The notes below the pieces were generated by a model. The model was not told the origin of the DNA and made no database searches. It saw only the letters and a program-made list of their open reading frames with translations. Position numbers and translations under genes: made by a program. DNA of 64,000 bases from Rhodoferax sp. (GTDB lineage Bacteria; Pseudomonadota; Gammaproteobacteria; Burkholderiales; Burkholderiaceae_C): assembly GCA_031291305.1 (NCBI GenBank), contig JARLJH010000048.1, positions 62,001-126,000 of the forward strand, given 5' to 3'. Below, piece after piece: positions 1 to 64,000 of this stretch (its first letter is position 1; every line of letters begins with the position of its first letter).

Positions 1-99
1 CATCAGGCCTATGATGGCACTTGGACAATGAGCGAGATCGCACGGATCCTCATCATGTGCCGCGGCAACGCCTTCAAGGTACCCGGTGCCCTACAGTGA
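1..99 (+). CDS. C-terminal fragment of an unidentified protein
   Basis: An open frame enters from the left edge and ends at TGA 97-99, giving 32 residues. The stretch TWTMSEIARIL looks loosely like the start of a helix-turn-helix such as those at the C-terminus of REP-type transposases, but the rest does not continue the pattern. No family can be assigned from so short a piece, and it may be chance. Confidence 0.25.
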   Translation, partial: HQAYDGTWTMSEIARILIMCRGNAFKVPGALQ

Positions 100-140
100 A
101 GCCGCTAGTCAAGGCCGTGCTTTTACATGGAGAGGTCATC

Positions 141-2312
<2,172 letters not shown>

Positions 2313-2327
2313 CCGGACAGACCCATC

Positions 2328-2639
2328 ATGAAACAGCATTCGGATCTGGCGCAAGAGGTGGGTGTCAAAGCCACACGCAAGCTCAAGGCGCAGCGTAACC
2401 CCGCACCTGGTGTGTGGTTTGGCCTGGGGCTGATGGGCATCGTCGGCTGGGCGGTGGTGGTGCCAACCCTGCTTGGCGCTGCACTGGGCATATGGTTGGA
2501 TAAGCACTATCCCGGAGGTCGGTCCTGGACACTGGCGTTGTTGATTGCGGGGTTGATGCTCGGCTGTCTGAATGCCTGGCACTGGGTGAGCAAGGAAGAA
2601 CAGGCCATGCGGGAGGAACGCGAACATGATGATGACTAA
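2328..2639 (+). CDS. atpQ: N-type ATPase AtpQ (AtpI/AtpZ-like membrane protein)
   Basis: A 103-residue protein with a basic N-terminus (KATRKLKAQR) and two predicted transmembrane helices (about residues 29-52 and 66-85), ending in an acidic tail with DDD. It resembles the AtpI/ATPase_gene1 family, thought to assist assembly or ion supply of the rotor ring. In N-ATPase operons the gene in this position is called atpQ. It overlaps atpR by 14 bases. Confidence 0.85.
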   Translation: MKQHSDLAQEVGVKATRKLKAQRNPAPGVWFGLGLMGIVGWAVVVPTLLGAALGIWLDKHYPGGRSWTLALLIAGLMLGCLNAWHWVSKEEQAMREEREHDDD

Positions 2640-2946
2640 CACACTGACCCTGGTGTTGGCCTGGATGGCAGGCGGGGTTTTGGGCGCGTTCTTTTTTGTC
2701 GGCTTGTTGTGGACTGTTCGTAAGAGTCTGCTCTCTGCCAAGCCTGCGCTTTGGGTGTTTTGCAGTTTGCTGCTGAGGATGGGCGTGACGATGACCGGTT
2801 TTTACTATGTCTCGGGCCATGATTGGCAGCGCATGGGGAGTTGTCTGGTTGGCTTTGTGATGGCGCGACAAATCGTGACGTGGCTGACACGCCTGCCTGA
2901 AGAACGTCAAGCGCGCCAAGTACCGGAGGCCAGCCATGCGCCTTAG
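2626..2946 (+). CDS. atpR: N-type ATPase subunit AtpR
   Basis: A 106-residue membrane protein with three predicted helices (about 7-28, 39-60 and 68-86) and conserved arginines inside or next to them (LLLRMGV, WTVRKS). AtpR is found essentially only in N-ATPase operons and is proposed to interact with the acidic c-ring. The start ATGATGATG offers several adjacent codons; the first is given. It overlaps atpQ by 14 bases and atpB by 11 bases. Confidence 0.88.
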   Translation: MMMTNTLTLVLAWMAGGVLGAFFFVGLLWTVRKSLLSAKPALWVFCSLLLRMGVTMTGFYYVSGHDWQRMGSCLVGFVMARQIVTWLTRLPEERQARQVPEASHAP

Positions 2947-3631
2947 CCCCGATGAGATGATTTTTTGGCAACACGGGTTCTTCAAACTCAATGGCACCAT
3001 TGTGTTCACTTGGGGCCTGATGCTTCTGCTGGTGGTCGGCTCAAAGCTCATCACGCGCAGGCTCACCACGGAGCACAAGCGCTCGCGCTGGCAGAACCTG
3101 CTGGAGATTATCGTCACCGGCATTGAGGGGCAAATTGAAGACGTTGGCCTGCGCGAGCCACGCCAGTACATCGGCTTTCTGGGAACCTTGTTTCTATTTG
3201 TCGCCATGGCCAGCCTGTGTACCGTCATCCCCGGCTATGAACCGCCCACCGGTTCGCTGTCCACCACGGCAGCGCTCGCCTTGTGCGTGATGGTGGCCGT
3301 GCCGCTGTTTGGTATTGAGGGCCAGGGCCTGGGCGGCTACCTCAAGTCCTATCTGGAGCCGACCGTCGTCATGCTGCCGTTCAACATCATCAGCGAGGTC
3401 TCACGCACGCTGGCGCTGGCGGTGCGCCTGTTTGGCAACATGATGAGCGGCGCCATGATCATCGGCATTCTGTTGAGCATCACGCCCTTTCTCTTTCCTA
3501 TTGTCATGACCGTGCTGGGGCTGCTCACCGGCATGGTGCAGGCCTATATTTTCAGCATCTTGGCGGCGGTTTACATCGCTGCGGCCACCCATGTGAGCAA
3601 GCCCAAGCCGCAGGCTGAACCGGTGCCTTAA
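2936..3631 (+). CDS. atpB: N-type ATPase F0 subunit a
   Basis: This 231-residue subunit forms the ion half-channels with the c-ring. It has five to six hydrophobic helices. The family signature around the essential arginine is present as SRTLALAVRLFGNMMSG at about residues 157-173. It is shorter than the housekeeping subunit a (about 270-290 residues), as usual for N-ATPases. Its start overlaps the end of atpR. Confidence 0.95.
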   Translation: MRLSPDEMIFWQHGFFKLNGTIVFTWGLMLLLVVGSKLITRRLTTEHKRSRWQNLLEIIVTGIEGQIEDVGLREPRQYIGFLGTLFLFVAMASLCTVIPGYEPPTGSLSTTAALALCVMVAVPLFGIEGQGLGGYLKSYLEPTVVMLPFNIISEVSRTLALAVRLFGNMMSGAMIIGILLSITPFLFPIVMTVLGLLTGMVQAYIFSILAAVYIAAATHVSKPKPQAEPVP

Positions 3632-3665
3632 CTTTTACAAGCAACTTATGTATCAAGGAGTCGTT

Positions 3666-3947
3666 ATGGACAGCATGACCATCATCGCAGTGGCCTCCAT
3701 CGTCATCGCCGGCATCACCACGGGTTTCGGCACCATGGGCCCGGCATTTGCCGAAGGACGGGCCGTAGCCACAGCCCTTACCGCGTTGGCGCAACAGCCC
3801 GATGCCTCGGCCACCATCACCCGGACCCTGTTTGTTGGCCTGGCGATGATCGAATCCACCGCCATTTACTGCTTTGTGGTGTCGATGATCCTGATTTTTG
3901 CCAACCCGTTCTGGAATCACGCCATCGCCCTGGTTGCCGGAAAGTAA
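3666..3947 (+). CDS. atpE: N-type ATPase F0 subunit c (rotor ring)
   Basis: A 93-residue hairpin of two transmembrane helices. The second helix carries the ion-binding carboxylate E63 in MIESTAIY, with S64, T65 and Y68 placed as in Na+-type c subunits. Helix 1 has a further acid, E30 (PAFAEG), where Na+-type rings of Ilyobacter carry Gln. Two carboxylates per subunit are typical of N-ATPases. The ion used cannot be read with certainty: the family was described as Na+-translocating, yet a Burkholderia N-ATPase ring was reported to be H+-specific. AAGGAG precedes the ATG at 3666; the upstream in-frame ATG at 3648 lacks such a site. Confidence 0.93.
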   Translation: MDSMTIIAVASIVIAGITTGFGTMGPAFAEGRAVATALTALAQQPDASATITRTLFVGLAMIESTAIYCFVVSMILIFANPFWNHAIALVAGK

Positions 3948-3950
3948 GCC

Positions 3951-4751
3951 ATGTTGTTCGACTGGTTCACCGTTGGGGCCCAGGTCCTCAATTTTCTCGT
4001 CCTAGTTTGGCTGATGAAGCGTTTTCTGTACAAGCCAGTTCTTGATGCCATTGATGCACGGGAGAAGCGCATCGCCCAAAGCCTCGCGGACGCAGCCTTG
4101 AAGGACGCGGCAGCCCAAAAGGAGCGCGACGAGTTTCAAGCTAAGAACGCGGATTTTGAACGTCAGCGCAAGGATCTCTTGAGCAAGACCCAGGACGAGA
4201 TTCATACCGAGCGGAAACGCCTGCTGGACGAAGCGCGGCAAGCGGCAGATGCCCTGAAAACGAAACGGCAAAACGCCCTGACCAGTGAGATGCAGAACCT
4301 GCGCCAGGACATCGCTCGGCGTAGCCGTGATGAAGTGTTTGCCACCGCCGACAAGGTGCTTACCGAACTGGCCGACACCACGCTGCAAGACCGCATGGTT
4401 GAGGTGTTCACCAGCCGCTTGCGAAAGCTAGACGACACCGACAAAGCGGGTCTTGCCAAGGCCATGAGCACGCCCGGTGCCCCCGTTTGCGTGCGCAGCA
4501 CCTTTGCGCTGGCCCCTGCGCAACAGGAAGAACTTCAGGGGGCATGGCATGACGCGCTGGCGCAGGACAAACCCCTCCAGTTTGAAACCACGCCAGAGGT
4601 GATCGGTGGTATCGAACTCACGGCCAACGGGTGGACATTGCCTTGGAACATCGCAGACTTCCTCGCTGCCATGGAGCGCAGTATTGATGACCTACTGAAG
4701 ACTCAGCCTGCGCCCCAGCAAACCCCAGCCGTTGCTGAAGAAGCCCCATGA
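3951..4751 (+). CDS. atpF: N-type ATPase subunit b with delta-like C-terminal part
   Basis: At 266 residues this is much longer than a normal b subunit (about 156). An N-terminal membrane helix (about residues 8-24) is followed by a long charged coiled coil (about 35-140). The final part, with [22 protein letters not shown] and IADFL, resembles the C-terminal domain of subunit delta, which often ends in a GGI motif. The operon has no separate atpH, so b and delta functions are probably carried by this single chain, as in other N-ATPases. It starts 3 bp after atpE and overlaps atpA by 4 bases (ATGA). Confidence 0.9.
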
Positions 4752-6343
4752 ACGCTCCGCCGGACAGCCTGACAAGCGCTTTCGACCAGTCCTTTACAGG
4801 CCTGAGCCAAGGCCGCAAGGCGTTCATGCAAGGCTTGGCCCCGAAGGAGGTGGGCACAGTGACCCGGGTGTCCACCGGCATCGCCATGGTGTCAGGTCTG
4901 CCCGGTGCTGGGTACGACGAATTGCTCAAATTCCCCGGTGACGTGTTCGGCCTGGCCTTCAATGTGGACGAGACAGAAATCGGCGTGGTCCTGCTGGGAG
5001 ACTACGCTAAGCTGCATGCCGGTGATCAGGTCCAGCGTACGGGCCGAGTGATGGATGTGGCCGTGGGGAATGGCTTGCTGGGCCGGGTGATGGACCCGCT
5101 GGGCCGCCCGCTCGACAAGCTCGGGCCAGTCACTGCCAGCACCCGTTTGCCCATTGAACGCCCCGCTCCCTCCATCATGGACCGTGCAGCCGTGACCATG
5201 CCACTGCAAACGGGTCTGAAGGTGGTTGATGCGCTGATTCCGATTGGGCGCGGCCAGCGTGAACTGATCTTGGGTGACCGCCAGACGGGCAAGACTGCCA
5301 TCGCCATCGACACCATCCTCAACCAGCGCGGTCAGGACGTGGTGTGCGTCTATTGCGCGATTGGCCAGCGTGCGTCGGCGGTGGCCAAGGTGGTGGCCAT
5401 TTTGCGAGACAAAGGGGCCTTGGCCTACACCGTGGTGGTGGTGACCGAAGGCAACGATCCGCCAGGCCTGGCCTACATTGCGCCGTATGCCGCGACCAGC
5501 ATCGCCGAGCAGTTCATGGAAGCCGGTCGTGATGTACTGATCGTCTATGACGACCTCACGCAGCACGCACGCGCCTATCGCGAGCTGTCTTTGTTGCTGC
5601 GCCGTCCACCCGGGCGCGAAGCCTTTCCGGGTGACATCTTCTATATTCACTCGCGCATGCTGGAACGGGCAACGCGTCTTCGCGCTGAGCGCGGTGGGGG
5701 GTCGCTGACCGCGCTGCCGATTGTTGAGACCGAGGCACAAAACATTTCCGCCTACATTCCGACGAACCTGATCTCGATCACTGACGGGCAGATTTATCTC
5801 TCGCCATCATTGTTCGAACTGGGCGTGCTGCCCGCCATTGATGTGGGTAAATCGGTCTCCCGGGTGGGTGGCAAGGCGCAGCTGGCCTCGTACCGGGCGG
5901 TGGCCGGTGACCTCAAGCTCGCCTATGCCCAGTTTGAGGAGCTGGAAACCTTTGCACGTTTCGGCGCGCGGCTGGACGAGGGCACGACCCAGATCATTGA
6001 GCACGGCAGGCGCATCCGGACCTGTTTGAAGCAGCCTCAATCCGAACCGGTGTCGGTGTCTGCCCAGATTGCAGTGCTTTTGGCCTTGACCGAAAAACGC
6101 TTTGACAGCGTGCCACTCGACAAGATGGAACAGGCCGAAAACGCCGTGGCACAAGCTGCTGCCAAGCTGCCAGCAGATCTGCTGGCGCGCTTCGATACAG
6201 CCACCCAATTGAGCGATGCAGATCGACAAGTGATTCTCCAGATGGCAGGCGCAGCGCTGGCACCTTTTCAACCCACGGCCGCGCCCAAGCCACAAGTAGC
6301 CGCCGAGCCCCACGCCAAGGTCGCCGAGAAAGCATCGTCATGA
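4748..6343 (+). CDS. atpA: N-type ATPase F1 subunit alpha
   Basis: This is the 531-residue non-catalytic nucleotide-binding subunit. The P-loop GDRQTGKT is at about residue 176, and the alpha signature is present ([17 protein letters not shown], with the SVSRVGG arginine that reaches the catalytic site). The C-terminus has an extra tail rich in Ala, Pro and Lys. It overlaps atpF and atpG by 4 bases each, indicating tight translational coupling. Confidence 0.95.
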
Positions 6344-7224
6344 GCGATACCACCGCGAGCCTGAGCCGAAAGCTCGGCACGGCGGGCGAGCTTCAGTCGG
6401 TGGTGCGCACCATGAAGGCGGTGGCTGCGTCCAGCATCGGCCAGTACGAGGCTGCGGTGCGCGCTCTGGAGGATTACTACCGGACGGTGCAATTGGGCCT
6501 GGTGGCGTGCCTGCGCCAGATCGAGTTGCCACCCGCCGCCGGGCAGGCGCCGCATGAGGCAACCGGGGTGATCGCCGCCGTGGTATTTGGGTCCGACCAG
6601 GGCCTGGTGGGCCAGTTCAATGATGTGATGACCCAATTTGTGGTTAAAACTCTGGGAGATTGGCCCGCACAAAAATCGGTCTGGACCGTGGGCGAGCGCA
6701 TCGGCTCGCGCCTGGCTGAAACCGATTTGGCGTTGGGGAAAAGCTTCACGCTGCCGGGCTCTATTGGTGCGATCACGCCGCTGGTCGGCCAGATCCTCGC
6801 TGAGATTGAAAGCTTGCGGGAAAGCGGTGACATCGCGCAGGTGGTCGTTTTCCACAACAGCCCTCATATCGGGGCGATTTACAGCCCGGTTTATCAGCGG
6901 CTGCTGCCGCTGGATCACGCCTGGCAGCGTGAGTTGACAGCGCAGGCATGGCCAACCCATCAATTGCCTGAAGTCATGAACAGTGGTGCGGTGACCATGC
7001 TGGCTTTCGTGCGCGAATACCTGTTTGTCTCGCTGTTCAAGGCCTGTGCCGAATCGCTTGCCAGCGAAAACGCCAGTCGGCTGGCGGCCATGCAGCGTGC
7101 CGAAAAAAACATTGACGAATTGCTGGAAGACCTGAACCGATCCTTCCACCGACTGCGCCAAAGTGGCATTGATGAGGAATTGTTCGACGTGATATCCGGT
7201 TTTGAAGCGTTGAAAGCGGACTGA
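6340..7224 (+). CDS. atpG: N-type ATPase F1 subunit gamma
   Basis: A 294-residue central rotor-shaft subunit. The N-terminal helix has the family pattern ([24 protein letters not shown]), and the C-terminal helix ([15 protein letters not shown]) matches the second half of the gamma coiled coil. It is diverged from housekeeping gamma, as expected for the N-type. It is the last ATPase gene; the next gene, ppk2, starts 24 bp downstream on the same strand and could be cotranscribed. Confidence 0.92.
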
Positions 7225-7248
7225 ATCAACAAGACTGAAAGGATCAAC

Positions 7249-8151
7249 ATGAAGTTCAAGCTCGAAGATTTTCAGGTCAAGGAAGGCAGCAAGGTCAATC
7301 TCACCAAGTGGCCGACCTTGGCGAAACCCTTGTACGAGTCAAAGCATGACTATGAAGAGCTTCTGGCCAAGCAGGTGAGCGCGCTGAGTGAACTGCAGCA
7401 ATTGCACTACGCCTCCAACCGGTATGCGGTGCTGCTGATCTTTCAAGCCATGGATGCCGCGGGCAAAGATGGTGCCATCAAACATGTTATGTCCGGTGTC
7501 AACCCGCAGGGCTGCCAGGTGTTCAGCTTCAAGCACCCGAGTGCCCAGGAACTGGAACACGACTTCTTGTGGCGCACCACGCAGTCGCTGCCAGAGCGCG
7601 GACGCATCGGCATCTTCAACCGCTCCTATTACGAAGAAGTGTTGATCGTGCGGGTGCACCCCGAGATCCTGCAGGCGCAACGGCTACCTGAAGAGCTGCA
7701 AAACATGGATACCTTCTGGCAAGAGCGCTACCGCTCCATCGTCAACCTGGAGAACCATCTCCACAACAATGGCACCAAAATCATCAAGTTCTTTCTGCAC
7801 CTGTCAGAAGAAGAGCAACGCCAGCGCTTTCTGGCACGCATCGACGAGCCAGACAAGAACTGGAAATTCAGCGAGGCCGACATCGAAGAACGCAAATTCT
7901 GGCCGCAGTACATGCAGGCCTATGAGGCCTGCCTGAGCGCCACCAGTATTCAGGCTGCGCCCTGGTACGTTGTGCCCGCCGATGACAAGTTAAACGCCAG
8001 GCTGATCATTTCAAACATTGTGGTTGAAACCTTCAAGTCGCTTGGCATGCATTACCCGGAAACCGACGACAAGCGTCGGCAGGAGCTGCTGGCCATCCGC
8101 AAGCAGTTGATGCAGGGCGCGCCGGGCAAAAAGTCGACCAAAGCAAAATGA
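7249..8151 (+). CDS. ppk2: Polyphosphate kinase 2 family protein (class III-like)
   Basis: A 300-residue soluble PPK2. The Walker A motif is MDAAGKDG with K73 (D69 and D74 flanking); the lid and Walker B region contains [15 protein letters not shown], and KFFLHLS follows. PPK2 enzymes move phosphate between polyphosphate and nucleotides. Length and sequence pattern ([21 protein letters not shown]) resemble class III enzymes, which phosphorylate both AMP and ADP, but the class is inferred by memory of family members. GAAAGGA sits just upstream of the ATG. Its position 24 bp after the N-ATPase operon suggests a joint role in energy or nucleotide balance. Confidence 0.92.
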
Positions 8152-8261
8152 AATCGTTGCGCCAGACCGGGCTGGGAAAAATCGACCGATGAAACGCTTC
8201 AAGCACTTGGGTTGTGCAGGGGGAAGCGGATTTTTTGCAACGCAAATAGCTATGTTATAAA

Positions 8262-8303
8262 TAGCTACATACCCAGGTGATATAAGGGCTATAGGTGCTT
8301 TTT
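8262..8303 (+). repeat. 42-bp dispersed repeat, copy 1
   Basis: This intergenic copy lies between ppk2 and the tRNA gene: TAGCT at 8262, ATAAGGGCT at 8282, T-run at 8300. A second TAGCTA lies 13 bp upstream at 8249. The 20-base start-to-start spacing is shared with eight other copies in this window. Confidence 0.8.
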
Positions 8304-8308
8304 ATATG

Positions 8309-8383
8309 TGGTCCCGCCAGCAGGAATCGAACCTGCATCTAGCACTTAGGAGGCACTCGTTCTATCCATTGAACTATGGCGAG
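8309..8383 (-). tRNA. tRNA-Arg (anticodon CCT)
   Basis: On the minus strand this folds as a full cloverleaf of 75 nt including an encoded CCA. The acceptor stem CTCGCCA pairs with TGGCGGG through one G-U pair. The D-arm contains TTCAATGGATAGAA, the anticodon loop is CTCCTAA with anticodon CCT, and the T-arm has GGTTCGATTCC. It reads AGG codons. It lies between ppk2 and the convergent-side tamB; no partial prophage or att duplicate was seen next to it. Confidence 0.95.
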
Positions 8384-8445
8384 GGACGGGGGATTGTAAA
8401 GGCCGCACCTGCGCGGTCAGCTTGGCATTCGGGTTGTGCGCTCAA

Positions 8446-11400
8446 TCAGTCATAACTCAGGGTGAAAATCAGGTCTACGGCGCTTTGTTCGCCGGTTTGG
8501 GCACGCAGTGTCAGTCGCTTGGAGAGGTCGTAGAAGATGTAAAACACCCCCATGGCGCCGCCCAAACTGCTCTCGTAGGCGATGTAAAAGTCCTGTGACA
8601 GGCGTTTTCCTAAGGTGACAGAGGCCGCGCTGGCGGCGCTGCTGGCAGTGGCACTCTCGCCTCCGCGAAAACTCAGCTCATCCAGGCCGAAGGCTGCAGA
8701 CAATTTGTCCGAAACGCTTTTACCGTTGCCACCCAGTAGCGCCATGGCGGCTTGCTGTAGCAGCGCGCCTTCAGCACCCCCGGCGCCGCTGCTGCGGCCC
8801 AGCACCAGCCAGGTGAGGGTTTCCACATCAGATAGGCTGGGTTCGGAGTACAGCGACACGACGGGCGACAGGGCGGTGCCGGTCACCTGCACGCCGACAC
8901 GCTGGCTGAGTTTGGGGCGAATCGCCAGAATGGCCAGCGCTGGGTTGTCGATGGGGCCGTAAAAGCGGATCAGGCCGCGTTCAATCTGCAGCCGCTGGCC
9001 GTAGGCCTGATAGGTGCCGTTGGTGGTGCGGATGGAGCCAGTGAGCTCTGGCGCTGCACTACCGTTGGCGGTGAGCACCAGTTTGCCTGCCAGACGTGCC
9101 TGAAGCCCGCGCCCACGTATCTGAAAGTCCGGACCCATGTCCAGATTGACGGACACGTCTGGAACGACGTGCACGCCGGGCTTGGCTTGCGCCTGTGACG
9201 CGGTGGACTGCGTCTTGGCACCGGAAGTGGACGCGCCGCCCGGGCGCACCCGCACATCCTCGTCCAGCGTGGGTGTGGTGTCGTCGGGCAGGGTAATGAG
9301 CGCCTGGTCGGCAGTCAGGCTGCCTCGTACCGTCAGCTGGGCATCTTTGAGTTTGGCCTGCAAATCGCCTGACGCCGACAGACGGCGGTCAGGGCGGGCG
9401 CTCAAACGCAGGGCGGTGAGCTTGGCTTGCAGCGCCATCTGAACTCGCTGGCGGATGTCGGTCTGGCCGGACTCCGGCAGCCAGAGCACCGAACCGGTGA
9501 TGCTGAGCAGGCCACCCGCAGCCGCGTCTTGCGGTGTACCTGCGCCGCGCAGGGTGAATGTCTGGATGTCTAGCTGCTGCCCGTGCACCCGTGCATCCAG
9601 GCTGCCCTGGCTGAAATCGATGCCGTCCACCAGAGAGCGTACGGCCAGATCGCGTGCGCGCAGCGAGCCCTCCCACAGCGGTTTGCCGCGGGTGCCACTC
9701 AGGTCAATATGGCTGTCCACAGTGCCGTGCAGCCGCCAACCCGGTGGCGCCAAGGCAGTCCAGGCATCGACCGGTGGCAACTGCAGTTGCAGGCTGCCAC
9801 CCAGCGGCGCGTCGGCAGGCCAGGTCCAGCCACTGTTGTCGGTTTTGAGCCGGGTGCCGAAAGCGGCAAGGGCCCGGCCAGCGCGCTGGCTGTTCCAGCG
9901 CAGGGTGCCGGACACCTGCTCGCCATCCAGATTGACCTGCATCCAGGCCTCCTCCAGGCCTGCTGGCAGCGCGGCAGAGCGTCCCGCATCGGCTTGAATG
10001 CGCACATCTCCCGCGCTGCGCTCCAGAGTGGCACGCAGGTGCAGGGTGTCGCCTTGTGTTGCATCCCAGCTGCCCGATAGAAGCACATCGCTGCTCAGAC
10101 CCAGTTCGGCCATGGGTTTCTGGGTGAAAGCATCCAGCCAGGCCAGCGGCACACCGTCGATGCGGCCCTGGCTTTGCCATTGCGCTCGTCGCGGAGTGGC
10201 TTGGCCGGTATTGATGGACTGTGACCAACGCATCGGTTGCCAACTGATGCCTGCAGCGCCGGCGCCATAACCTGTCAGTCGCGCCGTGCCTGCCGAGACC
10301 GTCAGGGTGTTGGCGCTGGGGCCTGGTTGCCAGCGCACGCTCACGGGCGGAGACGGGGTGCTGACATGGGCAGTGCCTGCGGGCGTGCTGGGCGTCCCTA
10401 GGCGAACCGACCACGGGCTGGGGCTGTTGGGCTCATGCACCGAGAGCTGCGCCTGCTGGAGGCTGCCCAGCCAACTGCCGTCCTGGTTGCGGCCCGCCGT
10501 GGCTTGGGTTTGCCATTGCAGCTGTTGTGCTCCCCGTGTGACCCATCCCCGGCTGCTGAACTGCAAGCTGCTGATTGGGCCTGACACGTCCAGTTGTGCG
10601 TCCCTCAGGCTGAGCGGCGTGGCTGCGGTGGATGCCGTTGGCAACCAACTGAGCTGTGGGGCGCGCAGGCTAGCATCCAGGTGCAGGCCCTGCATGCCTT
10701 GTTGCCAGCCACCTTGCCAATGGGCAGACAGCGTTGCGCTACCTTGCGGCTGACCACTTGCGAGTAGGTTTTTTACACTGGGTAACAGGGAGAGCCATTG
10801 GCTGGCTTGGGTGGCATCCTGCACCTGAATCGATAGCGTACCAAGACCATCTTGCGGGGACGCATGGCCATTTGCATCGGCTTGCAAACCGGGCAGAGAT
10901 AGATTCAGGTGGCCTTGTGTGGCCAGATTGGCGGTGTTGACTTTGAGCTGACCTTCCAGCTTGACTTGTTGCGCATCCAGTTGCAGGGTGCGGAGGTCGA
11001 GCAGCGGTGCAGCCCAAGTACCTTGGGCGTGCAGGTTTGCCAGTAGATCAGTCGGCGCATGGCCAGGCTGGGTCGAACCTTTGCCACTGGAGGTCAGGGT
11101 CAGCTCAAAACTGAAGGGTGTGTCCGCGCCCTGGCGGGCGCTGGCCTTGCCGCTGATCTGGTTTGCTGCCAGGCGCGTGTCAATGGCAGCCGGATTGATG
11201 CCTCGAACTTGCGCATCGCCGTGCCACAGTGTGGCAGCGCCGCCGCCAGATGGGGCGTTGTCGAACTGCCCTTGAGCCTGAATGCTTCCACCCGCACCCT
11301 GTGCCTGCAGGGACTGCACCAGCCAGTGACCGCCTGCGTAAGTCACCTCGGCCTGTAGCTGTTGCAGAGGCAGGCGCTGCTGGTCCCAGGCGCCGCTCAG

Positions 11401-12369
11401 GGTGTTGTCGAGCTTGATGCTGGCTTGCCAGTCTGCGCCCTTTGGCTTGACGTGGGCTTGGCCGCTGAGCAGGGTCTGCGGTGCTTGCGGCCACAGGTTG
11501 GCCAGATTCAGTGCCTGCCAATCACCCTGGGCGCTGAGGATCTTTTGTGCCTGCCACGGTGCAATGTGGGCTGACAGCTTGGCCTGCATGGCGGATGCTT
11601 TGACCGAGTTGCCCGGTGGCGGGAGTTGGCCGACCTGTGTCTGTGTCGTCAACGCTGCTTGGAGTACCAGTTCAGCCTGTGGCCCGGCCAACGCGCCGCT
11701 TAAATCAGCTTGGGCAGCGATGCGCAGGGTTTGGTGGCTGGCGGGCACGGTCGCGTCCAACGCGCCATCCATCTGCACTTGAAGCGCCATGGGGCCACTG
11801 GCCTGCAACTGTCCTGAAAAGTTATAGATGTTGGATAAAAAATGCCCATGGCCCTTATCCAGACTGTGTAAGTAGCTATCAAATGCATAATGGAAACTGA
11901 GTTGATCAACGCGTTGTGTGCTCAGTCCGACCCAAGCCACGGTGTCCACGATCACATCGGCATCCACCCGAAAGGGCAGGCTCAGATCCGTCGGTGGTGC
12001 AGTTGGCGCGGCAGGTGTGGTTGCGCGCTGTTCCTGGATAGTCAGTTGCCCAATGTGCAGCTGGCTCAGACGCAGCTGGCGTTGTAGCAGGGCGTTGGGT
12101 TCCCAAGCCAGGCGGACCTCGCTCGCCTCCACACTCAAATCGCCCTGCTGCCAGCGCAACCAGCCGATGCGCCCACCGTGGCGCAATGAGCCGCTGACCT
12201 CGCGGGTTTGTAGTGTTTGCCCAGCGGGCAGCACACTTTGAATTTGTCGCAGTGCCGTCGCCAGGGACGTGTCGCTGCCTGTCCAGACCCATAGACCAGC
12301 CAGCAGCATCAGCAGGGCCAGCAGCAGCCCAGTCACCACCCAGAGACTCCGGCGCAGCAGCGGCTTCAA
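8446..12369 (-). CDS. tamB: Translocation and assembly module subunit TamB
   Basis: A protein of about 1307 residues with one N-terminal membrane helix (WVVTGLLLALLMLLAGLWVW), a long repetitive beta-rich body and a C-terminal DUF490/TamB domain ending FTLSYD. TamB spans the periplasm and works with TamA in outer-membrane protein or lipid transport. The likely start is TTG at 12369, whose TTGA overlaps the tamA stop by 4 bases; an in-frame ATG at 12402 is an alternative. Residues around FDSYLHSLDKGHGHF are encoded by an embedded 42-bp repeat (11837-11878), so part of the repeat-rich body is recently acquired. Confidence 0.92.
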   Translation of the reverse strand: MKPLLRRSLWVVTGLLLALLMLLAGLWVWTGSDTSLATALRQIQSVLPAGQTLQTREVSGSLRHGGRIGWLRWQQGDLSVEASEVRLAWEPNALLQRQLRLSQLHIGQLTIQEQRATTPAAPTAPPTDLSLPFRVDADVIVDTVAWVGLSTQRVDQLSFHYAFDSYLHSLDKGHGHFLSNIYNFSGQLQASGPMALQVQMDGALDATVPASHQTLRIAAQADLSGALAGPQAELVLQAALTTQTQVGQLPPPGNSVKASAMQAKLSAHIAPWQAQKILSAQGDWQALNLANLWPQAPQTLLSGQAHVKPKGADWQASIKLDNTLSGAWDQQRLPLQQLQAEVTYAGGHWLVQSLQAQGAGGSIQAQGQFDNAPSGGGAATLWHGDAQVRGINPAAIDTRLAANQISGKASARQGADTPFSFELTLTSSGKGSTQPGHAPTDLLANLHAQGTWAAPLLDLRTLQLDAQQVKLEGQLKVNTANLATQGHLNLSLPGLQADANGHASPQDGLGTLSIQVQDATQASQWLSLLPSVKNLLASGQPQGSATLSAHWQGGWQQGMQGLHLDASLRAPQLSWLPTASTAATPLSLRDAQLDVSGPISSLQFSSRGWVTRGAQQLQWQTQATAGRNQDGSWLGSLQQAQLSVHEPNSPSPWSVRLGTPSTPAGTAHVSTPSPPVSVRWQPGPSANTLTVSAGTARLTGYGAGAAGISWQPMRWSQSINTGQATPRRAQWQSQGRIDGVPLAWLDAFTQKPMAELGLSSDVLLSGSWDATQGDTLHLRATLERSAGDVRIQADAGRSAALPAGLEEAWMQVNLDGEQVSGTLRWNSQRAGRALAAFGTRLKTDNSGWTWPADAPLGGSLQLQLPPVDAWTALAPPGWRLHGTVDSHIDLSGTRGKPLWEGSLRARDLAVRSLVDGIDFSQGSLDARVHGQQLDIQTFTLRGAGTPQDAAAGGLLSITGSVLWLPESGQTDIRQRVQMALQAKLTALRLSARPDRRLSASGDLQAKLKDAQLTVRGSLTADQALITLPDDTTPTLDEDVRVRPGGASTSGAKTQSTASQAQAKPGVHVVPDVSVNLDMGPDFQIRGRGLQARLAGKLVLTANGSAAPELTGSIRTTNGTYQAYGQRLQIERGLIRFYGPIDNPALAILAIRPKLSQRVGVQVTGTALSPVVSLYSEPSLSDVETLTWLVLGRSSGAGGAEGALLQQAAMALLGGNGKSVSDKLSAAFGLDELSFRGGESATASSAASAASVTLGKRLSQDFYIAYESSLGGAMGVFYIFYDLSKRLTLRAQTGEQSAVDLIFTLSYD
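11837..11878 (-). repeat. 42-bp dispersed repeat, copy 2 (inside tamB)
   Basis: On the minus strand TAGCT begins at 11878, ATAAGGGC at 11858 and TTTT at 11840, matching the spacing of the intergenic copies. It is read in frame as part of TamB. Confidence 0.75.
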
Positions 12370-14279
12370 AACACAAACCCCACGTTCAGATGCAGGCGCC
12401 ATTTCTGCACCGCCACGCCATAAGCCAGATCAATCTGCAGCGGGCCCACCGGCGTCTTCCAGCGTACACCTCCGCCGACACCCACTTGTGCGTGAAGGTC
12501 GGCAGGTTTGTCGGCCACCGCCCCCGCGTCGATAAACAGTGCCCCTTCCCAGTCAGTCAGTCGGCCCTGGACGGTGATCGGGCGCTGCCACTCCAGGCTA
12601 CCGGTGGTCATGTAGCGTCCGGCCACGACAGTGCCATCTGCTTGTGTGATACCAATGCTGCGCAAGGCATAGCCGCGCACGCTGGTGGCGCCGCCGGTCA
12701 GAAACAGCAGGGTGGAGGGCAAGCTGGTGCCGTCCTTGACCGCCACCGCGCCCACCTCGGCGCGCAGGGCCAGACGCCCGGCGCGCAGGTCAGGCGCGCC
12801 GCTGTCAGGCTGACTGCCCAGTGGCAAGAAGCTCTGCCAACGCGTCAGCACCCGGCTGAAAGGCAGGTGCTCGCTGCCCAGCGTGGTGCCACCGCCGATT
12901 TCCATTCCCGCAGCCCAGCCGCTGGTCGGGAAGGGTAGGGTATCGAACTGACGCCGGGTGAGGGCAAAGTTGATGCTGAGCGACTCTGCGATCTGAGCGC
13001 TCGCCGCGTCCGCCGTGGTCGTGTCAGCGCGGTCATATTCCAGATAGTAGTTGCGGTCAATACGCTCGCCTTCCTTCATGGCACCTGCCCGCCAGCGCTG
13101 GCTGCCCACATCAGACGTGCCGCTGCGCTCGTCCAGCAGCAGCAACGAGGTGTTTCGGCGCCAACCAGCCTCGTCGGGTGGCGCGATCAGCTCAGCGCTG
13201 ATCGACTTGGTGTCACGGTCCAGGGATATCTTGCTGAGCGCACGCCAGCCCAGGCCGTGCACCTGCTGGTGCAGATACTCGGCGCTGAAGCGTGCGCCGC
13301 TGTCGCTGCTGGCACCGAGCCCTAAGGTGATTTTTTGCAGGCGCGCCTCGCGCACCGAGACCAGGATCTGGGCGGCCTGCGGGTCAGACGTGGTGTCAAC
13401 GCGCACAAAAGCCGAGTTGAAATAGCCGCTGTTGGACAGACGCTGTTGGGCGGCCATCAACTCTTTCAGGTTGTAGTCGCTGCCGTCAGGCAGGCGAGCC
13501 AGGCGGCGCACCAGTTCAGCATCAAAACGATTCAGGCCGGTGGTGACCAGGGCGCCTATTTTGTAAGCGGGACCAGAGTTGAGGGTGATGTCCAGTTTGG
13601 CGGTGTGGGTCAGCGGGTCTACATCGGCCAGAGACTCGCTGATCGTGCCGGTGGGGTAGCGCTGGCTGGTGAGCTGGCTCAAAGCTTGCTGTTTGGCGGA
13701 ACCCCAACTGGCCTGGGTGAAACGATTACCTGCCGGCAGCAGCCAACTGGCTTCGATCAGGGTGCGCTGCGCGGCGGCTTGCGGGTCGGTGGCGATGGGG
13801 CCGCTAAAGTGCACCAGCACCTGATTGACGCGCACCGGTTCGCCCGCCACGACGCTGATGTGCACCGTGCGTTGACCCAGTCCTGCGCCTGCATCTGCGC
13901 GGGTGATGTCGATGACTGGTGAGAAATAACCCAGTGTGGCCACCAGATTCTGGATATCCAACTTGGACATCTCCATCAATCGGCTGAGCTCGTCGTCCCG
14001 CAAGTCCGCCAGACTGCGGTAGCGCTGCAGTTCCAGATGGCGCTCAAGCAAGGTTTTGATGTCGTCCGGGGCGGTGATGTCGAGCTGGAAGGCAGACGTC
14101 TGCGCATCCGCCGCAGGTGTTGGCGCGCTGGTGTCTGCAGCCGGTTTGGGCGCCGTTGTACCCATGGGGGTGGCCGCAGCGTTGGGTGCGCTGTCGGTCG
14201 AGTCTGTATTGACAGCATCCTGCGCCGTTGCCAGCAGCGGAGACAGCAGCAAGGCCGCTGTAAGCCAGAGAGAATTCAT
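12366..14279 (-). CDS. tamA: Translocation and assembly module subunit TamA (BamA/Omp85 family)
   Basis: A 637-residue outer-membrane protein with a signal peptide (MNSLWLTAALLLSPLLATAQ), a low-complexity Ala/Pro/Thr linker, POTRA domains (about residues 90-330) and a C-terminal Omp85 beta-barrel. The barrel has a VRGY motif (SVRGYAL) and ends in Phe (NVGFVF), the usual C-terminal signal for barrel assembly. TamA pairs with TamB encoded immediately downstream. The start at 14279 is supported by the signal peptide and a 4-base ATGA overlap with the VWA gene. Confidence 0.94.
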   Translation of the reverse strand: MNSLWLTAALLLSPLLATAQDAVNTDSTDSAPNAAATPMGTTAPKPAADTSAPTPAADAQTSAFQLDITAPDDIKTLLERHLELQRYRSLADLRDDELSRLMEMSKLDIQNLVATLGYFSPVIDITRADAGAGLGQRTVHISVVAGEPVRVNQVLVHFSGPIATDPQAAAQRTLIEASWLLPAGNRFTQASWGSAKQQALSQLTSQRYPTGTISESLADVDPLTHTAKLDITLNSGPAYKIGALVTTGLNRFDAELVRRLARLPDGSDYNLKELMAAQQRLSNSGYFNSAFVRVDTTSDPQAAQILVSVREARLQKITLGLGASSDSGARFSAEYLHQQVHGLGWRALSKISLDRDTKSISAELIAPPDEAGWRRNTSLLLLDERSGTSDVGSQRWRAGAMKEGERIDRNYYLEYDRADTTTADAASAQIAESLSINFALTRRQFDTLPFPTSGWAAGMEIGGGTTLGSEHLPFSRVLTRWQSFLPLGSQPDSGAPDLRAGRLALRAEVGAVAVKDGTSLPSTLLFLTGGATSVRGYALRSIGITQADGTVVAGRYMTTGSLEWQRPITVQGRLTDWEGALFIDAGAVADKPADLHAQVGVGGGVRWKTPVGPLQIDLAYGVAVQKWRLHLNVGFVF

Positions 14280-15490
14280 TTGCTGAGCAATCGCATCGCG
14301 TCTTCCAAGCCCTTGAGCGTCATCGGGAACATGCGCTGGCTCATGAGTTGCTGCACGATGCTGATGCTTTGCCGGTATTGCCACACGCCTTGCGGTTCGG
14401 GGTTGATCCAGGCGAATTGCGGATAGGCATGGGTGAGTCGCCCCAGCCACTCGGCACCGGCCTCCTCGTTGCTGTATTCCACGCTGCCACCGGGTTGCAG
14501 AATTTCATAGGGACTCATGGTGGCGTCACCGATGAAGATCAGCTTGTAGTCTTTGTTGTACTTGCGGATGATGTCAAACGTGGGAAATTTCTCGGCGTAG
14601 CGGCGCCGATTGTTCTTCCAGACAAAGTCGTACACGCAGTTGTGAAAGTAATAAAACTCCAGGTGTTTGAACTCGCTCTTGGCGGCCGAAAACATCTCTT
14701 CAACCCGGCTAATGTGCTCGTCCATGGTGCCGCCCACGTCCATCAGTAGCAGCACTTTGACGTTGTTGTGGCGCTCCGGGCGCATCTTGATATCCAGGTA
14801 GCCCGCGTTGGAAGCGGTGGAGCGAATGGTGTCGTCTAGGTCCAGCTCTTCGATGTGGCCTTCGCGGGCAAACTTTCGCAGGCGGCGCAGCGCGACCTTG
14901 ATATTGCGCGTGCCGAGTTCTTGCGTGTCGTCGTAGTCGCGGTAGGCGCGCTGCTCCCACACTTTGACGGCGCTTTTGTTTTTGCCGGGGCCACCAATGC
15001 GCACGCCCTGCGGGTTGTAACCACCGTGACCAAAGGGCGAGGTGCCGCCGGTGCCAATCCACTTGCTGCCGCCTTCGTGGCGCTCTTTTTGTTCTTCCAG
15101 GCGTTTTTTGAGCGTCTCCATCAGCTCGTCCCAGCCCATTTTTTCGATGGCCGCTTTTTCTTCGGGGCTGAGGTTGAGTTCCAGCGTTTTCTTGAGCCAG
15201 TCCAGAGGAATGTCTTTGGTGAAGTCGGTCACCATCTCCACGCCTTTGAAATAGGCGGCAAAAGCCCTGTCAAACTTGTCGTAATGTTTTTCGTCCTTGA
15301 CCAGGGTGGCGCGGCTCAAAAAGTAAAAGTCGTCGATCTTGTAGCCGCTGTAGGCCGTATCGCCGCCATCGGCCTGCGGTGTTTTGGGGCCAACTACGCC
15401 GAGCTTCAGGGCTTCGAGCAGTGTCAGGAATTCCTTGACTGACACTGGCAGTTTGGCGGCGCGCAGGGTGTAGAAGAAGTCGATCAGCAT
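14276..15490 (-). CDS. VWA-domain (CoxE-like) protein
   Basis: This 404-residue protein has a von Willebrand A domain in its C-terminal half. The metal-site loop reads DVGGTMDEHIS, so Gly replaces the first Ser of the classic DxSxS. The N-terminal half is charged and helical, typical of CoxE-like proteins. Such proteins usually work beside a MoxR-type AAA ATPase encoded next door, but none is present here; the upstream neighbour is vapC. It is coupled to tamA by an ATGA overlap. The function is not known; a chaperone or maturation role is family-based inference. Confidence 0.85.
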   Translation of the reverse strand: MLIDFFYTLRAAKLPVSVKEFLTLLEALKLGVVGPKTPQADGGDTAYSGYKIDDFYFLSRATLVKDEKHYDKFDRAFAAYFKGVEMVTDFTKDIPLDWLKKTLELNLSPEEKAAIEKMGWDELMETLKKRLEEQKERHEGGSKWIGTGGTSPFGHGGYNPQGVRIGGPGKNKSAVKVWEQRAYRDYDDTQELGTRNIKVALRRLRKFAREGHIEELDLDDTIRSTASNAGYLDIKMRPERHNNVKVLLLMDVGGTMDEHISRVEEMFSAAKSEFKHLEFYYFHNCVYDFVWKNNRRRYAEKFPTFDIIRKYNKDYKLIFIGDATMSPYEILQPGGSVEYSNEEAGAEWLGRLTHAYPQFAWINPEPQGVWQYRQSISIVQQLMSQRMFPMTLKGLEDAMRLLSK

Positions 15491-15499
15491 GGGTTGCTC

Positions 15500-15907
15500 C
15501 TAAAGCCAGTTTTCTACACGCAATCCTGCCACCCGTTCAAACTTGCGGGTGTTGTTGGTCACCAGGGTCATGTTGTGCGCCAGGGAGTGGGCAGCAATCC
15601 ATAAGTCATTACCGTCAATAAGTGTGCCAGCGGCTTCCAGCTGTGTCCGAGTGTTGCCATAGTGTTGCGCGGCATCCGCTGGCAGGGGTTGAACCGCGAT
15701 GGCGGTGAAAACGGCGTTGAGTCGGTGTCCCAATTCTGTGGTTCGCTTGGAAGAAGGTAGTTTGCTTAACCCATAGCGCAATTCGCCTGCGCTGATGATG
15801 GAAATGGCCAAGGTGTCGGGGGTGCTATCCAGGATACGTTGGCTCAAGGTGGAGGACGCGTCACGCAGAAAGTAGTTGACGATGTTGGTGTCGAGCAGGT
15901 ACTTCAT
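15500..15907 (-). CDS. vapC: VapC-type PIN-domain toxin
   Basis: This 135-residue PIN-domain ribonuclease starts MKYLLDTNIVNYFLR, giving the first active-site Asp (D6). The family Glu lies in AGELRYGL, and further acids follow in IDGNDLWIAAH. VapC toxins cleave RNA, often initiator tRNA or rRNA, and are neutralised by VapB. The start overlaps the end of vapB by 4 bases. The gene sits 9 bp upstream of the VWA gene. Confidence 0.92.
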   Translation of the reverse strand: MKYLLDTNIVNYFLRDASSTLSQRILDSTPDTLAISIISAGELRYGLSKLPSSKRTTELGHRLNAVFTAIAVQPLPADAAQHYGNTRTQLEAAGTLIDGNDLWIAAHSLAHNMTLVTNNTRKFERVAGLRVENWL

Positions 15908-16188
15908 TTGACTGGGTTGTTGTCTGATGTCAGCAGAGGGCTCCAGTCGCGGTCTCGGGTTGCAGAGTCGTTGAGTTGGGCTTCAACTAGTTCCCAAGCT
16001 TGCTTAGCCGCTGGGCTCAAGGGAGGCAGGTTTTTCAGGATGTCACGCACTGTGGCCTTCTTTTCTCGCAGTACGATCTCGTCCCCTCGGCGCTCGATGG
16101 TGACACGTTTGGAGTTCAACTGAAACTCTTTGGGCAGGCGTACGGCTTGGCTGTTGCCTGACATGAAAACGGCAGCTGTAGTGGTCAT
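15904..16188 (-). CDS. vapB: VapB-type AbrB/SpoVT-fold antitoxin
   Basis: A 94-residue antitoxin. The N-terminal swapped-hairpin DNA-binding domain is recognisable by FMSGNSQAVRLPKEF and VTIERRGDEIVLREK. The C-terminal tail wraps the toxin. The ATG at 16188 is preferred over the upstream in-frame start at 16260 because the domain begins directly after it and the palindromic operator at 16208-16224 would otherwise lie inside the gene. Confidence 0.92.
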   Translation of the reverse strand: MTTTAAVFMSGNSQAVRLPKEFQLNSKRVTIERRGDEIVLREKKATVRDILKNLPPLSPAAKQAWELVEAQLNDSATRDRDWSPLLTSDNNPVK

Positions 16189-16207
16189 GGTGCGCTTCCA
16201 AAATGCA

Positions 16208-16224
16208 ATATACGGATTGTATAT
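16208..16224. promoter_or_regulatory. Probable VapB operator palindrome
   Basis: A perfect inverted repeat, ATATAC - 5 bases - GTATAT, lies 20 bp upstream of the vapB start and overlaps TATACAAT, a -10-like sequence on the minus strand. AbrB-fold antitoxins repress their own promoters through such palindromes. Placement and symmetry are seen; binding is inferred. Confidence 0.6.
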
Positions 16225-16334
16225 GGTTGATAGAAAAAGCGTACACCGGTGCAAATCCAATCAATTGAATTCTCTCGACAAAGCGATCGAGGGTTAAGCA
16301 ACCCATTGAAGCTGAATAGTCGGTGGTCGTCTAT

Positions 16335-16402
16335 GAGTCGTGTGCGGTGAAAGTCGCAAGCACGGATCGACCGGAGATATCATTGGAAGATGATCTCCCT
16401 AC
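16335..16402 (+). mobile_element. Fossil 3' end of a group II intron (domains V and VI)
   Basis: Positions 16335-16368 are exactly 34 nt and fold as intron domain V: outer stem GAGTCGTG/CACGGATC, a two-base AG bulge, inner stem TGCGGT/GTCGCA and a GAAA tetraloop. The catalytic triad AGC of the family reads AGT here, and one outer pair is a G-A mismatch, so it is probably inactive. It is followed by a domain VI-like hairpin (16373-16398, outer stem GGAGAT/ATCTCC) and an intron-like end CTAC at 16402. No reverse transcriptase is present; about 60 bp upstream may also be intron-derived. Confidence 0.75.
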
Positions 16403-16944
16403 CCTCCAACGAACACAAGCACCCACCAAAACTCGATATCCGACACGCGGCACCGTCGCATTTACAGATCGAAGGTCATGATGTGCTCTCTAATTATGAG
16501 CGTTTGATCCAGGAGGCCAATGTTCTGGCAGGTCGTAATCCTCTTCATTGGACGGCCCGCGTCGAATTGCACCCAAGTGCAGCCGGGCAGCCCGAGTCCT
16601 GGTTGCACTTGACCGTGGAAACCTCTTTGCCTCAGACTTGTCAGCGCTGCCTGGGGTCGGTAGACGTGTCGGTTCAGGTGGATAGGGAGTTTCGCTTTGT
16701 GGAGAGTGAAGCCGTCGCAGAGCAGCAGGACGATGAATGCGAAGAAGATTTGCTGGTGACCAGCCGCGAATTTGATCTGGCGGCTCTCATTGAAGATGAG
16801 GTGCTTATGGCGCTGCCGTTGGTGCCGCGTCATGAGACTTGCCCAGTCGGCGTCAAGATGGCCGTGGCCGACGAGGACTTTGATGCTCCCGTGGAAAAGC
16901 CCAACCCGTTTGCAGTGCTGGCAAAGCTCAAGAGCAAGGACTGA
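16390..16944 (+). CDS. yceD: YceD (DUF177) large-ribosomal-subunit accumulation protein
   Basis: A 184-residue DUF177 protein upstream of rpmF, its usual neighbour. The two conserved CxxC-like cysteines are seen in LPQTCQRCLG. YceD affects 23S rRNA accumulation. The only ATG before the conserved region is at 16390 and lies inside the domain VI hairpin of a group II intron fossil, so the first few codons (MISLP) are intron-derived and the native start was apparently lost. Conserved sequence begins at KLDIRHAAP. No strong ribosome-binding site is visible apart from GGAAGATG-type purines in the hairpin loop. Confidence 0.88.
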   Translation: MISLPSNEHKHPPKLDIRHAAPSHLQIEGHDVLSNYERLIQEANVLAGRNPLHWTARVELHPSAAGQPESWLHLTVETSLPQTCQRCLGSVDVSVQVDREFRFVESEAVAEQQDDECEEDLLVTSREFDLAALIEDEVLMALPLVPRHETCPVGVKMAVADEDFDAPVEKPNPFAVLAKLKSKD

Positions 16945-17069
16945 CAAATCAGACTTGCCACAGCAACTGGAGATCAGTTATACTGGCGAACTTTTGCGCA
17001 AGACCTGCGCTCATCTCAATAACCCGAAGTTGCCTGAGCGCAGGCGGCTTATAGTCTTTAGGAGCCATT

Positions 17070-17252
17070 ATGGCCGTCCAACAAAACAAGAAGTCACCTT
17101 CCAAGCGCGGTATGCACCGTTCACACAACGCCTTGGTGGTGCCTGGCATCGCTGTCGAATCCACCACTGGTGAAACGCATCTGCGTCACCACATTAGCCC
17201 GACCGGTTTTTACCGTGGTCGCAAAGTGCTCAAGACCAAGTCTGAAGCCTGA
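17070..17252 (+). CDS. rpmF: 50S ribosomal protein L32
   Basis: A 60-residue L32 with the usual start [19 protein letters not shown] and [10 protein letters not shown] near the end. Zinc-binding cysteines are absent, as in many proteobacterial L32 proteins. The ribosome-binding site TAGGAG lies just upstream. It is followed by a strong terminator at 17270, so the expression of plsX and the fab genes probably relies partly on another promoter or readthrough. Confidence 0.97.
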
Positions 17253-17269
17253 CCCTGACCAAGCATCTG

Positions 17270-17313
17270 GGCCCGGGGCTACCTTAGTGTGTAGCCTCGG
17301 GCCTTTGCTTTTT
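17270..17313 (+). terminator. Intrinsic terminator after rpmF
   Basis: A 13-bp stem (GGCCCGGGGCTAC with GTAGCCTCGGGCC, one G-T wobble) with an 8-base loop is followed by TTTGCTTTTT. It lies 17 bp after the rpmF stop. Confidence 0.85.
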
Positions 17314-17377
17314 GAGCGTTGGTTTTAGGGTTTTGCCCCTGTTGGTTTGTTTTGAAGCTTGCCAGTTTTAGCTATTC

Positions 17378-18427
17378 ATGATCACTATTGCTGTTGACTG
17401 CATGGGGGGTGACCACGGCCCTCGCATCACTTTGCCTGCCTGCACCCGTTTTCTGGAGCAGCACCCGGAGGCCAGGTTGATTATGGTGGGGTTGCCGGAG
17501 AGTATGAAGGCTTATGCCCATGCGCGCGCGACCGTGATGCTGGCTAGCGAAGTGGTCACCATGGATGATCCGCTCGAAGTCGCCTTGCGCCGTAAAAAAG
17601 ACTCGTCCATGCGGGTGGCCATTACGCAAGTAAAGGAGGGAGCTGCACAAGCGGTGGTGTCAGCGGGTAATACCGGGGCCTTGATGGCTATTTCGCGCTA
17701 TGTGTTGAAAACCCTCGAAGGGATTGACCGCCCGGCTATCGCAGGTCAAATTCCCAATGCCAAAGGCCTGGGTACCACCGTGTTGGACATGGGGGCTAAT
17801 GTGGACTGCACGGCTGAGCATTTGGTGCAGTTCGCGGTGATGGGTTCGGCCTTGGTGTCGGTACTCAGTGGCAATGAAAATCCCACGGTCGGACTGCTGA
17901 ATATTGGTGAAGAAGCCATCAAAGGCAACGAAGTCATCAAAAAAACTGGCGAACTGTTGCGTATCGCGTCCAAAACAGGTGATCTTAATTTTTACGGTAA
18001 CGTTGAAGGCAATGACATTTTCAAAGGCACGGCAGACATCGTTGTCTGTGATGGATTCGTCGGCAATGTCGCTTTGAAGGCCAGCGAGGGCCTCGCTGGG
18101 ATGATTGTTGATTTCCTGAAGAAGGAATTCTCGCGCAACATTTTTACCAAACTGTCGGCATTGGCAGCTTATCCGGTGATATCTGCGCTTAAAAAGCGTA
18201 TGGATCATCGTCGCTACAACGGTGGTGCGTTGTTGGGCCTGCGCGGTCTGGTGTTCAAGAGCCACGGTTCGGCCGATGAGCTGGCGTTTGGTTTCGCTCT
18301 GGCTCGGGCGTATGATGCGGCCCGCAATGATTTGCTGGAGCAGGTGAGGGTTCGTATTGCCCACGCTGCGCCCCTGTTGGCCCCGGCTGATAACCGCCAA
18401 GCGCTTGAGGCCTCTGTTTTAGTTTAA
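17378..18427 (+). CDS. plsX: Phosphate acyltransferase PlsX
   Basis: A 349-residue enzyme making acyl-phosphate from acyl-ACP for phospholipid synthesis. The family start is clear ([14 protein letters not shown]), as are [11 protein letters not shown] and [14 protein letters not shown]. It starts about 65 bp after the rpmF terminator and ends 3 bp before fabH. The start ATG at 17378 has only a weak ribosome-binding site. Confidence 0.96.
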
Positions 18428-18430
18428 TTT

Positions 18431-19408
18431 ATGAAAACCTACGCACGAATTACCGGCACAGGAAGCTTTTTGCCGCCAAATCGGCTGACCAATGCCGACT
18501 TGGTCGGCCAACTGGCGGCGCAAGGGATTGAGTCTAGCGACGAGTGGATTGTGGAGCGCACCGGCATTCGGGCGCGTCATTTTGCGGATCCTGAAACCAC
18601 CTCCAGCGACATGGCGCTGCAGGCCTGTCTGCGGGCATTGGATGCAGCCCACTGCATGGCGAAAGACATTGATCTGATCATCGTTGGAACGTCAACGCCA
18701 GACATGGTTTTTCCGTCAACGGCAACCATTTTGCAGGGCAAACTGGGTGTACACGGTGGAGCTGCGTTCGATGTTCAGGCGGTTTGTAGTGGCTTTATAT
18801 ATGCGCTGACGATTGCTGACGCGATGATCAAGGCAGGCTCGGCCACCAAAGCGTTGGTGGTGGGCTCCGAGGTGTTTTCCAGAATTCTGGATTTCAAGGA
18901 TCGCACCACTTGCGTGCTGTTTGGTGACGGCGCTGGCGCAGTGGTCCTGGAAGCCTCCGCTGAACCCGGCATTCTGGCGACCGATATCCACGCTGATGGC
19001 AAGTACACCGATATTTTGTGTGTGCCGGGCAACGTGTCTGGCGGTGAGATTCTCGGCTTGCCGCTGCTGCGCATGGATGGTCAAGCCGTGTTCAAGTTGG
19101 CGGTGCATGTTCTGGATGAAACCGCCCACGCTGTGCTGGCCAAGGCCGACAAGACCGTGGCCGACGTTGATTGGCTGCTGCCGCACCAGGCCAATATCCG
19201 TATCATGCAAAGCACGGCGCGCAAGCTCAAGCTGCCGATGGACAAGGTGGTGGTCACTGTGGACCAACATGGCAACACCTCGGCAGCGTCAATTCCGTTG
19301 GCGCTGGACACCGCGGTGCGCAGCGGGCAGGTCAAGCCCGGTCAGACTCTGCTGCTTGAAGGTGTGGGTGGCGGCTTTACCTGGGGATCAGTGCTACTTA
19401 CGCTGTAG
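18431..19408 (+). CDS. fabH: Beta-ketoacyl-ACP synthase III
   Basis: A 325-residue condensing enzyme that starts fatty-acid synthesis from acetyl-CoA and malonyl-ACP. The active-site Cys lies in [11 protein letters not shown], the His in LPHQANIRI and the Asn in HGNTSAAS. The stop codon TAG (19406-19408) is the first three bases of a 42-bp dispersed repeat. Confidence 0.97.
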
Positions 19409-19447
19409 CGTAATGCCCTTATTTAATAAGGGCTAGAAGCTAATTTC
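19406..19447 (+). repeat. 42-bp dispersed repeat, copy 3
   Basis: TAGCG at 19406 supplies the fabH stop codon; ATAAGGGCT follows at 19426 and TTTC at 19444. The inner GCCCTTATTTAATAAGGGC is palindromic and could form a hairpin in the fabH-fabD spacer. Confidence 0.8.
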
Positions 19448-19479
19448 CCATATATTTCTGGATGAATGGCGTTGCATAG

Positions 19480-20436
19480 ATGAAACCTTTTGCTTTTGTT
19501 TTTCCGGGTCAGGGTTCGCAGTCTGTCGGCATGCTGGACGGTTGGGGCGACCACCCACAAGTGCTGGCCGCTGTGGCGGAGGCCTCAGATGCACTGCATG
19601 AAGACATTGATCAATTGATCAAAGAAGGCCCCAAGGAGGCGCTGGCGCTCACCACCAACACGCAACCCGTGATGTTGGTTGCGGGTGTGGCCGCCTATCG
19701 TGTCTGGATGGCGGAGGTGGGCGTGGCGCCTGCTGCCGTGGCTGGACATTCGTTGGGTGAATATTCGGCGTTGGTGGCCTCCGGTGTGTTGACGCTGTCG
19801 CAAGCGGTGCCGCTGGTGCGGTTTCGAGCGCAGGCCATGCAGGAAGCGGTGCCGGTTGGTGTCGGCGCTATGGCCGCTATTTTGGGGATGGATGCTTCTA
19901 AAGTGATAGCTATTTGCGCAGAGGTGACGGGGGCTTTTGCTCATAATTCTTCTGAGGTAGTGGAGGCGGTCAATTTCAACGATCCCGGTCAGACGGTGAT
20001 TGCTGGCTCCAAAGCTGCGGTCGATCAAGCCTGTGTTGCGCTGAAAAGCCAGGGTGCCAAGCGTGCCTTGCTGCTGCCGGTATCTGCGCCGTTTCATTCC
20101 AGTTTGATGAAGCCTGCGGCTATGAAGCTCAAGGACAAACTCGATGCCGTCGAGTTTGCTGCGCCGCAAATCCCGGTCATCAATAACATCGACGTGGCTG
20201 TGGAGCAAAGCTCCGAGCGCATTCGGGACGCCTTGGTGCGTCAAGCGTTTGGCCCGGTGCGTTGGGTGGAGTGTGTGCAAGCCATGCAAGCGCATGGTTT
20301 GTCCACGCTGGTGGAGTGTGGTCCTGGCAAGGTGCTGGCAGGTATGACCAAACGCATCACCCCCGACATGCAGGGTGTGGCGTTGTTTGATCCAGCCAGC
20401 CTCACAGAAGTCAAAACAACTCTTTTGGAAGCTTGA
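19480..20436 (+). CDS. fabD: Malonyl-CoA:ACP transacylase
   Basis: A 318-residue enzyme charging ACP with malonate. The nucleophile Ser lies in GHSLGEYSAL, the start FVFPGQGSQSVGML is typical, and the catalytic His lies in SAPFHSSLM. The segment ASKVIAICAEVTGAFAHNSSE (about residues 139-159) is encoded by an embedded 42-bp repeat (19907-19948), making this loop longer than in most FabD proteins just before VVEAVNFN. It overlaps or abuts fabG, whose ATG lies 5 bp downstream. Confidence 0.96.
   Translation: MKPFAFVFPGQGSQSVGMLDGWGDHPQVLAAVAEASDALHEDIDQLIKEGPKEALALTTNTQPVMLVAGVAAYRVWMAEVGVAPAAVAGHSLGEYSALVASGVLTLSQAVPLVRFRAQAMQEAVPVGVGAMAAILGMDASKVIAICAEVTGAFAHNSSEVVEAVNFNDPGQTVIAGSKAAVDQACVALKSQGAKRALLLPVSAPFHSSLMKPAAMKLKDKLDAVEFAAPQIPVINNIDVAVEQSSERIRDALVRQAFGPVRWVECVQAMQAHGLSTLVECGPGKVLAGMTKRITPDMQGVALFDPASLTEVKTTLLEA
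19907..19948 (+). repeat. 42-bp dispersed repeat, copy 4 (inside fabD)
   Basis: TAGCT at 19907 is followed by ACGGGGGCT at 19927, diverged from ATAAGGGCT but at the same 20-base offset, and AATT at the position of the T-run. It is preceded by AAGTGA as part of an open frame. Divergence makes this copy less certain than the intergenic ones. Confidence 0.55.
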
Positions 20437-20441
20437 ATTTC

Positions 20442-21191
20442 ATGAGCGAACAGACATTTGCGGGTCAGGTAGCTTTGGTAACTGGGGCATCGCGCGGTAT
20501 TGGTGCGGCAATCGCGTTGCAACTGGCGCAGCAAGGACTCAAGGTGATTGGCACGGCCACCACCGACGACGGTGCAGCCAATATCAGCCAGGCGCTGACT
20601 GCCTTTGCAGGTTGCAGTGGCAAAACGTTGAACGTCAATGACTCAGCTGGTGTGGATGTATTGATTGATGCCATCGTCAAAGAGCATGGTGGGCTGCAGA
20701 TTCTGGTCAACAACGCTGGTATCACCCGCGATAACTTGGCGATGCGCATGAAAGATGACGAATGGGATGCCGTGCTGGACACCAACCTGAAAGCGGTTTT
20801 CAGGATGAGCCGCGCCGTCATGCGTACCATGATGAAGCAGCGCTATGGCCGTATCATCAGCATCACTTCAGTAGTGGGGGCGTCCGGCAACCCTGGACAG
20901 GCCAATTACGCAGCTGCCAAGGCCGGTGTGGCGGGCATGACGCGCGCGCTGGCTCGAGAGTTAGGCTCGCGCAACATCACGGTGAACTGCATCGCCCCTG
21001 GGTTTATCGAGACCGACATGACAGCCGGTTTGCCACCGGAGCAGCATAAGGCATTGCTCGGTCAGATTCCGTTGGGCCATTTGGGCAAGCCATCAGACAT
21101 TGCGCATGCGGTGGCTTATCTTGCCTCGCCGCAAGCCGCCTACGTCACCGGCCAGGAACTACATGTCAACGGTGGCATGTTCATGGCGTGA
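20442..21191 (+). CDS. fabG: 3-oxoacyl-ACP reductase
   Basis: A 249-residue short-chain dehydrogenase using NADPH. The cofactor motif TGASRGIG is near the N-terminus, the NNAG motif follows (LVNNAGITRDN), and the catalytic Ser, Tyr and Lys lie in SITSVVGASG and NYAAAKAG. The ATG at 20442 (MSEQTFAG) is preferred to one 9 bp upstream. Confidence 0.97.
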   Translation: MSEQTFAGQVALVTGASRGIGAAIALQLAQQGLKVIGTATTDDGAANISQALTAFAGCSGKTLNVNDSAGVDVLIDAIVKEHGGLQILVNNAGITRDNLAMRMKDDEWDAVLDTNLKAVFRMSRAVMRTMMKQRYGRIISITSVVGASGNPGQANYAAAKAGVAGMTRALARELGSRNITVNCIAPGFIETDMTAGLPPEQHKALLGQIPLGHLGKPSDIAHAVAYLASPQAAYVTGQELHVNGGMFMA

Positions 21192-21224
21192 TCGGTGTAT
21201 AAATCGGAGTAATCCAGCCGCAAT

Positions 21225-21514
<290 letters not shown>

Positions 21515-21607
21515 GAGGCAGCCTCAAGCGGTGCAGTTTTGTGCCGCAACTGCTGGCGGGATTTGCTTGCGTTATGCTGGTAGCTCTTGTCACGGTAAAG
21601 TTTCATA

Positions 21608-21639
21608 GCCTGATGCCTATAGCAGGCACCAGGCTTTTT
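21608..21639 (+). terminator. Intrinsic terminator-like hairpin between acpP and fabF
   Basis: The stem GCCTG-a-TGCC pairs with GGCA-c-CAGGC around a 7-base loop and is followed directly by TTTTTC. It lies 94 bp after the acpP stop and 29 bp before fabF, so it would limit readthrough into fabF. Confidence 0.75.
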
Positions 21640-21667
21640 CAAGACGAACCACTGACTGATTATTAAT

Positions 21668-22915
21668 ATGTCCCGTCGTCGCGTAGTTGTCACCGGCTTA
21701 GGTTGCATCAGTCCCGTTGGAAACACGGTCGAAGCCACTTGGACTAACCTGCTGGCTGGTCAATCCGGTATTGGCCTGATCACCAAGTTTGACGCCTCCA
21801 CCTTCAGTTGCAAGGTGGCAGGTGAAGTCAAGGGCTTCGAAGTTGAGTCCTATATGAGCGCCAAAGAGGCGCGCACCATGGACACTTTCATCCACTTTGG
21901 CATTGCGGCCGCCGCGCAAGCGGTGGCAGATGCGGGCCTGCCCACGGGCGATGCACTGGGCGATGAACTCGCTACCCGCATCGGCTGCGTCATCGGTTCG
22001 GGCATTGGTGGCTTGCCCATGATCGAGAGCATGCACACCGAGTACATGCAGCGTGGCGCACGGCGGATTTCGCCTTTTTTTGTGCCATCGACCATCGTCA
22101 ACATGATCGCCGGGCATGTCTCCATCCGATTTGGCTTCAAGGGTCCAAATCTGGCCATCGTTACCGCCTGTACCACCGGTCTGCACTGTATTGGTCAAGC
22201 CGGGCGCATGATTGAGTACGGTGATGCTGACGTGGTTGTGGCCGGTGGTGCCGAGGCTACCATCTCTCCGCTGGGTGTCGGCGGTTTTGCTGCCATGCGT
22301 GCCCTGAGTACCCGCAATGATGACCCTGCCACGGCATCTCGCCCCTGGGACAGGGATCGCGATGGTTTTGTGCTGGGCGAGGGTGCGGGCGTGATGGTGC
22401 TCGAAGAATACGAGCATGCCAAGGCGCGTGGTGCCAAAATTTACGCCGAACTGGCCGGTTTTGGCATGAGCGCCGATGCCGGGCACATGACCGCGCCTAA
22501 CATGGACGGTCCGCGCCGCGCCATGCTCACAGCCATGAAGAACGCTGGTGTGAATGCGGATCAGGTGGATTATGTGAACGCACACGGCACTTCCACGCCG
22601 CTGGGCGACACGAACGAATCCAATGCCATCAAGGCTGCACTGGGCGACCATGCCTACAAGACCGTGGTCAACTCGACCAAGTCTATGACGGGGCATTTGC
22701 TGGGTGGTGCGGGCGGGCTTGAATCGGTCGTGACGGTGCTGGCGCTGCATCACCAGAAGAGCCCCCCCACGATCAATCTTTTCAACGCCGATCCCGAGTG
22801 TGATCTGGACTACTGTGCCAACACGGCCCGTGATATGAAGATTGACGTGGCCATCAAAAACAACTTTGGCTTTGGTGGAACCAACGGATCATTGGTTTTC
22901 AAGCGGGCACCTTGA
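21668..22915 (+). CDS. fabF: Beta-ketoacyl-ACP synthase II
   Basis: A 415-residue elongating condensing enzyme. The catalytic Cys lies in [11 protein letters not shown] and the two His residues in [11 protein letters not shown] and [10 protein letters not shown]. It closes the fab cluster. The start [16 protein letters not shown] is typical. The 153-bp spacer from acpP holds a terminator-like hairpin. Confidence 0.97.
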
Positions 22916-22955
22916 CCGCTTCTGATTACGGGATTGCCTCTTTTTAGTTTTTCTC

Positions 22956-23411
22956 ATGCACAGCGCCCCAGCGGTCAGCTATCCGGTGGGGCGTTCGCAT
23001 TTTTATGGGCAATTGCTGGTGGCTGCAGTCTTATTGGGTGGTGGCAGTCTGTTTGCGTGGATCACGCAGTCTGATGAGCGCGCGTTTAGACACATGGCGG
23101 GCGCCGCATTGTGGTTGGGTAGTGCCACTGCGGCCATTGTGACTTGGCTGCGTTCACCCCACGGATTGCTCACCTGGGATGGCCAGAATTGGACCTGGAC
23201 TTGCCGGGACATGCCGCGTCAGGTGGAGTTGATCGTGGTGCTGGACAGCAAAAGTACTTTGCTGTTACTTTTGCGCGGGATGAGCGCGTTAGATAGCTGG
23301 GTTTGGCTGGAGCGAAGCGCAGCACCGACACGTTGGCTGCCTTTGCGGCGTGCTGTGTTCGCACCGCAGGTAAAAAACGCAATCCGCGATGCCGATGGCA
23401 TGCTGCCATGA
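22956..23411 (+). CDS. Conserved two-helix membrane protein upstream of rpoE
   Basis: A 151-residue protein with two hydrophobic helices near the N-terminus (about residues 20-41 and 50-68) and a soluble C-terminal part rich in Trp. I do not recognise a named domain. Similar small membrane proteins are found at this place between fabF and rpoE in related genomes. It overlaps rpoE by 4 bases (ATGA), so it is probably cotranscribed with the sigma factor. Confidence 0.75.
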   Translation: MHSAPAVSYPVGRSHFYGQLLVAAVLLGGGSLFAWITQSDERAFRHMAGAALWLGSATAAIVTWLRSPHGLLTWDGQNWTWTCRDMPRQVELIVVLDSKSTLLLLLRGMSALDSWVWLERSAAPTRWLPLRRAVFAPQVKNAIRDADGMLP

Positions 23412-24055
23412 CAGACGAATTGCCCAATCCTGACGCCGTAGCGCTTCCCCAGGAGCCTGATAGCGATGCCATGCTGGTCGAGCGCACAGTCGCAGGTGAC
23501 CAGCGCGCCTTTGAGTTGCTGGTGATCAAGTACCAGCGGCGGGTAGAGCGGCTCATTGGCCGCATGGTGCGTGATGTTGATCTGGTTGAAGACATTGCGC
23601 AGGAAACATTCGTTCGTGCTTACCGGGCGTTGCACCAGTTTCGCGGCGATGCCCAGTTCTATACCTGGCTGTACCGCATCGCCGTTAACACTGCCAAGAA
23701 GTTTTTGCTTGACTTGAAACGGGATCCGACCATTTCTGACAGCGCTTTTGCACCCAGAGATGAGGACGATGAAACTTTTCATCACAGAAGCGAACCAAGT
23801 ACCGACGAGACACCCGAATCGGTACTTGCGGCCAAAGAAATCGGGCAGGCCGTGAGTCAGGCATTGGCCGACCTGCCGGAAGATTTGCGCCAAGCCATCA
23901 CCCTGCGGGAAATGGAAGGCTTGAGCTATGAGGATATTGCGCAGGTGATGGCTTGCCCGATAGGTACAGTGCGGTCGCGCATTTTCCGGGCGCGCGAGGT
24001 GATCTCTGCCAAGGTGCGGCCGATGCTGGACAAGCAAACGGGTAAACGTTGGTAG
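23408..24055 (+). CDS. rpoE: Extracytoplasmic-function sigma factor RpoE
   Basis: A 215-residue group 4 sigma factor. Region 2 is seen as AFELLVIKYQRRVERL and DLVEDIAQETFVRAYRAL, and region 4 as LREMEGLSYEDIAQVMACPIGTVRSRIFRARE. The ATG at 23408 overlaps the upstream stop; an in-frame extension to 23303 has no family resemblance. It heads the rpoE-rseA-rseB-mucD envelope stress module and is held inactive by RseA. Confidence 0.96.
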   Translation: MTDELPNPDAVALPQEPDSDAMLVERTVAGDQRAFELLVIKYQRRVERLIGRMVRDVDLVEDIAQETFVRAYRALHQFRGDAQFYTWLYRIAVNTAKKFLLDLKRDPTISDSAFAPRDEDDETFHHRSEPSTDETPESVLAAKEIGQAVSQALADLPEDLRQAITLREMEGLSYEDIAQVMACPIGTVRSRIFRAREVISAKVRPMLDKQTGKRW

Positions 24056-24116
24056 GGTTATGAGGATGAAGCCGTGGATTGGGTGTTTTGAACGTTTCGG
24101 GGGGGCAAAGAGAGTC

Positions 24117-24731
24117 ATGTCTGAGCGATTGAACGAATGCAATGAACGAGTTTCCGCAATGGTGGACGGACAACTCTCGGGCGACGAGTTTGCCCATACG
24201 GTCAACTTTCTCGTTGACACCCCAGAAGCACGCCATTCCTGGGATACCTACCACCTAGTCGGTGAGGCAATGCGTTCCGCTGGTGCGCCAATGTGTGCCC
24301 ATGACCCGGATTTTGTCGCCCGGCTGCGTTTGAAGCTGGCCGACGAAAGTCCTAAATCAATAGCTATTAACTCCGTTTCAGAACAGGCAAAGGGCCTGAA
24401 TAGCAAAAAAATGGCGGCGTCCAATAACAATTGGTGGAAGCGTGTAGCAGGGTTGGCATCCATCGCCGTGATGGGGATGCTGACTTGGCAAGGCGTGGTG
24501 CTGCTTGGCCCAGGCGTTGATCGACAATCCGATGCGCCACTGGCGCAGTTGTCCACGCCACCGTCTCAGGTGGCTGTGCTGGTAACGGCAGACGGCGCCT
24601 CGGCATTGATGATTCGTGACCCGCAGCTTGATGCCCTGCTGGCCGCCCACCGTCAGATGGGTGGCGCCACGGCTTTGCAAATGCCTTCTGGTTTTTTGCG
24701 CAACGCCACTTTCGATGAGGGCAAGCGTTGA
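24117..24731 (+). CDS. rseA: Anti-sigma-E factor RseA
   Basis: A membrane protein of about 204 residues. The cytoplasmic anti-sigma domain starts SERLNECNERVSAMVDGQLS, and one transmembrane helix lies near VAGLASIAVMGMLTWQGVVLL, followed by a periplasmic tail. The start at 24117 follows AAAGAGAG; an in-frame ATG at 24060 is less likely. The linker SIAINSVSEQAKGLNSKK resembles a diverged copy of the 42-bp repeat (TAGCT at 24361, AAAGGGC at 24389), but the spacing is 7 bases longer than standard. Confidence 0.9.
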   Translation: MSERLNECNERVSAMVDGQLSGDEFAHTVNFLVDTPEARHSWDTYHLVGEAMRSAGAPMCAHDPDFVARLRLKLADESPKSIAINSVSEQAKGLNSKKMAASNNNWWKRVAGLASIAVMGMLTWQGVVLLGPGVDRQSDAPLAQLSTPPSQVAVLVTADGASALMIRDPQLDALLAAHRQMGGATALQMPSGFLRNATFDEGKR

Positions 24732-25744
24732 GCCTCTGGGTAGGTGTTCTGGCTTGGTTGTTGGGATCGTTCTCCCATATCGGCGCTTTGGCGCAGCCTG
24801 TGGGTTTGCAGGTTGCCAATGCGACAGTCGCTGCGACCGGTATTGATCGCTGGCTGATGCGCTTGCATGAGGCACCGCGCTCGTGTGCCTATGTCGGCAC
24901 ATTTGTGGTGACGGTGGGTAGTGACATGTCGTCTTCGCGCATCTGGCATGTGGGTAATGGTCAGCGTCAGATGGAACGGGTGGAGGCTCTGACGGGCACA
25001 CCACGCACGACTTTTCGTCTCAATGACGAAGTGGTCACCTTTTTGCAGGACAGCCGAACTATCGTTCATGAAAAGCGTGAAGCGCTGGATCTGTTTCCCA
25101 ACCTGCTGAACCGCGCTGACGCATCGGTGAAGCGGTTGTACCGTTTGCGTATGCTTGGTCAGGGTAGGGTGGCTGGATTGGAAGCCGATATCGCCCAACT
25201 GCTGCCCATCGACAAGCTTCGCTATGGGTACCAGATATGGACCGACCAGAAGACCGGCATGATGATCAAGCTGCAGACGCTGGATGCCAGTGGCAACGTG
25301 TTGGAACAGGCAGCGTTCTCTGAGCTGGAACTCGATGCGCCGGTGACCATGAGTAAGCTAAAGTCAATGATGGACGACACCAAAGGCTATCGGGTGGTTC
25401 GCCCTCATCTGGTCCAAACCACAGCTGATCAAGAGGGTTGGTTCCTGTCGACAACGGTACCTGGCTTTGCGCCGGTACGTTGCTACAAGCGTCTGGAAGG
25501 TGATGGACCCACCGCAGAAGAAATCTTGCAATGTGTTTTCACCGATGGACTCGCCTCGGTGTCGCTGTTTGTCGAACCGTTTGATGCGAGTCGCCATGCT
25601 CGGATGCTGACGCACAATCAAATGTCAATAGGAGCCACTAGCCTGCATGTGCGCCATCTCGCTAAATGGTGGCTGACAGCGGTGGGCGAAGTGCCGCCCC
25701 AGACACTGGTGACGTTCGTGCAAGCCTTTGAGAGAAAGCATTAG
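24728..25744 (+). CDS. rseB: Sigma-E regulatory protein RseB (MucB)
   Basis: A 338-residue periplasmic protein with a signal peptide (VGVLAWLLGSFSHIGALAQ) and the MucB/RseB lipid-sensing fold; SCAYVGTFVV and MSSSRIWHV are typical. RseB protects RseA from cleavage and senses mislocalised envelope components. The start appears to be TTG at 24728, overlapping the rseA stop as TTGA; no ATG precedes the signal sequence. Confidence 0.9.
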   Translation: MSLWVGVLAWLLGSFSHIGALAQPVGLQVANATVAATGIDRWLMRLHEAPRSCAYVGTFVVTVGSDMSSSRIWHVGNGQRQMERVEALTGTPRTTFRLNDEVVTFLQDSRTIVHEKREALDLFPNLLNRADASVKRLYRLRMLGQGRVAGLEADIAQLLPIDKLRYGYQIWTDQKTGMMIKLQTLDASGNVLEQAAFSELELDAPVTMSKLKSMMDDTKGYRVVRPHLVQTTADQEGWFLSTTVPGFAPVRCYKRLEGDGPTAEEILQCVFTDGLASVSLFVEPFDASRHARMLTHNQMSIGATSLHVRHLAKWWLTAVGEVPPQTLVTFVQAFERKH

Positions 25745-25779
25745 CCGTTGGGTATTTTTGTTCACAGGAGGGGTCAGAA

Positions 25780-27249
25780 ATGATGCGATTTAATTGGAAA
25801 AGCTTTTACGCCTACGCACTTAGCAGCGCCTTGATGGCCGTCGCGACTACGGCCATGGTTCCTGCGACGGCAGCTTGGGCTCAAGTGAGCAACCTGCCGG
25901 ACTTCGCTGACTTGGTTGAGCAGGTCAGCCCGTCTGTGGTCAATATCCGCACGCTTGAAAAAGTTAGCGCCCAGCAGGAGCAGGGGCCGCAGATGGACGA
26001 AGACATGTTGGATTTTTTCCGTCGCTTTGGCTTGCCTATTCCCAACATGCCGCGTCAACCCCTGCCGCGGAACCACCCACAGCCGACACCGGATGAAGAG
26101 CAGCCGCGTGGCGTGGGTTCTGGTTTCATTTTGTCGTCGGACGGCATGATCATGACAAACGCACATGTGGTCGATGGTGCTGATGAAGTTGTGGTGACCT
26201 TGACCGACAAACGTGAGTTCAAGGCCAAGATCATTGGCGCCGACAAACGAAGCGATGTGGCGGTGGTCAAGATTGAAGCAACAGGGTTGCCTGCTGTCAA
26301 GATTGGCGATGTCAACCGCCTGCGGGTCGGAGCTTGGGTGGTGGCGATCGGTTCACCCTTTGGGCTGGAGAATACGGTGACCGCTGGCATTGTTAGCGCC
26401 AAGCAGCGCGACACCGGTGACTACCTGCCTTTTATCCAGACCGATGTTGCCATCAACCCCGGCAACTCTGGGGGGCCGCTGATCAATATGAACGGAGAAG
26501 TGGTGGGTATCAACAGCCAGATTTACTCGCGCTCGGGCGGCTCTATGGGTATTTCGTTCTCGATCCCTATCGACGAGGCCATGCGCGTCAGCGACCAGTT
26601 GCGTGCCAGCGGTCACGTGACGCGCGGACGAATTGGTGTACAGATTGGTCCAGTTAGTAAGGATGTGGCTGAGTCGATTGGTCTGGGCAAGCCGCAAGGT
26701 GCGCTGGTGAGCAATGTCGAGACGGGTGCGCCAGCGGACAAGGCAGGCGTTGAAGCAGGTGACATCATTGTCAAATTTGACGGTAAACCTGTCGAGAAGT
26801 CCAGCGATCTACCGCGCATGGTAGGGGCCACCAAACCTGGTACCAAGAGCACCCTGACGGTGTTTCGCCGTGGTGCCACCAAAGACTTGAGTGTGGTGGT
26901 GGCAGAAATTGAAGCTGACAAACCTGCCAGCAAGGCCCCGGTAAAAGGCGACAAACCCAAAATATCCAAGATCGGAGAGTCGATCGGGTTGGCAGTCAGC
27001 GAATTGACCAAGGAGCAAAAAGCTGAGCTGTCCATCACTGGCGGCGTGCGGGTTGATTCAGCGGTGGACAACGCTGCGCGAGCTGGTATTCGTGAAGGCG
27101 ACGTGGTGCTACAGGTCGGCAACTTCCAGGTCATTGACCTGAAAACCTTCGAGCTTGCGCTGGCCAAGGTGGATAAGAGCAAGTCATTGGGCCTGCTGGT
27201 GCGCCGGGGTGACATGGCGCAGATCGTGGTGATTCGGCCTACCAAATAG
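25780..27249 (+). CDS. mucD: Periplasmic serine protease, Do/DegQ family (MucD)
   Basis: A 489-residue HtrA-type protease with a signal peptide (about residues 1-30, ending in AWAQ). The triad residues lie in [11 protein letters not shown] (His), [10 protein letters not shown] (Asp) and GNSGGPLIN (Ser). Two PDZ domains follow (about 285-370 and 395-485). It removes damaged periplasmic proteins and is typical as the last gene of the rpoE-rse cluster. GGAGGGG lies upstream of two consecutive ATG codons; either may start. A terminator-like hairpin follows at 27360. Confidence 0.95.
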
Positions 27250-27359
27250 ATCACCCGCATCGCAGCCTTCACGCTGCGTTGGCTGTTGCCTACGTGGCGC
27301 TTGTGGTTTTTGCCTACAATGCTCCCTTGGCTTTGCAGGTGCTGACCACGGTTGGCTCA

Positions 27360-27390
27360 GGGCGCGTCGAACCAGACTGCGCCCTTTTTT
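27360..27390 (+). terminator. Intrinsic terminator between mucD and lepA
   Basis: The stem GGGCGC/GCGCCC with a 13-base loop is followed directly by six T. It lies 40 bp before the lepA start. Because TACAAT, a -10-like hexamer, occurs upstream at 27315-27320, the hairpin could end mucD transcription or act as an attenuator for lepA. Confidence 0.7.
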
Positions 27391-27430
27391 CTGGTTGCGC
27401 GGCTATCACTCACTTTGTCGGCTTCTCCGA

Positions 27431-29242
27431 ATGAATCACATCAGAAACTTTTCCATCATTGCCCATATTGACCATGGCAAATCAACGTTGGCTGACCGCC
27501 TGATCCAGCGCTGCGGTGGCCTGCAGGCGCGCGAGATGGAAGCCCAGGTGCTCGATTCGATGGACATCGAAAAAGAGCGCGGCATCACCATCAAGGCGCA
27601 GACTGCTGCCTTGCACTACAAGGCCAAAGATGGCCAGACCTATAACCTGAACCTGATTGACACCCCCGGACACGTCGATTTTTCTTATGAAGTGAGTCGT
27701 TCTCTGTCCGCCTGCGAAGGCGCGCTGCTGGTGGTGGATGCCAGCCAGGGTGTGGAAGCGCAGACGGTGGCCAACTGCTACACCGCGCTGGACCTGGGTG
27801 TGGAGGTTGTGCCCGTGCTCAACAAGATGGATCTGCCCAACGCCGATCCGGACAACGCCCGCTCCGAGGTTGAAGACGTGATCGGCATCGACGCTTCAGA
27901 TGCGATTGCCTGCTCGGCCAAAACCGGCATGGGCATTGATGACATCCTGGAAGCCGTGGTGGCGCGTATCCCTGCGCCCAAAGGCAACCCCAACGCTGCG
28001 TTGCGTGCCATGATCATCGATAGCTGGTTTGACAGCTACGTGGGTGTGGTGATGCTGGTGCGTGTGGTCGATGGGCGACTGGCCAAAGGCGAACGCATCA
28101 AAATGATGGCCACCGGCACCACCTATAACGCCGACAGCCTGGGTGTCTTCACCCCGACCAACGAGCCGCGCGAATCGCTGGAAGCGGGCGAGGTGGGTTA
28201 CGTGATCGCGGGTATCCGCGAGCTGCAGGCCGCCAAGGTTGGCGACACCATCACGCTGATTCGTCCCGGCACTGGCGGTGCAGCCGCTACGGCAACCGAA
28301 CCTTTGCCCGGTTTCAAGGAAATCCAGCCCCAGGTGTTTGCCGGGCTGTATCCGACCGAAGCCAATCAGTATGAAGGTTTGCGTGACAGTCTGGAAAAGC
28401 TCAAGCTCAACGATGCGTCACTGCATTACGAGCCTGAAGTCTCCCAGGCACTGGGTTTTGGTTTCCGATGCGGCTTTCTGGGCTTGCTGCACATGGAAAT
28501 CGTGCAAGAGCGTCTGGAGCGCGAGTTTGACCAGGACCTGATTACCACTGCGCCCAGCGTGGTGTACCAGGTGGTGCAGGCCGACGGCACGGTCAAGATG
28601 GTAGAAAACCCCTCCAAGATGCCTGACCAGGGCCGTCTGGAAGAAATCCGCGAACCCATCGTTACGGTGCACCTGTACATGCCGCAGGAATACGTGGGTC
28701 CGGTGATGACGCTGGCCAATCAGAAGCGTGGTGTGCAGATGAACATGGCCTACAAAGGCCGCCAGGTGGTGCTGACCTACGACATGCCGCTGGGCGAGAT
28801 CGTGATGGACTTCTTCGACAAGCTCAAGAGCGTGTCGCGCGGCTATGCCTCCATGGATTACGAATTCAAGGAATACCGAACAGCAGACGTGGTCAAGGTC
28901 GATATTTTGCTCAATGGCGAGAAGGTTGATGCCCTGTCAATCATCGTGCACCGTTCGCAGTCGGTGTACCGTGGCCGCGCCGTGGTGAGCAAGATGCGCG
29001 AGGTGATTTCACGCCAGATGTACGACGTGGCCATCCAGGCAGCCATCGGAGCCAACGTGATTGCCCGTGAGACAATCAAAGCACTGCGCAAAAACGTGAT
29101 CGCCAAGTGCTATGGCGGTGATATTTCCCGCAAGCGCAAGCTGCTGGAAAAACAAAAAGAAGGTAAGAAACGCATGAAACAAATTGGTTCGGTCGAGGTG
29201 CCTCAAGAGGCGTTCCTGGCAATTTTGAAGGTGGACGCATGA
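27431..29242 (+). CDS. lepA: Elongation factor 4 (back-translocating GTPase)
   Basis: A 603-residue translational GTPase. The G1 motif lies in [14 protein letters not shown]3 in DTPGHVDF and G4 in NKMDLP. The C-terminal [20 protein letters not shown] segment is specific to LepA. The ATG at 27431 ([12 protein letters not shown]) is the family start; an in-frame codon at 27395 adds 12 unrelated residues. It overlaps lepB by 4 bases. Confidence 0.97.
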
Positions 29243-30207
29243 TGCAGACCGTAACGTCTTTTGTTCTCGCTGCCTTTGTTGCCTATGTGGGGGCCTGGTA
29301 CTTTGGTGTGGTCGAAGGCAACTTTGCCTTGCTGTTGTTCCTTGCTACTCTCGTGACGGGCGCCTACTGGCTGGCTGAGCGTTTCTACTTTCTACCTCAG
29401 CGCCAAAAAGCGGCTGCCGAACTGGAGGCCCAAACCATCAAGCGCAACGAAGAGCTTGGCAAACTAGGCATTAGCAAGATTGATGACAACCTGGCAGAGG
29501 CTAAAAACCGCCTGCTGGCACAGCCCTGGTGGTTGGACTGGACCGCCGGGCTGTTTCCGGTGATCATTGGCGTGTTCATCCTGCGCTCGTTTTTGTTTGA
29601 ACCGTTCAAGATCCCTTCTGGTTCAATGATCCCCACCCTGCATGTGGGCGATCTGATTCTGGTTAACAAGTACGAATATGGCTTGCGTCTGCCTGTGCTC
29701 AACACCAAGATTACCGAAGGCACCACGCCCAAGCGTGGTGACGTGATGGTGTTTCGCTATCCTCCCAAACCCAGCCTGGATTACATCAAGCGTGTGGTGG
29801 GCGTGCCCGGCGATGAGGTGGCCTACCTGAACAAGCGCCTCACCATCAATGGCCAAGTTCTGCCGACCACGGCGCTGCCTGATTTCTTTGACGAAGACAC
29901 GATGCGCTATTTCAAGCAGTACCAGGAAGACATGGGCACGGTCAAACACCGCCTGCTCAATGACGACAGCCGTCCGGCATTTGTGCCGGGTGCAGACGAG
30001 TTCGAGTTCAAGTCCAACTGCCAATACAGCGTTGAAGGCGTGGTCTGCAAGGTGCCTGCCGGACACTACTTCATGATGGGTGACAACCGCGACAACTCGC
30101 TTGACTCACGCTACTGGGGCTTTGTGCCCGACAAAAACATTGTGGGTAAAGCTTTTTTTGTCTGGATGAACTTTGGTAACCTCAAACGTATCGGTTCATT
30201 TCATTGA
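29239..30207 (+). CDS. lepB: Signal peptidase I
   Basis: A 322-residue membrane protease with N-terminal helices (about residues 5-36) and another at about 100-115. The catalytic Ser lies in [11 protein letters not shown] and the Lys in [26 protein letters not shown] is the family box E. It removes Sec/Tat signal peptides. It is coupled to lepA by an ATGA overlap. Confidence 0.96.
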
Positions 30208-30220
30208 TCAGGAGACATCC

Positions 30221-30574
30221 ATGGCTCGGTTAGTCAAATCACGCCAACGTGGCTTTTCTTTTATTGGACTGCTGTTTGTCGGTGGCGTGCTGGCGGCGAC
30301 GGGTGTGGTCGTGGCGCAGGTCATTCCGACGGTTATCGAATACCAAGCCATCCTGAAGGCGGCTCAGAAAGCTTCTGAAGGCAATACAGTGGCAGAAGTC
30401 CGTAGCATCTTTGAGCGAGCTACAGAGATTGATGCCATCAGCTCGGTCACGGCCAAGGACATTGGGGTGACCAAAGAAAACGACAAGGTGGTGGTCAGCT
30501 TTGCCTACCAGCGCGAGATTCACCTGGCGGGCCCGGCCTATTTGACACTGAAGTATGAAGGTCACTCGAAATAA
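30221..30574 (+). CDS. DUF4845 family protein
   Basis: A 117-residue protein with a basic N-terminus and a type IV pilin-like hydrophobic segment (RQRGFSFIGLLFVGGVLAATGVVVAQ). The ATG at 30221 follows CAGGAGACATCC. DUF4845 genes normally lie between lepB and rnc in Betaproteobacteria, as here. The function is unknown; resemblance to minor pilins is only in the N-terminal helix. Confidence 0.88.
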   Translation: MARLVKSRQRGFSFIGLLFVGGVLAATGVVVAQVIPTVIEYQAILKAAQKASEGNTVAEVRSIFERATEIDAISSVTAKDIGVTKENDKVVVSFAYQREIHLAGPAYLTLKYEGHSK

Positions 30575-30595
30575 GCTGAAAGCACAGGTGACGGC

Positions 30596-31282
30596 TTGAG
30601 CGCGGGCTTGGCCGCGCTACAAAAGCGGCTGCAGTACCAATTTGCCGATGCCAGCCTGCTGGCGCTGGCCACGACGCATCGCAGTTTTTCGGCCGATCAC
30701 AACGAGCGGCTCGAATTTTTGGGTGACTCCGTGCTCGGCGTGTGTGTGGCTGACCTGCTTTACAAGCGACTGGGTTCATTGCCTGAGGGCGACCTGTCGC
30801 GCGTGCGTGCGGGTCTGGTGCGCCAGGAAGCCTTGCACCCACTGGCCGTCAAACTGGGACTGTCTGAGGTGATCCGCCTGGGCGAGGGCGAGATGCGCTC
30901 CGGCGGCCAAAAGCGCCCGTCCATTCTGGCAGATGCTCTGGAGGCCGTGATTGGCGCGACCTATCTGGATGGCGGCTTTGCGGCGGCGCAGGCGCTGGTG
31001 AACCGGCTGTATGCATCGCTGGACATCAACCCCGCCATGGCCGCCATGGGTAAGGACCCCAAAACCGAATTGCAGGAGTGGTTGCAAGCCCGGCGCTTGA
31101 AGGTGCCCGGCTACAAGGTGGTTGCCACACTGGGTGCTGCACATAAACAGACTTTCGAGGTCGAATGCGAGATCGCTGAACTCAACCTCACCGCGCGGGG
31201 CACGGGTGGCTCGCGCCGCGCTGGCGAACAGGCTGCCGCCACCACCATGCTGCAAACACTCAAAACCAAAGGGTCCCCATGA
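30596..31282 (+). CDS. rnc: Ribonuclease III
   Basis: A 228-residue double-strand-specific RNase with the catalytic signature [13 protein letters not shown] and a C-terminal dsRNA-binding domain ([13 protein letters not shown] and following). The start appears to be TTG at 30596, preceded by CAGGTGACGGC; no ATG is available upstream. It overlaps era by 4 bases. rRNA processing is its main role. Confidence 0.95.
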
Positions 31283-32328
31283 ATACTACAAAAAACAAAG
31301 CTACTGACCAAGAAGATACGGAGGCTGACGGCCTAAACCCTGGGTTTTGCCAAAGTGACGTAGAAGCCATGTTGGCAGGCCTGCATCGTGACATGCGCCC
31401 TGCGGGTCCGGCGCAAGAAGCCGTGGAAGGGCAGCGCTGCGGCCTGATCGCCATCGTCGGCAAGCCCAATGTCGGCAAATCAACTCTGCTCAATGCGCTG
31501 GTCGGGCAAAAGATCAGCATCACCTCGCGCAAGGCGCAGACCACGCGCCACCGCATCACTGGCATGCACACCGTGGGCGCTACCCAGTTTGTGTTTGTCG
31601 ATACGCCCGGTTTTCAGACCATTCACGGTAACGCCTTGAACAAGTCGTTGAACAAAACCGTGGTGGGTGCGGTGGCCGATGTGGACCTGATCCTGTTTGT
31701 CGTTGAGGCGGGCAGTTTCACCCCCGCCGATGCGCGCGTGTTGGCGCTGTTGGGCAAGAACATCCCGACGCTACTGATTGCCAATAAGCTCGACAACGTG
31801 CACCGCCGTGGCGACATTGCGCCCTGGCTGCAAGAGATGCACGCCAAACACAGCTTCACCGAATTTGTGCCCATGTCCGCCAAAAACGCCAAGGACATCG
31901 AGCGCCTGCTCGACATCTGCGCCAAGTACCTACCTGAGCAGGCTTGGTGGTATGCCGCTGATGAGCTCACTGACCGTAGTGAACGCTTCATGGCTGCCGA
32001 GATGGTGCGTGAAAAGCTGTTTCGCCTGACTGGTGATGAATTGCCCTACACCTCCACCGTGGTCATTGACAAGTTTGAAGAGGAGCCTCCGCAGAAAAAG
32101 GGCCAGAAACGCCTATTGCGCATTGCCGCCACCATCGTCGTCGAGCGCGACGGCCACAAGGCCATGGTGATTGGCGACAAGGGCGAGCGCATCAAGCGCA
32201 TTGGCATGGAAACGCGGGTTGAGCTTGAAAAGCTGATGGACGCCAAGGTGTTCATCGAGATGTGGGTCAAGGTGCGCTCCGGCTGGGCCGATGACGAGGC
32301 GCGGGTAAGGTCGTTTGGGTATGAGTAA
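31279..32328 (+). CDS. era: GTPase Era with N-terminal extension
   Basis: A 349-residue GTPase acting in 30S subunit maturation. G1 is GKPNVGKST at residue 61, G3 lies in DTPGF and a C-terminal KH domain ends the protein. In many Era proteins G1 is near residue 15, so about 45 extra residues precede the G domain. This acidic extension may contain a diverged 42-bp repeat: AAGCT at 31308, ACGGCCTA at 31328 and TTTT at 31345. Confidence 0.95.
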
Positions 32329-32349
32329 GCCCTGATAGCACTGGTTCTC

Positions 32350-32745
32350 GTGTCCAAAATCGTCCCGGAAAGTCTTAGAGATTACATCTTGCCGTTCAAT
32401 TGGAACGTGCATAAGGTTTGGGCGTTAGAAGCTAATGTTGTTCAAGTTCCATGTTCTGATTTTGCCAACTTGCTGAGGTTGCCGTTGTGGTCATCAAAAC
32501 CAAATCAAGGACTGCTATTCGATCTTTGCCCAATGGACGTCATCCGCAAGCCAAATATTTCAATCTATCAAGCCAAACGGTTACAGGAAACATAACTGTG
32601 CTATCCAATAGACGTATTGGTGATGAATGAACGGCGATGGATTCTTGACGGGGTGCATCGACTTGCAAAGCATTTTGCTGCCAATAGCTCAGTGCTTTCC
32701 GTCCGATTTCACGACGAGTCTATTGTCCACTCCATCGAGTGCTAA
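32350..32745 (+). pseudogene. ParB-like nuclease-domain protein, interrupted by a stop codon
   Basis: The first 81 codons (GTG start, MSKIVPESLRDYIL) end at TAA 32593-32595. The same frame then continues with YPIDVLVMNERRWILDGVHRLAKHF to a natural stop at 32743-32745. The second half has the ParB-like GVHRLA motif, which belongs to the same protein in intact relatives. With 132 codons and no frameshift, this is a nonsense mutation. It lies in the accessory insertion between era and recO. Confidence 0.75.
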
Positions 32746-32847
32746 CCCAGTGATTGATTGGGATATTCTGTCGAGTTGTATGCCCGTCGTTGACGGCTAA
32801 GTTGAATGTTGAAAATCCCCATTTTTCGGGAAATAGATGCCAATTAA

Positions 32848-32864
32848 GGTATAGTTTATATACC
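32848..32864. promoter_or_regulatory. Probable BrnA operator palindrome
   Basis: The perfect inverted repeat GGTATA - 5 bases - TATACC ends at the base before the brnT ATG (32865). It would cover the promoter or the ribosome-binding region, consistent with autorepression by the BrnA antitoxin. Binding is inferred. Confidence 0.6.
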
Positions 32865-33128
32865 ATGCATTCCTTTGAATTTGATCCGACAAAAAGCGAG
32901 ACCAATCGCACAAAGCATGGCATTGATTTCGTTCAAGCTCAGAGTCTTTGGAGTGACCCGATGCTGCTGGAAATTCCGGCGAAGACTGAGGATGAACCAC
33001 GGTTTTTAGTCATTGGCTTGATGGATGGGAAGCATTGGTCAGCCGTCATTACCTATCGCGGGACCAATATTCGCTTGATATCCGTGCGCCGCGCACGAAC
33101 AGAAGAGGTGGCACTGTATGAGAGCTAA
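32865..33128 (+). CDS. brnT: BrnT family toxin
   Basis: An 87-residue RelE-fold ribonuclease toxin. The family pattern is clear: FEFDPTKSETNRTKHGIDF at the start and ITYRGTNIRLISVRRARTEE at the end. BrnT inhibits translation. The ATG at 32865 is chosen because the family starts there; the longer in-frame start at 32754 would include the operator. No Shine-Dalgarno sequence is visible: AATTAAGG lies 16-21 bases upstream. It overlaps brnA by 11 bases. Confidence 0.93.
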   Translation: MHSFEFDPTKSETNRTKHGIDFVQAQSLWSDPMLLEIPAKTEDEPRFLVIGLMDGKHWSAVITYRGTNIRLISVRRARTEEVALYES

Positions 33129-33387
33129 AGACTTCGAGCAACAATTTGATGATGGTGTCGATCTCACGGGTTCTTTGGACTTGTCCAAAACAAAGCGCGT
33201 GCTGCAGGAACAGAGGCGTGTGAATGTTGACTTTCCAACTTGGATGATTGACTCACTAGATCGTGAGGCCGGCAAACTTGGGGTGACGAGGCAGTCTGTG
33301 ATCAAGGTCTGGCTGGCTGAACGTCTGGAGGCAACGGGTTCCAACTTGCCGCTTCGACCAAGGCGTTCTGGTGCCGAGCGCCGTTGA
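33118..33387 (+). CDS. brnA: BrnA family antitoxin
   Basis: An 89-residue antitoxin with a C-terminal ribbon-helix-helix DNA-binding region (RRVNVDFPTWMIDSLDREAGKLGV, then TRQSVIKVWLAERLE). It neutralises BrnT and represses the operon. The start lies inside brnT. The final segment RPRRSGAERR is basic. Confidence 0.92.
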   Translation: MRAKDFEQQFDDGVDLTGSLDLSKTKRVLQEQRRVNVDFPTWMIDSLDREAGKLGVTRQSVIKVWLAERLEATGSNLPLRPRRSGAERR

Positions 33388-33471
33388 GTATTCCGTTAAC
33401 GCCTGCGTTGGAGCACTGCGGAGGCTCGGCATCTTCGTCGGCATCGCCTGCCCCAAAACCAAACGCCACCC

Positions 33472-34221
33472 ATGGCCACCAAACGCATTTCTGACGAACC
33501 CGCCTTTGTGCTGCACCGCTACGACTGGAGTGAAACCAGCCTGATTCTGGAGGTGTTCACGCGCCACCATGGCCGCATGGCTTTGGTGGCCAAGGGGGTG
33601 AAGCGCCCGAGTTCGAGTTTTCGGCCCATTCTGTTGCCGTTGCAGCCGCTGCACCTGGCGTTCGGCGGCGATGCGGAAATCAAGACGCTGAAAGCTGCCG
33701 AGTGGCAGGGTGGCCATGTCATGCCCACGGGTGACGCGTTGATGTCGGGCTATTACCTCAGCGAGCTGCTGCTGAATCTGCTGGCGCGTGAAGACCCACA
33801 CCCAGCGCTGTTTGACATGTACGCCAGCGTCGTGGCGGTGATTGCCAGCGAGCATGGCGAGGTGCTGGAGTCTGCCCTGCGCGCCTTTGAGCTGCTGCTG
33901 CTGCGTGAAATTGGTTTGCTGCCGCTGTTGGACGCCCAGACCATGACCTTGCTGGCGCTGCATCCGGACGAGCGCTACAGCCTGGTGCCTGAAGGCGGTC
34001 TGCGCCAAGCGGGGGAGGCCGACCGTGTTAGTCTGAGTGGCGCGCAATGGACGGCGCTGCAGCAGGTGCTGGGTGAGCGTGTACCGTTTACCGCTGTGCT
34101 GCGCGCCTGTGCCGAGGTGGCGTCCGAGCTCAAGCCCCAGTTGCGCACGCTGCTCAATTACCATTGCGGGGTCAGCGCCCTGCGCACCCGGCAAGTGATG
34201 ATCGATCTGCAAAATTTATGA
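33472..34221 (+). CDS. recO: DNA repair protein RecO
   Basis: A 249-residue recombination mediator with an N-terminal OB-fold ([34 protein letters not shown]) and a helical C-terminal domain. RecO loads RecA with RecR. It overlaps pdxJ by 4 bases. In related genomes recO directly follows era; here 1.1 kb of accessory DNA separates them. Confidence 0.95.
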
Positions 34222-34994
34222 CTACCACCGCACTCTCCGTCAACCTCAACAAAGTCGCCACCGTGCGCAATACCCGCCACCTAGGCATCCCGAGCCTGAC
34301 CCGCGCCGCCACGCTGTGCCTGCAAGCCGGGGCGCATGGCATCACCGTACACCCGCGCCCGGACGAGCGTCATATTCGCGGCACTGACGTGACCGAGCTG
34401 GCCACGCTGCTGCAGGCTTGGCCGGACCGTGAATACAACATTGAAGGCAACCCGTTTCATAACCTGATGGACGTGGTGGGTCGTTTGGTGGCGCAAAAGT
34501 TGCCGGTGCACCAAGTCACCTTCGTGCCCGACGCCGAGGGCCAGTTCACCAGCGACCACGGCTGGAACTTTCCTGCTGATGCTGAGCGCTTGCGACCGCT
34601 GATTGAACAGTGCCACGCCTGGGGCGTGCGCGTGAGTCTGTTCATGGATGCCGAACCGGCTTTGATGGCCGCCGCCAAAGCGGTGGGTGCCGACCGCATC
34701 GAGCTTTACACCGAACCCTACGCCGCGGCTTGGGGTACACCCGGCTTGCCCGCGCAGTTGACCCGCTTTGCCCACGCCGCACAGGCCGCACTGGACGTCG
34801 GCTTGGGCGTGAACGCCGGCCATGACCTGAGCCGCGACAACCTCACCGCCTTTTTGAACCAGGTGCCCGGTGTCAGCGAGGTGTCTATTGGCCACGCGCT
34901 GATCGCCGATGCGCTGGAGCTGGGCTATGACGCCACCATCAAGGACTATCTGCGCTGCATCGCACAGTCCGAGAAGCTGCAAATGGTCGGCTGA
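34218..34994 (+). CDS. pdxJ: Pyridoxine 5'-phosphate synthase
   Basis: A 258-residue TIM-barrel enzyme making pyridoxine 5'-phosphate from DXP and 3-amino-2-oxopropyl phosphate. The typical start [24 protein letters not shown] and [12 protein letters not shown] are present. The ATG at 34218 overlaps the recO stop (ATGA); a longer in-frame start at 34164 is not supported. Confidence 0.96.
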
Positions 34995-35025
34995 GCTTGG
35001 CTGCCCGGTTGAGCTGACGTATCCC

Positions 35026-35433
35026 ATGATCTACGGCATTGGCACCGACATCTGCGATGTGCGCCGCATCCAGACCAGCCTGGACCGCCACGGCGAGCGC
35101 TTTGCCAAAAAAGTGCTCTCGGATGGTGAGTTCACCGCCTGGCAGATGCGCACGCGGCGCTGGCCCGAGCGCGGTGTGCGCTACCTGGCGACCCGTTTCA
35201 GCGCCAAAGAGGCCTTCAGCAAGGCCATTGGCTTGGGTATGACCATGCCGATGACCTGGCGCAGCTGCGAGATTGGCAAGCTGCCCAGCGGCAAACCGGT
35301 GGTCGTGCTGCATGGCGCGTTGAAAGACTGGTTTGAGGCCAAAGGACTCACCGCCCACATCACTGTCACCGATGAGACCGATTACGCCGCCAGCTTCTGT
35401 GTGGTGGAAGTTATAGATAAAAATGGCCTCTAG
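35026..35433 (+). CDS. acpS: Holo-ACP synthase
   Basis: A 135-residue 4'-phosphopantetheinyl transferase activating ACP. The metal-site motif lies in [14 protein letters not shown] and the second in [11 protein letters not shown]. The last residues (IDKNGL) and the stop codon come from a 42-bp dispersed repeat in reverse orientation. Confidence 0.96.
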
Positions 35434-35460
35434 CCCTTTTGATACCTTGGCTAGTAGCTA
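35419..35460 (-). repeat. 42-bp dispersed repeat, copy 5 (acpS 3' end)
   Basis: On the minus strand TAGCT begins at 35460, AAAAGGGCT at 35440 and TTTT at 35422. It supplies the last codons and the stop of acpS. Confidence 0.8.
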
Positions 35461-35499
35461 TCTATTGAATAGTAAAGACGAGATACTAAGGAATGAACC

Positions 35500-36582
35500 A
35501 TGACCCCGCATGCGCCACTCATCATTGATATTGCCGGGCAAACGCTCACCAAAGCCGACAAGCAGCGGCTCAAGCACCCGCTGGTGGGTGGCTTGATACT
35601 GTTTGCCCGCAACTTTGCTGACCGCGAGCAGCTCACCGCGCTGTGCCGCAGCATCAAGAAAATCCGCCAAGACCTGCTGATCTGTGTTGACCACGAGGGT
35701 GGGCGTGTGCAACGCTTCAAAACGGATGGTTTCACGCATCTGCCGCCCATGCGCGCCTTGGGCCAGATGTGGCGCCAGGACGGCAAAGGCCAACCCGGTG
35801 AGGGCGCGATGCGTGCCACCAACGCCGCCACCGCTTGCGGCTATGTGCTGGGCGCCGAGTTACACGTCTGCGGGGTGGACCTGAGCTTCACCCCGGTGCT
35901 GGACCTGGACTATGGTGCCAGTAGCGTCATTGGTGACCGCGCCTTTGATGCCGATGCGCGCGTCGTCAGCCTGCTGGCCAAGAGCCTGATGCACGGCCTG
36001 TTGCAAAGCGGCATGGCCAATTGCGGCAAACATTTTCCCGGTCACGGCTTTGTGAAGGCCGATTCACACACCGACATCCCGGTGGACAAACGCAGCCTGA
36101 AAGCCATCCTGGCCGACGATGCCGCGCCGTATCGCTGGTTGAACACCAGTCTGGCCAGCGTCATGCCCGCGCATGTGATTTACCCCAAGGTGGATAGCCG
36201 CCCGGCGGGGTTCTCCGGCAAATGGCTGGGTGACATCCTGCGTGCCCAGCTGGGCTTTACCGGCGCTGTCTTCAGTGACGATTTGTCCATGGCCGGTGCC
36301 CGTGTCATTGACGGCCAGCCGGTCAGCAGCACCCAGGCGGCGGTGGCAGCGCTCAATGCCGGTTGTGACCTGGTGCTGTTGTGCAACCAGTCGCTGGGCG
36401 ACGGCGCCGAGGTGGATGCGCTGATCGACGGTTTGACCGAAGCGCAGCTCAAAGGCCAGTGGCAGCCGCTGGAGGCCAGTGAAGCGCGTCGCCTGGCCCT
36501 GCTGCCCACCAGTGCGGCCATGCCATGGGATGATTTGATGGTGCAGCCCGCCTACATGCAGGCGTTGGACCACATTCCCTGA
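35500..36582 (+). CDS. nagZ: Beta-N-acetylhexosaminidase NagZ
   Basis: A 360-residue cytoplasmic GH3 enzyme removing GlcNAc from anhydro-muropeptides in cell-wall recycling. The GH3 signature KHFPGHG and the mobile-loop SHTDIP are present, with the catalytic Asp in FSDDLSMAGA. AAGGAATGAACC precedes the start. Confidence 0.95.
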   Translation: MTPHAPLIIDIAGQTLTKADKQRLKHPLVGGLILFARNFADREQLTALCRSIKKIRQDLLICVDHEGGRVQRFKTDGFTHLPPMRALGQMWRQDGKGQPGEGAMRATNAATACGYVLGAELHVCGVDLSFTPVLDLDYGASSVIGDRAFDADARVVSLLAKSLMHGLLQSGMANCGKHFPGHGFVKADSHTDIPVDKRSLKAILADDAAPYRWLNTSLASVMPAHVIYPKVDSRPAGFSGKWLGDILRAQLGFTGAVFSDDLSMAGARVIDGQPVSSTQAAVAALNAGCDLVLLCNQSLGDGAEVDALIDGLTEAQLKGQWQPLEASEARRLALLPTSAAMPWDDLMVQPAYMQALDHIP

Positions 36583-36591
36583 ACTGCTGGC

Positions 36592-36819
36592 TCAGGGCGC
36601 GCGATGTAATCTGGGCGCCGACAGCGCGGCAATCATGTCATCGGTGGCGGCATCCACATTGGGATGACTCGCCAGTAGTTTGGCCGCTGACAGCATCTTG
36701 CGCAGGTCCTGCAGGTCTTTGACCGTGGGCGCCACCTTGATCTGGGCGATGGCCGCGGTGCTGTTGCCGCCCTTGATCAGGCACAAAACCTTGGTGGCCC
36801 AGACGCTTTGACGTGACAT
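36592..36819 (-). CDS. Small conserved hypothetical protein
   Basis: A 75-residue protein convergent with nagZ. No family name is recognised. It starts MSRQSVWATKVLCLIKGGN and ends in a short basic tail. AGGA lies 9 bases upstream of its ATG on the minus strand, and predicted helices alternate with charged residues, so it is probably real. Confidence 0.6.
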   Translation of the reverse strand: MSRQSVWATKVLCLIKGGNSTAAIAQIKVAPTVKDLQDLRKMLSAAKLLASHPNVDAATDDMIAALSAPRLHRAP

Positions 36820-36941
36820 GCAATGTGTTCCTGAAAAATGGAGGTGAGGCGAGCAAGTATCTCACCATCGGGTTGTATCAAGTGATGTGTCTGGCCAGTA
36901 TTGGACAATCGAACCCGTCCTATCTCCAGATCAATTTCCTC

Positions 36942-37304
36942 ATGAAAGCCAAATCCTCCAGCGGTGGTCTTGTTTACAGCACGGAAAGCGGCCGCATGTG
37001 CCCCGTGTGTCGTCAGCCGGTGGACCGCTGCAAGTGCAGCAGTGTCAAACCTCGGCCAGCGTCTGACGGTATTGTGCGGGTATCGCGCGAAACCAAGGGC
37101 CGCGCTGGCAAAGGCGTCACGCTGGTCAAAGGGCTGGCGCTGGATGACGCAGCGCTGGTGGCCCTAGGCAAGCAGCTCAAAACCGCGTGCGGCTCCGGCG
37201 GCACCGTCAAAGAAGGCGTGATCGAGGTGCAAGGCGACCACTGCGAGCGCGTCATGGCGTTGCTGCAAGCCCAGGGTCACAAAGTCAAACGCGCGGGCGG
37301 CTGA
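36942..37304 (+). CDS. yciH: SUI1/eIF1-like translation factor (YciH family)
   Basis: A 120-residue protein. The N-terminus has a CPVCRQPVDRCKC knuckle, and the C-terminal eIF1/SUI1 fold has RETKGRAGKGVTLVKGL and GSGGTVKEGVIEVQGDH. Bacterial YciH can act in start-site selection in vitro; its cellular role is unclear. The ATG at 36942 is preferred because the preceding in-frame 43 codons have no family resemblance. Confidence 0.92.
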   Translation: MKAKSSSGGLVYSTESGRMCPVCRQPVDRCKCSSVKPRPASDGIVRVSRETKGRAGKGVTLVKGLALDDAALVALGKQLKTACGSGGTVKEGVIEVQGDHCERVMALLQAQGHKVKRAGG

Positions 37305-37318
37305 CGCCTGACACAGCC

Positions 37319-37531
37319 ATGAATCCCGAAGACCTGCAATTGCTGGTGACACGCAGCATGCCTTTTGGTAAATACAAGGGGCGGCTGATTGCCGACCTGC
37401 CGGGCGACTACCTGCGCTGGTTTGTGCGCGAGGGCGTGCCCAAGGGCGAGATTGGTCGCTTGCTGGCGCTGATGCACGAGATCGACCACAACGGCCTGTC
37501 CGACCTGCTCAAACCTCTGCGCCAATCCTGA
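37319..37531 (+). CDS. DUF3820 family protein
   Basis: A 70-residue protein with the family pattern MPFGKYKGRLIADLPGDYLRW. DUF3820 proteins are small and uncharacterised; a similar FGKYKG segment occurs in some nuclease-associated domains. It begins 14 bp after yciH and is probably cotranscribed. Confidence 0.85.
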   Translation: MNPEDLQLLVTRSMPFGKYKGRLIADLPGDYLRWFVREGVPKGEIGRLLALMHEIDHNGLSDLLKPLRQS

Positions 37532-37537
37532 GCGCAA

Positions 37538-38152
37538 TTACACGCCGGCGATCACTGCCTCAATCTCGGCAAACGTGCGCGCCATTTCATGCGTGTGAAT
37601 CTGCAGACCCAGCTGACGCGCGATTTGAGAGGCTGAAAAAATGCCTAGCAAGGCTTGTCGGCCCTGCGTGTCCTGTCCGACCACGATGGCGTGCGCGCGG
37701 CCGTCGGCCTTGAGCGTGGCCACGATATGACCTACCCGCGCTTTTTTGACATCGTCAATGGCCAGTGCGTCCATTTTTTCCACCGGCACCATCACATCCG
37801 CCACGCGCAATTCAAGGCGACGCATTTCGCGGCTTTGTGCCACCAGCACCGGTCTTTCGCCCAGAATATCCACCGTGGTCAACAGGCCAGCCACCTGCTG
37901 GTTGTCGTTGACCACCAGCAACATGCGCACGCCGCGCGTCATCATGGCGCGGTTGGCATCTTCGAGCGTGGCACTGGCAGTGATGCAGGCCACGGGCACC
38001 TGTGACAAGTCGGTCATGACCTGGATCGCCGGTGAATCGATGTGCACGGTCGGCGGATTGAAGGCGTCCAGCAGGTGGCAGCCTTGCGCAGAAATGGCTA
38101 TTTTGGGCAGGGGTTTCGGGTTTGCGGTGTCTGACATGCTGCCTTCTTTCAT
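37538..38152 (-). CDS. CBS-domain protein
   Basis: A 204-residue protein made mainly of a pair of CBS domains (about residues 50-105 and 112-180), as seen in ATLEDANRAMMTRGVRMLLVVNDNQQVAGLLT and VGHIVATLKADGRAHAIVV. Such pairs bind adenosine nucleotides and usually regulate a partner; no partner is adjacent. A start at 38137 (MSDTANP) is an alternative to 38152. Confidence 0.88.
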   Translation of the reverse strand: MKEGSMSDTANPKPLPKIAISAQGCHLLDAFNPPTVHIDSPAIQVMTDLSQVPVACITASATLEDANRAMMTRGVRMLLVVNDNQQVAGLLTTVDILGERPVLVAQSREMRRLELRVADVMVPVEKMDALAIDDVKKARVGHIVATLKADGRAHAIVVGQDTQGRQALLGIFSASQIARQLGLQIHTHEMARTFAEIEAVIAGV

Positions 38153-38360
38153 TTTTGGTTGTTGTCACGGTTTAACCCAGGTGGGTTGACAGATTATGGA
38201 GTTTGTAGAGACCTTGACAACGCTGGGTAAATATTTGCTGCTAGGCGGATGCATCATTGAAGATCGTTTTTAGGGCAACGCAGCGACACTCTGGTACGCT
38301 ACGTGCTGTGGCACGGGGCGATGCTTTTCGTGGCCCGCCAACGTAAAGGGATAGGCGACG
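38153..38360. other. Divergent intergenic region, CBS protein and EAL regulator
   Basis: These 208 bp hold the outward promoters of both genes. Two TTGACA hexamers (38187-38192 and 38213-38218) are possible -35 boxes, but no clear -10 at standard spacing is seen. No palindromic operator was found. Confidence 0.35.
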
Positions 38361-39566
38361 ATGACAACGGCAGCACCGATGATCTTGCTGGTTGATGACG
38401 ACGAATTTCAGCTGGAGATGATCCACGCGCAACTGGTGGGCTTAGGGTATGAGCGCGTGATTTGCGCCACCAGTGGCGCAGCAGCGCTGGTGCATCTGCA
38501 GGCTCAGGGGCCAAACATTGTCGCCATCGTCTGCGATTTGTCGATGCCCGATATGGACGGGTTGGCACTGATCCGCCACCTGGCGCAACTCGGGTCAGCG
38601 GCGGGCATCATTCTGCTGTCGGGCGCGCAGGGTGCCATCTTGCAAAGTGCCGCCCGGCTGGTCGGCGCGCACGGCATGCATCTGCTGGGGGTGCTGGCCA
38701 AACCTTGTTCGACCGAACAACTGCAAAACCTGTTGACTGGCCTGCAACCCCCCAGAGTTCAAATTGACCACGACGATGTCCCAGAACTGACACCTGAGCG
38801 CCTGGCGCAGGCCTTGGCCAGCGGTGAGTTCATTCCCTGGTACCAGCCCAAGGTGGATGCCCGTAACGGGCGTGTGGTGGGTGTAGAAGCCCTGGCGCGC
38901 TGGCCAACTGTGGCCAGCGGCATGATCGGGCCAGCTCGGTTTGTACCTGCCATGGAAGCTGCTGGTCTGGCCGACGAGCTGTTTTTTACCATGGCTCAGC
39001 AGACGGCCCGCGATTTGGCCTTCTGGCACCGGCAGCATCTGTTGATCAAGGTGGCATTGAACTTGTCGATGGACACGGCGCTCAACCTAACCGTGCCTGA
39101 GCGCCTGCTGCGCATCATCAATGCAGTTGGTCTGCAGCCTTCAGACTTCATCATCGAGGTCACTGAAAGCCAGTTGATGGTGGACCGTGCGTTGACCATG
39201 GAGAGCCTGACCCGCCTGTCACTGATGGGGTTTGCCTTGTCGATTGACGACTTTGGAACCGGCTACTCCAGCTTGGTGCAACTGATTGACTTGCCCTTCA
39301 TGGAACTCAAGATTGACGGCAGTTTTGTGCGCCGTGCCAGCACCGAGCAAAAAGCGCAGTCGGTGCTGCGCATGGCCATCCTGCTGGGTAACAACCTCGA
39401 CATGCAGGTGGTGGCCGAAGGTGTCGAGACGCTGGAACAACTGGAGTTTGTGCGCAGTTCGGGGGGCCACATGGTGCAAGGCTATTACTTTGCACGCCCG
39501 ATGCCACTGGTGGCTTGCACGGACTTTTTACTGCATCACCTGTCTCTAAACGGTGTATTGCAGTAA
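38361..39566 (+). CDS. REC-EAL response regulator (c-di-GMP phosphodiesterase)
   Basis: A 401-residue protein. The receiver domain (about residues 1-120) has the acid cluster LVDDDE and the phosphorylation site D59 (VCDLSMPDMDG). The EAL domain (about 145-395) keeps EAL at 176-178 (VEALARW), the metal-binding DDFGTGYSS and AEGVE, and KIDGSFVR, so phosphodiesterase activity is likely. A hybrid kinase follows on the same strand after 173 bp and may be its input, although no dedicated link is shown. Confidence 0.93.
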   Translation: MTTAAPMILLVDDDEFQLEMIHAQLVGLGYERVICATSGAAALVHLQAQGPNIVAIVCDLSMPDMDGLALIRHLAQLGSAAGIILLSGAQGAILQSAARLVGAHGMHLLGVLAKPCSTEQLQNLLTGLQPPRVQIDHDDVPELTPERLAQALASGEFIPWYQPKVDARNGRVVGVEALARWPTVASGMIGPARFVPAMEAAGLADELFFTMAQQTARDLAFWHRQHLLIKVALNLSMDTALNLTVPERLLRIINAVGLQPSDFIIEVTESQLMVDRALTMESLTRLSLMGFALSIDDFGTGYSSLVQLIDLPFMELKIDGSFVRRASTEQKAQSVLRMAILLGNNLDMQVVAEGVETLEQLEFVRSSGGHMVQGYYFARPMPLVACTDFLLHHLSLNGVLQ

Positions 39567-39739
39567 GTGCCTATTTGTTGATGGTGTTTTTAAGAAAATG
39601 GCTTTCTGCCCCCGTGTATATTAGTCATGTAGCTAGTTATTTTGAAGCGGATGAAATAGAAAAGAGTGACAAAAATGATCCGATGTCAGCCAGCACGTAG
39701 GCGGCGCGCCGATGCGTTGGAAACCTGAGCGACAACACC

Positions 39740-42700
39740 TTGACATCACCCTATAAGAGATCACCTCTGTTTTGGGCCGGCAGCATGCTTGGGGTTGGGC
39801 TGGCCTTGACCGGCCTGTTCTGGGCTCAGGCCAAGACCACGGCGAATGAGCAGCTTCAGTCGGACTTGCAGCGTCAGGCTACCGAGCTGAGCAACAGTAT
39901 CGAGCGCAGCCTGCGCGCCAATGCGCTGTTGCTTAAGGGCCTTCAGGGCTTGTTTGCGGCCTCGGACAAGGTCTCTCGCAGCGATTTTCGCCAGTATTTC
40001 GAGGCTTTGCGTTACTACGCTACCAAGCAGGGCTTTGCCGGTGTGGCCTATGTGGAGCAAGTGTCTGCCAAAGACCTGCCACAACACTTGGCCGAGATGC
40101 GACGTAACGGTGTGCCTGATTACCACATTCAACCAGCGGGCGAGCGTCCCAGCTACACACCCATCGTGTACATCGAGCCGTATGAAGGCCGTAACCTGCG
40201 CGCTGTGGGGTTTGACATCAGCACCACCATGCCCACCCTGACCGCCATGAATTTGGCGCGTGATTCTGGCGAGGTGGTGATGTCGGGCAAGCTGAACCTC
40301 AAGCAGGATGAAGGCAAGGCTCAGCCCAGCTTTGTCATGTATGGGCCGGTCTATCGCAAAGCCAGCCTGCTCGATACGGTGGACAAGCGCCAGGCCAACA
40401 TCATCGGCTGGGTCGATGCACCATTTCGCGTGGCCAATCTGATCACGACGGTAATCCCAGGCAGATTGCGTGACCTGAATCTGAAAATCTATGACGGTCA
40501 GGAGCTGTCAGACGCTACTCTGATGTATGACAGCGATGCAACGCAAGTCGGTACCCGTAGCGCTTCCGTGCAGGCATCCATGCAGCTGAGGCAGCCAATG
40601 ACTTTTGGCGGGCGGCAATGGACGCTGGCCTTTCAAGCCGCACCGGGCTATGGCGCAGCAGCTGTTCGGCAACGACCGACCTTGGTTGCCACCACCGGTG
40701 CGCTGCTCAGTCTGTTGCTGAGCGTGCTTGCGGCCGTGCTGGTGCGCACCCAGCAGCGACTCGAACAAGCCGTATTGCGTCAGGCAACTGAGGTGGAAAG
40801 CCAGAAGCGGGAGGTACTGCGGGCCCAAAATGAGCGTGCTCTGCAAGAAAGTGTCTGGGCCATGACTGAGGCCCAGCGCATTGGTCAGGTGGGCACCTTT
40901 GTCACCGACATTCAAAGCTCCATCTGGCAAGAGTCTGCTGTGCTGGATGAAATCTTTGGCATTGAATCGACGCACGAGAAGACCTTGGCGAGCTGGCTCA
41001 ACCTGGTCGCTCCCGAGTATCGGCAGGCGCTTCAGTTGGCTTACAGCCATGCCATTCAGGGCGACGGTAAGTTCGAACAGGAATACCCGATCATCCGGCC
41101 TGTGGATGGTCAAATGCGCTGGGTTCGAGCGCTGGGCGAATTCTCATTGGATGCACGGGGCGAGCCGACCTTGCTGCGAGGCACTGTCCAGGACATCACC
41201 GCACGCAAAACCGTCGAACTGGAACTGCAAAAATACCGTGACCACCTCGAAGAACTGGTGCAGCAAAAGACGCAGCATCTGGAGCAGACGCTGCTGGCAC
41301 TCAAGCAGCAAAAGTTCATTCTGGATGAACACGCCATCGTCACCATCACCGACGTGCAAAGCCGCATCACTTACGGCAACGCCAAATTTACGGCCATCAG
41401 CGGTTACACGTCAGAGGAGTTCCTGGGGCAAAACCACAGTCTGGTCAGGTCCGGCGTGCATCCACCAGGCTTTTTCAAAGCCATGTATGAGGCCGTCAAC
41501 AGCGGCAAACCCTGGCATGTGGAGGTATGTAACCGTACCAAGGACGGGCGTCTGTACTGGACCGACACCACCTTTTACGCATTCATGGATGCTCACGGCC
41601 AGCCTGAGGGCTATATTTCGGTACGCACCGAAATCACACAGCGCAAGGAGGCCGAGCAGGCGCAGCAACTGGCAATGTCTATGTTGACTGCCACGCTGGA
41701 GTCTACCGGCGACGGCATTCTGGTCGTTGACCGCCAGCGCCGCATCACACTGTGGAACCAGCGCTTTCTGGAGCTGTGGCAGGTGCCCGCAGAATTGCTT
41801 GCCAGTGGGAACGATGCCGAGTTGCTGGCCTATGTTGCCGCCCAATTGGCACAACCTGATCTATTTGCATCCGACGTGCTGGCGCTGTACGGCACGCCGG
41901 ATGTTTCAAGCAACGAAACCGTTGAGCTGGCCGATGGCCGGGTTTTCAGGCGCATCTCTCACCCACAAAAAAGTGGTGGCGAAGTGGTGGGACGGGTCTG
42001 GTCATTCACCGATATTTCAGAGTTCAAACGTGCCGAGCGTGCTGCCAACGCTGCCAACCAGGCCAAATCAACGTTTCTGGCCAACATGAGCCATGAAATC
42101 CGCACGCCCATGAACGGGGTGATTGGCATGATCGATATCCTGCAGCAAACCCCTTTGCAGCCCGACCAAAAGCGCATGCTGGACACCGTGGCGCGCTCGT
42201 CCCATACGCTGCTGCACATTCTGAACGAAATTCTGGACTACTCCAAGATTGAGGCGGATCAACTGGTTCTGGAGACCATGGCCACCCCGCTCCAAAACTT
42301 GGCCGAGGGTGTGCTGCAGCTGATGCACGGCGCTGCCAGTGCTCAGGGTGTGACATTGTTGATGGACATCGACCCTGGGTTACCACCTGCCGTTATCACC
42401 GATCCAAACCGGTTACGCCAGGTGCTGCTGAACCTGATTGGCAACGCCATCAAATTCACCCCGCCTGTGCCGCAGCGCACGGGCAGTGTGGTGCTGCGCA
42501 TGGAAAAAGGCACACTGGCCGATGCACGACCGGGGCTGCTACTGCGCGTGACAGACAACGGTATCGGCATGAGTGAAGACGTGTTGGCCCGCTTGTTCAC
42601 GCCATTTACCCAGGCCGATGCGAGCACGGCGCGTCGGTTTGGCGGCACGGGGCTGGGGTTGTCGATCAGCCAGCGCCTGGTGTCGCTGATGGGTGGGCAG

Positions 42701-43666
42701 ATCACGGTGCGCAGCAAGCCCGGAGTTGGCTCAGAATTCACCGTGGCGCTGCCCTTGCTAGAGGCACGGATTGAAGCCACTTCCACGGATTGGGCCGAGC
42801 GTCGGCTGCTACCCCGCCAGTCGTCACCCAGTGTGGCACACGCCGCCGCCAGCTCTCGGCTGATCCTGCTGGCTGAAGACAACGAAACCAACCGCGACGT
42901 GCTGCACGAACAGTTGCGTTTGCTGGGCTACGCGGCCGAGGTGGCCGATGATGGCATGGTCGCACTGGCGATGTGGCGTACGGGTCGATACGCGTTGTTG
43001 CTGACCGACTGTCACATGCCACGCATGGATGGTTTTGCACTGACCGCAGCGATTCGTGCCGACGAGCCACCACAGCGGCATAGCATCATCATCGCCATCA
43101 CTGCCAATGCCATGCAGGGCGAAGTCGAGCATTGCCTGGCTTGTGGCATGGACGACTATCTGAGTAAGCCACTGCGGTTGCAGGAACTCGGGCATATGCT
43201 GGTCAAGTGGCTGCCACAGACAGACGATGCGTCGGCTGTCGCTGCAAGCGTGCCACAGACAACGCCAGCCAGTCTGGACACGTATGCGGTCCCGTTGGAC
43301 ACACTGCCGATTTGGGATGCCGCTGCTCTGGGGCAGTTGGTGGGTGAAAACCCCGGTTTGCACCAGCGCTTGCTGGATAAATTTCTACTCAATGCCGCCA
43401 AACAGGTCACGACGGTAGAGTCCGCCGTGCAAGCAGGTGGCATTGAGCTGGCTATCCAAGTGGCGCACACCTTGAAGTCATCGGCCCGCGCCGTTGGAGC
43501 CGTGCGACTCGGCGAGCTGTGTGAGCAGATTGAAACGTCAGGTCAGGCCAGTGATGGCCCAGGTTGCAGCGAGCTGATTGCTCGTCTGGGGGACACTTTT
43601 GCGCAAACCGAAGACGCAATTCTGGCGCGCGCTGCGGGGCAAACCAACCGCTACCCCGGAAAATGA
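39740..43666 (+). CDS. Hybrid sensor histidine kinase (CHASE-PAS-PAS-PAS-HisKA-HATPase-REC-Hpt)
   Basis: A 1308-residue kinase. A periplasmic CHASE domain (about residues 60-290) lies between two membrane helices (about 12-28 and 315-337). Three PAS-type domains follow (about 370-490, 525-640 and 645-770). HisKA has the phospho-His H785 in MSHEIRTP; the ATPase domain has LIGNAIKFT and GTGLGLSIS. The receiver Asp is D1090 ([10 protein letters not shown]), and the C-terminal Hpt His is H1243 (AHTLKSSA). Multistep phosphorelay is therefore internal. The start may be TTG 39740 or ATG 39785; neither has a strong ribosome-binding site. The REC-EAL protein just upstream is a plausible target. Confidence 0.92.
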
Positions 43667-43671
43667 CAGAG

Positions 43672-44229
43672 TCAACTCGCTACTGCCTGCGCCGCCTCCC
43701 ATAACCGCGCTCCAGAAATTTCCAGGTGCGTCAGGTACACCCGCACTTCAAATTCGAGCTGGTGGTAGCGCGGTTCCATGTAGCTGCAGAGTTGGTAAAA
43801 CGCCTTGTCGTGCTGGCGCTCTTTGAGGTGGGCCAGTTCGTGTACAGCGATCATTTTCAGGAAGTCTTCCGGGGTGGTCTTGAACAAGGACGCCACGCGA
43901 ATTTCGCGTTTGGCCTTGAGCTTGTTGCCCTGCACCCGACTGATGCTGGTGTGCGTGCCCAGCGCGTGCTGCACCACCTGGAGCTTGGCGTCGAACGCCA
44001 CCTTGGACAAAGGTTCGGAGCCGCGCAGGTGTTCGGATTTGAGCGCCTGCACGTAGTCAAACAGAGCCTTGTCGGTGCGCACCGTGTGGCCTTGCGGGTA
44101 CTTTGTGAGCAGCCAGTCGGCCACGCGGTCTTCCTGCAGCAGTTTGTCGACTTGCGCCAAGGTCTCTGCCGGGTAGCCTTGCAGGTAGCGCAAGGGTTTG
44201 GCGCTGCCTGCGTAAACTATCGTAGTCAT
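43672..44229 (-). CDS. YgjP-like metallopeptidase (M48 family)
   Basis: A 185-residue protein with the zinc motif HELAHLK and a later His in the YgjP arrangement. YgjP/WrpA-like proteins are predicted zinc proteases of uncertain substrate. The gene is convergent with the hybrid kinase. Its 5' part (44117-44229) is duplicated as a decayed copy at 46181, next to lysS. Confidence 0.88.
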   Translation of the reverse strand: MTTIVYAGSAKPLRYLQGYPAETLAQVDKLLQEDRVADWLLTKYPQGHTVRTDKALFDYVQALKSEHLRGSEPLSKVAFDAKLQVVQHALGTHTSISRVQGNKLKAKREIRVASLFKTTPEDFLKMIAVHELAHLKERQHDKAFYQLCSYMEPRYHQLEFEVRVYLTHLEISGARLWEAAQAVAS

Positions 44230-44325
44230 AGCTGCTTGCCCTTTGTGTATAAGGGCTAGGGGCCAATTTTCTTTAAACTTCGCGGCGCAGCGCCGGGAAC
44301 GGCATCACGTTGCAGATGCTGCTGA
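44117..44325 (+). repeat. Left copy of a duplicated ygjP-lysS junction
   Basis: Positions 44117-44220 are the intact 5' part of the YgjP-like gene, while 44270-44325 are a decayed copy of the lysS 3' end (TTTAAACTTCGCGGCGCAGC and following, against TTAAACTTCCCGGCGCAAGG at 46335). The right copy at 46181 has the reverse state: decayed ygjP, intact lysS. Similarity over the first 70 bases is about 80 percent by eye. Confidence 0.75.
44229..44270 (+). repeat. 42-bp dispersed repeat, copy 6
   Basis: TAGCT begins at 44229 (next to the ygjP start codon on the other strand), ATAAGGGCT at 44249 and TTTT at 44267. It is part of the duplicated junction. Confidence 0.82.
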
Positions 44326-44341
44326 CTTCCTGGAATAGCTG

Positions 44342-46063
44342 TCAAAAGCTCTCCCACTCCTCATTGCCTGCCTTGGCACCACTGTCATCATGGCTCAGGC
44401 TTGCAGGTGCCGCAATAGCCCTGGCCTTGGCCACAACCTTTCTGCTTGTTGCGGGCGGCTTTGCGGCACTGACCGGCGTGCTCGCGCGTACAGCGGGTGC
44501 TGAATATCCGCCATCCTGTCCTGGTGCCAATTTGAACACCGCCACCGCCTGCACCAGCTCTTGCGCTTGCGATCTCAGGCTGCTTGCTGCTGCGGCCATT
44601 TCTTCCACCAAAGCCGCGTTCTGTTGGGTCACCTGGTCCATCTGTGTCACGGCTTCACCAACCTGGCTTACGCCTTGGCTTTGCTCTTGACTGGCAGCGC
44701 TGATTTCTCCCATGATGTCGGTCACGCGTTTGATCGAGCTCACCACTTCGGTCATCGTGATGCCAGCCTGATCAACGAGGGTTGTGCCTTGCTCAACCCG
44801 CTCCACGCTGTTGTTGATCAGGATTTTGATTTCTTTGGCAGCTTCGGCTGAGCGTCCGGCCAAGCTGCGCACTTCACTGGCGACCACCGCAAAACCGCGT
44901 CCTTGTTCACCGGCGCGTGCGGCTTCCACGGCTGCATTCAAGGCCAGGATGTTGGTCTGGAAGGCGATGCCGTCAATCACACTGATGATGTCGCTGATCT
45001 TGTGACTGGCTTCGTTGATACCCTTCATGGTATTTACCACTTGAGCGACGACCTCACCGCCTTGCACCGCCACCGTGGAGGCGCTCATGGCCAGCTGGTT
45101 GGCTTGGCGGGCGTTGTCGGCGTTTTGTTTGACGGTGGAGCTGAGTTCTTCCATTGAAGCGGCGGTTTCTTCCAGCGCGCTGGCTTGGGACTCGGTGCGG
45201 TTGGAGAGGTCTTGGTTGCCTTGGGCGATCTCGACGACACCCGTATTGATCGAGTCGGCGCTGTGTCGGATGTTCTGGACAACCATTCGGAGCTTGTCTT
45301 GCATGGTGCTGAGATTTCCCAGAAGGCTCTGAGCTTCTGCGTCATGTGCCGACACTGGCTTTGAGAGATCGCCCTCGGCAATCTGTCCAGCGACCGTACA
45401 GGCGTGCGACAAGTCGCCTCCCATCGCTTTGGCCAAAGCGCGTTGGGTGCGCCAGCTGAGTATGCCTAGCACGGCAAAGCTCAGTCCGAGCAAGCATCCA
45501 AAGAGCACGGCGCTGTTGCGAAACTCCGCGTCGATGTCATCGTGCCAAAAACCTGAGCCGATCCACCAGCCCCAAGGTGCGAAGGCGATGACGCCGTTGG
45601 TCTTGGCCAGCAAGCCATCTGTGCCCGTGCGTTGGGCCAGCATGTTGACGAATCCGACCCCGTCTTGGGCGGTGGCTAACGCATCCGCGTAGCCTTGAGC
45701 GTCGGTGCGGCCGTCCGGTAGTTTGGCGGGAACATTGGTACCGACAACTTTGGGGTTGGGGTGGACGATGGTCGGGCCCTCCGGCAGTCGCGCCCAGACG
45801 TAGCTCTTGGTGCCGTTGCTGAGCAGGGTCAGGGCCACTTTGGCCTGCGCCTGCGCCGCTTCGTGACTCAGATCGCCCTTGGTCTCCAGCTCTTGATAGT
45901 GCTCCGCCACATGGACGGACATCTTCAGCAGGTTGCGCAGTTGCTCTTGTCGACCTGCCAACTGGCTCTGCTTGAGGTTGTATAGACTAACCGTCCCCAG
46001 AAGGGCGATGAGGCACAGGGCAATTGCAGCCAGCAGGTTCAGTCGGCGAGGGATGTTGATCAT
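44342..46063 (-). CDS. Methyl-accepting chemotaxis protein
   Basis: A 573-residue chemoreceptor with a first membrane helix (about residues 10-30), a periplasmic sCache-like domain (about 35-190, with [19 protein letters not shown]), a second helix and HAMP, and a C-terminal signalling domain ([21 protein letters not shown]). It ends in EWESF, fitting the xWxxF tether for CheR/CheB, so it is probably methylated and tethered. The start at 46063 ([10 protein letters not shown]) is chosen for the membrane helix. It is the insert between the two copies of the ygjP-lysS junction; no che genes are nearby. Confidence 0.93.
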
Positions 46064-46180
46064 GGTATTCCTTGGGTGGGTAAGTTGAACCAAGCAATCA
46101 TTGACGTTGCCGCCTGTGCGCCAGGATAGTGTCCCTGTCAATCATGCAACCACCATGGCGCGGTGTGTGAATTCTATATA

Positions 46181-46388
46181 TCGGCCATGCGGTTTTCCAG
46201 CAGCAGTTGGTCGACCTGCGCCAGGTGTTCGCCTGGTCGCCTTGCAGATAGCTCAGCCCGATTGTGTGCAGGCTAATTGCTATATTAATAGAAGCTACCA
46301 GCCAAGAATCTATCTGGGCTATAGACTAATTTTCCTTAAACTTCCCGGCGCAAGGCCGGGAACAGGATCACGTCACGGATGCTGCTGC
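46181..46388 (+). repeat. Right copy of a duplicated ygjP-lysS junction
   Basis: Positions 46181-46260 are a decayed copy of the YgjP-like gene 5' part (TCGGCCATGCGGTTTTCCAG against TCGGCCACGCGGTCTTCCTG), and 46336-46388 are the intact lysS 3' end. It is a direct repeat of 44117-44325, about 2.06 kb apart. Confidence 0.75.
46292..46333 (+). repeat. 42-bp dispersed repeat, copy 7
   Basis: AAGCT at 46292, ATCTGGGCT at 46312 and TTTT at 46330 keep the standard spacing. It abuts the lysS stop codon (46336-46338) and corresponds to copy 6 in the other junction. Confidence 0.78.
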
Positions 46389-47895
46389 TGTCGGTCAGCA
46401 ACATCATCAGCCGGTCCAGCCCGACGCCGCAGCCGCCGGTAGGTGGCATGCCGTATTCGAGCGCACGGATGAAATCTGCGTCGTAATACATGGCCTCGTC
46501 GTCGCCGCTGTCTTTGGCCGCCACCTGCGCCTGAAAGCGGGCGGCTTGCTCTTCGGCATCGTTCAACTCGCTGAAGCCGTTGCCGAACTCGCGTCCGGTG
46601 ATGTACAGCTCAAAACGCTCGGTCACTTCGGGGCGGCTGTCGTTGGCGCGGGCCAGCGGCGAGATTTCGGTCGGGTGCTCCATGATGAAGGTCGGCTGCC
46701 AGAGCTTTTCTTCCACGGTTTCTTCAAAGTACAGCACTTGCAGGCTGGGCAGGCTGCGGGTCGAGATGTGGTGCTTGGCTTCGGTGATGCCGAGTTTGGG
46801 TAGCGCTGCGCGCAGCCACTCGGCGCTGTCCACCTTGAGGCCAGAGCCGTCGTCGAGCATCTGGCCGGCCTCGGTGTATTTGCAGATGGCTTCGTGGATG
46901 GTCAGGCGCTCAAACGGTTGTTCCAGATCCACCGGCTTGCCTGCGTAGCTGAGCTGCAGCGTACCCAGGGCACGTTGTGCGGCATCGCGGATCAGCGCTT
47001 CGGTGTAGGTCATCACGTCTTGGTAGTCCCAATACGCCGCGTAGAACTCCATCATGGTGAACTCGGGGTTGTGGCGCACGCTGATACCTTCGTTGCGAAA
47101 GCTGCGGTTGATCTCGAACACGCGCTCAAAGCCGCCGACGATCAGGCGTTTGAGGTAGAGCTCGGGCGCAATGCGCAAAAACATCTGCTGGTCCAGCGCG
47201 TTGTGGTGCGTGGTGAAGGGCTTGGCGTTGGCGCCGCCCGGAATCGGGTGCAGCATCGGCGTTTCGACTTCCAGAAAGTCGTGCGCCACCATGAATTCGC
47301 GGATGCCCGACACCGCCTTGCTGCGCGCCATAAAGCGCTTGCGGGTGTCTTCGTCGGTCATCAGATCGACGTAACGCTGGCGGTATTTGATCTCCTGGTC
47401 GGCCATGCCATGAAACTTGTCGGGCATCGGGCGCAAGCTCTTGGTCAGCAGGCGGATGCTGCTGGCGTGAATCGACAGCTCACCGGTTTTGGTCTTGAAC
47501 ACCAGACCTTCGGCGGCCACGATGTCGCCCAGATCCCAGTGTTTGAAGGCGTTGTAGACCTCTTCGCCGATGTCGTCGCGCTTGATGTACACCTGGATGC
47601 GCCCGGTGCTGTCTTGCAGCGTGGCAAAACTGGCCTTGCCCATGACGCGCTTGAGCATCATGCGCCCGGCGATTTTGGCTTTTGAGCCTTGTTCGATCAG
47701 CGCCTCGGGAGTTTGTTCTGCATGCGCGGCAAACAGGTCGGCGGCGTGATCGGCGGGTTTGAAGTCGTTTGGAAAGGCCGGACCTTTGCCTTCGGCCTGT
47801 GCTTGGCGCAGGGCTTTGAGCTTTTCGCGGCGCTCCAGAATCAGCTGGTTTTCGTCCTGGGGGGCTGGGCTGGCGGCGGCGATGTGTTCAGACAT
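46336..47895 (-). CDS. lysS: Lysyl-tRNA synthetase
   Basis: A 519-residue class II synthetase. The N-terminal OB anticodon-binding domain is followed by class II motifs: FLEVETPML (motif 1), [20 protein letters not shown] (motif 2) and [13 protein letters not shown] (motif 3). The start at 47895 ([10 protein letters not shown]) is preferred to one 9 bases upstream. Its 3' end is duplicated as a remnant near 44270-44325. Confidence 0.97.
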
Positions 47896-48075
47896 GTGGA
47901 GCAATCAAGAGTGGCAACGGGTTGGCGCGGTGTTTTTCATCACGGGCAAGCCTGAGACGAGCGACAAGTTGGGCAAAAGCCCGCGCGCGGTGGGGAGGCT
48001 AGCAAAGCGGGCTATTTTAAAGTGCCTCGCAGTCGCTATGATCTAACGCACCTGCCCTGTCCGGTTTTTCACATC

Positions 48076-48642
48076 ATGTTGTACGAAATTGCTTCCCTGT
48101 TGCTTGAGGTTGTTGTTGGCTTTCTCAGCGGTGCCTGCCTGCTGCGTCTGTACATGCAGTACCAGCGCATTCCGATGTCGGTGCGCTCGGGTAACCCGCT
48201 GGGCCAATTTGTGTTTGCCGTGACCGACTGGATCGTGCTGCCGCTGCGCCGTGTGTTGCCAGCCATCGGCGCGCTGGACACCGCCAGTCTGGTAGCCGCG
48301 TTTTTGTTGCAGTTGGCCGAATTTGGCCTGCTGTGGCTGTTAGCCGGGGCGGCAGGCGGGCTCTTTGCGGTGCCGATCCTGGCGTTGTTTGGCTTGTTGC
48401 GCATGTCGATTTCGGCCATGACTGGCGGGGTCATCGTCTACGCGATCCTGTCCTGGGTGCAAACCCATTCGGTGATCGCTGACGTGATGGAGCGCCTGGT
48501 GTCACCTCTGTTGATGCCGATACGCCGGGTGCTGCCGTTGATTGGCGGTATTGACCTGTCTCCACTGGCGCTGCTGCTCATCCTGCAAATAGCGGCCATC
48601 GTGCTGGGCAATTTGCAGGCGACGGCGCTACTGGCCTTTTGA
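48076..48642 (+). CDS. YggT family membrane protein
   Basis: A 188-residue membrane protein with two YGGT repeats (about residues 1-90 and 95-185) and at least four hydrophobic helices; each repeat carries a PxRR-type turn (LPLRRVLP, MPIRRVLP). YggT proteins affect membrane or osmotic behaviour in some bacteria; the function is poorly defined. The ATG at 48076 is chosen because the membrane domain starts there. It is divergent from lysS. Confidence 0.9.
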   Translation: MLYEIASLLLEVVVGFLSGACLLRLYMQYQRIPMSVRSGNPLGQFVFAVTDWIVLPLRRVLPAIGALDTASLVAAFLLQLAEFGLLWLLAGAAGGLFAVPILALFGLLRMSISAMTGGVIVYAILSWVQTHSVIADVMERLVSPLLMPIRRVLPLIGGIDLSPLALLLILQIAAIVLGNLQATALLAF

Positions 48643-48822
48643 AATATTGCGGGACAGACCAATTCCGCTGAGCGAAGCGAAGATCAGCTGCTCTGTCCCC
48701 AACACTTCGTCGGATGTTGCATGTCCACCTTGCGGGACTGACCAAGAGTTACACGGAGTGAACTTTGCCTTGCTGCAACGGACCGTTCAGCCAATCGCAG
48801 CGGCCAGCATTGTCCCAACGGA
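48643..48822. other. Intergenic region with an inverted-repeat element
   Basis: This is a gap of 180 bp between convergent genes. A 49-bp element at 48651-48699 has perfect 8-bp ends GGGACAGA and TCTGTCCC. No coding frame is credible. It could be a folded termination region or a decayed miniature element; the T-run needed for a classic terminator is absent. Confidence 0.4.
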
Positions 48823-49176
48823 CTATTTAGCGCTCCCCGTTGTCTTTTTGACCTTTTTAGCCGCTTTGGGCTTGGGCGCCGGTGTTTCCAGTTCGGTCAG
48901 TCGGATCAGGTGCGACACCCAGGTGCGATCTTCCAGCTGATCCTCGATGAGGAACCAGGGTTTGCCACCCGGATAGGGCGGCGCCTCGACCGGGCTGCCG
49001 ATCAGGTTGCGACCCGCTGCACTGGGTTTGACAAACAACTGGTTGTCGCACACCAGTGCCACCACCTTGCCGTTGCAATAGATGGCGTATTCACCAAACA
49101 TCTTGCGAAAAGAAACCGGCCCGGACGCACTGATCTGGTCGCAGACGTAGTCAACATACGACTGGTCTGAGCTCAT
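48823..49176 (-). CDS. TfoX N-terminal-domain protein
   Basis: A 117-residue protein with the TfoX-N fold (VSFRKMFGEYAIYCNGKVVALVCDNQLFVK) and a Lys/Ala-rich tail. It lacks the TfoX C-terminal domain, so a role in competence cannot be assumed. The start at 49176 (MSSDQSYVDYV) is preferred over 49209. It lies downstream of accD on the same strand. Confidence 0.88.
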   Translation of the reverse strand: MSSDQSYVDYVCDQISASGPVSFRKMFGEYAIYCNGKVVALVCDNQLFVKPSAAGRNLIGSPVEAPPYPGGKPWFLIEDQLEDRTWVSHLIRLTELETPAPKPKAAKKVKKTTGSAK

Positions 49177-49209
49177 GATGCGTGCGTGGTGTGGTGGGCT
49201 GCCGGGCAA

Positions 49210-50082
49210 TCAGGCCACTGCGTCGGCGCTTTGGCGTGTCAGCATGGCCAGGGTGTTGGCGATGGTTTTGCGCAGTTCACGTCGATCGCAGATCAGGTCC
49301 ACGGCACCTTTTGTTTGTAAAAATTCGGCGCGCTGAAAGCCTTCGGGTAGCTTCACTCGCACGGTGGATTCAATCACGCGCGGACCGGCAAAGCCGATCA
49401 GAGCCTTGGGCTCGGCGATCACCACGTCGCCCAAAAAGGCAAAGCCGGCGCTAACGCCACCCATGGTCGGGTCGGTCAGTACGCTGATGAAGGGCAGGCC
49501 TTTTTTGGCCAGATGCGTGAGCGATGCATTGGTTTTGGCCATCTGCATCAGACTCAGTAGACCCTCTTGCATGCGGGCGCCTCCCGTGGCGGTGAAGCAA
49601 ACAAATGGGACTTTCTGCTCAATGGCGGCTTGTACACCACGGGCAAAGCGTTCGCCCACCACCGAGCCCATGCTGCCACCCATGAATTCGAACTCAAAGC
49701 AAGCTGCCACCAGGCCTATCCCCATGACGGTACCGCCCATGACGATCAGTGCATCGGTTTCACCAGTGTTCTCCAGGGCCTCTTTCAGACGCTCGGGATA
49801 TTTGCGGCTGTCCTTGAACTTGAGCGCATCCACCGGCAGCACTTCCTGGCCGATCTCGTAGCGACCCTCGTTGTCCAGAAAGACGTTGAGCCGGGCGCGC
49901 GCGCCGATGCGGTGGTGGTGGCTGCAGTTGGGGCAAACGTTCTGGTTTTGTTCCAGATCAGTCTTGTAGAGCACGGTGTCGCAGGCCGGACACTTGATCC
50001 AAAGCCCCTCGGGCATCGCGCGGCGCTCTTTGGGGTCGGTGTGCTGGATTTTTGGGGGAAGCAGTTTTTCTAGCCAACTCAT
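49210..50082 (-). CDS. accD: Acetyl-CoA carboxylase carboxyltransferase subunit beta
   Basis: A 290-residue subunit of the enzyme making malonyl-CoA. The N-terminal zinc ribbon has the pattern CPACD and CPNCS, and the crotonase-fold part contains GGARMQEG and [26 protein letters not shown]. It supplies malonyl-CoA to the FabD pathway at 19480. It is the last gene of the truA-trpF-trpB-trpA-accD string. Confidence 0.97.
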
Positions 50083-50156
50083 GCTTTTCTCCTGAGGGGA
50101 AACGGCGCAGAAGGCGGCGGAGGCAGCCCTCTGTAACGAAAGGTTTTAACGGCGGA

Positions 50157-50978
50157 TTATGAATCCAATGCAGTGCGGATTTCGCGCAGGAAGGTTTGCG
50201 CGGTAGGGGCCACCTGGTCGCGCGGCTGGTCGCCGATCAACTGAATGATCTTGCTGCCAATCACCACCGCGTCGGCGGCTTCGCCAATGGCACGCGCCGT
50301 GGCCGCATCACGGATGCCAAAACCGACACCCACCGGCACGCTCACATGGGCGCGAATGCGCGGCAACATGGCCTTGACGGCGTCGGTATCAAGCGCGCCC
50401 GAGCCGGTCACGCCCTTGAGCGACACGTAATACACGTAGCCGCTGGCAATGCTGGCTACTTGCGCCATGCGCTCATCGGTAGAGGTGGGGGCCAGCAAAA
50501 AGATCAGGTCCATGCCGTGGGCTTTGAGCTCGGCGGCGAATTCTTCACACTCTGCAGGCGGGTAGTCGACGATCAATACACCGTCGACCCCGGCGGCGCT
50601 GGCGTCCTGCACAAAAGCGCTGTAATTGCCGCCACTGGCGTGCTTCTGGTTGTAGCGCTCCACCGGGTTGGCGTAGCCCATCAGCACCACCGGGGTGGTG
50701 ATATCTCGTTGGCGAAAGGTTCGTACCATCTCCAGCACCTGGGTCAGGCCGATACCAAACGACAAGGCCTTGTCACCGGCTTTCTGGATCACAGGACCGT
50801 CGGCGCTGGGGTCGGAAAACGGCACGCCGAGTTCGATCACGTCGGCCCCACCGGCCACCATGGCGTGCATCAGCTCGGGGGTGACATCGGCAAATGGAAA
50901 GCCAGCGGTGACAAACGGAATCAGCGCCTTGCGGCCTTGGGTCTGCAGTTGGCTGAAAGTGGTGGCAATGCGGCTCAT
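50157..50978 (-). CDS. trpA: Tryptophan synthase alpha chain
   Basis: A 273-residue TIM barrel cleaving indole-3-glycerol phosphate. The catalytic Glu lies in [16 protein letters not shown] and the catalytic Asp in [10 protein letters not shown]; the phosphate loop GFGIRD is present. It overlaps trpB by 4 bases. Confidence 0.97.
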
Positions 50979-52300
50979 TGAGAAACTCCTGAATCTGTAG
51001 CTGACTGCGCTTTATTAATAAGGGCTACAGGCACATTTTGTACATCACCTTTGACGGACTGTCCCTGGCAGCTGGGGCGACAGAAGAAGTCGGCACCCGA
51101 CAGGTCGGCCACCGTGCCGATGTCCTTGTCGCCACGCCCTGACAGATTGACCAGAATGGATTCGTCGGGGCGCATGGTTTTAGCCAGTTTCATGGCGTAG
51201 GCCACGGCGTGGCTGGATTCGAGCGCCGGGATGATGCCCTCGGTGCGGCATAGGTAGTGAAAGGCCTCCAGTGCCTCGGTATCGGTGATGCCGACGTATT
51301 CGGCGCGGCCGATGTCGTTGAGGAAAGCATGCTCTGGTCCGACGCCAGGGTAGTCCAGCCCGGCGCTGATGCTGTGGGTTTCGGTGACCTGGCCGTTGTC
51401 GTCCTGCAGCACATAGGTGCGGTTGCCGTGGAGTACGCCGGGGCTGCCGCGCTGGATGCTGGCCGAGTGTTTGCCGCTGTCCATGCCAGCACCGGCGGCC
51501 TCCACACCAATCAGCCGGGTTTTTTCGTGTTCGATGTACGGGTAGAAGATGCCCATGGCATTGGAGCCGCCACCGACGCAGGCGACCACCACATCGGGCT
51601 GGGCGCCGCTGCAACCGGCCGCGTGCAGCATCTCGGGCATCTGCACCAGGCATTCCTGGCCGATCACGCTCTGGAAGTCGCGCACCATCATCGGGTAGGG
51701 GTGCGGGCCGGCCACGGTGCCAATGATGTAGAACGTGTTGTCCACGTTGGCGACCCAGTCGCGCATGGCCTCGTTCAGGGCATCCTTCAGCGTCTTGCTG
51801 CCGGACTCCACGGGCACCACGGTGGCGCCGAGCAGCTTCATGCGGTAAACGTTAGGGCTTTGGCGTTTGACATCTTCGCTGCCCATGTAGACCACACATT
51901 CGAGCCCGTAGCGCGCGCAGATGGTGGCGGTGGCGACGCCGTGCTGGCCAGCGCCGGTTTCGGCAATCACGCGCGGTTTGCCCATGCGTTTGGCCAGCAT
52001 CGCCTGGCCGATGGTGTTGTTGATCTTGTGCGCGCCGGTGTGGTTGAGGTCTTCGCGCTTGAGGAAGATCTGCGCGCCACCCATTTCGCGGCTCATGCGC
52101 GCGGCGTGGTAAACGGGGGAGGGACGGCCGACAAAGTGTGCCAGCTCGGACTCGAACTCGGCGATAAAGGCCGGGTCAAACTGGAATTTGGCGTAAGCGT
52201 CTTTGAGCTCGTTGACGGCGTGGGTCAGCGTTTCGGAAATGAAACTGCCGCCGTAGACGCCAAAGTGGCCACGTGAATCGGGTTGTTGGTAGTCAAGCAT
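50975..52300 (-). CDS. trpB: Tryptophan synthase beta chain
   Basis: A 441-residue PLP enzyme. The cofactor Lys lies in [10 protein letters not shown], and the phosphate loop GGGSNAMG and the SGRGDKD segment are present. The last 20 or so residues ([11 protein letters not shown] and following) are read from a 42-bp dispersed repeat, giving a longer C-terminus than usual. trpA starts inside the stop region. trpE/D/C are not nearby, as in many Burkholderiales, where trpF-trpB-trpA form a separate group. Confidence 0.97.
50998..51039 (+). repeat. 42-bp dispersed repeat, copy 8 (trpB 3' end)
   Basis: TAGCT at 50998, ATAAGGGCT at 51018 and TTTT at 51036. On the other strand it encodes part of the TrpB tail. 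Confidence 0.85.
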
Positions 52301-52316
52301 GATGATATTAGGTTGA

Positions 52317-52358
52317 TAGCTGTCAGCCCTTTATTTATAAGGGCTAGAGGACTATTTT
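52317..52358 (+). repeat. 42-bp dispersed repeat, copy 9 (trpF-trpB spacer)
   Basis: TAGCT at 52317, ATAAGGGCT at 52337 and TTTT at 52355. The inner part GCCCTTTATTTATAAGGGC can form a hairpin. The far end supplies the trpF stop codon (TAG on the minus strand, 52352-52354). Confidence 0.85.
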
Positions 52359-53110
52359 GTATATAAAAGTTGGTCCGCCTGGCGAACCGCCGCGACAAAC
52401 TCGCGCATTCTGATCGGGTCTTTGATGCCTTTGTGCCCCGGCACCTCAATGCCCGAGCTGACATCCACGGCCAGCGTTTTACAGCGCGGCCGCACCTTGG
52501 TGATGCCATCGATCACGTTGGCAGCGGTCAGCCCACCACTCAAGACGAGGTGAGCGTTGACGTTTTTTGGAAGCAGTGACCAATTGAATGTTTGCCCGCC
52601 ACCGCCGAACCCGTCAATGTGCGCGTCCAGCAAAATGGCCTGAGCCTGTGAATAATCTTGCGCGAATTTTAGAAGATCAAAGTTGCGGCCCGCATCACCG
52701 AGTGGAATTCGCGCTGCGCGCAGGTAAAAACGCTGGCCTTCTTCACACGCTGACCAGCAATCCTGCGGTGATTCATTACCATGAAATTGGATGGTAGCCC
52801 CCGTCATTATTGAGCATGCAGCTCTGATATTTGTAGTTTGTTCATTGACGAACAGCAACACTGGTGTGACAAAAGGGGGCAGTCGCCGTGCCAGTTCAGC
52901 CGCGCGTTGTGCGGACACAAAGCGCGCACTTTTGGGGTAAAGCACAAACCCAATGGCGTCAGCTCCGGCGGCAACCGCAGCGTCCACATCTTCCTCGCGG
53001 GTAAGTCCGCACATCTTGATGCGTGTTCTGGTGGCCGACGCGTTGGTCGAATGTGCCGATGGGGTTATGAATGGTTCTAGCGAAGGCATCGAAGGCGAGG
53101 TGGCTGTCAT
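52352..53110 (-). CDS. trpF: Phosphoribosylanthranilate isomerase
   Basis: A 252-residue TIM barrel of tryptophan synthesis. The catalytic Cys is in KMCGLTREEDV and the catalytic Asp in LAVDVSSGIEV (or the LLDAH segment nearby). The ATG at 53110 overlaps the truA stop by 4 bases; about 29 residues before the conserved RIKMCG form an unconserved leader. The last codons YTK and the stop come from a 42-bp repeat. Confidence 0.94.
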   Translation of the reverse strand: MTATSPSMPSLEPFITPSAHSTNASATRTRIKMCGLTREEDVDAAVAAGADAIGFVLYPKSARFVSAQRAAELARRLPPFVTPVLLFVNEQTTNIRAACSIMTGATIQFHGNESPQDCWSACEEGQRFYLRAARIPLGDAGRNFDLLKFAQDYSQAQAILLDAHIDGFGGGGQTFNWSLLPKNVNAHLVLSGGLTAANVIDGITKVRPRCKTLAVDVSSGIEVPGHKGIKDPIRMREFVAAVRQADQLLYTK

Positions 53111-53937
53111 CCGTGTGCTCCAGGAAGTCCGTCCAGCAGGCTGGGGTGTTCGGGCAAGCCCCAGTCTGGCGCGTAGCGCGGGCCGACAAAGTACAGCCCA
53201 TAGGGTGAAAACGTCGGTGCGGCTGCATCGCGGTCACGCGCGGCCAGCACATCGAGTATCCAGTCGGGCTTTTTGCGACCGTCGCCGACCATGATCAGGC
53301 AGCCCATCAGGTTGCGAATCATATGATGCAAAAACGCGTTGGCTTCAAATTCAAAACGCCAGTAGACACCGTGGCGCGAGATGTTGATGCGCATCAGGTT
53401 CTTGATGGGCGACAAGGCCTGGCAGGCACTGGCGCGAAACGAACTGAAGTCGTGTTCTCCCAGCAAATGCTGGGCGGCCTGCTGCATGCGCTCCAGACTC
53501 AGCGGCTTGTACACCCAGCCGACACGTCCGGTGTCGATGCTGGGGCGCACCGGTGAGTCGAGCAGGATGTAGGCGTAGCGTCGGGAAGTGGCGCTGGCAC
53601 GGCAATGAAACTCCTGCGGCATCACCTTGGCCCACTGCACCGCGATGTCGTGTGGCAACTGGGCGTTGGTACCGCGCACCCAGGCTGATTCGGGGCGGTC
53701 GATGGGCGTGTCGAAATGGATGACCTGCATCAGGCCGTGCACACCAGCGTCGGTTCTACCCGCACAGAGGGTTGACACTTTGTGCGCGGTGAACTTGCCC
53801 AGCGCCTGTTCCAGCTTGTCCTGCACAGTCAGACCAGAACTCTGGCTCTGCCAGCCTTGATAACCTAGCCCGTTGTAGCTGATGCCCAGCGCCAGTCTCA
53901 GCAAGTGATCACCCTGAAACAGCGGGCCAAAACGCAA
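53107..53937 (-). CDS. truA: tRNA pseudouridine synthase A
   Basis: An enzyme of up to 276 residues modifying tRNA positions 38-40. The catalytic Asp is in CAGRTDAGVHG. The farthest start is TTG at 53937; conserved sequence begins at LRLALGISYNGLGYQGW, so a TTG a dozen codons downstream is equally possible. No ATG is available before the conserved part. It lies 7 bp downstream of fimV. Confidence 0.93.
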   Translation of the reverse strand: MRFGPLFQGDHLLRLALGISYNGLGYQGWQSQSSGLTVQDKLEQALGKFTAHKVSTLCAGRTDAGVHGLMQVIHFDTPIDRPESAWVRGTNAQLPHDIAVQWAKVMPQEFHCRASATSRRYAYILLDSPVRPSIDTGRVGWVYKPLSLERMQQAAQHLLGEHDFSSFRASACQALSPIKNLMRINISRHGVYWRFEFEANAFLHHMIRNLMGCLIMVGDGRKKPDWILDVLAARDRDAAAPTFSPYGLYFVGPRYAPDWGLPEHPSLLDGLPGAHG

Positions 53938-53944
53938 CCCCAGC

Positions 53945-56533
53945 TCAGAGCTTGGCCAGCGCGTTTTGTGCTTTGGACTTCAAGTCGCCGGACGCTTCGG
54001 CAATGACTTCTTCAATGAGAGCACGGGCACCGTCGTCGTCACCAATGGCCCGAAACTCGTCGGCAAGCGCCAGCTTGGTTTCCAGTGGGTCCATGGCTTC
54101 GTCGATGAACTCGCCGGGCACGGTGACTCTGTCTTCACCCAGGTCCAGTGACAGCGAACCCAAATCGAAGGACATCAATTCGTTGTCGGGCTTAGAGGCG
54201 GCTTGTTCGGAAGGCTTGTTGGCAGATGCAGAGTCGTCATGGGTTGGAGGTGTTTCCAAGTCCAGGGACGGCATGGTGAAGTCCAGATTTTCCGTCAGGG
54301 CACCACGTGCCGTGATAGGTTCTGAGGGTTCTTCGAGTAACTCCTCATGAGGCTCGTCGTGCGCAGGTGCCAACTCTGCAGTCATGGTCGGTAAGTTGGT
54401 GGGTTCGAAGTCACCCAGGCCCGAGAAGGCAGTTGGCACGGCATCGCTTTGTGGGGATGCAGCTGCAGGGGTCTGTCCAGGTTCTGCCTCGTCCAGCGAG
54501 AAGTCCAGATCCAGATCGAGATCCAGGTCGCCGTGGCCCGTGGCAATGGGCCCTTGGTCGGATTTTTCAACCTCGCCAGCGTCAAGATCGCCTCTGGTGG
54601 ACGGCAAAGAGGAGGGCTGGGTTTTGTCAAACTCTGACAACTGCGAAGGCAGTGGTTGACCACCTGGCAGATATAGCGCGTTATCCGGGTCAATCGCGAG
54701 ACCTTTTTCGCAGATCTGTTCCCACTCAGTGCCGGTGCCGTCGGTCAGGTTGAAGGCCAGAGCGGCGATCGACTCAAAGGCCTTGACATCTTTGCGTTTG
54801 GCATAGATTTCGAGCAGCTTTTGATGAATTGCCACGCGTTGCGGACGGGTTCGCAAAGCATCTTTCAGAATTTCTTCCGCCTGCAGGTCGCGACCATAAG
54901 CCAGATAGACATCAGCCTCGGCCACCGGATCCACATCGTCTACTGCATCAAGCTGGCTGGGTGAATAGACCATCGATGACCCGGTGGTCAGGCTGTCGCC
55001 TGTGTCCACACTCTGGCCACCACTGGCACCCGAAAAAGCCAGGTCGCTGTTGGCAAAGGTACTGTCGAGTTCTTCTGCCTTTTTGCGCTGTCTGGCTTTA
55101 TAGATCCCGAGACCAGCCAGCAGGGCAACCAGTGCTGCGGCACCCGCAGGAAGCATGGGGTTAGCCAGCAAGTCGTCGATGAAACTGGATTCTGGCGCGG
55201 GTTCGGGCACCACGGGAGCTGGCACCGGTTTTTTGGGAGCCGGTATGGTGCTCTGCGTTGCGGATGCCGGTGCTGCTACTGGTGCGCTTGACGCAGGAGC
55301 CAACGCTGCGGCTGGCGGCGTGATGGTCGCGGGAGCGCTCGCAGCGGAGGCCAACTGGTTTAGCTCCTTGATGTTCTTGGCCAGTTCCTCTGCGCGGCTG
55401 GCTGCTTTCTCAGCGTTGCGTGCCTGTGCCAACGCGTCTTCACTGGACTTGCCTTGAACCGCGCCCTTGGACAAAGTCAATTTGTCAGTCGTCGCAGCTG
55501 TAGGTTTTTTGTCCTCTACCGTAGCCTGGATCTTGCCGCTGACATCCCGGCTGGCTGGTGCTACCTTGGTGGTGGGCACATTGCTGGCAAACTTGCGACG
55601 GTAATCGTTGAAATCCTGGCTCTGGGCCGTGATGAGCTGTGTTGCTTCAGCTGGCGCGATGGCGATGGCCTGTTCCTGGCTGGGAATAGTGACAATGGCG
55701 CCCGACCTGATCCGATTGACGTTGTCTTGAATGAACGCATCTGGGTTGGCACGCAGCAAGGCTACCAGCATTTGGTCCAGTGATACGCTGGCGCTCTTGT
55801 GGGTAATCGCTATCTCTCCAGCTGTATCTCCAGGCTTGATTTTTACAGTCTGATTTTCGACTGCAGGCTTGTGCGTGGTTTGGGCCGCCAGTGTCGGCTT
55901 GACAGCTTCAGCCACAGGTTTTGCCGCAGTTGCTGCGGGCTTTGCCGCTACTGCCGCTGGTTTGGTCGGGGTTGTTTCACGTCGTGTAACGGACGGGCTG
56001 GGGGCTGCCATGACGTCTGTCTGAGGCGGGACAGGCAGTGTCTTGGCGGGACGAGCAACAAGGTCAGGCGCTGGCGTAGGCAGTTGTGCGCTGGTTGGGG
56101 TGCCTGGAGCCGCTTTGCGCAGGCTTGGCGGATCAAAGAGCATGGTGTAGTCGCGCACAATCCGACCGGAATTCCAGTTGGCCTCCAGAATCATGTCGAC
56201 AAACGGTTCGCCGACGGCTCGGTCACTGCTCAGGCGTAAGTAGGCGCGTCCGTCGGGGCGACGCTGCAACGTGGCACGCAGGCTGCTTAACGCTGGGTTG
56301 TAGTCAAGTCCGGCAGCTTGAAAGGCTTCGGGAGCTGCGACTTTGGTAACGAGACTGGACGCTTCTTCAGCGTTGATGTCGAGAACATCAATTTCAGCCT
56401 TGAGTGGTTCGCCCAAAGCAGATTGGACGGTGATTCGGCCCAATGACAACGCGGCAGCCGGAGGCACCCACACGCTCAACAGCGCGGCGATTGCCAAAGT
56501 GGTCAGTTGATAGTGATGAGACTTCGCAATCAA
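53945..56533 (-). CDS. fimV: FimV/HubP-like LysM membrane protein
   Basis: A protein of about 862 residues. A signal peptide (LTTLAIAALLSVWVPPAAA) leads into the FimV N-terminal domain (LSLGRITVQSALGEPLKAEIDV). A LysM domain (about residues 230-290, VKIKPGDTAGEIA), Ala/Pro-rich linkers, one membrane helix near the middle and an acidic cytoplasmic part follow, ending in a TPR-like FimV C-terminal motif (DEFRAIGDDDGARALIEEV). FimV organises the pole and type IV pili. The probable start is TTG at 56533, 8 bases after GGAG; the more distant ATG at 56626 adds unrelated residues. Confidence 0.9.
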   Translation of the reverse strand: MIAKSHHYQLTTLAIAALLSVWVPPAAALSLGRITVQSALGEPLKAEIDVLDINAEEASSLVTKVAAPEAFQAAGLDYNPALSSLRATLQRRPDGRAYLRLSSDRAVGEPFVDMILEANWNSGRIVRDYTMLFDPPSLRKAAPGTPTSAQLPTPAPDLVARPAKTLPVPPQTDVMAAPSPSVTRRETTPTKPAAVAAKPAATAAKPVAEAVKPTLAAQTTHKPAVENQTVKIKPGDTAGEIAITHKSASVSLDQMLVALLRANPDAFIQDNVNRIRSGAIVTIPSQEQAIAIAPAEATQLITAQSQDFNDYRRKFASNVPTTKVAPASRDVSGKIQATVEDKKPTAATTDKLTLSKGAVQGKSSEDALAQARNAEKAASRAEELAKNIKELNQLASAASAPATITPPAAALAPASSAPVAAPASATQSTIPAPKKPVPAPVVPEPAPESSFIDDLLANPMLPAGAAALVALLAGLGIYKARQRKKAEELDSTFANSDLAFSGASGGQSVDTGDSLTTGSSMVYSPSQLDAVDDVDPVAEADVYLAYGRDLQAEEILKDALRTRPQRVAIHQKLLEIYAKRKDVKAFESIAALAFNLTDGTGTEWEQICEKGLAIDPDNALYLPGGQPLPSQLSEFDKTQPSSLPSTRGDLDAGEVEKSDQGPIATGHGDLDLDLDLDFSLDEAEPGQTPAAASPQSDAVPTAFSGLGDFEPTNLPTMTAELAPAHDEPHEELLEEPSEPITARGALTENLDFTMPSLDLETPPTHDDSASANKPSEQAASKPDNELMSFDLGSLSLDLGEDRVTVPGEFIDEAMDPLETKLALADEFRAIGDDDGARALIEEVIAEASGDLKSKAQNALAKL

Positions 56534-56773
56534 TTTGTGCTCTCCGGTTTTACAGCCAGCCGCGCATGGTCTGTTGCGGGCACCTTGCCCAGTGACTCGA
56601 AACAATAAAAAGCACCATAGCATCAATACGTTAGCCTGACAAGTTAAGTCAGCTTGTGAACAAGTTGGCTACGCATTTAGAGTGTCGAGAACGCGATTCT
56701 ATGTTGTAGAGCGACAACGGCCAGATTCACATCTTTCGCAGTCTGTCGGGCCGTTGAAGTTATGCCAGTCGTA
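56534..56773. other. fimV leader and asd-fimV spacer
   Basis: These 240 bp separate asd from the likely fimV start. On the minus strand only a GGAG ribosome-binding site near the fimV start could be identified. An imperfect palindrome at 56711-56755 (ACGGCC/GGGCCGT area) could end asd transcription, but no T-run follows. Confidence 0.3.
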
Positions 56774-57910
56774 TCAAGCTTGCAACAAAATCCGCAGCAT
56801 GCGCCGCAGTGGCTCGGCAGCACCCCACAGCAGTTGATCACCGACTGTGAATGCGCCGACGTATTCTGGTCCCATGGCCAGTTTGCGGATGCGCCCCACG
56901 GGAATGGTCATGGTGCCGGTGACCGCCACCGGCGTCAAATCCTTGATGGAAGCTTCGCGCGTGTTAGGCACGACTTTGACCCAAGGGTTGTCGGCAGCAA
57001 TCATGGCTTCGATGTCGGTGCAGGACACATCTTTCTTCAGTTTGAAGGTCAATGCCTGGCTGTGACAGCGCATGGCACCTACCCGAACGCAAAAACCGTC
57101 CACGGGTATGGCGGTAGATCCAAATCCTTCACCCTGGCCGAGAATCTTGTTGGTTTCGGCCATGCCTTTCCATTCTTCTTTAGACTGGCCATTGCCCAGA
57201 TCCTTGTCGATCCAGGGAATCAGCGAACCGCCCAGAGGCACCCCAAAGTTGGCGGTCTCAGAGGCGCTCAGACTACGTTGCTTGGCAATCACCATGCGGT
57301 CAATTTCGAGAATGGCGCTCTTCGGGTCGTCCAGCAAGGCTTTGACTTCGGCATTCAGGGTGCCATATTGCGTGAGCAGTTCGCGCATGTGCTGGGCGCC
57401 GCCACCGCTGGCTGCCTGGTAGGTTTGCGTGCTCATCCATTCCACCAGGCCAGCCTTGTAGAGTGCACCCACGCCCATCAACATGCAGCTCACGGTGCAG
57501 TTGCCTCCTACCCAGTTCTTGCCGCCGTGGCTCAATGCGGTTTGGATGACCGGCATGTTGACCGGGTCCAGAATGATCACCGCGTCTTTTTCCATGCGCA
57601 GGGTGGATGCGGCGTCAATCCAGTGACCAGCCCAGCCCGCCGCGCGCAGTTTGGGAAAGACGGCGGTCGTGTAGTCTCCACCTTGCGCGCTGATGATGAT
57701 GTCACAGCGTTTCAGGGCATCGACGTTGTAGGCATCTTGCAGTGTCGTTTCGTTTTTGGCCAAAGCCGGAGCCTTGCCACCAGCGTTGGATGTTGAGAAG
57801 AACACCGGCTCAATCAGGTCAAAGTCGCCCTCGGCCTGCATGCGGTCAATCAGCACCGAGCCGACCATGCCACGCCAGCCCACCAGTCCTACCAAATTAC
57901 CCACTTTCAT
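56774..57910 (-). CDS. asd: Aspartate-semialdehyde dehydrogenase
   Basis: A 378-residue enzyme of the Lys/Thr/Met and diaminopimelate pathway. The NADP-binding start [14 protein letters not shown] and the active-site Cys in [11 protein letters not shown] are clear. It lies between leuB and fimV, its usual place in this order. Confidence 0.96.
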
Positions 57911-58005
57911 GTCGTTACCCCTTGCGATTGTCTAACTATGCATCCTTTGTTCACAAACCCGTGGGTGCCATTGCGTCTGGCAGCCACCAACAGCGTGTTC
58001 TGGTG

Positions 58006-59076
58006 TCAGCGCAAGGCCTTGACCACGGCGTCGCCCATCTCAATGGTGGACACGCGCGTCGTACCTTCACTGTAAATGTCGGCCGTGCGCAGCCCCTGCG
58101 CCAATACCTTGCTCACTGCATTTTCAATGCGTTGCGCCGAGTCTAGTTGGTTGAGGCTGAAGCGCAGCATCATGGCGGCACTCAAAATGGTTGCCAGCGG
58201 GTTGGCAATACCTTTGCCAGCAATATCGGGTGCGCTGCCATGGCTGGGCTCGTAGAGGCCCTTGTTGTTGGCGTTCAGGCTGGCCGAGGGCAGCATGCCA
58301 ATCGAGCCTGTGAGCATGGAGGCTTCATCGGACAGGATGTCGCCGAACATGTTGCCGGTGACGATCACATCGAACTTTTTGGGTGCCTTGACCAGTTGCA
58401 TAGCGGCGTTGTCCACGTACATGTGGTCCAGCGTCACGTCCGGGTACTGCAAGCTCACTTCGGTGACCACGTCTTTCCAGAACTGGAAGGTTTCCAGGAC
58501 ATTGGCCTTGTCGACGCTGGTCACTCGCTTGCTGCGTTTGCGCGCAGCCTGAAAGGCCACATGAGCAATGCGCTCGATCTCCGGGCGGCTGTAGCGCATG
58601 GTGTCGAAAGCTTCCTCGGCACCGGGAAAGTGGCCGTCAGCGGCGATGCGGCGGCCGCGTGGCTGGCCAAAATAGATGTCACCTGTCAGTTCGCGAATGA
58701 TCAGGATGTCCAGCCCGGCGACCAGTTCAGGCTTGAGGCTGGAGGCGTTGACCAGTTGTTCATAGCAAATCGCCGGGCGGAAGTTGGCGAACAACCCGAG
58801 GTTCTTGCGCAACCCCAGAATGGCCTGTTCCGGGCGCAGGTGCCGGTCCAGCGTGTCGTATTTCCAGTCGCCCACGGCGCCAAACAGGATCGCATCAGAT
58901 TCCTGCGCCAGTTTCAGCGTAGATTCGGGCAGGGGGTGGCCGAGTGCCGCGTAGGCCGCGCCACCGACGGGCGCGGTTTCCAGCTCAAACGACAGGTCGA
59001 GCGCATGCAGCACCTTGACGGCTTCAGCCACGATTTCCGGACCAATGCCATCACCTGGCAAGACTGCAATTTTCAT
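58006..59076 (-). CDS. leuB: 3-isopropylmalate dehydrogenase
   Basis: A 356-residue NAD-dependent decarboxylating dehydrogenase of leucine synthesis. The start [14 protein letters not shown] and the segments [24 protein letters not shown] and [27 protein letters not shown] are diagnostic. It is preceded by a 177-bp spacer from leuD with no gene seen. Confidence 0.97.
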
Positions 59077-59253
59077 GATGTAACTGACTTTCTAAAGAGT
59101 AGGAGGCTGTCGCCACATGCGACGCGCATACAGGTAGCCCCTCAACAGGCGCTCAAAGTTTCCAGACCGTACCCATGAAAGCTGCTGATCGGTGTATGGG
59201 CTGGGCCGCACTGTTCATCTGATGTGGCGGAAATATATGAAAATAATAGTGGT

Positions 59254-59904
59254 CTATCCAAGCATGGTATGGGCTAACCAGGGTTTTTTCGTTAAACGCT
59301 CGGCTTCAAAAACCTTGATTTTCTCAGCGTGACGCAGCGTCAATCCGATGTCATCCAGCCCGTTGAGCAGGCAATACTTGCGAAATGCCTGTACCTCAAA
59401 TGGCAATTCATCGCCGTTGGGCTTGATCACCACCTGACGTTCCAGATCGACCGTCAGGGCGTAGCCAGGGAAAGCCAGCGTCTCATCAAACAGTTGACCG
59501 ACTTGCGCATCGCTCAAGACGATGGGCAACAAGCCGTTTTTGAAACTGTTGTTGAAAAAGATGTCCGCATAACTCGGCGCGATGATGGCTCGGAAGCCGT
59601 ATTGGTCCAGCGCCCACGGTGCATGTTCGCGGGACGAGCCACAGCCGAAATTTTTGCGCGCCAGCAGAATGGTCGCACCCTGGTAGCGCGGCTGGTTGAG
59701 TACAAAGTCGGGGTTAGGGCGGCGTGTGGCCGGGTCCTGACCCGGAAACCCGGCGTCGAGGTAGCGCCATTCGTCAAACAGATTCTGGCCAAATCCGGTT
59801 TTACGGATTGACTTGAGAAATTGTTTGGGGATGATCGCGTCGGTATCGACGTTTTCCCGGTCCATCGGGGCCACAAGGCCTTTGAGTAACGTGAATTTTT
59901 GCAT
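59254..59904 (-). CDS. leuD: 3-isopropylmalate dehydratase small subunit
   Basis: A 216-residue swivelling-domain subunit. The pattern [12 protein letters not shown] and the [15 protein letters not shown] segment identify it. It pairs with LeuC. It starts 6 bp after the entericidin-like gene stop. Confidence 0.97.
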
Positions 59905-59910
59905 GACGGG

Positions 59911-60039
59911 TTATTTCTTGGCCGCGCCTTCAATGGCTGAACCGGCTTTTTGAATGTCCTGACCCATGCCCTTGACCGTGTTGCAGCCGGTCAGGCCCAA
60001 AAAACAGGCGATTAGAAAGACAAAACGGAGACTCTTCAT
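59911..60039 (-). CDS. Entericidin-like small lipoprotein
   Basis: This 42-residue protein on the minus strand starts MKSLRFVFLIACFLGLTGCNTVKGMGQ and ends EGAAKK. The lipobox LTGC gives a lipidated Cys19; the GMGQDIQKAGSAIE core matches the entericidin A/B family. It lies between leuC and leuD, a place where such a gene is also found in relatives. CAGGAACGC precedes its ATG. Confidence 0.85.
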   Translation of the reverse strand: MKSLRFVFLIACFLGLTGCNTVKGMGQDIQKAGSAIEGAAKK

Positions 60040-60060
60040 GATGCGTTCCTGAGGCATGTT

Positions 60061-61524
60061 TTAGATAAATCTTCTGACGTCGACAAAATGACCATGAATG
60101 GCCGCAGCGGCAGCCATGGCCGGACTCACCAGATGGGTACGACCACCAGCACCCTGGCGGCCTTCAAAATTGCGGTTGCTGGTAGAGGCGCAACGTTCAC
60201 CGGGCTCCAGTCGATCGGCGTTCATGGCTAGGCACATGGAACAGCCGGGCTCGCGCCAGTCAAAGCCAGCAGCTTTGAATATCTCGTGCAACCCTTCACG
60301 TTCGGCCTGTTCCTTGACAAGTCCAGAGCCAGGCACCACCATGGCCAGCCGGATGTTGGGTGCCACCTTGCGTCCCAGAGTTTTGACGACAGCTGCAGCT
60401 TCGCGCATGTCTTCAATGCGGCTGTTGGTGCAGGAGCCAATGAACACCTTGTCCACGTACAGGTCATCCAGGGCTTTGCCCGGCTCCAGCCCCATGTAGG
60501 CCAGCGCGCGCTCAATGGCACCGCGCTTGTTGGTGTCTTTTTCCTTGTCTGGGTCAGGCACACGGTCATTGATGCCCAGCACCATTTCAGGGGATGTACC
60601 CCAGGTCACTTGTGGCACCAGGGTGGACGCGTCAACACGAACGGTGGCATCAAAATGTGCATTTGCGTCAGACTGCAGCGTCATCCAGTAAGCAACGGCT
60701 TGATCCCATTCAACGACTGCCGCTGGATCATTGGCAGCATTGAAACCCGGTGCTAGGGGACGACCCTTGATGTATTGAATGGTTTTATCGTCCACGGCCA
60801 CCAGTCCTGCGCGGGCGCCGGCTTCAATAGCCATGTTGCAGACGGTCATGCGACCTTCCATGCTTAACGCGCGGATGGCCGAGCCGCCAAATTCAATGGT
60901 GTAGCCGGTTCCACCTGCCGTGCCGATTTTGCCGATGATGGCAAGCACGATGTCTTTGCCGCCACAGCCGCGTGGCAGCACACCATCCACTTGGATCAGC
61001 ATGTTCTTGGCTTTTTTTGCCAGCAGCGTTTGTGTGGCCATGACGTGCTCCACCTCGCTGGTGCCGATGCCATGGGCTAATGCGCCCAAAGCGCCCATGG
61101 TGGAGGTGTGGGAGTCACCGCACACCAATGTCATACCCGGCAGCGCCGCGCCATTTTCAGGCGCAATCACGTGGCAAATACCTTGGCGCCTGGAGAGAAA
61201 CGGAAAGTACGCTGCAGCACCAAATTCCTTGATGTTGTTGTCCAGCGTGATCACTTGTTCTTTGCTGGTTGGATCGGCAATACCATCGTAGCCGTGCTCC
61301 CATCCTGTGGTTGGTGTATTGTGGTCGGCAGTTGCCACAATGGAGCTTACTCGCCAGACTTTGCGACCCGCCTCGCGCAGGCCTTCAAAAGCCTGCGGGC
61401 TTGTGACTTCGTGGACGACATGGCGGTCAATGTAGAGGATAGAGGTTCCATCCTCCTCGGTGTGGACGACGTGCTCGTCCCAGAGCTTGTCATACAGCGT
61501 GCGTGCGTTCGATGTTGGTTCCAT
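60061..61524 (-). CDS. leuC: 3-isopropylmalate dehydratase large subunit
   Basis: A 487-residue aconitase-family subunit. The Fe-S ligands are the Cys in CGDSHT-region contexts, [13 protein letters not shown] and [10 protein letters not shown]. With LeuD it isomerises isopropylmalate. It is the first gene of the leu group; the 117-bp gap upstream to gltA includes the gltA terminator, so leuC probably has its own promoter. Confidence 0.97.
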
Positions 61525-61591
61525 GCGGTCGGAAGTGTTTGAGGTTCAATCGGATAATTTTACGCGGCACGCCGTGTCGGCGTTCTCACAC

Positions 61592-61624
61592 GAAAAAGCC
61601 CGCCGATGTTTCCAGTCGGCGGGC
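61592..61624 (-). terminator. Intrinsic terminator after gltA
   Basis: The perfect 9-bp stem GCCCGCCGA/TCGGCGGGC with a 15-base loop-side spacing is followed on the minus strand by TTTTTCG. It lies 17 bp after the gltA stop. Confidence 0.88.
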
Positions 61625-61641
61625 TTGACTTGAAGGGAGGT

Positions 61642-62952
61642 TTAGCGTTGTGACACCGGCTTCACATTGCGGCTGACATAGCCGGTGAACAGTTGGCGAG
61701 GACGACCAATCTTGTATTCGGGATCGCCAATCATTTCATTGAGCTGGGCAATCCAGCCGACGGTACGAGCCAGAGCAAAGATGCCGGTGAACAGGTTGAC
61801 AGGAATGCCAATGGCGCGTTGGACAATGCCCGAGTAGAAATCCACGTTCGGGTACAACTTGCGCGAGACGAAGTATTCATCCTCCAAAGCGATTTTCTCC
61901 AGCTCTTTGGCCAGTTTGAACAAGGGGTCGTTTTCCAGGCCGAGTTCAGCCAGAACTTCATTACAGGTTTCTTGCATGAGCTTGGCGCGGGGGTCATAGT
62001 TCTTATAAACGCGGTGGCCAAAACCCATTAGCTTGACGCCAGAGTTCTTGTCTTTGACCTGTTCCATAAACTGGCCGACTTTGGCAACGCCACCCTGGCG
62101 TTGGATATCTTCCAGCATGTTCAAGCAGGCTTCGTTGGCACCGCCGTGGGCAGGGCCCCAGAGGCAGGCAACACCGGCGGCAATGGCGGCAAACGGGTTG
62201 GTGCCCGACGAACCGCAAAGACGAACGGTCGAAGTGGAGGCATTTTGCTCGTGGTCAGCGTGCAGGATGAAGATGCGGTCCAACGCACGTTCAAGCACTG
62301 GGTTGACTTTGTAGTCTTCGCAGGGCGTGCCGAACATCATGCGCAGGAAGTTGCCAGCATAGCTAAGGTCGTTACGTGGGTACATGTAAGGCTGACCTGT
62401 ACCGTATTTGTAGGCCATGGCCACCAGGGTCGGCATCTTGGCAATCAGGCGGATCGCTGCGACGTCACGGTGCTCTGGGTTGTTGATATCTGTGCTGTCA
62501 TGGTAGAAGGCAGACAAGGCACCGACAAGGCCGGTTAGAACAGCCATCGGGTGCGCGTCGCGGCGAAAACCACGCAGGAAAAACTGCATTTGCTCGTTGA
62601 CCATGGTGTGGTTGATAACAAGCTTATGGAAATCTTTGCGTTCTGCTTCTTTGGGCAACTCACCTTTGAGCAGCAGATAGCAGGTATCCAGATAGTCGCA
62701 TTGCGTCGCGAGTTGCTCGATAGGATAGCCGCGGTAGAGCAATTCACCTTTGTCTCCGTCGATGTAGGTGATAGCTGACTGACAGGATGCTGTGGACAAA
62801 AAGCCGGGGTCGTAGGTAAACATACCGCTTTGGGCATAGAGCTTGCGGATATCGATGACATCCGGTCCGACGCTACCTTGGTACACGGGAAGTTCAACAC
62901 TGGGGCTGCCGTTGGAAAACGACAAGGTGGCTTTGTTTTCAGCTAGTTTCAT
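61642..62952 (-). CDS. gltA: Citrate synthase
   Basis: A 436-residue type II citrate synthase opening the citric acid cycle. The active-site His lies in [13 protein letters not shown] and the other in [15 protein letters not shown]; the Asp lies downstream. It belongs to the sdh-gltA string and is followed by its own terminator. Confidence 0.97.
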
Positions 62953-62961
62953 ATCGACCTT

Positions 62962-63270
62962 TCAAGGAATTGCTCTCAACATATTCAATACTTCGGAAAT
63001 ATCGTCGCGCGCCAGACGGGCATCCACTTGCAATAGTGTTTTGCGGCCCAAATGCAGATCCAGCAAGTCAGCATCGCTCAAGCCCATTAGATCGCTCATG
63101 CCTTGCGCATGCCTGACCGTCAGCACTGATTCGTAGCGTTTGAAAAACCGATCGATAAAGATGTCGTTTTCCAGCAAACCCCTGCGGCTGCGCCACTTGA
63201 GTTTGCTCAATGCGCGTTGATCAATGACGTCGTTAGGCAGACTGGCGGTGGCTTGCTGCATGTCCATCAT
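62962..63270 (-). CDS. sdhE: Succinate dehydrogenase assembly factor SdhE
   Basis: A 102-residue protein of the Sdh5/YgfY family that helps attach FAD to SdhA. The conserved RRGLLENDIFIDRF segment (RGxxE motif) is present. It sits 3 bp after sdhB and 9 bp before gltA. Confidence 0.95.
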   Translation of the reverse strand: MMDMQQATASLPNDVIDQRALSKLKWRSRRGLLENDIFIDRFFKRYESVLTVRHAQGMSDLMGLSDADLLDLHLGRKTLLQVDARLARDDISEVLNMLRAIP

Positions 63271-63273
63271 CTG

Positions 63274-63978
63274 TTAAATTGCGCGACGTACCATCAGTTC
63301 CTTGATCTTGCCAATGGCTGCGGTGGGGTTCAAACCCTTGGGGCAAACATCGACGCAGTTCATGATGGTGGTGCAGCGGAAAAGCCGATAGGGGTCTTCA
63401 AGGTTGTCCAGTCGCTCGCTGGTCGCTTGATCGCGGCTGTCGGCAATGAAACGGTAGGCCTGCAACAGGCCGGCCGGACCGACAAACTTGTCGGGATTCC
63501 ACCAGAAAACCGGGCAACTGGTGGAGCAACTTGCACACAAAATGCACTCGTAGAGGCCATTGAGCTCGTCGCGTTCTTCGGGACTTTGTAGTCGCTCTTT
63601 TTCGGGCGGGCGGTTGTCGTTGATCAGGTAGGGTTTGATCGAATGGTACTGTTGGAAAAACAGCGTCATATCAACAATCAGATCGCGTACAACGGGCAGG
63701 CCAGGCAGCGGCTTGAGCACAATGGTGTCAGGAAGGGTGCGCATGTTGATCAGGCAGGCCAGTCCATTCTTTCCATTGATGTTCATGGCATCTGAGCCAC
63801 AAATGCCCTCGCGGCAGGAGCGTCGATAAGAAATCGTCGGGTCCAGTGCTTTGAGTTTGACCAAGACATCGAGCAACATGCGCTCGTTGCCGTCAAGTTC
63901 AACCTCAAGGGTCTGCATATAAGGTTTGCTGTCAGTATCCGGGTTGTAACGATAAATTTGGATAGTACGTTTAGCCAT
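63274..63978 (-). CDS. sdhB: Succinate dehydrogenase iron-sulfur subunit
   Basis: A 234-residue subunit carrying three Fe-S clusters: CREGICGSDAMNINGKNGLAC for the [2Fe-2S] site, then CILCASCSTSCP and CTTIMNCVDVCPKGLNP for the [4Fe-4S] and [3Fe-4S] sites. It passes electrons from SdhA to quinone. sdhA should lie just beyond the right edge. Confidence 0.97.
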   Translation of the reverse strand: MAKRTIQIYRYNPDTDSKPYMQTLEVELDGNERMLLDVLVKLKALDPTISYRRSCREGICGSDAMNINGKNGLACLINMRTLPDTIVLKPLPGLPVVRDLIVDMTLFFQQYHSIKPYLINDNRPPEKERLQSPEERDELNGLYECILCASCSTSCPVFWWNPDKFVGPAGLLQAYRFIADSRDQATSERLDNLEDPYRLFRCTTIMNCVDVCPKGLNPTAAIGKIKELMVRRAI

Positions 63979-64000
63979 GATTTGCTTTCTTTAACAATCG

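Follow-up and report, generated by a model that had tools for sequence, protein, structure and literature searches.

A dispersed REP-like repeat of about 62 bp in part of the Comamonadaceae carries constrained blocks and may be kept as a DNA-level site

A short sequence with fixed internal spacing recurs on both strands in the window (the whole stretch of 64,000 nucleotides from Rhodoferax sp. that was analysed), and raises the question of whether it is a product of chance, a relic of past movement, or a site that the host now keeps. The original prediction listed nine copies of a 42-bp repeat, and eight of these hold up: a template of the reported pattern matches 19–23 of its 23 fixed bases there, with scores of at most 17 in twenty first-order shuffled windows, and our profile R1 gives E values of 6.7e-17 to 1.8e-11. 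The ninth, at 19907 in FabD, matches R1 over its left half alone (E 0.0048). Because the eight copies are among the 34 from which R1 was built, the whole genome provides the independent test. In the genome of the window (4.98 Mb, 69 contigs) there are 61 exact occurrences of the spaced motif and none of the reversed pattern; a looser form gives 126 strand matches versus one for the control, there are at least 150 R1 matches, and no matrix match of 8 bits or more is found in 840 kb of shuffled sequence. The genome scan put forward as a check on the prediction thus returns a large excess, and the repeat is confirmed as real. That it is a chance motif of AT-rich gaps is therefore a reading to which we give next to no weight, although chance is probably the right account of the FabD match and perhaps of one in era.

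The repeat unit is about 62 bp long and encloses the 42-mer described before. Its consensus, built from 228 non-redundant copies in several genomes and written from position -14, is tTGCTATtaAATtaATAGCTaCTtGCCCTTttTatATAAGGGCTAGAGGCCaATTTtacaTAtAAtttt, and it is partly palindromic, with a 9-bp stem possible. Three conserved blocks stand at fixed spacing, namely TAGCT at positions 1–5, GGGC at 25–28 (inside ATAAGGGCT, 21–29) and ATTT at 38–41, and within genomes there are two stem types (CTT and CAR) and two right-end types (TTT and AAA). The copies in the window are collected in Table 1; for those on the minus strand the coordinate given previously is the right-hand end of the 42-mer (11837–11878 and 35419–35460).

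Table 1. Copies of the repeat in the window. Gene names, including lysS for 46336–47904, are those we take to apply, either recognised from the sequence or carried over from the original prediction.
Copy	Coordinates	Strand	Scores and remarks
Between a plus-strand gene and a minus-strand tRNA gene (8312–8383)	8247..8312	+	R1 47.8 bits (in training set); exact motif
Within tamB, same strand	11828..11891	-	R1 39.8 bits (in training set); template 21/23
Over fabH stop codon, ahead of fabD	19392..19458	+	R1 47.3 bits (in training set); relatives share place
Within rseA, decayed	24350..24402	+	Matrix 11.9 here; 39.8–54.1 in six of seven element-rich relatives
Over acpS stop codon, acpS–nagZ gap	35408..35475	-	R1 57.2 bits (in training set); orthologues
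Weak copy, gap ahead of 39740	39594..39635	-	Template 16/23 at 39594; matrix 26.7
At start of 43672–44229 gene	44215..44280	+	R1 55.1 bits (in training set)
Over stop codon of 46336–47904 gene (lysS)	46277..46344	+	R1 42.1 bits (in training set); shared place in G004, G005, G024
Encoding TrpB C-terminal tail, antisense to gene	50984..51048	+	R1 51.3 bits (in training set)
trpF–trpB gap, with trpF stop	52303..52367	+	R1 54.8 bits (in training set); orthologues in 12 species
Weak copy within trpF, same strand	52783..52838	-	R1 5.3 bits, E 1.1; matrix 30.3 (at 52824)

Comparison with relatives, which include R. ferrireducens A7 (G024), Rhodoferax sp. BLA1 (G079), U11-2br (G004), U2-2l (G085) and STD1_66 (G033), helps to sort the weaker candidates. 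At the fabH–fabD site the matrix scores 61–75 bits in G004, G005, G024, G060, G061 and G079, and 36 in G085. The candidate at 24361 in rseA, which had been proposed as a weak copy, is indeed weak in the window (R1 E 0.43), yet its high scores in element-rich relatives identify it, on sequence, as a true copy that has decayed. Two further weak copies have counterparts elsewhere, that at 39635 on the minus strand in approximately the same place in G005 (R1 15.3 bits) and that at 52824 on the minus strand at the matching place in G010 (R1 16.2 bits). The match in FabD behaves otherwise: the matrix gives 20 bits in the window and 19.6 in G005, but the remaining six element-rich relatives do not exceed 6.1, two element-poor genomes stay at 5 or below, and the length of FabD is unchanged. 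It is probably due to chance. The match in era at 31308 (13.2 bits with the matrix) has partial R1 matches in four of 30 genomes, and era is of equal length in 24 of the 30, element-poor genomes included, the remainder differing by 3–45 bases. Insertion of the repeat into era and FabD is thus unsupported, as FabD is equally long, and era mostly so, in genomes free of the repeat.

The repeat has an uneven distribution within one family, and in the remainder of the order its matches do not rise above chance. A core match was found in 112 of 399 family genomes and in 49 of 141 genera, many of these being single and chance-like, but at least ten exact core matches are present in 57 of the 399 genomes, from 26 genera, the highest counts being 227 for a genome of the genus (G024) and 197 for one from another genus (G316), versus at most four per family genome for a reversed control pattern. 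Outside the family but within the order, a single match was found in each of seven genomes out of 243, which equals the control. Most of the named records retrieved with trpF belong to Rhodoferax or other Comamonadaceae. Within the genus a profile match occurs in 77 of 89 genomes; of the 89, 38 have at least 50, 11 have 11–46 and 40 have ten or fewer, counts made with stricter filters, capped at 56 per genome and including some incomplete genomes. In G010, an even sample of 240 kb contains 35 copies of at least 15 bits, from which we estimate about 720 per genome. Abundance does not imply occupancy of every site, as the hit-rich G014 and G032 lack a copy at trpF–trpB. At the other extreme, the element-poor G003 and G089 have no profile match in 100 kb; with the matrix they yield one match, of 10.9 bits, which by its coordinates lies in the acpS–nagZ gap of G089 and shares its register with the copy of the carriers, and nothing scores in their fabH–fabD gap. 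The match in G089 is probably a remnant, in which case the acpS–nagZ copy would predate the split. Matches to the pattern in 96 viral contig stretches are close to the chance expectation by our own estimate, and we recognised no published description of this repeat in the portions of the literature covered by our search.

Copies hold their positions between species. The sites of the window are filled in the same place and on the same strand in G004, G005 and G024, which show about 80–82% identity over the trp region, and all ten listed copies of G004 have an aligned counterpart in G061 and G079 (92–95% identity), one of the ten being, by eye, much changed in G079, and three G061 copies lying beyond the overlap; the G004 copy corresponding to 44215..44280 is one that aligns in both. 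Between G061 and G079, two species that are 92% alike, 41 of 48 G061 copies in 280 kb have a partner. Of the seven unpaired copies four are weak, and the three strong ones belong to larger blocks that G079 lacks; conversely, three copies are confined to G079, and the strong one among them falls within a block that G061 lacks. Neither a clean insertion nor a clean excision of the unit is seen in this pair or for the G004 copies in either genome, and no clean empty site was found among close relatives, the empty sites of distant relatives being too diverged for the ends to be placed. The TrpB-tail copy is at the matching place in several relatives and missing from others. Separately, a copy occurs at the position of 36820–36940 of the window in G004, G005 and G024 and is lacking in the genome of the window.

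An indication that the repeat is under selection comes from the rates at which its parts change between G061 and G079, for which copies were picked in G061 only and 44 of 48 could be aligned. The three blocks differ at 18 of 572 sites (3.1%; 5/220, 5/176 and 8/176 for positions 1–5, 25–28 and 38–41 respectively), whereas the spacers at 6–9 and 16–20 differ at 77 of 396 (19.4%; 35/176 and 42/220). For comparison, these two genomes diverge by 18.9% at fourfold sites (A 45%, T 34%, C 15%, G 13%) and by 8.7% in intergenic DNA outside the repeat, so that the blocks fall below both (Fisher P 1.6e-7 versus intergenic DNA; P 7e-30 versus fourfold sites), while the spacers change at the fourfold rate (P 0.80) and faster than intergenic DNA (P 5e-11). 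The blocks were picked after the rates had been seen; with the wider block 21–29 the figure is 35 of 792 (4.4%, P 4.8e-6 versus intergenic DNA), and noncoding copies alone give 12/273 for blocks and 41/189 for spacers. Taken by itself, 21–29 differs at 5.6%, slightly below intergenic DNA (P 0.024), the stem at 10–15 at 6.8%, an insignificant difference from it (P 0.32), positions 30–37 at 12.3% and the right end at 42–54 at 12.6%, faster than intergenic DNA (P 0.002). Positions 1–42 contain one gap cell where approximately seven are expected (P 0.007). At the trpF–trpB site, compared over 12 species, identity is 0.83 in the core, 0.375 in the spacer and 0.64 at trpB fourfold sites.

Since copies are found by means of their blocks, part of this constraint is ascertained, and choosing them in a single genome reduces the effect but leaves some of it. 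Copies do not appear to overwrite one another, because orthologous spacers are similar (1.8 differences in 9 positions on average) and paralogous ones unlike (6.0 in 9). Conversion between copies was considered and set aside, as spacer changes track the binomial expectation closely, with two outlying pairs that have four loop changes where 0.2 are expected. Taken together, these sequence comparisons point to purifying selection on a motif of fixed spacing; the fixed spacing had been noted in the original prediction, and it is this that selection appears to preserve. Many copies are decayed, as in rseA and in a continuum of scores, and single copies are therefore dispensable.

To describe placement we used 91 copies in 460 kb of the genome of the window, taken from stretches picked for known matches together with the window itself, with genes called by our own codon model, which misses some. 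Copies inside genes number 18 where 72 are expected and intergenic copies 39 where 10 are expected; 31 overlap a gene end, 28 of them at the 3' end where about four are expected, and three lie at stretch edges. Stop codons are concentrated towards the two ends of the unit. Among 70 copies of defined orientation 33 run with transcription and 37 against it. A polarity relative to the replication strand, hinted at by 66 listed exact G010 copies, is absent when 150 profile matches are used.

The use of copies as coding sequence, which had been proposed as characteristic, is thus real but is the exception, and the stop codons of AcpS, TrpF and FabH do lie inside a copy, as does that of lysS. A length of 42 bp is not what allows copies to be tolerated within genes; an open frame fits instead, with nine of 11 same-strand and six of seven antisense copies keeping to one frame per strand, which the consensus, read by eye, leaves free of stops. 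The proposal that copies are in-frame insertions fares unevenly. In genomes without the repeat FabD is of equal length, era mostly so and rseA nearly so, but carriers have a TrpB tail about ten codons longer and a trpF–trpB gap about 45 bases longer by eye, in both cases less than the full unit and in genomes too diverged for the ends to be placed. As the constraint on the blocks points to selection on the spaced motif, insertion in frame is at most a partial account. In the trpF–trpB gap of R. ferrireducens A7 there are more than 100 extra bases with inverted repeats of the CCGGGCTTGACCCGG type, a different family, beside the repeat.

We propose, at about even odds, that the repeat is an ancient REP-like element of about 62 bp in part of the Comamonadaceae that is now under selection, probably as a DNA-level site. 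A REP-like or miniature mobile element would have spread long ago and would now serve the host; a DNA-level site is suggested by the combination of constraint in place, even orientation and free spacers. A putative protein would most likely be bound, contacting all three blocks, and lineages that lost this factor may have let their copies decay. More tentatively, the copies may form several hundred putative nucleoprotein sites that are spread over the genome and particular to the family, in which the three-block motif is under purifying selection at each locus, the candidate protein has been lost in some lineages and the sites have then decayed together.

It is unlikely, though the resemblance is considerable, that the repeat is a purely selfish REP or MITE family spread by a RAYT-type transposase with copies that now drift. 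REP and BIME elements, with their RAYT transposases, are described (PMC2817692, PMC3733652) as short, present in hundreds of copies, biased to extragenic DNA and partly palindromic, all of which the present repeat shares, and its copies lie on both strands. MITEs, described in PMC10969869 as small non-coding repeats with partly inverted arms, are similar in these respects, and PMC3733652 describes Rickettsia palindromic elements with some copies in frame within genes, as here. A PF01797 match is present in 34 of 35 genus genomes, and a copy adjoins the 3' end of the RAYT-like gene at five of 21 loci, and weakly at a sixth. However, the GTAG tag expected 5' of the stem is absent from the consensus, the RAYT-like gene is also found where the repeat is missing, and at 19 of 21 loci it has other flanks, GGGGTCAGA by eye, with an imperfect form at one more. 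The PF01797 search found no parent element of the MITE kind, and, in contrast to the Rickettsia elements, in-gene copies are depleted and no clean insertion emerged from the comparisons. No insertion difference separates the relatives compared, and drifting copies would not hold their blocks so far below their spacers; constraint in place, like the missing tag and the other flanks of the RAYT-like gene, sets the repeat apart from REP elements. It is unlikely that the resident RAYT-like gene moves the repeat. As observations on this gene, it is kept across the genus (loci L092, L102–L104 and L106–L121), with 67–80% identity to the copy of the window's genome in 19 relatives, its flanks by eye carry a repeat of their own, GGGGTCAGA/TCTGACCCC, and at its 3' end in the element-poor G021 (locus L111) an AT-rich inverted repeat around AAGCTTTTTTGCTA takes the place of the repeat.

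Selection could instead act on an RNA hairpin. That the repeat is an mRNA 3'-end hairpin, a decay barrier or weak terminator working in either orientation, would accommodate the excess of copies at gene 3' ends, the stop codons at unit ends and the possible stem, but we regard it as improbable, given that copies lie within genes as well as between trpF, trpB and trpA. Shuffled sequences fold nearly as well as the copies do (mean z -1.1 and -1.2 for the copies, with 23–24% below -2). Positions 12 and 26 covary (z 5.4), largely because species differ, and G-G is common there, accounting for 11 of 12 G060 copies, while the pairs 14–24 and 15–23 are often broken; covariation was accordingly dropped as weak proof of a hairpin. 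The dialects at 12/26 are mostly G-C in G010, G-G in G060, and C-G or G-G in G000. Rfam covariance models match the tRNA alone in the window, and over eight copy-bearing loci their single match is weak and lies outside the copy. A signal of the DNA-uptake type, kept by biased transformation and not by benefit to the host, seems to us a rather remote prospect. The uptake sequences of Neisseriaceae and Pasteurellaceae are likewise numerous, occur in both orientations, differ in dialect between species and are nearly absent from some lineages, and the fixed-spaced blocks of the repeat, the genomes of the genus that almost lack it and an rseA linker of nearly equal length with and without a copy would agree with such a signal. 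Known uptake signals are, however, several times shorter than a unit of about 62 bp, and the trpF–trpB gap is longer when the repeat is present.

We return to the reading of an old REP-like element that would now be under selection, probably as a DNA-level site. Small bacterial repeats are usually regarded as mobile debris, whereas the copies described here stay put between species and their blocks evolve at roughly one sixth of the rate of fourfold sites and at little more than a third of that of other intergenic DNA, with spacers that change freely. As a single genus holds 38 hit-rich and 40 near-empty genomes, the putative trans-acting factor could be sought through gene content, and such a search would make a host role for REP-like repeats directly testable.
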